Shown here: positions 1-64,000 of the stretch, piece by piece
Layout of the letters: every line of letters begins with the position of its first letter
Position numbering within the stretch: the stretch's first letter is position 1
Assembly (NCBI GenBank): GCA_951640195.1
Contig: OX621171.1
Coordinates: 1,984,001 to 2,048,000, forward strand
DNA: 64,000 nucleotides
Direction of reading: 5' to 3'
From: Porpolomopsis calyptriformis
Taxonomy: Eukaryota > Basidiomycota > Agaricomycetes > Agaricales > Hygrophoraceae
Translations under genes and position numbers: made by a program
The notes under the pieces: model-generated
Database searches by the model: none
What the model saw: the letters and a program-made list of their open reading frames with translations, nothing else
Told to the model about the DNA's origin: nothing

Positions 1-99
1 AGTGGGATGCGTCAAGCCTACCAACGTCAGACTGAAACACATCGCGTCATCCACCCCAATATCAACCACGGTAGCAATGGAGACCCTTCCTGTGACTGG

Positions 100-1190
100 C
101 CCTGGGTTCACAGCTCTGCGGTCAGAGAAGAGCAAGAGGATCGAGATAAAGGAGTATTCTCTGGAGGATGTGTTGAGAAACGCACCCCAATTTGGGTTTA
201 GAATCCAGGAATGGGATGGCATGTAGGTCGATTTTTACCCAATCAAACAAGATTCTCGATCTGATTCAGTGAAAATGTACTGCTAGTCGTGCGACGCCAA
301 TCCTCGATTCTGAGGGGCGTGTGGTAGCTCTTCTAGGTAGACATCCCCAGTCTCCTGAATGGGAAATCATACACAATGAGGCTGCCCAAAGAATCTCAGA
401 AGCTCGGGGGCTTTGTGAATTTTCTGCAAAGGATGCATCCCACTGCCGGTGCCGCTCTCCATCCCTCGCCTGCGGTTTTTCATTCGGAGGAGGACAAAAA
501 GTACAGTATACTTTTCCTCTGCCGCTATGTTATTTTAATCACGATCTTGGAACATTTTCGTAAAGGTTCCAGGAAATCTTGGCCTTACATATAACAATCA
601 CGCGGTCATGACGGATTTGATACAATGCTCTGCCATCCAAAGGATAGCAGGGTTCTCGAACGGGCTGTTTGCAGCTTGGGCACCACGCCTGTACAAGTAC
701 TACTCTACCACGATGTCGGGGCTCCTAGGCCACCATCCACAGCTTAGGATGAACTTCAAAAATAGCGTCTGGAGTGCTATGACCTTCAACTTTGGTCCTA
801 AGACGATATGTCTGCCTCATCGCGACTTCTCGAACCTTGCCTTTGGGTAGTGTGCTATTACTGCGTTAGGAGACTTTGATCCGAAAAAAGGAGGCCACCT
901 TTTACTTTGGGATATTAAGTTGGCGATAGAGTTTCCCCCCGGTTCCACGGTGCTTATTCCTTCCACAATATTCTGTCACTCCAACACCAAGGTGCAGGCA
1001 CATGAGACCCGTGTTTCGTGTACACAATATGCAGCTGGAGGGCTGTTCAGATGGGTCGAGCATGGATATCGGACAGCGAATGATTTCATGATGCAGGATC
1101 CGATTGGGAAACTAGCCTGCGACTTGCAATCCTCCCCATGATGGAAGAGGGCATTGGAACTTTTCTCTACCTATTCAGAGCTAAGAGGGG
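100..1190 (+). pseudogene. Decayed TET/JBP-like 2OG-Fe(II) dioxygenase
   Basis: This resembles the basidiomycete TET/JBP family, nuclear Fe(II)/2-oxoglutarate dioxygenases that oxidise 5-methylcytosine or thymine in DNA. The pieces run in order across short introns: a segment ending FGFRIQEWDG (about 190-225), SEGRVVALLGRHPQSPEW (about 310-365), PSLACGFSFGGGQK (about 460-500), a helical stretch (608-750), the iron-binding HxD as PHRD (about 813-825), CAITALGDFDPKKGGH (851-900), the distal His in FCHSNT, the 2OG-binding Arg in ETRVSCTQYAAGG, and a tail WKRALELFSTYSEL. Two in-frame stops break it: TAG at 848-850, where the family has Trp, and TGA at 1139-1141. Catalytic residues survive, so decay looks recent. 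It may start upstream of the window. Iyer and colleagues described fungal TET/JBP genes associated with KDZ transposons; no KDZ transposase is visible here. Confidence 0.8.
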
Positions 1191-1355
1191 TAAGCAACTT
1201 TCCATACTGCGACTCTTGCATGGCTCCGTTACACAACAACAACTTTTTCAGGAATCTCCCTCCGGTTCATAGCAGCATGTCTACTGTATAGAAGCTATGT
1301 CGCAGTGAAATATGTTTAGATTTAGATTTTGTACAAAGCTACTTCTTCGTTGTAA
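1191..1355. other. Spacer after TET/JBP remnant
   Basis: AT-rich spacer between the TET/JBP remnant and the element-end block. I see no gene or RNA structure here. Confidence 0.4.
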
Positions 1356-1447
1356 GTATGGAACGCAAGATTTTCCTGCTAAGAAAACTTTAAATGCCGT
1401 CAATCCGTCAATCTATAACATGCCGAGGTAAAGGACCTTGGGTACAC
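1356..1447 (+). repeat. Third copy of the large element's outer-end block
   Basis: About 90 bp match the outermost part of both arms (left arm near 3,812-3,900, reverse complement; right arm near 62,930-63,017, same strand). Shared words include CTGCTAAGAAAACTTTAAAT, a GCCGTCAAT word and GGTACAC. This copy carries a small internal duplication (GTCAATCCGTCAATC) and diverges immediately outside the block. It faces the same way as the right-arm end, so a related element or a relic may extend leftwards beyond it. Confidence 0.75.
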
Positions 1448-2630
1448 TGTATGATATTTACTGTTTGAAGTATAGTAATACATGACAATCCAAACAGAAA
1501 AAAAAAAAACCTACACCTTCGCGCTCACGCGAGTATGAGAGACGCGCCCCGATCAAACGATTGAGCTGAACCCGCTCCTTTCGTTTCTGACCATATCGGT
1601 AATGAAACTTTGTGGGAAAGTTAGCGCGAAGGAGAATCCCATGTTTAAAAAAAACTCACCAGAACAATTTGTGGGAAACGCAGATAAAAAATCGCGCGGC
1701 ATGGACGGTGAGTGTTTTGAGGAAATGGGCTGGGTCCGAAGGATTTTTACGTGTGACAAATGGCTTGGGGGGACGCTCCGGGAGATGGATGTTAAGAATG
1801 TCACCTCCAGCTAAGTAGAGGTTGCATTGATTGAACTGAATGGCGGACATGGCGGCGGTGAAGCGGGATAGGGCAGCGCAAGAAAGAAAGGTGGTGTGTA
1901 ATAGAAAAAAAAAGACTTGCTCACTGTACTCTTTGCAATGTCCCTGCATTGTATGAATGTATGCACTTCGAGTTTCATTGAGGTAGTGATATTCTCATCC
2001 TAATACTCCCTTGATAAACTTGAGCCTGTTATGTCCCGTACAGCTTGTAGTTGAGGAGGAAAGTGTCTGATTCCGTTAGCCAAGTAGGTTCCATGCATCT
2101 TTGGCTGTAGTGTCTGCACTTTACACAGTGATCAGCATGAGCACGAAGAGTTGACGAATGACTTGATGCCTAGAAGTTAGAGTTGTAGCCATTCTTTAGT
2201 GCGTTTCACTGCAATCAGGGTGCTGGTTGAAGTTTGAGTGATTGCCTGAGTTAGTCATTCACTCGTGCCCACTTCAACACAAAGCAGCAATTGAATGACC
2301 ATCCAGCTCACAAGTATCGGCTTCGAAACTCACTGAGAGACCTCCAGGTTAACCTAGAGATTGGTTGGTTCACCATGCAAGGCTAATTCAATAGCAATCT
2401 GCAACTCAAGCTCAAATAACCATTACAATGAAAAGAAATTAAATTTGGAGATTAAAGCGAGGTATCTGAATTAAATAAAGGGAATGAAAGCATACGAGAG
2501 TATACGTGCATGAGTATGATTGAGTGTGCGAGAGTGTATCTAGGAGAACATATGTGCAAGGAGCGCCGTGCGTATGAAAGCATATGTAAAAGAGTGGTGG
2601 ATGTGAGAGCATATGTACGAGAGCGGTTAT
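1448..2630. other. Intergenic stretch with weak Copia-gag-like trace
   Basis: No intact gene is visible. On the minus strand near 2,190-2,040 there is a short translation containing TAKDAWNLLG after a Met-Ala-Thr-Thr-Leu-Thr start, reminiscent of the gag (UBN2) region of Ty1/Copia retrotransposons, but with in-frame stops. Near 2,480-2,640 the plus strand is a degenerate GAGAGTAT/GTGAGAG-type low-complexity run, just beyond the 3' end of the alpha-kinase gene. Confidence 0.3.
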
Positions 2631-2656
2631 TCAAAGGACATACATGCGGATTGGGA

Positions 2657-3754
2657 TTACAGTCTGAGAGACGTCAAGGAGATGCTTATATTAGTGAGCT
2701 CGCGGTCGTCGTTCATCGCTGCTGCTTTTGCTGCCGCTTTTTCGTCTTCGGCTTCCTGCAGCATCTGTTCAAGCGATGCACCAAAAAGGGGTGCCTTACC
2801 AGCTTTTGCCTTGGGGAGACCTTCCGGAATGTAGTAACGACAGAATCTATTGCAAAGGTGATCATCGGTGAAATGTTGAAAACAGGCCCCTATGTTGCTG
2901 CCAGCGAAGAGGTTTCCGGAGAGTTCACTAAATATCATTCCATGAGTGAAATTGATGTGAGAGTATGCAACAAAATTTACAGGGCTGCTATGATTTGGGG
3001 ATCAGAAAGTAGTGATGTACCACCTATTCTCAGGAAATAATCAGAATGCGGAATCAGTTAAATGCGAAAACAAACCTTGAACATCTGAAACGAAAGCCAA
3101 CTTTTGAGTCTTCAAATATTGAACATGCTGAGTGAAGGCAAGAAATTCGCCTATCTGTTGTTGCTCAAGGTTGTTGGGGTGGGAAAGAGGAGAGCTACGG
3201 TCGTTATTGATGTACTTGAGAAACTCGCCGTCGGTGTCCTCATCAATACACTCCTCAATCAAGAAAGTATGCCGCTCTTTATTGTCTGCAACGGCTAGGG
3301 CTACCTGAACGAAATGCAATCGAGGAATCGGGAACGATGGAGGACCGCGTTGTGCATTCTCCTGCTCCACAAAGTCATACACGAGTTGCATCAAAGCTGC
3401 ACCCCATGTCGCACAGTACGACTCTACCGCCAACTTCTTTAATTGGGTATGGCTATTATAAACAATGCGGGATGGTGCACGACCGAGCGCCCCATCAGCA
3501 TCATGATAAAAGCATTGCTTGACGCACACTTTTGTGGAGGATGAAGTCGACTGGAAGATAGGGATATTCGTATGACCAATGTGTGCAACTTTGAAGGCGC
3601 CGGCCTTTGGTTTCATCTTCGGATTGAATGCGATTGTAGCTCGAATGGGGGGTTCTTTTGGCACACCGTCGGCGCCTTGAGCATGGGCAACAATGTCGTG
3701 GTATTTTGAAACGGCCATAACACAAGCTGTGCAATTGAAGGTTCGCGTGTTCAC
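2657..3754 (-). CDS. Alpha-kinase family (atypical protein kinase), perhaps 5'-truncated
   Basis: The product is an alpha-kinase-fold Ser/Thr kinase of the eEF2K/MHCK superfamily, greatly expanded in Agaricomycetes. Visible in order: the beta-strand Lys in VCVKQCFY, IPRLHFVQVALA, the hinge-like FLIEECIDEDTDGEFLKYIN, EFLAFTQHVQYLKTQKLAFV, then across an intron LLSDPQI with the catalytic-type Asp, and finally the zinc-binding tail HLCNRFCRYY. Two introns fit: after VQG near 3,085, with acceptor near 3,024, and a second after IIAAL with acceptor near 2,939. A Lys/Ala-rich tail follows the domain. The apparent start at 3,754 lies only 33 bp from the outer end of the left arm, so upstream exons may have been lost to the element. 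The kinase core looks intact; substrate unknown. Confidence 0.75.
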
Positions 3755-3787
3755 CAGTCTTCAATTTAGCCATGTACACTTGCGCAC

Positions 3788-4510
3788 CGTACTTTAATCT
3801 TATGTTGCTATACTAGGTGTACCCAAGGCCCTTTACCTCGGCATGTCGTAGATTGACAGCATTTAAAGTTTTCTTAGCAGGCAAGTCTTGCGTTCCATAA
3901 TACAGGCTATCAATAACATTAGCAAACCTTTGCCAAAATGAGACTGTTGGAAGGAAGGGAAGGGAAATCAACGAAAAACAGTAACTAAATCACTCAATCA
4001 CCCCCTCACATCTTTTCAGTGATGAAAATTTCTAGTTACTGAAAAACAATACCACAGAGTAGGTTTGTAGGTGTGAATCATTAGCAAATTGGAAAACTTA
4101 CATTTAGCTAAGGCGGCAGCTGACTAGTCTACATTAAATTGACTTCACCATGCCCAAAGTACATCTAATCATTGCATGATCACCACGAATCAGTGCCAGT
4201 TGATCTGTTTATCAGTAAATTTCAGTTACGAATGCTGTAATACAATGAGAAAGTCGCTACTATTCAAACGAGAAAAAGAGACCTTCGGTGATAAAATTTC
4301 ATCGATTTTAGTTCCAATGGAGATGACCTCAACATCTCACTTGATTTTATGGTTCATCCTTCTTTTATAATTACACTCACGATTGTCCAAACTGCCTCTT
4401 TTGAAGTGCGCAGCCAAGCATAAGTTATGCTTGGCTCGATTTGAACACCTACCAAATATAGGATCAACAAACATTCACAAGTTCCGAAAGCACTACCGAA
4501 TCCGAATCCA
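3788..4510. other. Outer subterminal region of left arm
   Basis: This is noncoding. It holds the 90-bp block also found at 1,356-1,447 and an imperfect inverted repeat: CAGTAACT near 3,979 faces AGTTACTG near 4,036 across a pyrimidine-rich loop. The same sequence occurs at 62,312-63,044, where it has an extra ~9 bp (TCTTCAACC) next to GCTAATG. Confidence 0.5.
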
Positions 4511-5484
4511 ATGGCAGATCTCGATTTTATTCTCAACGATACCCATAGATGGCAGGATGACATATCAGAGGTTCAACCAAGCAGCTGGCTGTGTCTATTT
4601 GAATTGGAGAATTCAAAGAACTACCTGTTCAAACCGATGGGTTCCGATACAAAGATACGCTGGAAGTATTTTCCATTGGAATTCATTGCCTTTAATATCA
4701 TCACGAATCAGTCTCGCCACTTTTCCTTGCCATTCATGCTGTGACAACAGGTTGCATTTCTTGATCTTCAATATTGGGCTAGCCTGGTTTCTGGAGATAA
4801 ATCCATGTCATGCTATTTAGAGCTGCTAAGGGATGACCTCCTTGAAGAATTCTTCGCAATGGAACCCCCTTCCAGCTTTAATGAACAACCTTGGAGTACC
4901 CGGCCTTGGGCCGTTCGAACGATGCACTCCTTTGGCCACTCGAAGCCTGACCGTGACGCTTATCTCACCACATGCAGAGAACAGGGCTGGGAGAGTTATA
5001 TGCATGGCGACCCATTGGAATATCGTACATGATGAATGGCTCCCAAAGTCCTGATGGTTTATACTACGTTCTATAATAGGATGGACAGATATTTTCAACA
5101 AATATAAAAAACAAAATACCTGGATGAATTCGGGTCATCAAATTATAGACAGCCTTGCAAGCGCACTGAACAAAGTGAGGGAACATATCTCTGTGGGCCC
5201 TTCAAATGTTTTACTCTCTGCAGCCGACCTTCTCGACAAAGGTGACACCTGTTTGGCACAACAAGCTGGTGTGTGAATGGGATCCATCGCTCTCATGCTA
5301 CATCAGATATCCTGACTAAACGATCAGCCACAGTCAAGATCCCTGAGTTCGATATAAGTATTGAACCAACACATGTGGATAAATCACCATTGGATGTCGT
5401 ATCGGCACATTCTACCTCAAAAGCTGGTACGTGAATGGGATCTATGGGTCTCATGCCACACCAGGTATCAAATATCTAGACTGA
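4511..5484 (+). pseudogene. WAVR-A gene, left copy, with stop codon
   Basis: This is the left copy of the gene described at 61,338-62,311. Exons: 4,511-5,024, 5,080-5,268, 5,307-5,426 and 5,465-5,484. It differs by a TGA at 4,742-4,744 where the right copy has TGC (Cys), which would end the protein at 77 residues, before the conserved WAVR/HSFGHS motif. The rest of the frame is still open, so inactivation is recent. Confidence 0.7.
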
Positions 5485-6279
5485 TGATGATGATCGGCCA
5501 CAGAGGAGATTTCTTCTTCATTCGCAGGCGAAATCGAACAGAGGCTTAGGGCTCCGTTGCCAACATGCATCGTGCAGCCAAACAAGTTAGTTCATTCAGC
5601 CGCTCGATAACTTAGCATCCTTTGACTACTGTATAGCAGACAATCATCTACACGTGTGGCCGTGGTACGAACCTCGGAACCTCCAAGTAGGCAGGCTACT
5701 CAACGTGAATTTATTTATTGCGTATTGATTTATTAACTTATTCTTATTCTTATTTCTCTCCCACTTCAACAGCACAGGTTGAACGAGGGAAAAACTACAA
5801 ACAAAACAAGTGGAAGCGGAATAAAAAGAAGAAAATGAAGGCAGCTCTATTACGAGAGACAGAGGCTGAGTTAGCTGCGTGCAACCCACCCAGCCAACCG
5901 ACGTGACCCAACCATTCAACCACATGGGTGAACCGAGGGAGATAATAGCTTCAAGGGTGTAGCGCATCTGCTGGGCCAAACACTAACCGCAAGTACAACG
6001 TGGGGCTCTATCTCCCTAAGGGATAGGGAGTCCAGAAGCTGCCACCTTTCTGTATATGTAAATAAAGCAGATTGTGTTTGGCATATCTACTAGGTTACAT
6101 AAGGTTGTAATTGGTTTCATCGCAGGCAAGGTAATGTATGTATTCATGTATGTTTTTTTTTTTTTTTTCATGTGAGACATGAGCATCAAAGTCCAACTCA
6201 ATTGTATCGATTGTAAGACTGTAACAAAGTACAGGCATATGATAGCAGCACATCAATAGATAATGAATAGAAACTGTCC
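5485..6279. other. Intergenic between WAVR-A and WAVR-JmjC, left arm
   Basis: The genes on either side converge. The stretch holds AT-rich sequence, TTATTC repeats near 5,735-5,755 and a poly-T run near 6,151-6,168 whose length differs between the arms. No convincing gene. Confidence 0.4.
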
Positions 6280-8959
6280 CTATGGCGGTGGAAGAAAAAG
6301 TTCAGTGGATAAACATTTTTCTTCACTGAGCGCCATCCAATGCTCTCCACTGACGAGTACTTCTGACTCCATAGCTGTCAGGCTGATTCCTGCCCTTTCT
6401 AGTATCGCCTTGATCTGTTTCTGGGCCTCGTTGATTTCTCCTTCTTCCTCCTGAAAAAGGACATCCCACTCGGTCATTGGAAGGTCTGGCCTTTTCTGCT
6501 CACCCGGCAAAAGGTACTCATTCGATTTGAGAATCATTCTGGCCAGCGCCAAGAATGGCCGTCGATATATTTCTGGAAAGCTAGCTTTTAAACAAAAATG
6601 AGGGGATATCATTCATTCACGTGCTCACTTCGACTTTTGGCGACATGTGGAAGCGCTAAAACCATGCGAGAAAGCAACCTTGAGACGTGGTGATTTGCAT
6701 TTGTTGAAAAATGACCATGCATATGGTCGAAGTCCCGCGATTGTTCAGTGAGGTGAAGCGTCTCATAGGTATAAAAGTGACCTCCCAAACAATAGCTTGG
6801 CGTGGGGGTGTATACAGCATGCCAAATGCCAGGAGGCATAATTCTGACACATAGAATCAATATATGAGCATGAGTAATCAATTTTTAGAGTGTTAATAAT
6901 ATAAAAACTTACAGAATCTCCCCTGCAGAAAGAAACGTCGTGAAAATCTGAGCATGTTGATTCAGTTGGTGTAGTTGACTGAAGCAAATATCCTTGTGCA
7001 GGCTGCGCAACTTGTTCCGGGAGTTGTGACTTTTTGTGTATCTAGGTCGAATAATGGCCCAAATTTTTATCCCGGCGTGCGCATAGATCCAGGTACACAA
7101 GCCGTTAGCATCCTTGTGGGGGAATGTTACGAAGCCAGCATGCGTCAGCAGGTTCCACTGCATCATTTGCCAGGTGCACATCCGAATAACCTGTGGCCCT
7201 GGAAGGACTAGTTCTTGTCGAGTATTCGGCATCTTGTGATACTTTGACTTGTCCTTTGGAGGGTGCTTCCAAAACTTCGCGAATGATTCATGTTTTGTGA
7301 GCTGGAATGCGAGTGCTTCGTCACTTATTCGACTGTTAAGGTTACTTGTTGAAATAAGCCAATGTACAAGCTCTCAGCACTCTTACCATATAATAGAGGG
7401 GGTGGCATTTCTCAGTGAAGGGGCATCCAGGATATTTCCACAGATGTCTACATCCTCAGATGCCTCGATAAACTCCCCCAGGGAAGAGTGGCTGTGGATG
7501 ATGCCATCTGACTCCTTCTTGGACCTACCAACTGCATGCAATCTTGCATCTATACAATATTAAACCACAGTAATCGTAGAGATGGATTTTACATACCATG
7601 CCACTGAACTGGCTGGCTTAATGGACCCCTTGCTGCCTCGATCTCCTCCTTACAAAACGTCTCCGGACCTTCAAGATGTTGACCCTGTAATATAATGCAT
7701 CGCTGATTAGTGAGATGGAGTCGCACGGCTTCATCGATGGCATGAAGTGGTTGGGAAGGTTCTCTTGGTGGGATAACAACATAGTTAGTTTCATCCAAGT
7801 CCCAGTTGTTTATCGAATGGGTTGCAGATGAACCATCAGGTGATTTGGCAAGCACCTCAACTAATTTAGCGTCCTTAACAAAGCTTCAGTTAGCTGATCA
7901 AGAACGAGCACAAAATGATGGACAGACTGCATTTTGATAGCCCGGAACATGAACCCATGGAAGTACGGTTTGCAACCCATTGGCCCATTGAATCGAGGAT
8001 GCGTCCTGGGGAAAGTTCACTCCCCTCAATGAAGTAAAGTAGTCGTGCTTATTCTGGGTGAGGGGTGCTGATGTTATGCGTTATCTTCTTCTTCATAAGG
8101 ATGATGCGATGCGAATAACTTCACATACCAGATATTGTAGCTGGTTGATGTTTTTTTCGACTCGCGGGTTCTTCATCATCGGACAAAGATCGTTTTTGGG
8201 GAAGACTAGCGGCGCTCACTCCTTGGCCCAGTTCATTTGGATGGTTGATGAATCCGATCGCAATAAGATATTGCAGCAAGTCAGATTTCTCTTGAGCGGC
8301 ATCGCTTGAAGTGCCAGCCGTCGCTGGAGAGTCTGACCAAGTGTCGGTCACAAGCATCTCATTCCCAAATGACACGACCCTGGATATGTGACTCTTCCAA
8401 TCTTCAGTGAGCGATTTAATATCAGCTGTTGCACCCAATATTGATAAGATTACTCACCATATTGAGTCGGATCGTCATCTTCATAAGGCAGACGGTTCTC
8501 GTTTTTGCAACGATCGGCATAGAGTTGGCGACCTGTTTGAGAGTGTCCAAATGAATGGTAGACTCTGACGGCCCATTGCTTCACCGTCTTCAATCGCAAT
8601 GATGCTTGAGTGAGCAGTTTACGATCCTCAAACCACAACTCATGCTGCATGGCCAAACAGAGGTTCTGGAGGTACTGTTTGATTCGTCCTGCATGTCGTA
8701 CCTGGTTCTCTGCTTCAAGGCAGCTGTGGCGATGACTCAGGTCAAGGAAAGCAAGGATAGAGCAGTAATGGATGTGTATTTCGCGAGATCGCAGTGAGTT
8801 GTTGTGGTAGAAAAAGAGCTTGAATGTTGTTTGGGTCGATAATTCTGAGAAGCGCCAGAAATTGGACGGTTTATTCAAGAGGGTGGATGTCTTGGCTGGC
8901 CATAAAGCCTCATCATCAAATAGCTCTCCTTCTTTGTTGGCTATCGGTTGGGTGGCCAT
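6280..8959 (-). CDS. WAVR domain-JmjC dioxygenase, left copy
   Basis: Left copy of the gene at 57,864-60,543, described in full there. All exons remain open: 8,959-8,458, 8,425-8,129, 8,067-7,906, about 7,861-7,600, and further exons down to 6,280. The JmjC HKD iron motif and distal WHAVYTP are present. Only scattered substitutions separate the copies, for example one Trp/Gly difference antisense to the exon near 8,240. Together with WAVR-C it is one of the two left-arm genes without an obvious lesion. Confidence 0.65.
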
Positions 8960-9608
8960 GATAATGAATGTATGTGTGGGGGTCACGTGGGTATTTATTC
9001 GATTAAAGAGTTTGAAAGCTACAAAGACGATATGATTCTATCCAGGACTTGGATTAGATCATGTGCTATAAATGAATGCCGTATTCTCAAGTTTGAGGGT
9101 GACAAAGAAGCCCTGACATTTTCTTTGCCATTTGATTCATTCCACTACTCCTTCATCTGGTTGAAGGAGTTATAAATATTATGGTGAAAACCATCATCCT
9201 CATTATAATTTATTGAAGTGAAGGATACAGATTGTGGAGGTGTGAGGTATACCGCTGAGGAAAGGTGGCTACAATGATCTGTAAGTCCCATGGTAACTTG
9301 CAGCTGCTGTTCGCATGTAAAAAAACAAAAAACATCAAGAAACTTTCATTATCATCTTCGTCTTCATCTTCGTCTTCATCTTCCTTTCGAATCGTGGAGG
9401 AATGGTAACACTGTTATCGGAGAATTGAGGCTGCCCCCCCTCTATCTCAGCTTGGATCTTGGATCAGTATCAGCTTGGTAAATTCATCTGAATGAAATGC
9501 ACCATGGGATCCCACTGGCTGATCATTATCAGCTGAAAGATTTATTGCTAGCTGTGAAATACTAAATGATCACAATGAGTGAATGTGAACCATGTGTGTC
9601 TTACAGAC
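8960..9608. other. Intergenic, WAVR-JmjC upstream region, left arm
   Basis: Presumed promoter of the JmjC gene plus the 3' flank of WAVR-C. It contains a (GAAGAC/GAAGAT)n microsatellite near 9,355-9,390 and a CACGTG-containing word (GGTCACGTGGG) near 8,981, about 25 bp upstream of the start, which could be an E-box. No gene is visible. Confidence 0.45.
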
Positions 9609-10597
9609 CTACCCAAGATCAGCCTCATGGGTAGGTGATGATGTATTTACACCGTATCCATGGGAATCTGGGTTGATATTCTTCTCCTGAACATCGTTAG
9701 CCCACTGTTGGGCTGTATTTTCATTGATGCCAGTAGCAAAGAGAAGCATATAGCATTAGAGCATCCCTAAGCCAAGATGTTGATTTCATTTACTCTCACC
9801 ATTAACTCCAAGGAACAAAGCAAGTGCACAGGTCACAGAGTGCCCTCTGTCAAACCGGGGAGGTTTCGTGTGTGATTCTAGCTGCTGGAGACATAGCTGG
9901 AACCCCCTGCTTAGCCAGTTTGTATGGGTTTCGAATAAAGTATGCCATTCTATGTAGTTTGAATTGGAAAGCATGATGAGATAAGGGAAGCTTGTGTATG
10001 CAGAAGCTGCCTCTTACGGTATAAGGTTGGGTCTTCATGGGTGTATGGAGTCCACCCATTTGCCTTGCATTTCTGAAGGTACTCCCGTCTGCCGAAGAAA
10101 GAGTGGCCAAAAAAGTGATTCATTCTAACTGCCCACGGTATTGTCATTTTAGGTTGGAAGCTAGAGCCAAAGCTGCCATGGTTTTGTGATAACTCAACCC
10201 AGAGATCAGACCTGAGCCTTTCCAGGTAACGTGTGATACGATTTGCACTGGGATGAGGGTTAGCAACATTCGCCCAGTATTCAAGGTCAAGAAGAGCGAT
10301 CTGAAGTGTGGTCGATAGAGGGAGAGTGTAGTGTCGATGTTTGTTTCTGCTTTTGCAAAAAGCATGTAAAATGATCTGCTTTTGCTGGTTCAATTTGAGG
10401 GTCAAGTCAGGTTGTGTGAAAGGGTGGCTGATTTCCTCAAAGAGCCAGATGGTGTCGCTTGGTGGAACAGGAGAGCGATCGTTCGACCACCGATTATTAT
10501 CCGCATCCAAGCATCGAGAAGAACACATCATTTGGTTCCAAGGGTAGTTACATTTGGGGGTGGGTGGATAACTGCATGAAAACAAGATAATCAGCAT
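9609..10597 (-). CDS. WAVR-C protein, left copy
   Basis: Left copy of the gene at 56,226-57,214. All three proposed exons are open and splice sites are conserved. Differences from the right copy are a few substitutions (for example Met versus Thr just before WAVR). See the right copy for the full description. Confidence 0.6.
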
Positions 10598-11065
10598 AAA
10601 ATTTATCTAGATGTGGTGAAAAAATAAGCATTCATTCAATCGCATGCGTATAGCCATTGTGGTGCTGGAAGTAGTTTCGTGTGTGAGTCACAGCTCTTGA
10701 TCACTACTTAGGCTCCTCACACATCACTTCATAGCACATCACTTCATAAGTACATAACAGCTAGTTGATATTCACGCATACACAGACAAGATAGCTGGGA
10801 GTTAATCAATACAGTATCAAAGCAACTTGATATGTTATGCGTGACATCACATTTGCATACCAAAATGGGATGGGAGTGGCGCATGTGAACTTGCTAATTT
10901 ACACCTGCACACAGCTCAACATGTCTACACAGGTTTAGCACAAATCGTATGTAGTAGACTTATATAGTAACTAGCTTGGAATGCAGCAATACAAGTTGAT
11001 TAATATTTGTGGAAAGTTTGATGCGACATGCATGCAGCGTAATAGATGCTAATTCAGTAATTTTA
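10598..11065. other. Intergenic, WAVR-C upstream, left arm
   Basis: AT-rich promoter-like region between WAVR-C and the Sir2 3' end, with direct repeats of CACATCACTTCATA near 10,725-10,748. No gene is visible. Confidence 0.4.
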
Positions 11066-12216
11066 TCAAGACCATAACCTCCATGATGGTCTGTAGTTAA
11101 GCTTTCTGTCTCCATAGAGAACCTGAACCTGAGTGTGGTTGCTTTCGAGCATTTCACCTGACGCAATCATCTCCTCCATCCTTTTCAATACCAACCATGC
11201 AAACTCTTCACAGTCCATGTCTATCCAAGCGTTGAATATACCAGCCCACATAGCTGTGTTTGTAAAGGTATTATTGAGATATATAACTTGAGGCGATGCT
11301 TGTAAACTGGATTTGGGGGAATTTTTTGCTAAGATTCTAGCGGACTGCTTGATAAAGTCAGTAGTACCCTTCACTTTCAAGCTAGTGCCAACCACAAGGA
11401 GAAGATCTAGTTGGCGACTGGGGGTGGTAGTTTACCCAAGATCATTTTGCTGCACGTTTGCTATTTCTTCTCCTCGAGGATGTGGTTCTCCGTAAAGAAT
11501 GATATTGGGTCGGAGTCGAGGCACAGTCGTTCTGCGTTTGCCCTGCTCTACCCTCTTTTCCATATTGATTTAACATTCAGTGCATTCTGGTAGTTGGCCC
11601 TCTTTCAAAGAGGGGTAGTATGGTTTGAGGATAAAAATGGAGGAGCAGCCAGGGCATCATAGTTCCTCTAGGGATCCATGCAATGGAATGCATCGGGCTG
11701 GTCCATCACTGGGGTGAATTTCTGAGGACATATGTAACCCAGCCTTGAGCTCCAAACCATCGATATTTTGAGTGTAAACATGGAGTAACACTCCTTGGAG
11801 GTCTAGAGCACGAAGGAAATGGTGGAAGGCAGTGGGTTGTGCGATCGCTGCTTTCTCAGCAAGGGTGGCAATGAGCTGACAATGCAGTGATTGTTGCTTT
11901 TGGGTCTAGAACATTAACTTGGTCAACTAATCCTCACTTGAACATATATTTCTCACTACGAGGGATGAGCTAGTAAGCAGATCAGTCAGGTTGACTCCGG
12001 TAAATCCAGATAGTGCATTGCCAGTATATAAGCCATCTGGTCCTCTAAAACATGGAATACCTGCAGCCACGGATATTCCTGCTCCTAGAGAGTAGGTAAG
12101 TATTTGAATGAAACATGATGATGGGTCGATTTACCACAGAGCACGACGATTCTCTTTGCTTTCAGTATTCCATCCATTAGATCTGTTGCACTTTGTTTTA
12201 TAGTGGAGGGGAACAT
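11066..12216 (-). pseudogene. Sir2 sirtuin gene, left copy, with two stops
   Basis: Left copy of the sirtuin at 54,607-55,757. Two in-frame stops separate it: TGA (complement of 11,657-11,659) where the right copy has CGA (Arg) just after HGSLEEL, and TAA (complement of 11,432-11,434) where the right copy has TTA. The NAD-binding GAGIS and TQNIDGLE motifs lie before the breaks; the VVGTSLKV strand lies after them. It should not make an active enzyme. Confidence 0.8.
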
Positions 12217-12395
12217 AATAGCTGAGTTTTTAGCAGTAACACGGTGAAGGATAGTAGGTATTAGATAAGCTAGAAGAATGGTAAGGTATCAAATAAGCAA
12301 ATCTGAGCTACACCGAGGGCAAGTATAGTATGTTTGGTCTGTAACGACTAATGGCTCATAAGAGTCTGTGTTATCTATGCCGAATTCTGCCTCAA

Positions 12396-12796
12396 TGTTA
12401 TAAACTGGTTGTCGATGAGATGGTTTTACTTCGGAGAGCTCTGTCCCAAGACGATGATAATGTCTCAAGTCCTAGTTATTGGGTTGCTAACGAGGAATCA
12501 GACTTAAAGTCTGAGTACGACTAACTAGGGGTTTATATACTGACTACGCTACTGCGGATGAGTCAGTGTAAACACGAGGAATACATGAGGAATACATGCG
12601 ATGAGTAAAGATAAGCATGATAAGGGACTCGGAGCATGTGAAGAGATGAAACATGATTGTCGGAAATGAAATATGTCTTATCTCAGATATATGAAAAGAT
12701 AAGGAATGGTGGGGAATCCCAAGTAGAGATAAGACCTGTCCGATTAAGCAGTAATGACTAATCATAGAGAGGAAATGAAAATTTACGTCCGTGACA
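12396..12796. mobile_element. Solo LTR (401 bp) with 5-bp target duplication
   Basis: The insertion begins TGTTATAAAC and ends GTCCGTGACA, so it has the TG...CA ends of LTR retrotransposons. It is flanked by CTCAA at 12,391-12,395 and CTCAA at 12,797-12,801. The right arm has the empty site with a single CTCAA (antisense TTGAG near 54,433). No internal retrotransposon genes are present, so it is a recombined solo LTR. It postdates the duplication of the two arms. Family (Copia or Gypsy) cannot be told from the LTR alone. Confidence 0.9.
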
Positions 12797-13415
12797 CTCA
12801 AGCCAGTTTTCCCAGTCAGTGTCTATCATATTTAACTGAGACTCCTCAATGAGGTGAGCAGCTATCCATCCAGAGGCTTGGACAACACTGCGTTCCTGTG
12901 AAGAAAGCAACTTTCTAGCCTTGTTCACGATCCTAATATTTCCGGCTGTAAAATAAGTGAGACCTCCCCTAGCTGTGGGTTGGAAAGCAACTTGAAGTAT
13001 AATTTTTGGGGTGTCGGCAAACTTCTCTATAGCATAGAGATTGTTAAGATACTGCTGCTGGGTAATGTTGGCAGGGGTTCCTAGGCAAGTAAGATGGGAC
13101 CATCTTTTGCAGGACCAGCAGTAGCGTTGTTCCTCTGTATCGGGGGACCAAAGTGAATAACAGTGAGTTGCGCCACATATTTCTGGCTCGCCCTACCACC
13201 CAATAGATTACTACAGGGTATATGTTTAGTTCAATGAACGCACCTTCAATGCCTGCCTATGCCCATCCCAGAAGTATCTAATAGAAATTTTAGTATAATA
13301 GATGGGTTGGTATTATCATCAAGCTTACCGCATGTAATACGCGGTTACTGGAGGTTGATCTTTGATCTGATTTTTAATAATAACAATGTCGATTGTATCT
13401 ACAGTTTAATTTTCA

Positions 13416-13436
13416 GTTCAGTTCAGTTCAGTTCAT
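13416..13436 (+). repeat. CAGTT pentanucleotide microsatellite
   Basis: Four CAGTT units in the left arm versus three in the right arm (near 53,800-53,815). It lies in a BAH-PHD intron and explains 5 bp of the 411-bp offset between the arms. Confidence 0.8.
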
Positions 13437-14065
13437 TCTTTTATATCTGCTTCTCGATATAATAACCCTCACCTTCCAAGGCTTGCGCATCAATGATATC
13501 TGTAGAATCAGAGCCACACAGCTCTTGCTTTCCAAATGTGTTTATATACCTGTCAAGAGTAAGAAGAACATAGAGTGACAGGAGAAGGAGTAGGTTTTGA
13601 GATGCAACCTTTTAGTATCAGCCTTAACATCACTTCTCTCCAACAACTGCTTGGCTGTATACATCCATGAAACCTTAGCAAGATACTTGTTCTAAAGCAC
13701 ATTGTCAACATTGGGTAGGGTAGCTTGAGCAGGTGTATCACCTTAGTAGTTTTTCTTATTTGTAGGATCAAACCTTTCCAGTAGTCGTCCATTATAATAT
13801 TATTTTCTTCCTTTGCATGGAGGCCAAGGTGACGGATGAGGCAGCTGTGTTTGAGGGAAATAATCAAATGACTACTATTCAAGCATTATCGATAAACACT
13901 TACAAGTCATTCTTAACGAATTTGCAAGGAGAGCCTATAAAGTTTTGATTCGGAACAAATAGAACAAGGCATAGGTGATATCTCACCATCATTTGGATTA
14001 GGAACCTCGAGGTATTCTACGACTTTTGCAGATTTCCATTGTTTTTCCTCGGTTGTAGGTGCCAT

Positions 14066-14194
14066 AATAATAAATCTACGGACCAATGTTGATTATTCGT
14101 ATTATATTCCCACAGCTATATATATGTCACGTGAATGTAGATACACTTTGTCTCGACTATTGCACAAACATAGCTCTCGATCTTAACCTCCAAT
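14066..14194. promoter_or_regulatory. Bidirectional promoter, BAH-PHD / large gene (left)
   Basis: Only 129 bp separate the start codons of the divergent BAH-PHD and large-protein genes. The interval contains a TATATATAG run and the E-box-like GTCACGTGA near 14,127-14,136. It is identical in the right arm (53,040-53,168). Confidence 0.65.
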
Positions 14195-17100
14195 ATGGCA
14201 AACCAGGCAAATGAAGGTGCAGATTATGACAGTGATATAGATAGGATCATAGCTATGTCCTCACTAGCCAAGGTAAGCCTATCCCTAGTAGTTATGTATC
14301 TAATTCGATTCACACAATTAAATCATTACGAGGCTAATAAAACCATAATAAACCAGGAAGGGGATTCAACTTCTAGTGGTTCAGATGATAGTGATATACG
14401 TAATATCCTGAATATGCCTTGTGCAGAGAAGATGCCAATGCCAATACCGATGCTAGGAGAAAAACATATGCCTTCCAAAAAACATATATTAATCAACAAA
14501 AAGCCAGTATACTCAGTAAGTGTATATCTGTTTTCAAGGTTAAAGTGCTCACATTATTACAGACAACATTAATTAGCCTAAATCATCTTAACATCCAGAA
14601 TTCGGATCAGCAATATATATCGATACCTCCATTGGCTCCCTTAGGTCCCCAGCCAGGTCCTTCAAGGGTCCAAAACGCAATAAGTAGAAAGGATAATGAC
14701 GCTGTATGTCTCAATTAACCTATGACAATAATAACTTACATTTATTTATTTTCCAGGTGGCGAAAGCATGGTATGTATTTTAAGAGAAATCATAAGATAC
14801 TTGCGTATTAATACTGGTTAGGTTTAGTGATTATAGCTCTCCTTCAGAGCCTTTGGTGGATATTAGAAGGAACAACTCGCGATTTGAAACCAGACACCAG
14901 TGAATAAATCTATCATTCGAAATGTTAGGTTAAATACTAAACTTTTAGAAGCTCAACAAGCCGATCATCGTCGCCAGCTAGCAATAACGGATCAGATTTC
15001 ATTGGATCCAGTGAAAGTGACAGCGCTCATTCTCATTTACTAGCAAAAAATGCCATTCGATTGAATCTACCACGATCTGAGCAAGAGCTTTTTATAGGTA
15101 TGTTCTTATATTATTGGTGGTGATTAGACTCATTAAGGATATTAGACATGAAGCTAGCAGATCCAAGGATATGGGCTTCAGCTTGTCAATCATTGGGATC
15201 TGCTAAGCCTGGAAACCACCTGGATCACGCGGTCATAGAAATTTACCTTTTGAAATCATGGTATATGTCCATTCAACCCCAGATGCCATCTCAGAGATAT
15301 TCCTACTATCTAGACTCGGAAACGGTGAGCAGGGTAATAAGAGAAGAAGAAGACATCCTGTCTACCGAAATCCATAAAACTCTCCTTCTTCCACCTCACA
15401 TTGCTATCCCGAAAAAGCCTGTGTTATTTTTCCCTCCACTATCATGGCAATCTTCTGCAACCCAAAGGCTAGCTTTATTTGATTACCAGCAGGAGAAGGT
15501 TCTTGTTTTTAGCCATGGAGCTCCACTCGAAACCAATATGTACTCAGATTGGACGGAGTGGAATGGCAACTACTATTGGAGGGCTATTGCTAATGTGTTT
15601 GGGTGGATCCTGGGTAGTGAGTTGGATGAGCGAGGTCCCCAAGTAATCGAACTGAATTGGAATACGGTGAAAATCTCGTTTCTATACAGAAGAAGCATAT
15701 TCATATACATATTTCAACAGAGTGAGGCCGACACTGGTTCCTGGATGGCATCGCTTTGCCAAGAAATCTTTGATAATGGTTGGATGTATTCCACAGACAT
15801 TAACCAACACCCACTTGCACCCAAATTGCAATGTGTTCATGCGATGCGAGAGAGAATATTTCTCACTGCGCTTCAAACTGTACAAAAATCATATGACTTC
15901 TGGAACAAGACTCAGACCCTGCTTCGGTATTCCATGGAACCCAATTCTGAGGTTGTGAATGATATGAAGGCTGGGCTTTTAAAATTCAAGCGTTTCGAGG
16001 TAATAGCACTTGCGCTTGCAACTGCTCGTATGAAGTGTGAGTATTATCTCATTCCGATTACCTGTGATAATCAATCTAAAGAGGCTACCTATATTAATCA
16101 ACTAGGCCATCTTCTGGATAGTCACGACAAGGATGGCAATGCCAGCAATGACGACAACAATCACAATGATGATGACAATGACAATGACAATGATGACAAC
16201 GATGATGATTCCATTGTAATCAACCTACCACCTCAGCCTTCCAGAAGGTCTCTACCTGAAATCCAACTTCCAGAGGTTGAGCTAAATGGGAATGGGGGTG
16301 AAGAAGCATTAGCAATAAGCGTTGATGAGCGGCCTTTTGATGACTACGAATCAGCTATGTTGGTTTGCTCCGAGGATCAAGCTAATATTATTCCAAACAC
16401 GTGGACCTTTGACACCAATGGAATGCTTGTATTGGGCAAGCACTGGAGTATCTGGAGGGATAGAGGCTATAGGTTGCAGGCTGATTTTTTCTCTATGTTC
16501 AATAACCAGGAACCGGTTCTCCTCAATGACCACCTTCTTCCACACTGGGATTCAAGTGATCAAGCAAGTGGATGTTTACCATCATCTCCAGTTGCATACC
16601 CATCCTCGTTATCTTCTCATTCTTCTGAGGTGCCGAATTCCCTACCAGCTATGGACAACCCAGATGTGACTATGATGGGTGCTCAGGATATGTTGGATGA
16701 GGCGGGAGGGGTGGAAGGGACATCAGAGAGCCAGGGTGTGTTTGTAAAAGGTAAAGCACGCAACAACAAATTCATCTACTTCGACTTGGAGAAGGATAGA
16801 GTAAACCTGGACGATGAAGAAGTGTCAGTGTCGGTGGATATCGACAGCGTCATATGGGTCACGCATAAACCACAGTTCATTGGTCCAATCAATATTCACC
16901 TTCTTCCACTGTTAGACGACAAACCTCCATTCTCTGTCAACAATCATGTCTATGTCTAGGTTCTACAACCACCTACCACTCGAAATCCTAGGCAGAGGTC
17001 TAAAAGGTATCCACTTAGTGCCTTGCCACATACCCATTTCGGGCAGATGGGTCAAGGATCAGGCCAATTTAACACCTACGTCTTCTTCCCTCGTATGATT

Positions 17101-19562
17101 AGGAAAGACCCAGGAATGCATAGAATGACTACTCTGATGCCAAGGGAGGTACAGGAGTTGTGGTTCTCACAAGTGATCATGCCTGCTCTGCCAGTGGTTT
17201 TAGCCAACTACACCGGAATTATGGAGTATCTTCCTACAAGCGTCAGTAATCTCCAATGGAAAATAGGGACAAGACGTACGACCAAGACCATTCCCCTCAC
17301 ACCTGAAGCATTTTCTTCCATGCGAACCACTCTCTGCGACATCATAAATAACCAGCCCGATCTCCTAGGCCGATTCGGGTCCTTTTTCTTTGTTGTAGAT
17401 GCTCGAGGTATCAAACTGCTCTCTAAGCAGCACCACCCAACCGAGAATATATATCAGGCACTCTGTTCGATGATTCCTAACATGGACTGGGATTATATGA
17501 AGGACCGATCGCATGGAGAACTCTTGCTTGATCTTGGGATTTCATACCATCCTCCTTCTAGGGAGGATCAGGAGCCATTGGTAGGGCTGTGGAGGTTAGA
17601 TAGGATCGACGACTCGTACGACCTTATGGGGATGAAAAAAGGAATGACCCATTATACTGCCATGTTTGGAGCTTATGGAGGGAGACAGGCTGAAACCAAG
17701 TTGAAGAAAAGTCGGCTTGTACACCTTTGCTTCCGATCCAGCTACAACCTTTGCTTTGAGGTGGTGCGACTTCCTGGCCAAACGAACTACCTATGTGATG
17801 ACTGTGATGCAGTCAAGACAAATGACCGATTCATGACTAGCTGTGATCACTGGAAAAAGCTGTTTCAATCTTCTCAAATCCAGTCATTCGGCGTTAGAGA
17901 AGAAGTTAGAGGGAGTGGGTTAGCCATTATAAAGCTTCTTGATGTAGCATCTGAAAAGGTAAGCAGCGAAATAACTGCAAACTAGAAATGTCTAATGATT
18001 GCCAGGCACAAGACTATATGTCGTCTGACCCTATCATTTGGATCAAGTCGAGCCTCTTTTTCAAGTTGTTGGCAAGAAGGCTAGCAGAGTTTCAAAACGT
18101 CCAACTACACCTTTCACGAAATCGACCAAGCAACTATGGAATAATGGCTACGCTTATCATCCACCTGATTAAGCACACCATGGTCATGCCAAGGATAAAG
18201 CACACATTCTTGAATGATGTGTTGCGAGACCTTCGTTTCAGTTCGATAATGTGGAGGTTCGGAATGTTCTTTCTTCACGACCTCAAGTTGAAGAAAGGAG
18301 TGCTATCTCTAAGAGAACTACCGGAGGAGGATCCAGCTGAGGTTATCCAAGCGTATGGACAGTCCTTGAAGAAGCCACAGGCAACTCAAGCCAACCAGCC
18401 ATATCACCTTATTCAAATGTATCAGCAAGATGCATGCCCTTGGGGTCCCGATCCATCTTGGTCAAGAATTCAGAAACTGTTGGAAACCGAGCCAGAGATT
18501 TTCCTTAGGGAATGGAGGTTGGATGATGACTGGGAAGCTCCTGAACTGCTTTACACAAAGCTGTTGTTTGTTGAGTTCACGCATCAGCTATGGCTAAGTC
18601 TGGCAGAGCAGTTTGCATCAGCAGGTGTTTTACCCAAGCCAACCACAGTTCAGGAAGCAATGGAGACTTGGACGGTACCCGCGATTCAGCATATCATAGG
18701 CATTGACCATTGCCGATTCCTTCCTTCGAGCTGTGGCCTTAAAGGAAAGCTTCCTTTGAGTCACTCCCATGATCTATCATTTTCAGCACGTCGGGCAACC
18801 TTCTTCCCTGAACAAACTATCCAGATCCCAGAGAATTCAGTCTGGAAACCATACACCCAGCCTGGAGGATATATCTCCACTTACCACCAATATCTTGTGG
18901 ATTGGGATATGGATGAAGGTGATCAGCTCTGCCGTGAATTGGACAACATATTTGGCCAGTTACAATGCCTTCCTGTAGGTGGCCTATCGAATAAAAAGGG
19001 GAAACAAGTCATATGGGGGATGAAATCAGGCAAGATCAACTTTATTTCGAATTCAAAGTTCTATCGGATTGAAGAAATTGGGAAAGAGGTGGCTGCGCGT
19101 CCACAAACTCAGGTCCTAAAAAGGCCTCATGCTTCAAAGAATATACTTCAGAGACGACTAGATGAAACCTTGGGGAGATCGATAAAACCACCTATTCGGA
19201 GCCGAAAGTCTGCCAAAATCTACCAAAAACAAAAGCCTCCTGTGAGACGGAAAGCAGACAACAATCCTTCAGGTTCAGAGAGCGGGAAAGAGCAACAGGT
19301 TAGGGTTACTCACTCAAAGGCCAAGGCTGCCCAGAAAGACGAGGGAAGAAAGGGGGTGAGTGGTGTGCAGATGACTCGGTCAAGAATGAATGCTGCTAGG
19401 AAAGATGCGGATAGAGAAGATTCAGGTTCAGGAAGACATATAGTAGGTAGAAGTCAGTCAAGAGTCAAGGCTGCTAGGGAACGGGCAGATTTAGAGTCTG
19501 ATTCCGATTCCGATTCATTAGAGTACACAGATGAGCCAGGATCAGAGCAATCTAGTAGCTAA
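14195..19562 (+). pseudogene. Large element protein, left copy, with stop codon
   Basis: Left copy of the gene at 47,672-53,039. A CAG-to-TAG change at 16,957-16,959 stops the frame in the middle of the protein (the right copy reads Gln in VYVQVLQPP). Frames before and after (15,148-16,959, 17,023-17,985, 17,988-19,562) are otherwise open, and the introns match. About 2% of residues differ in the last 524 codons. Confidence 0.8.
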
Positions 19563-19639
19563 TGTATTGATTTGAAGATTATATATTCACAGGTCTATTC
19601 TACCTATATGTGTTACACTGCTTATTGTGGTACCCCAAT

Positions 19640-21620
19640 CAGTCTGCCCATGGGGATGTGGTTATTCTGGGATGTTATCACACTAATGCTATTGATTGAA
19701 CATAACATGCTGATGGTTAGAGAGCTCGGTGAGAAGTTGAAGGTATAACCTCTGATACCTCTTGCATGCTAATTACGGTACCCCAATTATTCCGCACATG
19801 AGGATTGGACTACTCCTGATGTTTGTAGCACCAATGCTATTGATTGAACATAAAATCCCAATGCTTAGAGGGCTCTCTGATAAGTTGAAGGTATACCCTC
19901 CCATACCTGTTGTATACTTATTGCAGCACCCTAGTTAATCCACACATGATGATTGAACTATTCCTAACCTTTGTAATACTCATGCTATTGATTGAACATA
20001 AAATCCTGATACTCGGAGAGCTCTGTGATAAGTTGAAGGTATATCATCCGATACTTCTTACATACTATACCCCAATCATTCCACACATGAGGATTAGACT
20101 ACTCCTGACCTTTGTAACACTAATGCTGTTGATTTAACATAAAATCCCGATGCTTAGAGAGCTCTCTGATAAGTTAAAGGTATACCACCCCATGATATCT
20201 TATATACTTATTGCGGCACCCTAGTCAATCCATACACGAGGATTAGACTATTCCCAATGTTTATAACCCTGATGCTATTGATTGAACATGAAATCCTGAT
20301 GCTCAGAGAGCTCTGTGATAACTTGAAGGTATACCCCCCCCTACCTCCTGTATACTTCTTGCGGCACCCCAGTCTATCTACACATGATGATTGGACTATT
20401 CCCAATGTTTGTAACACAGGTGCTATTGATTGAACATGAAATCCTGATGCTCAGAGAGCTCTGTGATAAGTTAGAGATATACCCCCCTATACCCCTTATA
20501 TAGCTTATTGCAGTGCCTCATTCTGTCCATATATTGTCATTCCGAGCATCTGTAACACTGGTGCTATTGATTGAACATGAAATTGTGATGTTTAAAGAGG
20601 TCTGTGATAAGTTGGAGATATACTCCCCCATACCCCTTATATAGCTTATTGCAGTACCTCATTCTGACCATATATTGTTATTCCAAGCATCTATGACACT
20701 GGTGCTATTGATTGAACATGAAATTGTGATGTTTAAAGAGGTCTGTGATAAGTTGGAGATATACTCCCTCATACCCTTTATATACCTTATTGGAGTGCCT
20801 TATTCTATCCATATATTGTTATTCCGAGCATCTATGACACTAGTGCTATTGATTGAACATGAAATCATGATGTTTAAAGATGTCTGTAATAAGTTGGAGA
20901 TATACCCCCCCATACCCCTTATATAACTGATTGCGGTACCCCAAATGGTCCATAACTTAGGATTTTTGTATTCCCCACCTCTATGACACTGGGGCTATTG
21001 ATTGAATATAAAACCCAGATTTTTAAAGAGCTCTGTGATACGTTGGAGATATACCCCCCCATACCCCTTATATGGCTTATTGCGGTACATTATTCTGCCT
21101 ATAAATCAGGATTTTGTTATTCCGAGCCTCTATGACACTACTGCTATCGATTGAACATGAAATCCCGATTTTTAAAGAGCTCTGTGATAAGTTGGAGATA
21201 TACCCCCCCCATACCCCTTATATAGCTTATTGCGGTACCCCAAATGGTCTATAAATCAGGATTTTTGTATTCCCAGTATCTGTGACACTAGTGCTATCGA
21301 TTGAACATAAAATCCTGATTTTTAAAGAGCTCTGTGATAAGTTGGAGATATACCCCCCCATACCCCTTATATCACTGATTGCGGTACCCCAAATGGTCCA
21401 TAAATCGGGATTTTTGTATTCCCCACCTCTATGACACTGGGGCTATCGATTGAATATAAAACCCCGATTTTTAGAGCAGTCTATAGCTACTTATACCTAT
21501 GCCTCCTCCTAAACCGTTACTATCTTCCACCACGACATACCAAATGCTCTAAAAATCGGAATTTTGGGTGGGCCCACCATTAGTTCACTGTGCCTATCGA
21601 ATGGACATGAAATTGTGATT
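19640..21620 (+). repeat. Tandem array, ~14 units of ~148 bp (left)
   Basis: Each degenerate unit contains a core like CTATTGATTGAACATGAAAT, then AGAGCTCTGTGATAAGTT, then a GATATACCCCCC tract and CTTATATAGCTTATTGCGG. The cores start near 19,691, 19,839, 19,987, 20,128, 20,277, 20,425, 20,576, 20,707, 20,848, 20,997, 21,146, 21,296, 21,445 and 21,596; most spacings are 148-151 bp (range 131-151). Units nearer the inner end gain AAATCCCGATTTTTA-type short palindromes. Such subterminal arrays often bind transposases; the period is also near one nucleosome. Short open frames here repeat the same peptide and are not genes. Confidence 0.9.
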
Positions 21621-21826
21621 TATAGAGTGCAATACAATAGCTGGGCTGCATAATGGTATAAATGGAGTATTTTACATATATCTCAAGAATGGGACCGCCG
21701 ATTTTTTTAATTTATGGCTTAAACTGATTGTATTGGGATGCCCTAACGATTCCCCAAAGAATTTTGAATTAATTTTGTGCCAGCATTTTGGTCATTTTGT
21801 TGATAATGGGTCCCTGATGTGCAAAA

Positions 21827-22640
21827 AAGTGTAAGGATTGGGGATAAGTTATCACACTTTGCTCAATACCAGGATATGCACAGAACCAATGTATTGGGGC
21901 AATCTGGTATAAGCGGGAGTGGGATGTAAACTTATTGTTTACCTAAGTATAACCGGTACTTAAGGTATCTGGTACAAATACGTACAAACACGGCATGGTG
22001 GCTGTATGTAACATATCTGTTACAGTAGTGGTGAAGAGATTGATGTAAATGACAACTAGCCTGTTCATATGTAAATATTCACTCTTGGGTTCGAACCCAA
22101 GACATAGCACTATCTACTTTCGGCCTTATCTCCGGAGACGGCCGACTGCTAGTAAGTGTGTGGGTTCGATAACTAAAGGCTATCGTGGACAAGTCCTTTC
22201 GCTCATGAAAGGCAGGCAGTCGGCCATCATGGTCCAATGTGAATGTAGAGGAAGTAGGGCGCACTTCACCATTCAGTCTGCACCCCCCTTGACTACCCAC
22301 CTGTTCGGGGTCAAAGACCTCTACCTTCCGTTCATGGTCGGTTTGAGTGGACCGTTCATGGTTGTTGGGTCATTCATGACCTGATGCTGGACTCCCCCTC
22401 AGCAATCTAAGTTGGGTACACAGTATAGCCATAAGGGCTGGTATGGGCAAGCGGTTAAGCCCACTGATGAGCCCCTTCGCACGGGTGAAACCAGCTAGTC
22501 CCGCCACTATGCCAATTAACCAATAAAACAAAGTCTTACCTAGCATGCAAGTCATGAGGGTGCCAATGGCATCATCTCATTGAAGGTATCACATCCTCAA
22601 CGCCATTAACAACCTGTAAATCAGTGGAATGAAACTAAAA
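21827..22640. other. Unclassified sequence inside the left inner boundary
   Basis: Unique sequence between the left arm and the RasGEF fragment. It contains a perfect GGGTTCGAACCC palindrome near 22,089-22,100, but no tRNA cloverleaf forms around it. A 35-bp stretch near 22,598-22,632 (minus-strand reading VVNGVE) resembles part of the FAS ketosynthase region near 25,893. No gene is supported. Confidence 0.35.
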
Positions 22641-22679
22641 TTTAATATCAACTCATCGAAATTTCGTATCTGGTGTGCC

Positions 22680-22955
22680 GCACCTTCAAGCCAACTTATG
22701 ATACCTGTTGAAGTTAAGGAGCTTTTTGCTGGGAGTCGTAGGAGACGTTCTATAAGAAGGGTTGCCCTCACGACAGAAGGTGAGATCTGTCAGGTAACGT
22801 CCTTTGCGCCAATAACCTCAGTCAAGAAATTAGTTAAGGGAGCTAGCAACGTACCCAAGAATGGGACGGCAGGAGGAGCAGTATTACGAAGTTTGGAGCA
22901 ATACTCATGATAGATATGCCAATGGGCTGCAAGTCTTCTCAAAGAGGTTAGCTGT
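22680..22955 (-). pseudogene. RasGEF (Cdc25-type) catalytic-domain fragment
   Basis: On the minus strand, after an acceptor AG near 22,956, the reading is YCSKLRNTAPPAVPFLG, then an intron (GTACGTTG...GCAAAG) and RYLTDLTFCREGNPS followed by KKLLNFNRYHKLA. This is the conserved core of Cdc25/Sos-type Ras guanine-nucleotide exchange factors. A stop follows immediately and nothing else of the protein is present. It directly follows the truncated FAS C-terminus on the same strand. Confidence 0.7.
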
Positions 22956-22990
22956 ATCTTGTTTTCTAGGGAAGACCCTGTCCGACAACA

Positions 22991-25900
22991 TCAATAATGC
23001 CAAAAAGGTTTCAGGAAGGCTGTGATGAGATCAGCTCTATTCAAGTCCGCCGTCAGTCTCGGAAGCTTGAGCATCATAGAAAGCGCACCATGGTCGGTAC
23101 CGACACCTATTGCTGTGCCAGTTTCAGTGAGGACGTGTGATATTTCCGAGATCGCCTTTGTGTTGGCGGTATCCATCTCTATGGTTGTCGTCATTTTCTC
23201 GGGGAACACGTAGCTACCGGTCTTCGGGTTGAGAGTCGCTCTCGCCATGGAGTTCAACAAAACGCGGCGTTCCAAGTCAACGCTGTACGGGGGAACCTCC
23301 TTGATCTTCACAAGCGAATTTGAAGTCATCATCTCGCTCATCGCCCGGTACGATTGAAGGGCGCGAATACGATTTCTAGCTTTGTAAGACTCGTATGCGG
23401 AAGGTTCGAGTACACCAAACAAATATCGGGGGTGAACAACCAAAGCCGTGCCGCCAACTTGACCAAATCCAAAGGAGGACTAGGAACACGAGGGTGAGAT
23501 GGTTTTCGGATAAGCTAAGAGTTTCATACCATCACTCCTGCGCGAATACCGTCGGTGTGAATAGATTTCGAAGGGAACATTAGGAAGCGATGAGCTTGGA
23601 AGTGAGCGTCGACGTTGCTGTGCATAGTCAGAAAGGTGTATTTAAGTACATGATCGGATCCTACTCACTCGCTATTGCGGTTTCCAGGAATAATGCCGGA
23701 GCTAACGGTTTGCAAGAGACCCATCAATTGCCATGATGCTGATCCTCCTTTCGAGTGTCCCAGTAAACTCTTCTGCGCCATGATGGGGATGGCATTACCA
23801 GGGGTACGAGTAATGGAGGTGAAAATATCGTTCCAGATGTGTGTCTCGTTTTCTTCCTGTAGCTTCTGTGAGTCTCTCGATTCATCGGAAAGAGGATAAA
23901 CTCACATTAGCACCGGTGCTGGTTCCATGGATCGACAGAACGACAATGTCATCAGCGGTTAAGCCCCAAACAGCAAGCGCACGACGCAGCGGTGCTACTC
24001 GTGGGTCGGATCCTTCAAGCATGCCGTACATAGCTAACACATCTTCCTCTTGGCGGTCGGCTTCCTTCTCGATATCGGCCACCCGTGAAGAGAAGTATTC
24101 GTCGTCGACAGGCTCTCCTCGGCTCTTACATGCTTCGAGCTCCTCACGAAGTTGTGAGTGCTCGTGTGAAAGCCATTGAGAGATTTGAGTGCGTCTAAAC
24201 GTGATTTGACGAGAACGGTAGGCTACGTCGAGGAGCGGTAGGGGGTGTTTCGATGCTACCTCCCTAGCAATTGTCAGTACCCCACAACCAGGGGCTGGAA
24301 TAGACCGTCCTGCTTTATCACTGAATAGTGGTGTCAGTCTCTATACCAGTGCGAATCGGCTTATACCTACGTCGAGGTGGAAGTGAATGCAATGACGCCA
24401 CGAATCGGAGCTTCAAGTGCCAGGGCAGTTTTGGCAGTCATGACAATGTGTATCCCAGTTCCTTGTGCCTCCATGAACTGAGCGGTTTGAACGCATGAAT
24501 ATCAGAAGAACAGATATGGTCAAATTTGTCTTACCCCTGCACGAGTTGTTGTTGCTGGACGGGACATCTCCGTAGGCTCCCGACCCATCGCAAACTCTGT
24601 TTCTGCACTGCTTGTCGCCTTCATGTTGGCGAACTCGTAAGAGCCCTCTTCGCAAATGTCGTCAAAGCCACCAGCGATCATGACTTTAGCTTTTCCGGAC
24701 AGGAGGGTATCGCATGCGATCTCAAGGGGCTGTAGTGCCGTTGCGCTGCGGGAGGGATCACGTCAGCGGGAAATTACACGGAGAGGAAACACGAACCAGG
24801 CTCCCACGGGGACTTTAACAGGGCCACTCGAGGACATTAATAACAAGTTCACCCAGCCAGCCGTGGTATTAATGAAACTAAAATGGGACGCTGAGAAATG
24901 GGATGACCGTACTGGAAAAAGGACTCACGTCTCTTGAAGGATGTCATTCTGCACTTCCTTCTCTTCTCGGCGATCCTTGAACATCTTTCCCAGACTCTCA
25001 GTTCCACCCATGCCACTTCCAAGGCAAGTCCCGACCTCCGAGGGATGCATGTGCTTGTATAGTTCGTATGGGTCTGTGATGCGGGACATATTGAGAGCCT
25101 CCGCTGTGCAGACAAGAGCCCACAGGGTAGCTCGATCCGTTTGAGCAATGATATCATCAGGAATGCCGTATCGACCAGCGTGCCAACCTGTCGGGACTTG
25201 ACCAGCCACTGTACGGCTGAACTTGAAAGCTTTTGGGACGAAGATGCATGCACCCTTCTTGAATTTCACAAACCACTGGCCGCTTTCACCAGCCCAGATA
25301 TCGCACTTGTCACCATGTTGGTATTTGAAGTTTTCGGCCTCGGCTTCCGCGACTTCAATGGGTTCCAAGTCATGGATTAGCTCAACCTCCTGGTTGAAGA
25401 TTTTCTTTTTGGGGTTGTAACCTCGGAAAAGGTCAGGTTCTAGGATGCAAGCGTAAGCTTTTGAAGGGGGAATCAGCATACTTTACTCACCGATGAGGCG
25501 GACTCCGGCATGACTTAGGATTTCTTTTTCGTAGCGTCCTCTGACATACTTATCATCCACTGGCTCGTTGGTTTTGCTGTCAACCCAGCCGACATACAAA
25601 GACCCATCCTTTAGGCGACCGTTGAAGTGTTTTATGTAGCCCATCATCCACGCCATTTCAATACACCCTTCGATGGTGAATTCACCTCTTGCTTCCATCT
25701 CCCATCGTGTTCTGGAGCTACCCCAAGGACCGACTTCAGCGAAGCCCGTGACAACGATGACTCTGTCCAGATCAATCATACCCCGTAGCTGGGATACATC
25801 TTTCAGTGAGTCGACCGACTCCAAAGCGGGGAAATCGAATCGGAAATTCGCCAGGGGGACCACGTTTACGGTCTGCAAAAGTCTTTCCGCCTCAACGCCA

Positions 25901-28900
25901 TTGACAACCTGAAAATCGGCGGAACTATCTCTCGCGATAGCACGGCGAAGTTCGCTCTTCTTATTGAGGTTGATACGGATGCGGGTTGTGATATCTGCAA
26001 GGTGCGGAAGCCGAGCCATTCCACCGTTGAGGTCTGCCCAAATCGGCTCCACTTGAGTAATGCTGAATAGCAGCGGATGCATAAGACCCAGAATATTGAA
26101 CGCCATTTCTTTCGCCGAGAAGGTGCGAACGCCATAACTTTCCAACTCATGTGCGACAATATTGGCGGGGCTCATCAAGCCCGTACCACGGGTCCATCTA
26201 ATGGGAGCAAATTTAGATAGATGATGACAAAAGCGTCGACATTCACTCACCCAATGACAGCACCCGCCAGGCAGAGGTACTCACCCCAACTTTCCGAGCT
26301 CCAGCGATTAAACAGCGTCTCGAGAGAAATTTTTGACTCGGAGTAGAGACCATCATTCCCAAAAAGACCATGGTTGGGCGAAAGCGGTAATATGACTTGG
26401 GTAGGCCGTGTGACGAAATCTCGACTGGCTTTCTTGTTTTTGACAGCGCCGAGAATTCGAAGGAGGTTGACCAACATGATACGATGGGCAAGTTCAGACT
26501 TGTCGTCGACACCATCAATCTCTCGTCCATTTTCAGGAACAGCGGCGAATGGGAGAATATAGTCGAGATCGAGCCCTAACGTAGCATAGATGTAGTCAAC
26601 TAGAGCTTCGACGTCTTGCTTAGAACCCTGATTGAATGGGACGACAATCAAAGCGGAACCGCGACTTCCAAAGCTCTGGAAGATCGATTGGTAATACTCG
26701 ACAGTGGCGCGACTGTAACGGGATGTGGTGACCACAACATGTGCACCGCCAGAGAGCAGCCCTTTCAAAATCTCGACACCGATAGAACCCTTGCCGACGC
26801 CAGTTAACAGAGCATTCTTGTCCTTGAATGTCGTACCTGAGGTAGCAATTTCGTGGAGGATATCCAAGTAGACACTCGTCAGGTTGCTGCTATATTCCCA
26901 ATTAGTGCCGACTCTGCGTTTCAAGTGCAACAAGGGAATCTTGTCGGCCGATACGAATGAAACGCTTGTAATTTGAGGGCGAAGGAATTGAGATGATGAT
27001 CTCCGGCTTCGGGTTCCAACGCGGCTACGAGGATCAGGTCCTTTACGTAGAGAACGAACCACCCCTTCATAAAGCGCCTTGATGCGATTCTTCTGCTCTT
27101 GGCTAATTCCAGGTTGCGATTTTACAACCGTCCAGAGTTTAAGAACATCGTCCTGAACCTTTTGGATATTTACGGCTCCCGAGACAGTGTCACCACTCGC
27201 CATTTCTTCTACGTACGCTTCAAGCTTGCGGACATTCTCGCGAACGACTTCCGAGTACACAATATCGCCCTTTTCCGTGACTTCGGTACGAGGCGCGGTG
27301 GGAAAGGTAACTTCAGGGACCAGTTAGAAGAGAAAAGTAGACAATATCTAAGCGCGACTAACCATCCTTGTAAACCGGTGGCCTTCCGATGACCTCTTTA
27401 GTGTTATCGAGGAGTTGTTGCCCGAATTCTTTGGCCAACTTGTAGTTTTCGCCTCGAGTAACGTCACATTGGTCAATGTTGTATTGCATATAGACAAGGA
27501 AGTCCGGATCGGCACGATTGAGGAGAGAAATGGCACGCGCAGTAATATCGCGATCTACGGTGGCGAGTCGTCCGAAAATAACGTTGTAATACATAAGCAG
27601 AGCATCTTGTCGAGCCCAGTTCCAGGAAGAATCAAAGCGCCGTGCCTTGAGTGGATCAAAGATTGGCTGGATACCATCGATATAGGTGTCGCCGTGCTCC
27701 TTCGCGATGCTGTCTAACCGGGCTTGAAGAGCGATCGAATGTGCCTTTTCTTTATCAAATGCAATTTCACCCGAGCGTGAGTCGCGTTTGAGGTAGCGCA
27801 TATAGAGTTCGACGTGCTGGGCTGCAAACCGTTCCTGCTCTGCCTGGAATTTCAAAAACTCCTCACTATTTATCACGGCTCCTCCAGCTGCCCCAGCTGC
27901 TCCACCTCCCGAACTGCCTGGAGACAGAGAAATCCCGGACCTCTTAGCATATATCGCCACGATGCCGTCCAGCCAGGTCTTGGCTTCAGCTTCTGAACCA
28001 AGCCGCTTCGCAGGTTCTAGGGTGGTTCCAAGCAACAAAATGCCGTCTGACCGCGAAGGTCCCAGACCCCAACTCTTGGCAAGGTAAGACTTGATGGCAG
28101 AAGAATTAAACCCGCCAGGCATCTTACCACCAATCATACGAGAGACCAACGCGTTGGAATGTTTTCCAAGGGTGCCGGAAAATCCCATCCCCAATGCGGA
28201 CGCCAGTTCTTCGAGCGGCATTTCTTTGGCTTTCTCAGGGGCAGACGCAAATTCCAACTGTAGGTCGCCTAGTATCTCGTTTTGTAGTGTGGACTTCCCG
28301 CCTACAAGGTCTTTGATGCTCTTTGAAAGGGTACTTCATCTACTTTTTTTTTGAGCTTTTGGGCAATGACAACGGTCAAGATCTCAATGGATTTCAGAGG
28401 AACATCCTCCACCATGGTGACGGAAGCAGATGGAGCGGAAATCGACGCAATTGTAACCGGAGCGGTACTGGGAGCCGGGGGTGCAGTTTGAGGAGCTTCT
28501 TCGACTACTACAACGGCTTCAGGCTCATCTTCGAATTGGTAGTATATTTCCTTCCCGTTCTGTGCATGACAAAGAATCGACCGAGAGCGGCCGGTGGAAT
28601 CATCTCGGGCCTCGTATTTGGCCTTGAGTGTACGTTTAGCCATGCCGGTCAACGTTGGAGAAGGGCCAAGCTCGATGAACCTTTCGAACGCGAAATCTGC
28701 GAACAACAGGTCCTGTGTCTCGATCCATCGAACAGGGGAAGCAAATTGGTATGCGAGGAGTTCCACAAGAATGATATACGCCAACTTTTGACGTTGCGCT
28801 GGGTCAGCCCAGCCGTCCTCGTCCCACCTCCCCAAAACTTTGTCAAGGCGTGGAGACGATGTTTGGTCGTAGGTTAGCTGGGCATACTCGCGAGAGACTT

Positions 28901-31900
28901 CGAATGGCTTAGCGATAAGGTTAGGGATATACTTTCCGACGAGCACGTCGGGATTCAGGTGATCGGCCTTGAGCTTTTTTGAAAGATCTGCAATATGGAT
29001 ATTAGTTATCAGAATTCAGGTAGCGGTTGAGTTATCCTACAAGCTCGGAATGGCATGACCCCAGCCCAAAGATAGCGGGAATGGAAAGGTACATCAATAC
29101 CAGGGAGGGGGATTGTTGCAAAACCACGTTCGAGCTTTATATGGCCTTCGACTTTTTGCTGTTCTTTAGCTCGTTCGAAACAACTCTTGACGATCTCTCC
29201 CAGCATCTCTTTGACCCTCTCAACAGTGTATGTTTCAGTGAGCTGCATAAACTTTGTTAGCCACATTTAGTTTAACACTTGAATTAATTTCACCTTGGCA
29301 ATGTCAATTTTTTGGACTTTCAAATAATTGAGGACATTCGTCATCGTTTCAAGTGCCACGAGCTCCCCAGCACAAACGTATTGTTGACCCTGCAAGATTA
29401 CCGAAAGATCAACACCAGTTAAAGGTACACCAAACGCAACACACCTCGACATTGTAATTGACGATTTCAAGGAGACAGCTAGTTGATAGAGCGATGCTGT
29501 CAACTACCTCACGCAGGGCTGCATCGCCGAATGTCTTCGAGATTCGACTCGGGTTGACGGCACACATGGCGTAATTAGACCGGTTTTCGGAGTCTCGCTC
29601 CACAGCACGCTGCATTGTGATTCCACGGTAGAAGACAACGTCAACAAGAGACAAAATGGGAAGGACGTCTGTGATCGAGGCCAGTGCGGAATACTCGCCC
29701 AAAGAGTGTCCGGCAAAAGCACAGTCCTTCTGCACGAGACCCTTCATCCGAAGGTCCTCGAATGCGGCCTTCTCGGTAACGACGAGAGCGATCTGTGCAA
29801 ATTGGGTAGCAAAGAGCAGTCCATTCGGATGACTAAATGTATATTTGGGAGTGCGAACGTCGATATCGGCGAAGAGGGGGAGAGTCTTGACGTTACCGTC
29901 CTTGTCCATTGTGTCGTATGTCATATCGATGTATCGTTGGCGAATGGCTTGACCTTTGATTCCACCAAAGTGAATAGTTTTCTCCTTCGGGTTGTCTTTG
30001 ACTATCTCCACGATAGAGAATCCATACACATTGCGGAGATGAGCATCGGCACTCTCCCACACTGCGCGGGCGGCAGGGGAACTATTGTAAAGATCCATAC
30101 CCATACCTGGTTCTTGAGATCCTTGGCCGGTGAATACAGACGGTGGTGGGCTGTGCAACCTCCGCTGAGCCTTCAAGAACCTTCTCGCCACGACTATTTC
30201 CTGTCTCGATTTGGACGACGATGTGACCATCCCGCATAGCAACATGTTTGATACTGACGGTCAATTCGTCACCGGGCAGGACCATCCCCACAAACGTAAC
30301 ATTATAGCTTTGAGAAACAAAATTCGTCAATAATTCCGTCTCAGTGATAAGTACCACGCACGCAAGGACCCGTTCGGAGTGACCTTCCGCAACAACATTC
30401 TCGACGTGGCAACGTGTTGCAGCACTAGTCCACAAACCATGTGTGATGGTGCCGGGGAGAGACGCATAGTCAGAGAAGTACGGGTTCACGTGGATGGGGT
30501 TGAAATCACCCGAGACGTCAGAGTATGGTTCGTTAGTAAGGGGGGCACTGAATACGGCTTTGGCGGGGCTGGTCAGTGAGTAACCGCCGTTCGCCAAGGG
30601 CACCGCAAGCCCTTGAGGGCTGCCGTGACGTTGCAAGTACGCGAGGACGGGGTTACCTTTACAATCGTCCTGTTGGAAGTCCACAGATCCGACCTTGACC
30701 AAGCGTCTCAGAAGGTCTCTAACGAAGACGCTGCCAGAGACCGAGACATCGCAGTATGAGGTCTTGTCCTTGAATGAAACTTGCCACTCGATACGGAAAA
30801 TAAGCCATGTGCCAGCCAGGAGTGGTCTAGATTCATCATCCCATTTGAACCATTCCTTCGACTGCAGCACCCCAACGGCAGCGTCGTTTGCAAGCTCAAC
30901 TAGATAGTCGGGTTCCTCCGTTGTCTCAAATGTATTCTGGTAGTCGGAGAAGCGACCACGATAAAGAAATGCCGATACTACCTCGATAACTGGTTTGTCG
31001 CCACGACGAACATAACCTTTCACCTTGACTATCTTGCCCTCGTTCGCATTTGTGACCGAGACGATTCGAGCTTCCGCCTTGCAGACATCCCCAACTTGAA
31101 GTGGTTTCGCACCATCGACCATGCGGAAGCCGTTGGAAAGGTGGACAAGTTTAAGGAGATCTCCATCAATTGCAAATGGGAATATCGACTTTATGATTGC
31201 CTGTGGACCACCGTCAAAGTACCATAAATATTTATGAATATGAGACTTGCCTGCCATCCAGTCACGATTGCGAAGTCCATAGGCGCCTGAACCTTCGTGT
31301 TCCTAACGGTGTTGAAGGCCTCGCCTTGATTGCCAACAACACCACAAAATCTTGCTACGTCAGTGACATCAATTGTGACTTCGGGGCCAACGAATACATC
31401 GTGGATGTCAAGGTTAGGGAGGACAGCTTCATCGCCAAACCAAAGCTTCCAGTAAAATTCCTTGATCCGAGTGTTGCGGCCCTCCGCGATTTCATGAATT
31501 GGAACTGAGCCCATGGAAGGCTTATACACAAATCGTAAGTGGAGAGGAACTGAGACTCCCTGACGTTCTTCGAAAACCGTAATATTGATCAGCTTTGATT
31601 GGGCGTCATATTGAATTTCTACTGCTTTGAAGGCCGGCGTTTGAACGTTATTCGACCGGGCGGCACCATAGACGGTGACGGAAACAGGGGATGAATCCAA
31701 CAAGGTAACGACAACTCTTTGTCCAGAACGAGGAGCAAGGAGTCGATGAATGGGGTTACTGACATACGATGAACCTTGCACAATGGTCGGTGAGCAGAAA
31801 AGAGCCCGCAACCATCCGATTTGGGGGCCAGCTAACGTCTCTGACCACAGGGACTGCTCAGGTGCCGCAGTACCCATCACTTGGAAGTTTCGGCCTCTGT

Positions 31901-34891
31901 CTCCACTCGCTGGATGTTGAACGGCACCAGGAAGTCCGGAGAAGCAGCCTTGGGTTTTACAGCCAGGTAGTCGACAGAGGGGATTTTGGATTCGTCGCCG
32001 CCATAACGGTGCTCTATAAGCTTCTGGATGAGAGATGAATTGACGCTATCAAGTAGATCCTTGATGGCTGGATCCTTGACTTTAGAATGTTTCACAGCCA
32101 CCGGTCCTTGCAAGATGCAAACTCGTTGAGGGTCTTGATCAAAAACGCCTTCGATATCCCCAGCTGCCCACAAAGAGTCCTGTCGGAAGGTCACACCTAA
32201 TTAGAACAATCTGTCGATAATTCTGGTTGGGTCACATACCTTCTTAAACCATACTTCGAAATTGGCATCCAGCACGGGAATGAAGGGTACGGGTTTTTGT
32301 CCAAGTCTCTGAGAGATGGCCAAGAAATATGCCTTATCTTCTGAGGCCAAAGGTTGCTCCCTGGCTAACGGATATGCTCTGAAGAACAAATCGACGAACG
32401 GTAGGGGGTCGTCGAGCGTTGCAAAGCTCTGCAAAAGTGATGGTTTGTCGCCACCGCCATTCACGCCTGCAAAACGTTCCTCTACTCTCCTCAACCAGTC
32501 ACCCGTCAAATTCCTCAAGGACGTATCCACCCATCGGTTCTCGTGCTTCACGAACATGAGTCTCACCATCCTCAATACCACCTCTTCATATGTCATAGCA
32601 CCAAGATCGGTTGCAACGCTATCGTCCTTCTTCCATCCAAACCATGGCTTGCTGAAGTCTTTGTTTAATTTCTCTATAACTTCCGCTCTACGCTCTGTTA
32701 GCCATGCCATGCGTTTTTCCTTTGGTAGGCTGAATACGGTGTCGTCGAACTCTTTCCACAACTTGACGCCCCGTGTCGCAATCTTATGAATCGGCTCTCC
32801 GAGCTCGGACCGCACAGTGAAATCCCCCCCGTCGGCTTCACGTATGTACCTTCCCAGCCCCTGTCCTCCACACCAGGGGCCGCAACGATCAAGTCTTTCA
32901 CTGACGAGCTTGTGTGCGCTTCTTTCGCAACCATGACACGGCTTGCGAATAGAAAGCCGTCGAAGGGCATGGGCTGGACGTCGTACGAGACAGACTAGTC
33001 CCCGGTTAGGTATGGCCACACATCATCAGCGGCACCAAAACCAGATCCGGCTACAAGGGAGATATTTTTTTGCTGGCAAATGAAGCGATACGTTGCAAGA
33101 ATAGGTTGATGAAAGTCCTCGAATGAATGGTGCCCATCGGCCCGCCCGCCAGTCCATTGTAAAATGATGGGGAAGTCGGGATTTGAAGCAGCAATGTTGA
33201 CAACCTGTCGAATGCCATCGGTACTACCAGGCTTGAATGCGACGTGCTTAATCCCAGCGTTCCTCAGCCCCTCAATAATCTCGGCAGCTTTCTCCGTAGT
33301 CGGAATGCCGGCGGCAACGCAAAACCCTTCTATAGGCAGCCCTTCTTGCCGTAACTGTTGCCATAGAGGGAGCTGGAAACCGAACTGACGAGGGTTGATG
33401 TAAAGGGAGTTGAGTGTGATGCCAATCCCGGCGGGGATCTTCGTCTGTATTTCGGAAACTTTGGCACGCAATGCAGCAGCGCTGTAGTGCCCTCCGCCAG
33501 CAAGTTCAACATGGTATCCAGCCTCAAGAACAGCACTGACGAAACCAGCTTTTACAGTGGTGGGGGTCATACCGGCAACCATGATCGGCGGTTTGCCCAA
33601 GAGACGAGAAAACGGGGTATCGAGATGTATCACACCATCGCTATTGATGGATTAGAGAATAACGGAAGATATCGGTATCATTAAACGAACCTTGTCCGCA
33701 CCAAGCCCGGCGCCCATTGCTCACTCCATCGATCCTCGAACTTGACGCATTGCGTATCGTAGAGTTCAACATCACCCTTGCCTTTATCCCCAACAACAAT
33801 AACCCGAACTCCTCGTCCATCTAGATTGCGCGCAGTGAGAGGTCCGATCCCGCTCAAGCCGCCAGGACCAAAATCAATCGCATGGGTCGCTGCCTTCGGG
33901 AAGTTGGTCGCAACTGACCAGTGAATGGGTAACGTAAATATTTGATCGCAGAGTAAACGCGTGATCGACCCTGAAAACAGTCGCAAATCTGAACCTGTGC
34001 AACCGGCTCGTCATTATGTCGAAGGTGAAAGAGACGACAAAACGCACCATCCTCGGTGTGAAAAACTGGTATCTGCAGGTCCTCGGGCTTCCAGAGATCC
34101 TCTCCCCCGAGATCCTCTACACAGAGCTTTTCTCCCGCGCCGGCAAGATATGTGCTGTGATACGGGACGCCAACAACTAAGAAACGAATGGAAAATACAG
34201 ACTTGCGTTGTGAAAATGGCGTTTTGCTCTGATCGATCCCGTTGGGTGCACGAACATTCCTCAAATTCGTTACAAGTCCACACAACGAGCGCGTTGGTCC
34301 AGTGATAACAAATGCGCGTGGCCCATTATGCAAAGATACTGTCAACTTGGCGTTTTCGGGGAGGTGGGAGTTCGTCTTCTTCACGTGTGGCTCCAAGTCC
34401 TTTAACGAGAGGCCAGTCACAGAAAGCATAGGGCTCGGCACGCCCTCTCCACCCTCAACTGTGTCCTGGACAATACTCGGCTCTAGAGACGTTACGGGAA
34501 ATGCTTGTTGTCCACGCAAACCAGAGAAAAACAGCCACCGAATCGCTTTACGAGCATTGTCCATGAAGGACTCGAAAGAGCTAGATGCGGCGATGGCTAC
34601 GGCTGATACTAGGCGTTGCGAATGACCAGTCGCGCCAGCAATACGATCACGGAGTTCACCTGGAGTGAGACCAGAGACACGGCAGACAACCAGGTACTGG
34701 GCAAGTTGTGTGAGGCCAATGAGAGGTGAAGAAATAGGGATAGATGCGAGATAGATGGTAGAAGGGCGAGGAATGGTTTTAGAGAGCCAAGCGACGACCT
34801 CCATGCCATGAGGGTAGAAGAGTGTATCTTGACGAGCAACTGCGAGGGGTTGGAGAACCTCGTTGACCATGGATGTAAGGAAAGAGGTCAC
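22991..34891 (-). pseudogene. Single-chain fungal fatty acid synthase, truncated and broken
   Basis: A type I fungal FAS with the beta and alpha chains fused, as in many Agaricomycetes; the intact enzyme makes C16/C18 acyl-CoA in the cytosol. Domains along the minus strand: acetyltransferase (GATGHSQ near 34,625), enoyl reductase (33,633-32,300; GKPPIMVAGMTPTTV), dehydratase (GDFNPIHVNPYF near 30,500), malonyl/palmitoyl transferase ([23 protein letters not shown]), ACP (GGKS near 28,300), ketoreductase (27,260-26,250) and ketosynthase (VPVGACAT, SIHGTSTG, LLGHSKGG). Most introns are preserved, including a GC-AG one near 31,250, so it is not a retrocopy. Lesions: stop TAG (complement of 32,995-32,997, Trp expected); frameshifts near 32,822, 31,880, 30,140 and 28,325; no N-terminal ~150-200 residues; and the phosphopantetheinyl transferase domain lost just after GVGTD. 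Some single-base shifts in short T/C runs could be sequencing errors. Confidence 0.85.
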
Positions 34892-34924
34892 AAACGTGCT
34901 ATATATAGCACGACTAACCCGACT

Positions 34925-35835
34925 TTGCGTTTTTACTGAGCGTGACAGCCGCCGCTTTGCCTTTATCGAGAACTTCCATTAATCCGACACTGGCCCATTC
35001 ACGTCTCGTACTTCACGAGTCAAGACTAACCGAACCTCGTTCACCAACTCGCCGCTGGTGGGAATACTGCCTCTCATAGCCAAGTACTGTTCTCCATGGA
35101 GTAATTTCGCCTGAAGCAGAGTCGGTGTCGGAAGCAAGGTATTAGCAGTTGACTAACTGGGTTGAAGTTGGGGAGCCAGCCCAACGGGATGCCAGCGCTG
35201 GCAAGGAACTGAGGGATAACTCCAAAAGTGGGAAGGGCACTGGATTCATCGTGTCCCTCATACGTCCATTGGAGTTCCTTTGCTGCCGCACCAATTCCTA
35301 TGTCATACAGGATTACATCTCGCTCGGTGTAGTTGGATCGATGTGGACCCCTTTAGCGTCCCTGACAAGTTGCGAATCTTCTTGATTCCGTATTTGACGC
35401 CTTCTCGCGCCACGGTTTTGGTGAATCCGATGAGACCTCATAAATGTTTGCGAGTGAGTCCGTCACAAAAAACGATGACGATAACACCGGGGTTATAATA
35501 AATTACGCCCAGACGAGTTTCATTGAGAAAAACTCACCCCTTGTCTTGTAAACTACTGGCATTGTTGATCAGGATGGTCACCGCGCCGAACGCATCAAGT
35601 GCAGACTGTATAACAGCACCCCCGTCTGTCACCGAGGACGTATTTGCGACCGCCTTGCTGCCGGCTGTAGAATGGAATTAACTTGTCGGATATTGCAGGA
35701 CATGGATTGACAAACACTTGATGACCTCGTCAACAACTTTCTGGGCAGCGGCAGCACTGACGTCGCTAACGACGACATTCGCGCCGCGAGAAGCGAAGAG
35801 CTCTGAATAACTGGTTGAAGTGAGTGGTGGTGAGT
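34925..35835 (-). pseudogene. Peroxisomal multifunctional enzyme type 2 (MFE-2/Fox2) fragments
   Basis: The minus strand carries pieces of the beta-oxidation protein that joins (3R)-hydroxyacyl-CoA dehydrogenase to enoyl-CoA hydratase 2. Starting at an acceptor near 35,823: SELFASRGANVVVSDVS, an intron, then KAVANTSSVTDGGAVIQ and FGAVTILINN from the short-chain dehydrogenase part. After a large internal loss comes the hydratase part: YTERDVILYDIGIGAAAKEL, ALPTFGVIPQFLASAG, GEQYLAMRGSIPTSGELVNE and EVLDKGKAAAVT. The middle of the enzyme and the C-terminus are missing. It abuts the broken FAS 5' end with no intergenic space. Confidence 0.78.
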
Positions 35836-35934
35836 GCGCGGGCAAAACGACTTATACAGTATATGGATCGGTTCATGTTGAAGGAAAGCCTCGCGTACTC
35901 TGCCTGTTTTGCTCGTGTTCGTCACCATTATAAT

Positions 35935-37111
35935 GGCTCCCAAATCATTTCTATCCACTGTCCGTTCTGTATTCTCAAAGTTTTTCGTAGCGAACAATCC
36001 AATGTCCACCGACCACTTGCTCTTGCCTGGGGAGGATCAGTCACTCCCCGTCTCGGTGCTCAGCCAATTTGTAAAGAGCAAGGAAAACCTCGACTTGGCT
36101 AACTCAGCTTTCGTCCGCCAGGCGACTCACTTCAAGCAGTCTTCTACCGTCTTCCACGAATCAGTCCTCCTCGACATTGACATCGTCGACATTGATGGAT
36201 CACCCATCGCTAAGACTTTTTTTCACGCTGAACGAGCAGGAGGAGACGGCCCAGTCGGAAACTGCTCACCCTCCAGCTCATCCACCTCGCTTGCTTCCTT
36301 GTCCGAAAATACCATAAAAGCAAAGGATACACTCTTACTTCCTGGCTCAAAAGCCCGGGATAAATATTCATTCGATGACTACCTAGCTAAAGATCACATA
36401 CGACTCAGGACCATCCGACTGTCCAAGGCGATGTCGGTTGCGCAACTGATGGTTATGCTGATGGTCCTGCATGACCACTGGCCCCATTACGTTCTCTTCA
36501 CCTCCCAGTGTTATTTGTTTGCAGGGGCAGTTTGTGAGATGTTGCGGATCGAGTTTGGTGGCTACGTTGTTGATGATGGGAATAATGTGAAGGCAGGAAG
36601 GTTCAAGTCTGTGCAGGTCACAGAATCACCTCCCGATGTTACGGAGGTCCTTGAAAAGTACCGCGCGGAGTGGGAAAGGTTTTGTAAGAAGACCCTCGAG
36701 GCAGAGGGACGGGTGGAGCAGCAGCACCAGGAAGAGTTGGCAAGACGTGAGCGGCAGCTCCAGGAAGAGGTAGCGAGACGTGAGCGGCAGCTCCAGGAAG
36801 AGGTAGCAAGACGTGAGCAGCAGCTCCAGGAAGAGGTAGCGAGACGCGAGGAGGCGGAGCGGCAGCATGAGGAAGCGGTAGCAAGACGCGAGGAGGCGGA
36901 GCGGCAGCATGAGGAAGCGGTAGCAAGACGCGAGGAGGCGGAGCGGCAGCATGAGGAAGCGGTAGCAAGACGCGAGGAGCAGCACAAGGAAGAGGTAGCG
37001 AGACGCGAGGAGGCGGAGCGGCAGCATGAGGAAGCGGTAGCAAGACGCGAGGAGCAGCACAAGGAAGAGTTGGCATATCTGAAGGGGCTGCTCCAACAAC
37101 AAAGTCAGTAA
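35935..37111 (+). CDS. Hypothetical protein with repeat-built coiled-coil tail
   Basis: An open frame of about 390 residues; I chose the ATG at 35,935 (MAPKSFLSTVRSVFSK). The first ~255 residues form a globular part with FSFDDYL-like and LMVLHDHWPHYVLFT segments, which I do not recognise. From about residue 255 to the end it is a long Glu/Arg-rich coiled coil built from 11-residue (RQLQEEVARRE) and 13/14-residue (RREEAERQHEEAVA) repeats, matching DNA repeats at 36,716-37,070. It is one of the two intact-looking genes in the central spacer and is the only plus-strand gene between the MFE-2 and histidine kinase fragments. Confidence 0.65.
36716..37070 (+). repeat. In-frame tandem repeats (33-bp and 39/42-bp units)
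   Basis: Units CGGCAGCTCCAGGAAGAGGT (33-bp period, about three copies) are followed by GAGGCGGAGCGGCAGCATGA (39-bp period, four to five copies with 30-bp variants). The frame is kept throughout, and the near-identity of the units indicates recent expansion. Confidence 0.85.
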
Positions 37112-37149
37112 CACTTTTTTAATATTCTTAATATTGTATCCAATTTTTT

Positions 37150-38640
37150 ATTGCAGGTTTGTCTCAAGCAGGGTAATATCCACAGTTCCTTTGAGCGTTG
37201 CCATCTCCCCCTCGACAAGTATCTCAATCTTCTGTGTAAGGTCGCCCTTGGCTACAGCGGTGGTGACATGGGCAATCGAGCGAACTTGATCGGTTAAACT
37301 TGAGCACATTCGATTGACCTTTTATAAGAATGAGATAAGGCAACCGTACATCCACATAAAAACTCAAAAATAGACACTTACATTCCTGACAAGCTCGAAC
37401 CAAACACCTTCCACGTCTGGAACATGCGCTTGCCCCCCGAGCTTCCCTTGACTGCCTACTTCCAGTGTCACCCTCGTCACTTCCGCCGCCAACGCACGGA
37501 GTCGCACGACCATACCGTTCACGGTGTTCTTCAAATCTAAGATCTCGCCGCGTCCACTTCGATCTGCTTGGACAAGTCTCCTAGTGCGACTGCCTTGGTG
37601 ACTTTTGCAATCGACCGGACTTGACTAGTGAGATTAGCGGCAAGGTTGTTGACTACGCCTGTGAGTTCTCGCCAGGTTCCTTCGACGTCGAGGACAAGAG
37701 CTTGTCCGCCGAGTTTACTAAATAGTAATTCTGCATGTTGCAGCCAACGAGGGGTGGTAAAAGATCACTTACCCTTCTGTGCCGACCTATTGACTGACTC
37801 GAGTAACCTCCTTAGCGAACTGTCCCAATTTATCGACCTATGTACAATATAACGGTAGCGTACAATGGAATTATGATAGAGTAATTCGCACCATAGTATT
37901 GATAACGTCTTTGAGTTGGACCATGACAACGCCCTGTACTGGCACGGTTATCTTCTGAGATAAGTCACCCCTAGCGACGGCGTTACAAACACGAGCGACA
38001 TCTTGGACTTGTGCATTGAGCAACCGCAGCTCCTCGACGGCACTCATCCCGCTCTCGAACGCAACGGAAGACAAACCGACAGAAGGGTCGGTGTACACAT
38101 GTCTCATGGTGGTGGCGTCGGTGGTGACCCTCCCGCAGGTCGGGCAGGTGGAGTGATGTCCATGGGAAAAGGCCGGCGCGGAGGCCGTTGTGGTGTAAAG
38201 GTATCGGGTGTGCTTGGTTGGGGCAAAGCCTGTGAGGTTTTCGAGGGAGGAATGTTCCGGGCGGCCATTTGGGGGTGGACAGGGGATGGTGGATGGATGG
38301 TCGTCATCTCGTGGTTCCATTTCGACGTCCTGTTCGGTGGTGCCATTATTGTTGCTTGGATGGGACTCACCGTTGGCGATGATGTGATGATAGATAGAAT
38401 GCGGTGAAAGCTCGTTGGTGAAGGAGGGTATATCACCCACACTTCGTCTCTTTTTTGTATCTGGTCCGTTCAATTGCCAGCTCTCGGACGCTTTAATGGA
38501 AGCAAGCGTGTCTTCTGCAGTGTACATCCGTCTCGCCATTGCACTGAGCGACCTGAGGATGATATCCATCTGTTTATCTGTGGGGCCATCGTATCTGGGG
38601 ATTGGAGCCGCCGAAGGACCAAGCTCATAGATGGACAAGA
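37150..38640 (-). pseudogene. Group III (Nik1/Os-1-type) hybrid histidine kinase N-terminal fragment
   Basis: The minus strand encodes an N-terminus (MSIYELGPSAAPIPRYDG) followed by the repeated HAMP units typical of the fungal osmosensing kinase: [40 protein letters not shown], then [20 protein letters not shown], with LGGQA(H/L)V linkers and DVEG(T/V)W motifs between them. It has an in-frame TAG after TRVSQ (near 37,795), a frameshift near 37,555, and stops at about 37,150 before the histidine kinase and receiver domains. The break lies next to the end of the coiled-coil gene. Confidence 0.82.
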
Positions 38641-38763
38641 GAGCGACAAGATACGGGATGGTGATTGATTGTCGACGATGTTGGTCATCGTCAACGACAG
38701 CGAGGAGGAGGAGGGTAATAAGCTCAACACGTGCAGAACCGTTTCCTCATCTTATCTCTCACC

Positions 38764-39030
38764 ATGTCTTCCAATTCCAAACCTCTCCTCAATCAACGCA
38801 CAAAATCCTACGAATTCTTCGGTCCTCCGGGCGCCCTTTTCGTCACCCTCTCCGTCCCCTTCACAACCTACTTCCTCTACTTTGCCTGCTCAGAGCATTC
38901 AGGCGGTTGCCCACCCCGCCTCCCACTCGAGACACTCAAACACAGCCGGCCTTGGCTCTGATTCTGCCCGTTTATCGGACTGTACTTTTTGAATAACTCG
39001 TATGACTTTGTGTATAGCTGCAGTTGACAA
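38764..39030 (+). pseudogene. Sterol C-14 reductase (ERG24-type) N-terminal fragment
   Basis: The reading from the ATG at 38,764 includes YEFFGPPGALFVTLSVPFTT and FACSEHSGGCPP, the N-terminal first membrane segment of fungal delta-14 sterol reductases (ergosterol pathway, ER membrane). A stop occurs at 38,959, and the remaining membrane segments are missing. The start is divergent from the histidine kinase fragment, 123 bp away. Confidence 0.65.
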
Positions 39031-39178
39031 CGAGGAAAAAAACAGGGGCAATTGTCTTTGAACCGGCTGCGCAATGAGTTGGCCAAGAGGATGATACGGA
39101 CCTCCAAGATGATCGTTAGATGATCCACCTTCTTCTCGTTCACGAATCCGGGGGAGGTCTGCAGGGCCCGCACCATAA
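39031..39178 (-). other. Unassigned possible coding scrap
   Basis: The minus strand can be read as DYGAGPADLPRIRER ... GGSSNDHLGGPYHPLGQL, which looks like protein sequence, but I do not recognise the family and it is bounded by other fragments. Confidence 0.25.
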
Positions 39179-40620
39179 TCAGATCAACCAGACATCGTCC
39201 GATATTTGCATGCTTACCTCCATCTTCAGAGCGGCCAGAAAACGTTCCCTTCTCAATTCAGTGTACCGAGCTGCCATGTGATAATAGTACCCAGGATGCT
39301 GCAATGCATGACTCGCATTTATCCCAGCGTTGGCTTGGATGGTCAAAGGTACGGAAGAGCGTGAGGTGGAGGATAAGGATACAGGGGCGGGGAGATGAGA
39401 TTGGATGGTGAGTGTGGATTGCGTGCCCTGCTCGAGTAATTCGGCAAAGACACGGTATCTGGAGTATCGAAAATACTGTTTGAAACTTGAGGAGTGACGA
39501 GGAAAGGATGATACGCAACTGTCTTGCCATCCAGCTCCAAAACTCGTACGTCTCTTCACCAATCCCCCAACCACGCGAAAAGTTGGCAAAGCGGCGGGCG
39601 TGGGTATTGTGATGCGAGAGCGCAAGCGTGTGCTCGTTATTATAAAGATAGAGCTTTGAGACCTGAGATCGGATGAGAATTTTCGAGGACGTTCTAAATT
39701 TTAGGCCGAGATTGCTAGATAGAGGGATTTACCTTCACGTTAATACAATCTGCAAGTACCTTGGCCTCCGACCAACGTTTCGTGCGAGGTGGGAGAATCG
39801 CCGTCTTCGCCTCGAAACTCTGCAAAGCATGCCATCTTGTACTCATAGCGCACAGTCCACCCCTCAGGACGTAGCGGCCTTGCTGTCCCAAGAGGTGAGT
39901 TTGAGATATGGCTAGATCCTGATTGTGTGTGGCGGTTTCGTTTCCGGCGTACACGTTTCGAGTGATTGGTGTAGTACTCCAGTGCGGGTTCGTACAAGGC
40001 CTGCTGCAAGCTACAATATGGTTTGTACTGATCGTCCGACAATAAAAACGCAAAAGTTTTGGTGACATGATAGGGAAACAGTGCACTTTCGTCGCATAAT
40101 TGATGGTTGCAAATGAAAAGAGGCGTACCTCTGTACGAAATCACCGAGTTCTGACGGGCTTACTGGGCTCAGGACAAAGAGCGCCGCGCGTGACGCTCTG
40201 TCTCCGGATGTAAGTGAGACGTGCATCCAGTAACCGGTCGTCTATTAACAATGAGGTGAATATATTGAAGAGAAGCAACAGGAACTCACCTAGCATGCGT
40301 CGTGTGGCAGTAAGAACAACTGTGAGCTTTATGCCACGCTCACTTGTGCTCTTCTTGCGCCCGCTGAGAGTTCAGAGTCCTTACGCCGCTCCTCATCTGC
40401 CCTTTCGCGTTCTCGGTCTGGATCTGGCGGGTCAAGGGGTGAACGAGGAGTAACAGATGGTAGCTCAAATGAAAAGGACAAAGACGCTTGGTACCAGCGT
40501 AGTGTGCTTGCGGATCCAGATGGGCCATCAGGGAAGAGGGGTCAGTGGAGACAAGGGAGAGTGTGCCGTAAGGTACTGCGGGTCATCTGGGACGAGGATG
40601 AGAATGTCGTTTTGAGAGTC
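39179..40620 (-). pseudogene. TRAPPC11 (foie gras) homologue fragment
   Basis: Pieces of the TRAPP vesicle-tethering subunit 11 appear in order on the minus strand: DDPQYLTAHSPLSPLTP (near 40,575-40,530), ALFVLSPVSPSELGDFVQR, ALYEPALEYYTNHSKRVRRK, PLRPEGWTVRYEYKMACFAE, TAILPPRTKRWSEAKVLADC, ARRFANFSRGWGIGEETYEF and HPGYYYHMAARYTELRRERF. Near 39,805 FRGED is joined out of frame to TAILPP, so a segment has been deleted. The C-terminal half (Gryzun-like domain) is absent, and the fragment ends near 39,179. Confidence 0.78.
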
Positions 40621-41474
40621 GAGATAGGTTCGGGGTTGGGTACCATCCGTCCTTTGTTTCTGTTTTAGGATGGGGGATTTGGAGGAAGGAGGGTCGAGAA
40701 GGCCGAGAAGAATGATGTCCGAAATGGATAGAATGTTTTGATTGGGCGTAGGGTGATCGGGTGTTGTTGGGGAAGCGGGAGCTGAAATATGTGCATATTG
40801 TATCCTGATAGCGAGAGATGTGGCGGGTAAGACGTAAGGGGCTGCACGTTCGATGGTCAAGGCATCTATGGGAGAGGGAATGGAGGGATAAGCGAAATTG
40901 AGGAGGAAAGCATGGATGGAATCGACGAGTTTGCAAGAGTTGGGACCGCTGGCGATTTTTTGGAGTGGAGAAGAAGGGGGGGAGTGGTAGTGATGGGGGG
41001 AGCGAGGGAGGACGTGCACGAGGAGAGCGCGTTGTTTGATGACGGGGGAGAGTATTGGGGGGGGGAAGAGGCAAAATGGAATATGGACCACCTGTTGCGA
41101 GGCTGAGAGGCGGCGGCGGGGGTGGGGAAGGGTTCGCAGAGGAAGGGATGGGCGACGGTGGTGAGCAGGATGGTCTGTTTGAGGAGAGACTTGTCGGATA
41201 CGTTTGAGGGGAGAAAATTGAATATGGCGTCAAAGGAACGCTGAGCGGGGTTGACTGAGGGAATGGGGGACTTTGACTTGAAGAGGGCGCCGTCGTCGAT
41301 ATCGGAGAGGTAGAGGATGCCAGGGAGTCTGTGGGATCTCCAGACACGGGCGACACGTTCAGCGCGCTCGAGGGCGTCTACGAGGGGGATGGCTGCGGCG
41401 TTCTTGGGCTGGCGCTGCGAGGGAGATGATCCTGACTGTGGGGAAAGTGTCGGACGGGAGCTGGGGCGGGGCAT
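40621..41474 (-). CDS. Unrecognised protein (possible fragment)
   Basis: The minus strand reads MPRPSSRPTLSPQSGSSPSQ and then a folded-looking segment RVWRSHRLPGILYLSDIDD ... FDAIFNFLPSNVSDKSLLKQ, followed after a Ser/Pro-rich stretch and one or more introns by KLVDSIHAFLLNFAYPS and APYVLPATSLAIRIQYAHI. I do not recognise the family. It runs into the TRAPPC11 fragment on the same strand with no clear stop between them, so the two could be a chimeric frame. Confidence 0.4.
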
Positions 41475-42074
41475 GGGAGACGATGATGAGAAGAGAGGAA
41501 GGCAAAAGAGGGGAGTGAATGAGGGGATCTAATTGAGTATGACCCAGAGCTGAAAGGGGATTAGGATTGGAATAGGAAGAAAAGAGAGAGAATTACCACC
41601 GAGAATGAGGATGACAATTGAATTCAAATAGGCGATGATTGACTGAGTGGTGAGAAGGAAGGGAGACATGACGGAATAGAGTTAATCGGAATGACGTACT
41701 GATCGACGATGAGGTTGAGGATGAACTTGCCATGTCAATGCTACTACTCGTTGATGATTAGGTGAGCAACTCGAGTTGGACTCACCGTCGGACTTTCATT
41801 TGGTTATCTTGAAGGAGGATACGGTGACTGCTGTAACCCATTTTTGTCTAATCTCATTCCCTCCGTCAACACCCCTCAGTGTCCCTTTCAGCCATATTCC
41901 ATCCTTTCCAATGTCCACAGAAGGCTATCGGTCAACTTTACTTGGACAGCTATGACCCGGACCGTCCCATCTAATCCCTTCCCGGCTACCTCGGTATTTC
42001 CCGATGTACCTTGCTGTTATAATATGTAATACATCCCAACTCACTCCTTTCGCACCTCCCACTCCCTCCCACCC
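41475..42074. other. Intergenic before MFS fragment
   Basis: Purine-rich then pyrimidine-rich sequence, with ATGACGTACT and ATTCCCTCC-type promoter-like tracts. No gene is visible; it is probably the 5' region of the two divergent neighbours. Confidence 0.35.
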
Positions 42075-42525
42075 ATGCCCGACCATTCCCCCCCCCTTCC
42101 TGATCGCCCCCCCTCCCCCATCATCGTCGACTGGGATGGCCAGGATGACCCGACAAACCCTCTGAAGTACGTTCCACACACACAACCCCCCCTCACTCCC
42201 TACTCAACTTCTCTAGTTGGACTCGTAGACAAAAATGGGTTACAGCCATCATTGTATCCTCCTTCACATTCATATCCCCCGTATCCTCCGCCATCACCGC
42301 ACCCGCCAGCGATCAAATCGCAAGACAGTTCGGTGTCACAAATAATGTACTTGTCGCAATGATGACTTCTGTATTCATTCTCGCTTATGGTCCATGCCCC
42401 CCTCCCTCCCCTTCTTCCTCTCACTCCCCCCCAAAGCCATCGGTCCACTCTTCCTAGGTCCCCTATCTGAACTCTATGGACACTCTCACGTCCTCCGACT
42501 CTCAAACTTATTTTATTTCAGTACT
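42075..42525 (+). pseudogene. MFS (DHA1-type) transporter N-terminal fragment
   Basis: Starts MPDHSPPLPDRPPSPIIVDW with DGQDDPTNPLN, the usual opening of fungal drug:H+ antiporters. An intron (GTACGTTC...CTCTAG) follows, then WTRRQKWVTAIIVSSFTFIS, PVSSAITAPASDQIARQFGV, a first membrane segment (VLVAMMTSVFILAY), a second intron and AIGPLFLGPLSELYGHSHVL. Coding similarity ends at LSNLFYF near 42,522; ten of twelve membrane segments are missing. Confidence 0.78.
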
Positions 42526-42998
42526 CCCTCCCCTCCTATTAACACCCAATTCCTAACCATCAGCAAAAGTCGGAGAAGTTTACCTGGTCGGACCTTGCCA
42601 GGTATTGTCCACCTGGACCACCTGGAAGACCCCCACCTTGTAATACAAAACCCCCACATCTTTTGTAGGCCAGGTTCGACTAACCTGGTCGGTTTGCGAG
42701 AACAGGGTATTCTTACCCATTATGTTACATGTTTATATTGCATTGTATGATCAATTCATTTAGTTCGCACCATTCCTTGCAAGGTACAAGATGTTTTTAT
42801 TAGTCCGAGTATCTAACGAATACACACGATACCAATACGATGCTAAGTCCAGAGTGCGACACGAGAAAAGGTTGGGACATGCGTAATCGACGAAAGCGAG
42901 GGAAAGGCGCGATTCAGAGAACGTAAGCGGCAGAAAACATGGATCGATACAACTGCGAATCAGCAAGGGGATGCGAGAAAAAAAATAAAGGCTCAATA
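42526..42998. other. Noncoding with clustered ACCTGG/CCAGGT words
   Basis: Between 42,575 and 42,700 the hexamer ACCTGG or its complement CCAGGT recurs about eight times, with ACCTGGTCGG at both 42,583 and 42,693. It could be a small repeat insertion where the MFS gene breaks. The remainder is AT-rich without a gene. Confidence 0.4.
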
Positions 42999-44745
42999 TC
43001 AGTTCCGTCGACGTCCTTTGCCCTTTGAGGCCTTGGAAGTCGGTTTAGTTTTGGCTTGAGGACGTTTAGAAGGTGCGGCGGGTGAGGGAACAGGATCTTC
43101 CTGTGATGCATTGGAAAGAGGGCTTCCAGAAAAGAGGTCCTGGTTGACGCGTGGAGTGGGGATGGGGGACAACGGCCAACGCGCGGGTGGGATGAAGGGA
43201 CGCCTGGACCCGGTAGTAGGCACTGATGCCCTGGTCTGCAAGCTTGAAAGGGCAGGGTCGATGGACCAATGGTCAGTATGAGGCTGACGGTCAGCTTCAC
43301 CAGTGCCCATAGGCAGTTGAGGTTCTGGAGGGGGCAATGCGGGAGGTGTGGGAGATGGGGCGGGAGATGGGGCAGGAGGTGTGGGAGATGGGGCGGGAGG
43401 TGCGGGGGTGTGGTCTTTGTTGGCAATGCGGGCATGACGGCGAGCGAGGATGCTTGAAAAATCGGAGGTTGAGCTTGCAATTGAGGGAGAGATCGTATCG
43501 TCTTGAGGTTGAGATAGAGGTCCAAAAACAGTGCTATTGGGCCAGTATAATTTAGCAATAGAAATATAGTAGCAGGTACTCACTTGTTCCACCATTTTAT
43601 CGTGTCCACACACCATTCATCCTCAGGGTTCAGCTCAAAGAGTTTGACGATATTCTTGAAAAACATTTCCTTGTCGAACTTGCCATCGTCTAGCCTCCAG
43701 TCATCTTGCATGCAAATAGCCCAATGTGCCTAGACAATAAGTATAGATCAGTAGTTCTAGCTTAATTATATTGATCAATAACGTACCTGAACTGCAGCAT
43801 ATGCGATCGATCTTGGAGTAACTCGCTCCATATTGTTCAACTTTGCTTGGCCAGCCTTGGCCTTGGGTTTTGACACAAGCATGGCAGCGGACGGTCCCTG
43901 AAAAATATGACGCCATATCTAGAGTGTACAATGAGCAATGGTTTAGTAGTCAAGTAGATGTACTCACACGAACGAGATAAGGACCTCGCAACAGTCCTTG
44001 CTCTAGGTCGCTAGGATCATACATGCTGTAGTTGTATAAGAATACAGGCATGTCATCGTGAGATACAACTAAGCATCCATCTTCTAGCTTTTTTAGCGTG
44101 CTAAATCATGTATGTCAATTAACGTATATTGAATAGATAGACATAAGACTCACCCTAAGCGATCGCCCTCAAACACATTAATGTATTTTAGCGGACAAAG
44201 CAAAAAGCCCAGCATGGGGTGTTTGAAACCCCGGGATGTCGCCTTATCGCTACTTGGCTCAATGATGGGTTCAAGGACCTTCTTGTCCAGGCTGAGGGCA
44301 GCGTAGGTAAGACTAGTATCACGCAGGCTGCATACATCGTCTGACCGTGCGCTACCAACAGCCCGGGTCATCTGTGGAAGCAAACATGTCAGTAATACTA
44401 GGAATGTGTAAACGAGTAGACTATACTGTTTTCGCAAGCTCGTCTAGTTGCTGTGGTTGAGACTTGAATTTTCGACAGTGCGTTTCAAACGAGGGAACTT
44501 TCTTGAGAATGATATTGAAGATACGTTGCAAATCTTGACGTTGTTCTTGGGTAATGCTGTGATAATAAAATGTTAGTGCATGTTCTTGAGAAGACAGACA
44601 CGTACCCATCATCGTATGGCTCATCTGAAAGCTCAGCTCCGTGTGCTGCCATACCTGCATAAAAAACTTGAATAAAACTCATGAACGGGTCTTCGGTTCT
44701 TCCAATCCATTTCGCAACTTTCAGGTAAGGGTCAAGTGGTGACAT
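42999..44745 (-). CDS. DUF6698-like basidiomycete protein
   Basis: Spliced minus-strand exons read: MSPLDPYLKVAKWIGRTEDP with FYAGMAAHGAELSDEPYDDG, then QEQRQDLQRIFNIILKKVPS, then the core YDPSDLEQGLLRGPYLVR, WRHIFQGPSAA, TPRSIAYAAVQAHWAICMQD and VDTIKWWNK, joined to TVFG, and a Pro/Ser-rich basic tail ending KGKGRRRN. The core motif order (P.SIAY.AVQ, then a WWN(K/R).VFG end) is that of a protein family common and multicopy in Agaricomycetes (I believe DUF6698), function unknown. All exons are open and introns are 45-70 bp. Confidence 0.62.
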
Positions 44746-45106
44746 CCTACAAAATAAACTCTAAGTTGCCCAGCTCAGAGGTCTGTGTTGACTCACCTTG
44801 ATTTCTTACGAGACTTGGATTCTAAATCATCAGATAATGTCCTTTTCAGCCGTGTTGAAACCTCATTTCCTCCATGGCTTTCGTGGTCAGAGTTGTCGCA
44901 GTCATTTGTGGGCATAGCAAGCAAAGGGAGAGGGGCAGATGGAGGTGCGGAAGAAAGAAGCACAGAGATACGTCATGATAAGTGTGGAAGTAAAACGCCT
45001 GGAAGTAAAACGCCCAAGTCTAATTTCTCACAGTTTTTGCGCTCATCGTGCTCATCGATGCCTACGATCTCCCTTCATTTGCTACTTCTGTCCCTCATAA
45101 TTCTTA

Positions 45107-45403
45107 TGGTTCTATGTCCATCTTGTCATGCTACCTTCAAGAATAATCATGGACTCTCAAGACATCGTGCGTCCTGTAAACAAGCACGAGTTGGGAATGT
45201 CCGCCTCTTGGAGGGAATTGAGCGTGCAACAGCTGCGAAGGTTGCCCGTAGGCTTGCAGGGGATGTTGCAGAAGAGCGGCGGCAGCAGGAGGGGGAGGAT
45301 ATTTCTACTGGACTTGACGTATGACTTTGATCTCGTCAAGTACTCATTTATTTTGTATCGTACTAATAATTTGTACTTATAGACACACTCTATGGATTGT
45401 TAG
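45107..45403 (+). pseudogene. C2H2 zinc-finger exon of a Plavaka-like transposon gene, truncated
   Basis: The reading MVLCPSCHATFKNNHGLSRH with RASCK is the single N-terminal C2H2-type finger (CPxC...GLSxHxxxC) common at the start of Plavaka-type (CACTA-related) basidiomycete transposase genes. After a basic/acidic linker, an intron (GTATGACT...CTTATAG) leads to a short exon with a stop at 45,401-45,403, only a few bp before the right arm begins. No transposase core is present, so the gene was cut off, plausibly at the arm boundary. Confidence 0.5.
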
Positions 45404-45609
45404 ACATATTTTGCAAATCAGGGACCCATTATCAACAAAATGACCAAAATGCTGGCACAAAATTAATTCAAAATTCTTTGGGGGATCGTTAGGGCATCCC
45501 AATACAATCAGTTTAAGCCATAAATTAAAAAAATCGGCGGTCCCATTCTTGAGATATATGTAAAATACTCCATTTATACCATTATGTAGCCCAGCTATTG
45601 TATTGCACT

Positions 45610-47600
45610 CTATAAATCACAATTTCATGTCCATTCGATAGGCACAGTGAACTAATGGTGGGCCCACAGAAAATTCCGATTTTTAGAGCATTTGGTATGT
45701 CGTGGTGGAAGATAGTAAGGTTTTAGGAGGAGGCATAAGTATAAGTAGCTATAGACTGCTCTAAAAATCGGGGTTTCATATTCAATCGATAGCCCCAGTG
45801 TCATAGAGGTGGGGAATACAAAAATCCCGATTTATGGACCATTTGGGGTACCGCAATCAGTGATATAAGGGGTATGGGGGGGTATATCTCCAACTTATCA
45901 CAGAGCTCTTTAAAAATCAGGATTTTATGTTCAATCGATAGCACTAGTGTCACAGATACTGGGAATACAAAAATCCTGATTTATAGACCATTTGGGGTAC
46001 CGCAATAAGCTATATAAGGGGTATGGGGGGGTATATCTCCAACTTATCACAGAGCTCTTTAAAAATCAGGATTTCATGTTCAATCGATAGCAGTAGTGTC
46101 ATAGAGGCTCGGAATAACAAAATCCTGATGTATAGGCAGAATAAGGTACCGCAATAAGCTATATAAGGGGTATGGGGGGGTATATCTCCAACTTATTACA
46201 GAGGTCTTTAAAAACCTGGGTTTTATATTCAATCAATAGCCCCAGTGTCATAGAGGTGGGGAATACAAAAATCCTAAGTTATAGACCATTTGGGGTACCG
46301 CAATCAGTTATATAAGGGGTATGGGGGGGTATATCTCCAACTTATTACAGACATCTTTAAACATCATAATTTCATGTTCAATCAATAGCACTAGTGTCAT
46401 AGATGCTCGGAATAACAATATATGGGTAGAATAAGGCACTCCAATAAGGTATATAAAGGGTATGAGGGAGTATATCTCCAACTTATCACAGACCTCTTTA
46501 AACATCACAATTTCATGTTCAATCAATAGCACCAGTGTTATAGATGCTCGGAATAACAATATATGGTCAGAATGAGGTACTGCAATAAGCTATATAAGGG
46601 GTATGGGGGAGTATATCTCCAACTTATCACAGACCTCTTTAAACATCACAATTTCATGTTCAATCAATAGCACCAGTGTTACAGATGCTCGGAATGACAA
46701 TATATGGACAGAATGAGGCACTGCAATAAGCTATATAAGGGGTATAGGGGGGTATATCTCTAACTTATCACAGAGCTCTCTGAGCATCAGGATTTCATGT
46801 TCAATCAATAGCACCTGTGTTACAAACATTGGGAATAGTCCAATCATCATGTGTAGATAGACTGGGGTGCCGCAAGAAGTATACAGGAGGTAGGGGGGGG
46901 TATACCTTCAAGTTATCACAGAGCTCTCTGAGCATCAGGATTTCATGTTCAATCAATAGCATCAGTGTTATAAACATTGGGAATAGTCTAATCCTTGTGT
47001 ATGGATTGACTAGGGTGCCGCAATAAGTATATAAGATATCATGGGGTGGTATACCTTTAACTTATCAGAGAGCTCTCTAATCATCGGGATTTTATGTTAA
47101 ATCAACAGCATTAGTGTTACAAAGGTCAGGAGTAGTCTAATCCTCATGTGTGGAATGATTGGGGTATAGTATGTAAGAAGTATCGGATGATATACCTTCA
47201 ACTTATCACAGAGCTCTCCGAGTATCAGGATTTTATGTTCAATCAATAGCATGAGTATTACAAAGGTTAGGAATAGTTCAATCATCATGTGTGGATTAAC
47301 TAGGGTGCCGCAATAAGTATACAACAGGTATGGGAGGGTATACCTTCAACTTATCAGAGAGCCCTCTAAGCATTAGGATTTTATGTTCAATCAATAGCAT
47401 TGGTGCTACAAACATCAGGAGTAGTCCAATCCTCATGTGCGGAATAATTGGGGTACCGTAATTAGCATGCAAGAGGTATCAGAGGTTATACCTTCAACTT
47501 CTCACCGAGCTCTCTAACCATCAGCATGTTATGTTCAATCAATAGCATTAGTGTGATAACATCCCAGAATAACCACATCCCCATGGGCAGACTGATTGGG
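45610..47600 (-). repeat. Tandem array, ~14 units of ~148 bp (right)
   Basis: Mirror copy of the array at 19,640-21,620, with the same unit order and period. Units read TTCAATCAATAGC or TTCAATCGATAGC on the plus strand, followed by TATATCTCCAACTTATCACA. The two arrays differ by single-base changes but not in unit number, which argues for recent duplication of the whole arm. Confidence 0.9.
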
Positions 47601-47671
47601 GTACCACAATGAGCAGTGTAACACATATAGGTAGAATAGACCTGTGAATATATAATCTTCAAATCGATACA

Positions 47672-50600
47672 TTAGCTACTAGATTGCTCTGATCCTGGCT
47701 CATCTGTGTACTCTAATGAATCGGAATCGGAATCAGACTCTAAATCTGCCCGTTCCCTAGCAGCCTTGACTCTTGACTGAGATCTACCTACTATATGTCT
47801 TCCTGAACCTGAATCTTCTCTCTCCGCATCTTTCCTAGCAGCGTTCATTCTTGACCGAGTTATCCGCACACCACTCACCCCCTTTCTTCCCTCGTCTTTC
47901 TGGGCAGCCTTGGCCTTTGAGCGAGTAACCCTAACCTGTTGCTCTTTCCCGCTCTCTGAACCTGAAGGATTGTTGTCTGCTTTCCGTCTCACAGGAGGCT
48001 TTCGTTTTTGGTAGATTTTGGCAGACTTTCGGCTCCGAATAGGTGGTTTTATCGATCTCCCCAAGGTTTCATCTAGTTGTCTCTGAAGTATATTCTTTGA
48101 AGCATGAGGCCTTTTTAGGACCTGAGTTCGTGGACGCGCAGCCACCTCTTTCCCAATTTCTTCAATCCGATAGAACTTTGAATTTGAAATAAAGTTGATC
48201 TTGCCTGATTTCATCCCCCATATGACTTGTTTCCCCTTTTTATTCGATAGGCCACCTACAGGAAGGCATTGTAACTGGCCAAATATGTTGTCCAATTCAC
48301 GGCAGAGCTGATCACCTTCATCCATATCCCAATCCACAAGATATTGGTGGTAAGTGGAGATATATCCTCCAGGCTTGGTGTATGGTTTCCAGACTGAATT
48401 CTCTGGGATCTGGATAGTTTGTTCAGGGAAGAAGGTTGCCCGACGTGCTGAAAATGATAGATCACGGGAGTGACTCAAAGGAAGCTTTCCTTTAAGGCCA
48501 CAGCTCGAAGGAAGGAATCGGCAACGGTCAATGCCTATGATATGCTGAATCGCAGGTACCGTCCAAGTCTCCATTGCTTCCTGAACTGTGGTTGGCTTGG
48601 GTAAAACACCTGCTGATGCAAACTGCTCTGCCAGACTTAGCCACAGCTGATGCGTGAACTCAACAAACAACAGCTTCGTGTAAAGCAGTTCAGGAGCTTC
48701 CCAGTCATCATCCAACCTCCATTCCCTAAGGAAAATCTCTGGCTCGGTTTCCAACAGTTTCTGAATTCTTGACCAAGATGGATCGGGACCCCAAGGGCAC
48801 GCATCTTGCTGATACATTTGAATAAGGTGATATGGCTGGTTGGCTTGAGTTGCCTGTGGCTTCTTCAAGGACTGTCCATACGCTTGGATAACCTCAGCTG
48901 GATCCTCCTCCGGTAGTTCTCTTAGAGATAGCACTCCTTTCTTCAACTTGAGGTCGTGAAGAAAGAACATTCCGAACCTCCACATTATCGAACTGAAATG
49001 AAGGTCTCGCAACACATCATTCAAGAATGTGTGCTTTATCCTTGGCGTGACCATGGTGTGCTTAATCAGGTGGATGATAAGCGTAGCCATCATCCCATAG
49101 TTGCTTGGTCGATTTCGTGAAAGGTGTAGTTGGACGTTTTGAAACTCTGCTAGCCTTCTTGCCAACAACTTGAAAAAGAGGCTCGACTTGATCCAAATGA
49201 TAGGGTCAGACGACATATAGTCTTGTGCCTGGCAATCATTAGACATTTCTAGTTTGCAGTTATTTCGCTGCTTACCTTTTCAGATGCTACATCAAGAAGC
49301 TTTATAATGGCTAACCCACTCCCTCTAACTTCTTCTCTAACGCCGAATGACTGGATTTGAGAAGATTGAAACAGCTTTTTCCAGTGATCACAGCTAGTCA
49401 TGAATCGGTCATTTGTCTTGACTGCATCACAGTCATCACATAGGTAGTTCGTTTGGCCAGGAAGTCGCACCACCTCAAAGCAAAGGTTGTAGCTGGATCG
49501 GAAGCAAAGGTGTACAAGCCGACTTTTCTTCAACTTGGTTTCAGCCTGTCTCCCTCCATAAGCTCCAAACATGGCAGTATAATGGGTCATTCCTTTTTTC
49601 ATCCCCATAAGGTCGTACGAGTCGTCGATCCTATCTAACCTCCACAGCCCTACCAATGGCTCCTGATCCTCCCTAGAAGGAGGATGGTATGAAATCCCAA
49701 GATCAAGCAAGAGTTCTCCATGCGATCGGTCCTTCATATAATCCCAGTCCATGTTAGGAATCATCGAACAGAGTGCCTGATATATATTCTCGGTTGGGTG
49801 GTGCTGCTTAGAGAGCAGTTTGATACCTCGAGCATCTACAACAAAGAAAAAGGACCCGAATCGGCCTAGGAGATCGGGCTGGTTATTTATGATGTCGCAG
49901 AGAGTGGTTCGCATGGAAGAAAATGCTTCAGGTGTGAGGGGAATGGTCTTGGTCGTACGTCTTGTCCCTATTTTCCATTGGAGATTACTGACGCTTGTAG
50001 GAAGATACTCCATAATTCCGGTGTAGTTGGCTAAAACCACTGGCAGAGCAGGCATGATCACTTGTGAGAACCACAACTCCTGTACCTCCCTTGGCATCAG
50101 AGTAGTCATTCTATGCGTTCCTGGGTCTTTCCTAATCATACGAGGGAAGAAGACGTAGGTGTTAAATTGGCCTGATCCTTGACCCATCTGCCCGAAATGG
50201 GTATGTGGCAAGGCACTAAGTGGATACCTTTTAGACCTCTGCCTAGGATTTCGAGTGGTAGGTGGTTGTAGAACCTGGACATAGACATGATTGTTGATAG
50301 AGAATGGAGGTTTGTCGTCTAACAGTGGAAGAAGGTGAATATTGATTGGACCAATGAACTGTGGTTTATGCGTGACCCATATGACGCTGTCGATATCCAC
50401 CGACACTGACACTTCTTCATCGTCCAGGTTTACTCTATCCTTCTCCAAGTCGAAGTAGATGAATTTGTTGTTGCGTGCTTTACCTTTTACAAACACACCC
50501 TGGCTCTCTGATGTCCCTTCCACCCCTCCCGCCTCATCCAACATATCCTGAGCACCCATCACAGTCACATCTGGGTTGTCCATAGCTGGTAGGGAATTCA

Positions 50601-53039
50601 GCACCTCAGAAGAATGAGAAGATAACGAGGATGGGTATGCAACTGGAGATGATGGTAAACATCCACTTGCTTGATCACTTGAATCCCAGTGTGGAAGAAG
50701 GTGGTCATTGAGGAGAACCGGTTCCTGGTTATTGAACATAGAGAAAAAATCGGCCTGCAACCTATAGCCTCTATCCCTCCAGATACTCCAGTGCTTGCCC
50801 AATACAAGCATTCCATTGGTGTCAAAGGTCCACGTGTTTGGAATGATATCAGCTTGATCCTCGGAGCAAACCAACATAGCTGATTCGTAGTCATCAAAAG
50901 GCCGCTCATCAACGCTTGTTGCTAATGCTTCTTCACCCCCATTCCCATTTAGCTCAACCTCTGGAAGTTGGATTTCAGGTAGAGACCTTCTGGAAGGCTG
51001 AGGTGGTAGGTTGATTACAATGGAATCATCATCGTTGTCATCATTGTCATTGTCATTGTCATCATCATTGTGATTGTTGTCGTCATTGCTGGCATTGCCA
51101 TCCTTGTCGTGACTATCCAGAAGATGGCCTAGTTGATTAATATAGGTAGCCTCTTTAGATTGATTATCACAGGTAATCGGAATGAGATAATACTCACACT
51201 TCATACGAGCAGTTGCAAGCGCAAGTGCTATTACCTTGAAACGCTTGAATTTTAAAAGCCCAGCCTTCATATCATTCACAACCTCAGAATTGGGTTCCAT
51301 GGAATACCGAAGCAGGGTCTGAGTCTTGTTCCAGAAGTCATATGATTTTTGTACAGTTTGAAGCGCAGTGAGAAATATTCTCTCTCGCATCGCATGAACA
51401 CATTGCAATTTGGGTGCAAGTGGGTGTTGGTTAATGTCTGTGGAATACATCCAACCATTATCAAAGATTTCTTGGCAAAGAGATGCCATCCAGGAACCAG
51501 TGTCGGCCTCACTCTGTTGAAATATGTATATGAATATGCTTCTTCTGTATAGAAACGAGATTTTCACCGTATTCCAATTCGGTTCGATTACTTGGGGACC
51601 TCGCTCATCCAACTCACTACCCAGGATCCACCCAAACACATTAGCAATAGCCCTCCAATAGTAGTTGCCATTCCACTCCGTCCAATCTGAGTACATATTG
51701 GTTTCGAGTGGAGCTCCATGGCTAAAAACAAGAACCTTCTCCTGCTGGTAATCAAATAAAGCTAGCCTTTGGGTTGCAGAAGATTGCCATGATAGTGGAG
51801 GGAAAAATAACACAGGCTTTTTCGGGATAGCAATGTGAGGTGGAAGAAGGAGAGTTTTATGGATTTCGGTAGACAGGATGTCTTCTTCTTCTCTTATTAC
51901 CCTGCTCACCGTTTCCGAGTCTAGATAGTAGGAATATCTCTGAGATGGCATCTGGGGTTGAATGGACATATACCATGATTTCAAAAGGTAAATTTCTATG
52001 ACCGCGTGATCCAGGTGGTTTCCAGGCTTAGCAGATCCCAATGATTGACAAGCTGAAGCCCATATCCTTGGATCTGCTAGCTTCGTGTCTAATATCCTTA
52101 ATGAGTCTAATCACCACCAATAATATAAGAACATACCTATAAAAAGCTCTTGCTCAGATTGTGGTAGATTCAATCGAATGGCATTTTTTGCTAGTAAATG
52201 AGAATGAGCGCTGTCACTTTCACTGGATCCAATGAAATCTGATCCGTTATTGCTAGCTGGCGACGATGATCGGCTTGTTGAGCTTCTAAAAGTTTAGTAT
52301 TTAACCTAACATTTCGAATGATAGATTTATTCACCGGTGTCTGGTTTCAAATCGTGAGTTGTTCCTTCTAATATCCACCGAAGGCTCTGAAGGAGAGCTA
52401 TAATCACTAAACCTAACCAGTATTAATACGCAAGTATCTTATGATTTCTCTTAAAATACATACCATGCTTTCGCCACCTGGAAAATAAATAAATGTAAGT
52501 TATTATTGTCATAGGTTAATTGAGACATACAGCGTCATTATCCTTTCTACTTATTGCGTTTTGGACCCTTGAAGGACCTGGCTGGGGACCTAAGGGAGCC
52601 AATGGAGGTATCGATATATATTGCTGATCCGAATTCTGGATGTTAAGATGATTTAGGCTAATTAACATTGTCTGTAATAATGTGAGCACTTTAACCTTGA
52701 AAACAGATATACACTTACTGAGTATACTGGCTTTTTGTTGATTAATATATGTTTTTTGGAAGGCATATGTTTTTCTCCTAGCATCGGTATTGGCATTGGC
52801 ATCTTCTCTGCACAAGGCATATTCAGGATATTACGTATATCACTATCATCTGAACCACTAGAAGTTGAATCCCCTTCCTGGTTTATTATGGTTTTATTAG
52901 CCTCGTAATGATTTAATTGTGTGAATCGAATTAGATACATAACTACTAGGGATAGGCTTACCTTGGCTAGTGAGGACATAGCTATGATCCTATCTATATC
53001 ACTGTCATAATCTGCACCTTCATTTGCCTGGTTTGCCAT
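47672..53039 (-). CDS. Large (~1,600 aa) element-encoded protein, unknown family
   Basis: I do not recognise this family. Short 5' exons from 53,039 (MANQANEGADYDSDIDRIIA) splice into the long frames 52,041-49,249 and 49,246-47,672; the last intron (GTAAGCAG...TTGCCAG) joins VASEK to AQDYMSS. Features in order: Ser/Asp-rich N-terminus; a globular region (ADPRIWASACQSLGS ... GAPLETNMYSDWTEWNGNYY); an acidic Asn/Asp tract (DDDNDNDNDDNDDD); a second globular region with FGSFFFVVDARGIKLLSK and a possible zinc cluster (NYLCDDCDAVK...SCDHWKK); a Trp-rich third region (DACPWGPDPSW); and a Lys/Arg-rich tail with three repeats around TRS(K/R)xxAA(Q/R)KD. It is next to the tandem array and is the best candidate for the transposition protein (inference from position and size only). 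It shares a promoter with BAH-PHD. Confidence 0.75.
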
Positions 53040-53168
53040 ATTGGAGGTTAAGATCGAGAGCTATGTTTGTGCAATAGTCGAGACAAAGTGTATCTACATT
53101 CACGTGACATATATATAGCTGTGGGAATATAATACGAATAATCAACATTGGTCCGTAGATTTATTATT
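53040..53168. promoter_or_regulatory. Bidirectional promoter, BAH-PHD / large gene (right)
   Basis: A 129-bp divergent intergenic region, identical in content to 14,066-14,194, with TCACGTGAC (53,101-53,109) followed by TATATATAG. It couples expression of the putative mobility protein with the chromatin reader. Confidence 0.65.
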
Positions 53169-54534
53169 ATGGCACCTACAACCGAGGAAAAACAATGGAA
53201 ATCTGCAAAAGTCGTAGAATACCTTGAGGTTCCTAATCCAAATGATGGTGAGATATCACCTATGCCTTGTTCTATTTGTTCCGAATCAAAACTTTATAGG
53301 CTCTCCTTGCAAATTCGTTAAGAATGACTTGTAAGTGTTTATCGATAATGCTTGAATAGTAGTCATTTGATTATTTCCCTCAAACACAGCTGCCTCATCC
53401 GTCACCTTGGCCTCCATGCAAAGGAAGAAAATAATATTATAATGGACGACTACTGGAAAGGTTTGATCCTACAAATAAGAAAAACTACTAAGGTGATACA
53501 CCTGCTCAAGCTACCCTACCCAATGTTGACAATGTGCTTTAGAACAAGTATCTTGCTAAGGTTTCATGGATGTATACAGCCAAGCAGTTGTTGGAGAGAA
53601 GTGATGTTAAGGCTGATACTAAAAGGTTGCATCTCAAAACCTACTCCTTCTCCTGTCACTCTATGTTCTTCTTACTCTTGACAGGTATATAAACACATTT
53701 GGAAAGCAAGAGCTGTGTGGCTCTGATTCTACAGATATCATTGATGCGCAAGCCTTGGAAGGTGAGGGTTATTATATCGAGAAGCAGATATAAAAGAATG
53801 AACTGAACTGAACTGAAAATTAAACTGTAGATACAATCGACATTGTTATTATTAAAAATCAGATTGAAGATCAACCTCCAGTAACCGCGTATTACATGCG
53901 GTAAGCTTGACGATAATACCAACCCATCTATTATACTAAAATTTCTATTAGATACTTCTGGGATGGGCATAGGCAGGCATTGAAGGTGCATTCATTGAAC
54001 TAAACATATACCCTGTAGTAATCTATTGGGTGGTAGGGCGAGCCAGAAATATGTGGCGCAACTCACTGTTATTCACTTTGGTCCCCCGATACAGAGGAAC
54101 AACGCTACTGCTGGTCCTGCAAAAGATGGTCCCATCTTACTTGCCTAGGAACCCCTGCCAACATTACCCAGCAGCAGTATCTTAACAATCTCTATGCTAT
54201 AGAGAAGTTTGCCGACACCCCAAAAATTATACTTCAAGTTGCTTTCCAACCCACAGCTAGGGGAGGTCTCACTTATTTTACAGCCGGAAATATTAGGATC
54301 GTGAACAAGGCTAGAAAGTTGCTTTCTTCACAGGAACGCAGTGTCGTCCAAGCCTCTGGATGGATAGCTGCTCACCTCATTGAGGAGTCTCGGTTAAATA
54401 TGATAGACACTGACTGGGAAAACTGGCTTGAGGCAGAATTCGGCATAGATAACACAGACTCTTATGAGCCATTAGTCGTTACAGACCAAACATACTATAC
54501 TTGCCCTCGGTGTAGCTCAGATTTGCTTATTTGA
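53169..54534 (+). CDS. BAH-PHD histone-reader protein
   Basis: Spliced by eye from about seven exons, starting MAPTTEEKQWKSAKVVEYLE. The BAH domain is seen as YWKGLILQIRKTTK, then KYLAKVSWMYTAKQLLER, then FGKQELCGSDSTDIIDAQAL and YYMRYFWD, matching the usual W(M/F)Y...E...S...D.I....I order. A PHD-type zinc cluster follows: EICGATHCY, YCWSCKRWSHLTCLG, a ~100-residue insert, and CPRCSS at the C-terminus (C4HC3-like). BAH-PHD proteins of fungi such as Neurospora EPR-1 read H3K27 methylation in silenced chromatin; whether this one does is inference. The stop lies 72 bp before the Sir2 start on the same strand, and I could not find a splice that fuses the two. The left copy is split by an LTR. 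Confidence 0.75.
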
Positions 54535-54606
54535 TACCTTACCATTCTTCTAGCTTATCTAATACCTACTATCCTTCACCGTGTTACTGCTAAAAACTCA
54601 GCTATT

Positions 54607-55757
54607 ATGTTCCCCTCCACTATAAAACAAAGTGCAACAGATCTAATGGATGGAATACTGAAAGCAAAGAGAATCGTCGTGCTCTGTGGTAAATCGACCC
54701 ATCATCATGTTTCATTCAAATACTTACCTACTCTCTAGGAGCAGGAATATCTGTGGCTGCAGGTATTCCATGTTTTAGAGGACCAGACGGCTTATATACT
54801 GGCAACGCACTATCTGGATTTACCGGAGTCAACCTGACTGATCTGCTTACTAGCTCATCCCTCGTAGTGAGAAATATATGTTCAAGTGAGGATTAGTTGA
54901 CCAAGTTAATGTTCTAGACCCAAAAGCAACAATCACTGCATTGTCAGCTCATTGCCACCCTTGCTGAGAAAGCGGCGATCGCACAACCCACTGCCTTCCA
55001 CCATTTCCTTCGTGCTCTAGACCTCCAAGGAGTGTTACTCCGTGTTTACACTCAAAATATCGATGGTTTGGAGCTCAAGGCTGGGTTACATATGTCCTCA
55101 GAAATTCACCCCAGTGATGGACCAGCCCGATGCATTCCATTGCATGGATCCCTAGAGGAACTACGATGCCCTGGCTGCTCCTCCATTTTTATCCTCGAAC
55201 CATACTACCCCTCTTTGAAAGAGGGCCAACTACCAGAATGCACTGAATGTCAAATCAATATGGAAAAGAGGGTAGAGCAGGGCAAACGCAGAACGACTGT
55301 GCCTCGACTCCGACCCAATATCATTCTTTACGGAGAACCACATCCTCGAGGAGAAGAAATAGCAAACGTGCAGCAAAATGATCTTGGGTTAACTACCACC
55401 CCCAGTCGCCAACTAGATCTTCTCCTTGTGGTTGGCACTAGCTTGAAAGTGAAGGGTACTACTGACTTTATCAAGCAGTCCGCTAGAATCTTAGCAAAAA
55501 ATTCCCCCAAATCCAGTTTACAAGCATCGCCTCAAGTTATATATCTCAATAATACCTTTACAAACACAGCTACGTGGGCTGGTATATTCGACGCTTGGAT
55601 AGACATGGACTGTGAAGAGTTTGCACGGTTGGCATTGAAAAGGATGGAGGAGATGATTGCGTCAGGTGAAATGCTCGAAAGCAACCACACTCAGGTTCAG
55701 GTTCTCTATGGAGACAGAAAGCTTAACTACAGACCATCATGGAGGTTATGGTCTTGA
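54607..55757 (+). CDS. Sir2-family NAD-dependent protein deacylase (sirtuin)
   Basis: Exon 1 (54,607-54,688) ends ...RIVVLCG and splices to exon 2 at 54,739, giving GAGISVAAGIPCFRGPDGLY, the NAD-binding signature. A second intron after SSSLV leads to the long exon with LLRVYTQNIDGLE, the catalytic His in PLHGSLEELRCPGC, the zinc Cys pairs CPGC...CTEC, NIILYGEPHP and VVGTSLKVKG. All core sirtuin residues are present; length is about 350-375 aa, with no added targeting domain. Sirtuins remove acyl groups from lysines using NAD, and nuclear fungal ones silence chromatin. Its position beside a BAH-PHD reader suggests a joint role, which is inference. Confidence 0.9.
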
Positions 55758-56225
55758 TAAAATTACTGAATTAGCATCTATTACGCTGCATGCATGTCGC
55801 ATCAAACTTTCCACAAATATTAATCAACTTGTATTGCTGCATTCCAAGCTAGTTACTATATAAGTCTACTACATACGATTTGTGCTAAACCTGTGTAGAC
55901 ATGTTGAGCTGTGTGCAGGTGTAAATTAGCAAGTTCACATGCGCCACTCCCATCCCATTTTGGTATGCAAATGTGATGTCACGCATAACATATCAAGTTG
56001 CTTTGATACTGTATTGATTAACTCCCAGCTATCTTGTCTGTGTATGCGTGAATATCAACTAGCTGTTATGTACTTATGAAGTGATGTGCTATGAAGTGAT
56101 GTGTGAGGAGCCTAAGTAGTGATCAAGAGCTGTGACTCACACACGAAACTACTTCCAGCACCACAATGGCTATACGCATGCGATTGAATGAATGCTTATT
56201 TTTTCACCACATCTAGATAAATTTT
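55758..56225. other. Intergenic between Sir2 and WAVR-C, right arm
   Basis: AT-rich upstream region for WAVR-C with the TATGAAGTGATGTG direct repeats that are also present in the left arm. No gene is visible. Confidence 0.4.
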
Positions 56226-57214
56226 ATGCTGATTATCTTGTTTTCATGCAGTTATCCACCCACCCCCAAATGTAACTACCCTTGGAACCAAATGATGTGT
56301 TCTTCTCGATGCTTGGATGCGGATAATAATCGGTGGTCGAACGATCGCTCTCCTGTTCCACCAAGCGACACCATCTGGCTCTTTGAGGAAATCAGCCACC
56401 CTTTCACACAACCTGACTTGACCCTCAAATTGAACCAGCAAAAGCAGATCATTTTACATGCTTTTTGCAAAAGCAGAAACAAACATCGACACTACACTCT
56501 CCCTCTATCGACCACACTTCAGATCGCTCTTCTTGACCTTGAATACTGGGCGAATGTTGCTAACCCTCATCCCAGTGCAAATCGTATCACACGTTACCTG
56601 GAAAGGCTCAGGTCTGATCTCTGGGTTGAGTTATCACAAAACCATGGCAGCTTTGGCTCTAGCTTCCAACCTAAAACGACAATACTGTGGGCAGTTAGAA
56701 TGAATCACTTTTTTGGCCACTCTTTCTTCGGCAGACGGGAGTACCTTCAGAAATGCAAGGCAAATGGGTGGACTCCATACACCCATGAAGACCCAACCTT
56801 ATACCGTAAGAGGCAGCTTCTGCATACACAAGCTTCCCTTATCTCATCATGCTTTCCAATTCAAACTACATAGAATGGCATACTTTATTCGAAACCCATA
56901 CAAACTGGCTAAGCAGGGGGTTCCAGCTATGTCTCCAGCAGCTAGAATCACACACGAAACCTCCCCGGTTTGACAGAGGGCACTCTGTGACCTGTGCGCT
57001 TGCTTTGTTCCCTGGAGTTAACGGTGAGAGTAAATGAAATCAACATCTTGGCTTAGGGATGCTCTAATGCTATATGCTTCTCTTTGCTACTGGCATCAAT
57101 GAAAATACAGCCCAACAGTGGGCTAACGATGTTCAGGAGAAGAATATCAACCCAGATTCCCATGGATACGGTGTAAATACATCATCACCTACCCATGAGG
57201 CTGATCTTGGGTAG
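56226..57214 (+). CDS. WAVR-C: protein with the WAVR/HSFGHS domain
   Basis: Three exons fit: 56,226-56,805, 56,874-57,023 and 57,111-57,214. The start is uncertain (ATG at 56,226, 56,292 or 56,295; CTTGTTTTCATGCAG before the exon looks like an acceptor). The protein is homologous to the N-terminus of the JmjC gene and to WAVR-A: shared segments are IALLDLEYWAN, RYLERLRSDLW, and WAVRMNHFFGHSFFGRREY, followed by C-x4-GW-x-PY-x2-EDP-x2-Y. After it come WHTLFETHTNWLS and a short tail ending GVNTSSPTHEADLG. I do not recognise the domain from any named family. No membrane segment or signal peptide is seen. Confidence 0.65.
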
Positions 57215-57863
57215 GTCTGTAAGACACACATGGTTCACATTCACTCATTGTGATCATTTAGTATTTCACAGCTAGCAATGAATCTTTCAGCTGATAATGA
57301 TCAGCCAGTGGGATCCCATGGTGCATTTCATTCAGATGAATTTACCAAGCTGATACTGATCCAAGATCCAAGCTGAGATAGAGGGGGGGCAGCCTCAATT
57401 CTCCGATAACAGTGTTACCATTCCTCCACGATTCGAAAGGAAGATGAAGACGAAGATGAAGACGAAGATGATAATGAAAGTTTCTTGATGTTTTTTGTTT
57501 TTTTACATGCGAACAGCAGCTGCAAGTTACCATGGGACTTACAGATCATTGTAGCCACCTTTCCTCAGCGGTATACCTCACACCTCCACAATCTGTATCC
57601 TTCACTTCAATAAATTATAATGAGGATGATGGTTTTCACCGTAATATTTATAACTCCTTCAACCAGATGAAGGAGTAGTGGAATGAATCAAATGGCAAAG
57701 AAAACGTCAGGGCTTCTTTGTCACCCTCAAACTTGAGAATATGGCATTCATTTATAGCACATGATCTAATCCAAGTCCTGGATAGAATCATATCGTCTTT
57801 GTAGCTTTCAAACTCTTTAATCGAATAAATACCCACGTGACCCCCACACATACGTTCATTATC
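57215..57863. other. Intergenic, WAVR-JmjC promoter region, right arm
   Basis: Holds the GAAGAC/GAAGAT microsatellite near 57,440-57,470 and CCCACGTGACCC at 57,831-57,842, about 25 bp before the start codon of the JmjC gene. A similar CACGTGA word occurs in the BAH-PHD/large-gene promoter, so shared control is possible. No gene is visible. Confidence 0.45.
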
Positions 57864-60543
57864 ATGGCCACCCAACCGATAGCCAACAAAGAAGGAGAGC
57901 TATTTGATGATGAGGCTTTATGGCCAGCCAAGACATCCACCCTCTTGAATAAACCGTCCAATTTCTGGCGCTTCTCAGAATTATCAACCCAAACAACATT
58001 CAAGCTCTTTTTCTACCACAACAACTCACTGCGATCTCGCGAAATACACATCCATTACCGCTCTATCCTTGCTTTCCTTGACCTGAGTCATCGCCACAGC
58101 TGCCTTGAAGCAGAGAACCAGGTACGACATGCAGGACGAATCAAACAGTACCTCCAGAACCTCTGTTTGGCCGTGCAGCATGAGTTGTGGTTTGAGGATC
58201 GTAAACTGCTCACTCAAGCATCATTGCGATTGAAGACGGTGAAGCAATGGGCCGTCAGAGTCTACCATTCATTTGGACACTCTCAAACAGGTCGCCAACT
58301 CTATGCCGATCGTTGCAAAAACGAGAACCGTCTGCCTTATGAAGATGACGATCCGACTCAATATGGTGAGTAATCTTATCAATATTGGGTGCAACAGCTG
58401 ATATTAAATCGCTCACTGAAGATTGGAAGAGTCACATATCCAGGGTCGTGTCATTTGGGAACGAGATGCTTGCGACCGACACTTGGTCAGACTCTCCAGC
58501 GACGGCTGGCACTTCAAGCGATGCCGCTCAAGAGAAATCTGACTCGCTGCAATATCTTATTGCGATCGGATTCATCAACCATCCCAATGAACTGGGCCAA
58601 GGAGTGAGCGCCGCTAGTCTTCCCCAAAAACGATCTTTGTCCGATGATGAAGAACCCACGAGTCGAAAAAAACATCAACCAGCTACGATATCTGGTATGT
58701 GAAGTTATTCGCATCGCATCATCCTTATGAAGAAGAAGATAACGCATAACATCAGCACCCCTCACCCAGAATAAGCACGACTACTTTACTTCGTTGAGGG
58801 GAGTGAACTTTCCCCAGGACGCATCCTCGATTCAATGGGCCAATGGGTCGCAAACCGTACTTCCATGGGTTCACGTTCCGGGCCATCAAAATGCAGTCCG
58901 TCCATCATTTTGTGCTCGTTCTTGATCAGCTAACTGAAGCTTTGTTAAGGACGCTAAATTAGTTGAGGTGCTTGCCAAATCACCTGATGGTTCATCTGCA
59001 ACCCATTCGATAAACAACTGGGACTTGGATGAAACTAACTATGTCGTTATCCCACCAAGAGAACCTTCCCAACCACTTCATGCCATCGATGAAGCCGTGC
59101 GACTCCATCTCGCTAATCAGCGATGCATTATATTACAGGGTCAACATCTTGAAGGTCCGGAGACGTTTTGTAAGGAGGAGATCGAGGCAGCAAGGGGTCC
59201 ATTAAGCCAGCCAGTTCAGTGGCATGGTACGTAAAATCCATCTCTACGATTACTGTGGTTTAATATTGTATAGACGCAAGATTGCGTGCAGTCGGTAGGT
59301 CCAAGAAGGAGTCAGATGGCATCATCCACAGCCACTCTTCCCTGGGGGAGTTTATCGAGGCATCTGAGGATGTAGACATCTGTGGAAATATCCTGGATGC
59401 CCCTTCACTGAGAAATGCCGCCCCCTCTATTATATGGTAAGAGTGCTGAGAGCTTGTACATTGGCTTATTTCAACAAGTAACCTTAACAGTCGAATAAGT
59501 GACGAAGCACTCGCATTCCAGCTCACAAAACATGAATCATTCGCGAAGTTTTGGAAGCACCCTCCAAAGGACAAGTCGAAGCATCACAAGATGCCGAATA
59601 CTCGACAAGAACTAGTCCTTCCAGGGCCACAGGTTATTCGGATGTGCACCTGGCAAATGATGCAGTGGAACCTGCTGACGCATGCTGGCTTCGTAACATT
59701 CCCCCACAAGGATGCTAACGGCTTGTGTACCTGGATCTATGCGCACGCCGGGATAAAAATTTGGGCCATTATTCGACCTAGATACACAAAAAGTCACAAC
59801 TCCCGGAACAAGTTGCGCAGCCTGCACAAGGATATTTGCTTCAGTCAACTACACCAACTGAATCAACATGCTCAGATTTTCACGACGTTTCTTTCTGCAG
59901 GGGAGATTCTGTAAGTTTTTATATTATTAACGCTCTAAAAATTGATTACTCATGCTCATATATTGATTCTATGTGTCAGAATTATGCCTCCTGGCATTTG
60001 GCATGCCGTATACACCCCCACGCCAAGCTATTGTTCGGGAGGTCACTTTTATACCTATGAGACGCTTCACCTCACTGAACAATCGCGGGACTTCGACCAT
60101 ATGCATGGTCATTTTTCAACAAATGCAAATCACCACATCTCAAGGTTGCTTTCTCGCATGGTTTTAGCGCTTCCACATGTCGCCAAAAGTCGAAGTGAGC
60201 ACGTGAATGAATGATATCCCCTCATTTTTGTTTAAAAGCTAGCTTTCCAGAAATATATCGACGGCCATTCTTGGCGCTGGCCAGAATGATTCTCAAATCG
60301 AATGAGTACCTTTTGCCGGGTGAGCAGAAAAGGCCAGACCTTCCGATGACCGAGTGGGATGTCCTTTTTCAGGAGGAAGAAGGAGAAATCAACGAGGCCC
60401 AGAAACAGATCAAGGCGATACTAGAAAGGGCAGGAATCAGCCTGACAGCTATGGAGTCAGAAGTACTCGTCAGTGGAGAGCATTGGATGGCGCTCAGTGA
60501 AGAAAAATGTTTATCCACCGAACTTTTTCTTCCACCACCATAG
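57864..60543 (+). CDS. JmjC-type Fe(II)/2OG dioxygenase with N-terminal WAVR domain
   Basis: I chose the ATG at 57,864 (MATQPIANKEGELFDDEAL). Exon 1 (to 58,365) encodes the WAVR domain (AFLDLSHRHS, QWAVRVYHSFGHSQTGRQLY, DDDPTQY). Exons at 58,398-58,694 and 58,756-58,917 add a Ser-rich linker with a basic SRKKHQ patch. After further exons (LVEVLAKSPDG, HDARLRAVGRSKKESDG) comes the JmjC core: THAGFVTFPHKDANGLCTW with the HxD iron ligands, KIWAII with the 2OG-type Lys, and PPGIWHAVYTP with the distal His, then GGHFYTYETLHLTE. The C-terminal exon (60,240-60,543) is helical and acidic. The fold matches JmjC histone demethylases or hydroxylases; the substrate is unknown. All frames join cleanly across eight or so introns of about 32-80 bp. 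Confidence 0.8.
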
Positions 60544-61337
60544 GGACAGTTTCTATTCATTATCTATTGATGTGCTGCTATCATATGCCTGTACTTTGTT
60601 ACAGTTTTACAATCGATACAATTGAGTTGGACTTTGATGCCCATGTCTCACGTGAAAAAAAAAAAAAAACATACATGAATACATACATTACCTTGCCTGC
60701 GATGAAACCAATTACAACCTCATGTAACCTAGTAGATATGCCGAACACAATCTGCTTTATTTACATATACAGAAAGGTGGCAGCTTCTGGACTCCCTATC
60801 CCTTAGGGAGATAGAGCCCCATGTTGTACTTGCGGTTAGTGTTTGGCCCAGCAGATGCGCTACACCCTTGAAGCTATTATCTCCCTCGGTTCACCCGTGT
60901 GGTTGAATGGTTGGGTCGCATTGGTTGGCTGGGTGGGTTGCGCGCAGCTAACTCAGCCTCTGTCTCTCGTAATAGAGCTGCCTTCATTTTCTTCTTTTTA
61001 TTCCGCTTCCACTTGTTTTGTTTGTAGTTTTTCCCTCGTTCAACCTGTGCTGTTGAAGTGGGAGAGAAATAAGAATAAGAATAAGTTAATAAATCAATAC
61101 GCAATAAATAAATTCACGTTGAGTAGCCTGCCTACTTGGAGGTTCCGAGGTTCGTACCATGGCCACACGTGTAGATGATTGTCTGCTATACAGTAGTCAA
61201 AGGATGCTAAGTTATCGAGCGGCTGAATGAACTAACTTGTTTGGCTGCACGATGCATGTTGGCAACGGAGCCCTAAGCCTCTGTTCGATTTCGCCTGCGA
61301 ATGAAGAAGAAATCTCCTCTGTGGCTGATCATCATCA
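60544..61337. other. Intergenic between convergent JmjC and WAVR-A genes, right arm
   Basis: Contains an A-run near 60,656-60,670 (one base different in length from the left arm) and AT-rich repeats AAGAATAAGAATAAG near 61,072. Long open frames here are not conserved in codon pattern, and I do not call them. Confidence 0.4.
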
Positions 61338-62311
61338 TCAGTCTAGATATTTGATATCTGGTGTGGCATGAGACCCATAGATCCCATTCACGTACCAGCT
61401 TTTGAGGTAGAATGTGCCAATGCGACATCCAATGGTGATTTATCCACATGTGTTGGGTCGATACTTATATCGAACTCAGGGATCTTGACTGTGGCTGATC
61501 GTTTAGTCAGGATATCTGATGTAGCATGAGAGCGATGGATCCCATTCACACACCAGCTTGTTGTGCCAAACAGGTGTCGCCTTTGTCGAGAAGGTCGGCT
61601 GCAGAGAGTAAAACGTTTGAAGGGCCCACAGAGATATGTTCCCTCGCTTTGTTCAGTGCGCTTGCAAGGCTGTCTATAATACGATGACCCGAATTCATCC
61701 AGGTATTTTGTTTTTTATATTTGTTGAAAATATCTGTCCATCCTATTATAGAACGTAGTATAAACCATCAGGACTTTGGGAGCGATTCATCACGTACGAT
61801 ATTCCAATGGGTCGCCATGCATATAACTCTCCCAGCCCTGTTCTCTGCATGTGGTGAGATAAGCGTCACGGTCAGGCTTTGAGTGGCCAAAGGAGTGCAT
61901 CGTTCGAACGGCCCAAGGCCGGGTACTCCAAGGTTGTTCATTAAAGCTGGAAGGGGGTTCCATTGCGAAGAATTCTTCAAGGAGGTCATCCCTTAGCAGC
62001 TCTAAATAGCGCGACATCGATTTATCTCCAGAAACCAGGCTAGCCCAATATTGAAGATCAAGAAACGCAACCTGTTGGCACAGCATGAATGGCAAGGAAA
62101 AGTGGCGAGACTGATTCGTGATGATATTAAAGGCAATGAATTCCAATGGAAAATACTTCCAGCGTATCTTTGTGTCGGAACCCATCGGTTTGAACAGGTA
62201 GTTCTTTGAATTCTCCAATTCAAATAGACACAGCCAGCTGCTTGGTTGAACCTCTGAGATGCCATCCTGCCATCTATGGGTATCGTTGAGAATAAAATCG
62301 AGATCTGCCAT
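61338..62311 (-). CDS. WAVR-A: protein with the WAVR/HSFGHS domain
   Basis: Four exons fit on the minus strand, giving about 280 aa: the first (62,311-61,798) covers MADLDFILNDTHRWQDGISE, SSWLCLFELENS, QQVAFLDLQYWASL, RYLELLRDDLLEEFF and the key motif PWAVRTMHSFGHSKPDRDAY with C-x4-GW-x2-Y-x3-DP-x2-Y. The next exons read WTDIFNKYKK, IIDSLASALNKVREHIS, NVLLSAADLLDKGDTCLAQQ and VKIPEFDISIEPTHVD, ending IKYLD. Two of its introns are only 38 bp and about 80% identical to each other. It is homologous to WAVR-C and to the N-terminus of the JmjC gene. Function unknown; the conserved His/Cys/Asp pattern could bind metal or nucleic acid (inference). The left copy has a stop. Confidence 0.68.
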
Positions 62312-63044
62312 TGGATTCGGATTCGGTAGTGCTTTCGGAACTTGTGAATGTTTGTTAATCCTATATTTGGTAGGTGTTCAAATCGAGCCCAGCATAACTT
62401 ATGCTTGGCTGCGCACTTCAAAAGAGGCAGTTTGGACAATCGTGAGTGTAATTATAAAAGAAGGATGAACCATAAAATCAAGTGAGATGTTGAGGTCATC
62501 TCCATTGGAACTAAAATCGATGAAATTTTATCACCGAAGGTCTCTTTTTCTCGTTTGAATAGTAGCGACTTTCTCATTGTATTACAGCATTCGTAACTGA
62601 AATTTACTGATAAACAGATCAACTGGCACTGATTCGTGGTGATCATGCAATGATTAGATGTACTTTGGGCATGGTGAAGTCAATTTAATGTAGACTAGTC
62701 AGCTGCCGCCTTAGCTAAATGTAAGTTTTCCAATTTGCTAATGATCCGCACCTACAAACCTACTCTGTGGTATTGTTTTTCAGTAACTAGAAATTTTCAT
62801 CACTGAAAAGATGTGAGGGGGTGATTGAGTGATTTAGTTACTGTTTTTCGTTGATTTCCCTTCCCTTCCTTCCAACAGTCTCATTTTGGCAAAGGTTTGC
62901 TAATGTCTTCAACCTTATCGATAGCCTGTATTATGGAACGCAATACTTGCCTGCTAAGAAAACTTTAAATGCCGTCAATCTACGACATGCCAAGGTAAAG
63001 GGCCTCGGGTACACCTAGTATAGCAACATAAGATTAAAGTACGG
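62312..63044. other. Outer subterminal region of right arm
   Basis: Noncoding; equivalent to 3,788-4,510. Includes the AGTTACTG/CAGTAACT inverted repeat pair near 62,783-62,850 and the end block near 62,930-63,017 that also occurs at 1,356-1,447. Confidence 0.5.
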
Positions 63045-63545
63045 CTGAAAGACATCTTTGTGCTTCTTCAGACGACTCAGAATCACTTATTTCTCACTTT
63101 GTAATGGAGCGTGACTGCCATCCTTGATGATGTTGGAGAAGCGGTGAATGGTTTGCACCTTGGTGAGTGGTCATCTGGATACCAACACAAAAGGTCATAA
63201 TGAAAATTCAATTCATAGGGAATATCCGACGTGCGTGAGCAGATGAAATGTAGGAAAAGAGAGTGCGGGAGTGAGAATGGGTACGAGGGCCACCCTGAGA
63301 AGAAGGTAAAGAGGAAGTTGGCTAAGGGAGAACAAGGTGGAATCTACAGACGGGAGGGATGGCAAGGGTCACCATCCATGCTTCTCTACTGCATCCGAGA
63401 GATTGCGTGCCGAATCTTGATAACCATATTATTCAACACAGGGGCCTGATATTCAGATTTTTTAATGAAAGCCTTACCGTTCGATCCCAACCTCAGCATT
63501 TCCATCCTCTCGCCGTAACCGTTTGAAATCGTTTTGATCTCTCTG
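63045..63545. other. Right flank, no gene recognised
   Basis: A Lys/Arg-rich open frame at 63,231-63,449 is purine-rich by composition, and I do not support it as a gene. Otherwise nothing is seen. Confidence 0.3.
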
Positions 63546-63549
63546 ACCC

Positions 63550-64000
63550 CTAACCATCAATCCCATGGCTCTCCGTCGACTGTGGTCCAATGGGGTCATT
63601 ATCAGTCCCCGGCTGGGTTGGCGCAGTGACGATCCCACAGTGGATTGTTTGCTGGATCTCTTCGGCTATCTTGCTATCGCCATCCGTTGTCGACTGGGTG
63701 TTTACCAACGGCTCTGCTATGGTTGTCATCTTCGTGTTCTTTGAATTGACATAGACGGTCGGTAGTGTTTCTTCAGTTTCCTCATCCGACAAAAATTTGG
63801 CCTTCCATTGCTTTCTTCTTCTCGGGCTGACAGCTTTGGGGATGTTCATCTCATTCGCCTAACACGTCCCCTCTGTCAACCTGAAAAAAAGGAAAAGAGC
63901 AAGCTCACCTGGTGATGTTGGGCAGCGTGACTTTGATTCCCCGCAGATCCTGGTCCCATGGGGTTTCCCTCACCCTCCATCTGGTCTGAGGTCGTAACCC
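63550..64000 (-). CDS. Partial unrecognised protein at window edge
   Basis: The minus strand can be read as MEGEGNPMGPGSAGNQSHAA near 63,979-63,911, an intron (GTGAGCTTG...GTGTTAG), then ANEMNIPKAVSPRRRKQWKA and a polar Thr/Ser/Glu-rich segment ending SHGIDG at 63,550. It is low complexity and disordered in character and probably continues beyond the window. No domain is recognised. Confidence 0.4.

Follow-up and report, generated by a model that had tools for sequence, protein, structure and literature searches.

Giant one-ended, telomere-polar elements near the chromosome ends of Porpolomopsis calyptriformis

To the best of our knowledge, every mobile element that builds or caps chromosome ends is a retroelement. 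HeT-A, TART and TAHRE of Drosophila, MoTeR of Magnaporthe and FoTeR of Fusarium, all found at chromosome ends, are small non-LTR retrotransposons. Helitrons, in turn, begin with 5'-TC, insert at A^T or T^T without duplicating the target and close with a 3' CTRR and hairpin; telomere polarity is not a Helitron trait known to us. Terminons are giant Athena/Penelope-like elements of up to 40 kb at bdelloid rotifer telomeres, and the same paper describes Helitrons as tending to carry other genes (PMC6431247). Subtelomeric RecQ/TLH-type repeats are described in the mushroom Agaricus bisporus var. burnettii (PMC7473861), and a further report describes a TET/JBP-like dioxygenase carried by KDZ, Plavaka and other TET+ fungal DNA transposons (PMC12730594). 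Analysis of a 64,000-nucleotide stretch of P. calyptriformis DNA (the window, on contig C9) and of its copies elsewhere in the genome shows a family of giant one-ended, telomere-polar elements. The unit measures at least 49 kb; one of its ends is fixed, whereas the distal one varies. Like the retrotransposons named above, these elements lie at chromosome ends, but their genes and junctions differ.

The window contains two inverted arms, as a preliminary description of this DNA had proposed. Positions 45,409-63,044 match 21,826-3,787 as reverse complement at ~99% identity, the match being split in two by ~400 bp that the left arm has in addition at 12,396-12,796. The subterminal array claimed for each arm is likewise found in both, as a tandem repeat with a period of ~141-149 bp (45,759-47,559, plus strand; 19,676-21,473, minus strand). 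That description had also read the arms as an 18-kb element with sharp outer edges, and here its size, limits and symmetry are wrong or incomplete. The same flank continues past 63,044 in all 29 other fetched copies (30 loci including the window itself, the best-scoring 30 of 103 candidates), and 3,787 is a fusion of one unit's distal part to other sequence. This continuation and the variable spacing of the fixed ends, hereafter heads, reject an 18-kb two-ended transposon. Position 3,659 is rejected as a distal end, the sequence being identical beyond it in 8 of 8 loci.

The real element boundary is instead the inner edge, exactly at 45,418 in the right arm and 21,817 in the left, and the arms are the proximal part of units that can reach ~50 kb. 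The right-arm unit (45,418-64,000, plus strand) shows its proximal 18.6 kb in the window, the remaining ~15.6 kb lying beyond it up to the next head at C9:2063636. The left-arm unit (3,787-21,817, minus strand) is a distally truncated, decayed copy, fused at 3,786/3,787 to other subtelomeric sequence; positions 1-3,786 hold a distal unit variant. Between the two heads, 21,818-45,417 is host-type DNA with a fungal fatty acid synthase gene (~22,991-34,978, minus strand), other ORFs and a dispersed repeat (44,200-45,397). A fatty acid synthase probe matches at 14 places in the genome. The inverted pair is two separate head attachments that face outwards from this piece of host-type DNA.

The 28-bp head (TCAGGGACCCATTATC...) has 102 matches in the 33.5-Mb genome with up to two mismatches, and a reversed-pattern control has none. 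The element is thus multi-copy and not confined to the two arms, although many heads are tandem duplicates and 102 heads do not equal 102 separate events. The right-arm head (45,418-45,445, plus strand; TCAGGGACCCATTATCAACAAAATGACC) opens an element that extends rightwards, in the direction of the nearer contig end; from the left-arm head (21,790-21,817, minus strand; C9:2005790-2005817) the element extends leftwards. The first base of the element (5'-TCAGGGACCC...) is the same at every junction read and directly adjoins an A or T of the flank. All 40 head junctions read carry (A/T)TC followed by AGGG, behind 38 distinct upstream 12-mers. Eleven of the 40 were selected with a pattern containing TC, the W (A/T) lying outside the selection pattern; TC is present in all 29 junctions selected without it, and it is kept in 100 of 100 heads listed (of 102) despite the mismatches allowed. 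Comparison of 14 native target sites shows W followed by T at 13 of them and by TC at 10, the background being 0.28 and 0.07, respectively. One subtelomeric sequence, R, breaks off at six points, on six contigs, and a head follows each time.

Heads are concentrated at, and oriented towards, chromosome ends. Telomere-ward orientation is found in 79 of 93 placed heads (p=4e-12, tandem arrays counted in) and, tallied by hand, in 32 of 35 distinct sites (p=4e-7). Heads occur in 24 of 28 contig halves, and the terminal 400 kb holds 86 of the 93 placed heads, a polar distribution that does not fit the pattern of a scattered cut-and-paste transposon. The blocks in the window are pieces of a very large repeated element near most chromosome ends.

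The distal side of the element behaves differently from the head. Neighbouring heads lie 57 bp to ~52 kb apart, and tandem arrays have fixed periods of 29,310 and 49,281 bp; C16 carries several tandem units. Depending on the copy, a unit stops at a further head or, in a single observed case, at telomere repeats: at the C6R contig end a truncated unit passes straight into them at the position matching 59,969, within the JmjC-like gene described below. Telomere repeats here combine TTAGG with TTAGGG units (52 and 23, respectively, at three ends), which accounts for the absence of matches to three successive TTAGGG and rejects a TTAGGG-only telomere. Such repeats occur at 3 of 20 fetched contig ends, one on a unit and one on spacer DNA, so most real chromosome ends are unseen; both C9 ends are without them. 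With 63,044 and 3,659 excluded and heads following at many distances, no common distal end is found in the units read, and with it no second defined end of the kind that bounds, with a target duplication, a giant DDE or tyrosine-recombinase transposon; a natural distal end may lie in the ~13 kb of the C16-type unit beyond this reading. Taken together, the exact inner end, the telomere polarity and the variable distal end identify a one-ended giant element, not an 18-kb transposon.

Two explanations would need no mobile element. An assembly artefact is highly improbable: the identical C16 tandem units could be over-expanded, and most fetched contig ends have no telomeres, but dozens of distinct junctions and unequal unit lengths obey one rule at each junction. 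Ordinary subtelomeric segmental duplication, in which homologous recombination and break-induced replication between ends act without dedicated mobility, would explain the near-identical copies (four 5-kb copies fetched from C16 do not differ), the fixed-period arrays, the telomere polarity and the block junctions held in common, such as the left-arm head flank found in nine loci (L043-L051, the window's own included). We nevertheless consider it unlikely as the whole explanation, since homologous exchange does not generate one end, exact to the base, at 37-38 unrelated sites that all show a strict WTC, nor does it make heads 57-129 bp apart. Homologous exchange surely acts after head attachment.

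A large unknown protein had been claimed for each arm, and it is present. Its gene, P, lies at 47,672-52,110 on the minus strand of the right arm and reads towards the head; it has two exons and a candidate 47-nt GTAAGC..CAG intron. The length of P, 1,463 aa, is that of the open stretch, its start codon and any upstream exon being undefined. The left-arm copy (15,124-19,562, plus strand) has the same layout but contains one in-frame stop that the right arm lacks, and the candidate spliceosomal intron is kept in both. Six relatives in other records share 46-71% identity with P, which has no significant Pfam match and whose second exon matches none of the solved folds.

The earlier statement that the arms lack a recognised transposase is borne out. 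The larger ORFs in the ~34 kb of unit scanned (~13 kb, C16:52,933-66,302, lying outside the scan) encode no reverse transcriptase and no Helitron Rep; the unit ORFs scanned, covering part of the unit, contain no helicase and no DDE transposase; no terminal inverted repeats bounding the unit are found, and no cutting or joining enzyme is identified in the parts scanned. In the parts scanned, these features separate the element from two fungal systems that it partly resembles. The RecQ/TLH-type repeats are likewise multi-copy subtelomeric genes in a mushroom (PMC7473861), whereas the element here has one base-exact proximal end and no helicase in the ORFs scanned. Like KDZ, Plavaka and other TET+ transposons, the element has a TET/JBP-like dioxygenase, here below the Pfam cut-off; unlike them, it has no DDE transposase in the ORFs scanned and no bounding terminal inverted repeats that we could find.

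With Helitrons the element shares a 5'-TC end and the carriage of other genes, and its native sites suggest joining between A/T and T, as in Helitrons. The element could be a giant non-autonomous Helitron (or Helitron2/Helentron) with its 3' end lost or bypassed. The 35 Helitron_like_N matches in the genome could act in trans, and TET/JBP-carrying Helitrons are published for fungi (PMC12730594). We regard this origin as doubtful: no Rep is encoded by the larger ORFs scanned, none of the 35 matches lies on C16, home of several tandem units (a divergent Rep may still lie in the ~13 kb of unit outside the reading), no 3' end of CTRR and hairpin is found in the units read, and a telomere-polar element of at least 49 kb departs from Helitrons as we know them.

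A retroelement of the terminon or HeT-A type would, if its RNA 3' end made the attachment and so formed the head, with variable 5' truncation on the telomere side, produce the same geometry: a fixed proximal end, a variable distal end, telomere-polar head-to-tail arrays and a P gene directed towards the head. Rotifer terminons share this layout, together with giant size, distal-side truncation and extra genes, but they encode a reverse transcriptase and are joined to telomeric repeats (PMC6431247). Here the junctions are WTC sites, and the head junctions shown contain neither TTAGG/TTAGGG runs nor poly(A), so attachment of the terminon type is not seen at them. No reverse transcriptase occurs in the larger ORFs of ~34 kb, no RVT_1 match falls on C16 among the 150 of 820 candidates that were scored, and the kept intron argues against copying through P mRNA. 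From the parts of the unit read, a retroelement origin is quite improbable.

The chromatin toolkit attributed to the arms is partly confirmed. The Sir2 gene (54,700-55,757, plus strand) stands, with a Pfam score of 84.3 bits (cut-off 24) and matches to PDB sirtuins; the profile match lies in 54,918-55,757, and an upstream exon shows an AGIS..GIPCFRG motif by eye. Of the proposed BAH-PHD protein, a PHD-like finger ORF (54,037-54,534, plus strand) scores 17.5 bits, below the Pfam cut-off of 24, and the BAH domain is not confirmed. The JmjC-like gene (58,938-60,543, plus strand, several exons) shows by eye HKD...W and PPGxWHAVYTP, which we take to be a JmjC motif; profile support is lacking. Proteins of the 'WAVR' type are present, but by eye they number three per arm, not two: 56,217-56,873 and 57,786-58,373 (both plus strand, no known domain) and 61,790-62,377 (minus strand). 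The distal variant adds a TET/JBP-like dioxygenase region (~539-1,141, plus strand; profile match in the L056 copy, below the Pfam cut-off) and an alpha-kinase-like gene (3,041-3,760, minus strand; profile match above cut-off). The Sir2, PHD, JmjC and TET-like genes would tune the heterochromatin or the DNA methylation of chromosome ends.

On balance we favour, with modest confidence, a one-ended telomere-polar element that spreads by head-end joining near chromosome ends, through DNA-based strand transfer. A nick or break at an (A/T)^T(C) site close to a chromosome end would receive the head end of a spreading copy, and all donor DNA distal to the head, up to the donor telomere, would be carried along, so that the recipient's old tip would be replaced. 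The strand transfer would start from the 5'-TC head and, lacking a set stopping point, would proceed off the chromosome end in the manner of a rolling-circle (HUH-type) reaction; P or an enzyme supplied in trans may drive it. Under this proposal, polarity and subtelomeric bias would arise because products survive only if they retain a centromere and nearly the whole arm. Later recombination would multiply units into tandem arrays, and tail-to-tail fusions would yield inverted blocks such as the window. Against the proposal, one of the 14 native sites (L117) has ~6 additional nucleotides at the junction, which rather resembles end-joining, additional microhomology at L062, L070 and L075 also fits end-joining, and 3 of the 35 distinct sites are oriented away from the telomere.

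The preliminary description had held that such an element would be new or barely described in basidiomycetes, and the first-listed papers in searches of the open-licence PMC literature show no such giant multi-copy element. A tentative, bolder reading sees in it eukaryotic mobile DNA of a new class. With its one functional end it would graft the tip of its own chromosome to W^TC sites on others, use P in doing so, and carry histone- and DNA-modifying genes that would set the chromatin of the new end. As a simple 28-bp tag, the head allows direct tests of this idea in other isolates and in reads. The layout hints at an unusual capping of, and spreading between, chromosome ends. If the proposal is true, this one-ended giant, with a base-exact end, chromatin-type genes and so far no reverse transcriptase, would give chromosome tips a DNA-based way of being copied from one chromosome to another, and would help explain how host genes such as the fatty acid synthase are spread by subtelomeres.

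The two inverted arms of the preliminary description were recovered by self-comparison, in which 45,409-63,044 and 21,826-3,787 are ~99% identical; an extra ~400 bp at 12,396-12,796 is confined to the left arm. The sharp outer edge claimed at 63,044, however, did not survive comparison with other copies. Among 30 loci fetched, the window's own included, all 29 others run past this position into the window's following sequence, including L030, which has an internal deletion, and L006, which continues until its contig starts. The edge appears sharp because the left arm departs at that point. At the 3,786/3,787 junction, the left arm abuts a variant form of the distal part of the unit itself (a unit being an element copy), and the same variant occurs at six other places (98-99%) with the arm's end equally spaced. 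An inverted pair of ~90 bp (85%; 1,357-1,452 and 3,810-3,899) lies beside this fusion point and is present too near 62,932-63,014.

The inner end is exact to the base. In searches across the inner edges, many matches begin or end no more than a few bases from 45,418 and 21,817, with differing flanks. All 40 junctions read have the sequence ...(A/T)TC|AGGGACCCATTAT, although 11 of them were chosen from a TC-containing pattern list, so that for those only the A or T is an independent test. The last 12-mers upstream comprise 38 distinct sequences, or 37 sites if L042 and L071, whose junctions lie 6 nt apart within one tail, are merged. The 28-bp proximal end, here called the head, has 102 matches genome-wide with mismatches allowed (46 plus, 56 minus; control 0), bearing out the expectation of further copies, and TC is retained in all 100 of the 102 that were listed, despite the mismatches permitted. 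The element therefore ends in 5'-TC and adjoins A or T. A second head variant, with TTATTAACAAA in place of TTATCAACAAA, accounts for eight of the 100 listed heads at one difference (contigs C1, C2, C10 and C11; for example L110, L117 and L121), and one head on C4 carries a two-difference form; this variant is a possible subfamily.

Native target sites were examined in 14 uninterrupted copies, leaving L069 aside. After the A or T, T follows in 13 of 14 and TC in 10 of 14, against background frequencies in this DNA of 0.28 and 0.07, respectively. At the three native sites with T but without C, at least the C would be element-derived, unless the compared copies differ. At one of the 14, L117, the junction carries about six extra nucleotides.

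The heads are polarized with respect to the chromosome. The window occupies 1,984,001-2,048,000 of C9 (2,082,215 bases; the genome is 33.5 Mb in 17 contigs) and therefore lies near a contig end. Seven listed heads belong to C15 and C16, which are small contigs; of the remaining 93, 79 are directed to the contig end closer to them (p=4e-12). The outermost 400 kb, 34% of the length, contain 86 of the 93, and the outermost 100 kb, 8% of the length, contain 49. At least one head is present on 24 of the 28 contig halves. When each distinct site is counted once, in a hand tally that omits one C15 site and one site whose copies run both ways, 32 of 35 are oriented towards the telomere (p=4e-7). A search with the right arm's outermost 2 kb yielded 103 candidate places, of which 40 were scored; all 40 are near-identical, lie at most ~340 kb from a contig end, and on C1-C14 are minus at left ends and plus at right ends. 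Several internal heads exist on C9 (505-601 kb) and C1 (3.42-3.60 Mb) and may belong to a segment common to both contigs, since paired Helitron hits there have equal frame lengths. Retroelement and Helitron hits at C1 3.42-3.83 Mb and C9 0.28-0.60 Mb also match in mirror order, which suggests one large common segment. A reverse transcriptase domain with two in-frame stops (C11:193,876-194,358) lies ~0.2 kb centromere-side of the head at C11:193,664, and thus outside the unit.

The distal end is variable. Same-direction neighbouring heads, whose distances are upper bounds for unit length, are spaced 57, 116, 129, 2,292, 2,793 and 3,293 bp apart, then in clusters at 25, 29, 49 and 52 kb, and beyond. 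Heads also interrupt the unit itself, for example at 48,212 and 48,712 and within L055 and L056. At the right end of C6, telomere sequence directly abuts a unit truncated at the position corresponding to 59,969; at the right end of C1 it abuts part of the host-type spacer seen in the window, truncated near 37,709, and at the left end of C12 the adjoining sequence had no match among those compared. The telomere repeat (L078, L085, L092) is an irregular mixture of 52 TTAGG and 23 TTAGGG units. In a subtelomeric sequence (C12:1,640,340-1,642,860) whose copies are 96-100% identical across six contigs, a head follows position 94 on C10, 551 on C5, 721 on C1, 811 on C9, 1,425 on C11 and 2,501 on C12, a deletion series of the kind expected if chromosome ends broken at different points had been capped.

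The spacer that separates the two outward-facing heads contains a fungal fatty acid synthase gene (22,991-34,978). A 3-kb probe from it finds 14 places at 99-100% identity, 12 no farther than ~250 kb from a contig end and at least two well inside contigs; it is a housekeeping-type gene amplified in subtelomeres. A dispersed repeat at 44,200-45,397, ending at 45,397, has about seven further copies, five well inside contigs, and is a separate, unclassified transposon. The window has the appearance of a host DNA segment capped on each side, one cap having later fused tail-to-tail to another end. Of the 171 differences between the two arms, 104 are C>T or G>A, and the left arm has new stops relative to the right in Sir2 (three), P (one) and WAVR3 (one); it is decaying relative to the right arm, possibly by a methylation- or RIP-like process.

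The largest gene of the unit, P, is oriented towards the head and is open for 1,463 aa over two exons with a candidate 47-nt intron. Its first exon has six relatives (46-71% identity) and its second 36 (26-66%), and one relative, P0034, spans both parts. P matched no significant Pfam family and no PDB sequence, and structure comparison of its second exon matched no PDB fold. As for the genes ascribed to the arms, Sir2 was upheld, a PHD-like ORF is present and the JmjC-like gene is recognized by motif; the count of two WAVR proteins (without known domain) gave way to three. The PHD-like ORF, Sir2, the JmjC-like gene and two WAVR proteins lie on the strand opposite P, and the third WAVR protein on the P strand. 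Further out from the head are two F-box-like ORFs and a TET/JBP-like dioxygenase (27.1 bits against a cut-off of 34.9), all scoring under their cut-offs; the variant in the window also has an alpha-kinase that exceeds its own (34.2 bits against 21.3).

The element thus has one exact end, (A/T)^T(C) sites, polarity, a variable distal end and, on one truncated unit, telomere repeats. We infer a DNA-based, one-ended transfer that would have the 5'-TC head as its starting point; the presence of an intron in P is evidence against copying via P mRNA. Among the profile matches scored, none for a polymerase or Rep lies on the C16 units, and the reading of the unit covered all but ~13 kb. Recombination clearly shapes the arrays after attachment, and the identical C16 copies could be assembly over-expansion. 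The element resembles terminons and HeT-A in geometry and Helitrons in its end, each likeness being of that feature rather than of the full definition. We regard it as a variant among chromosome-end elements that has a fair chance of constituting a class of its own.
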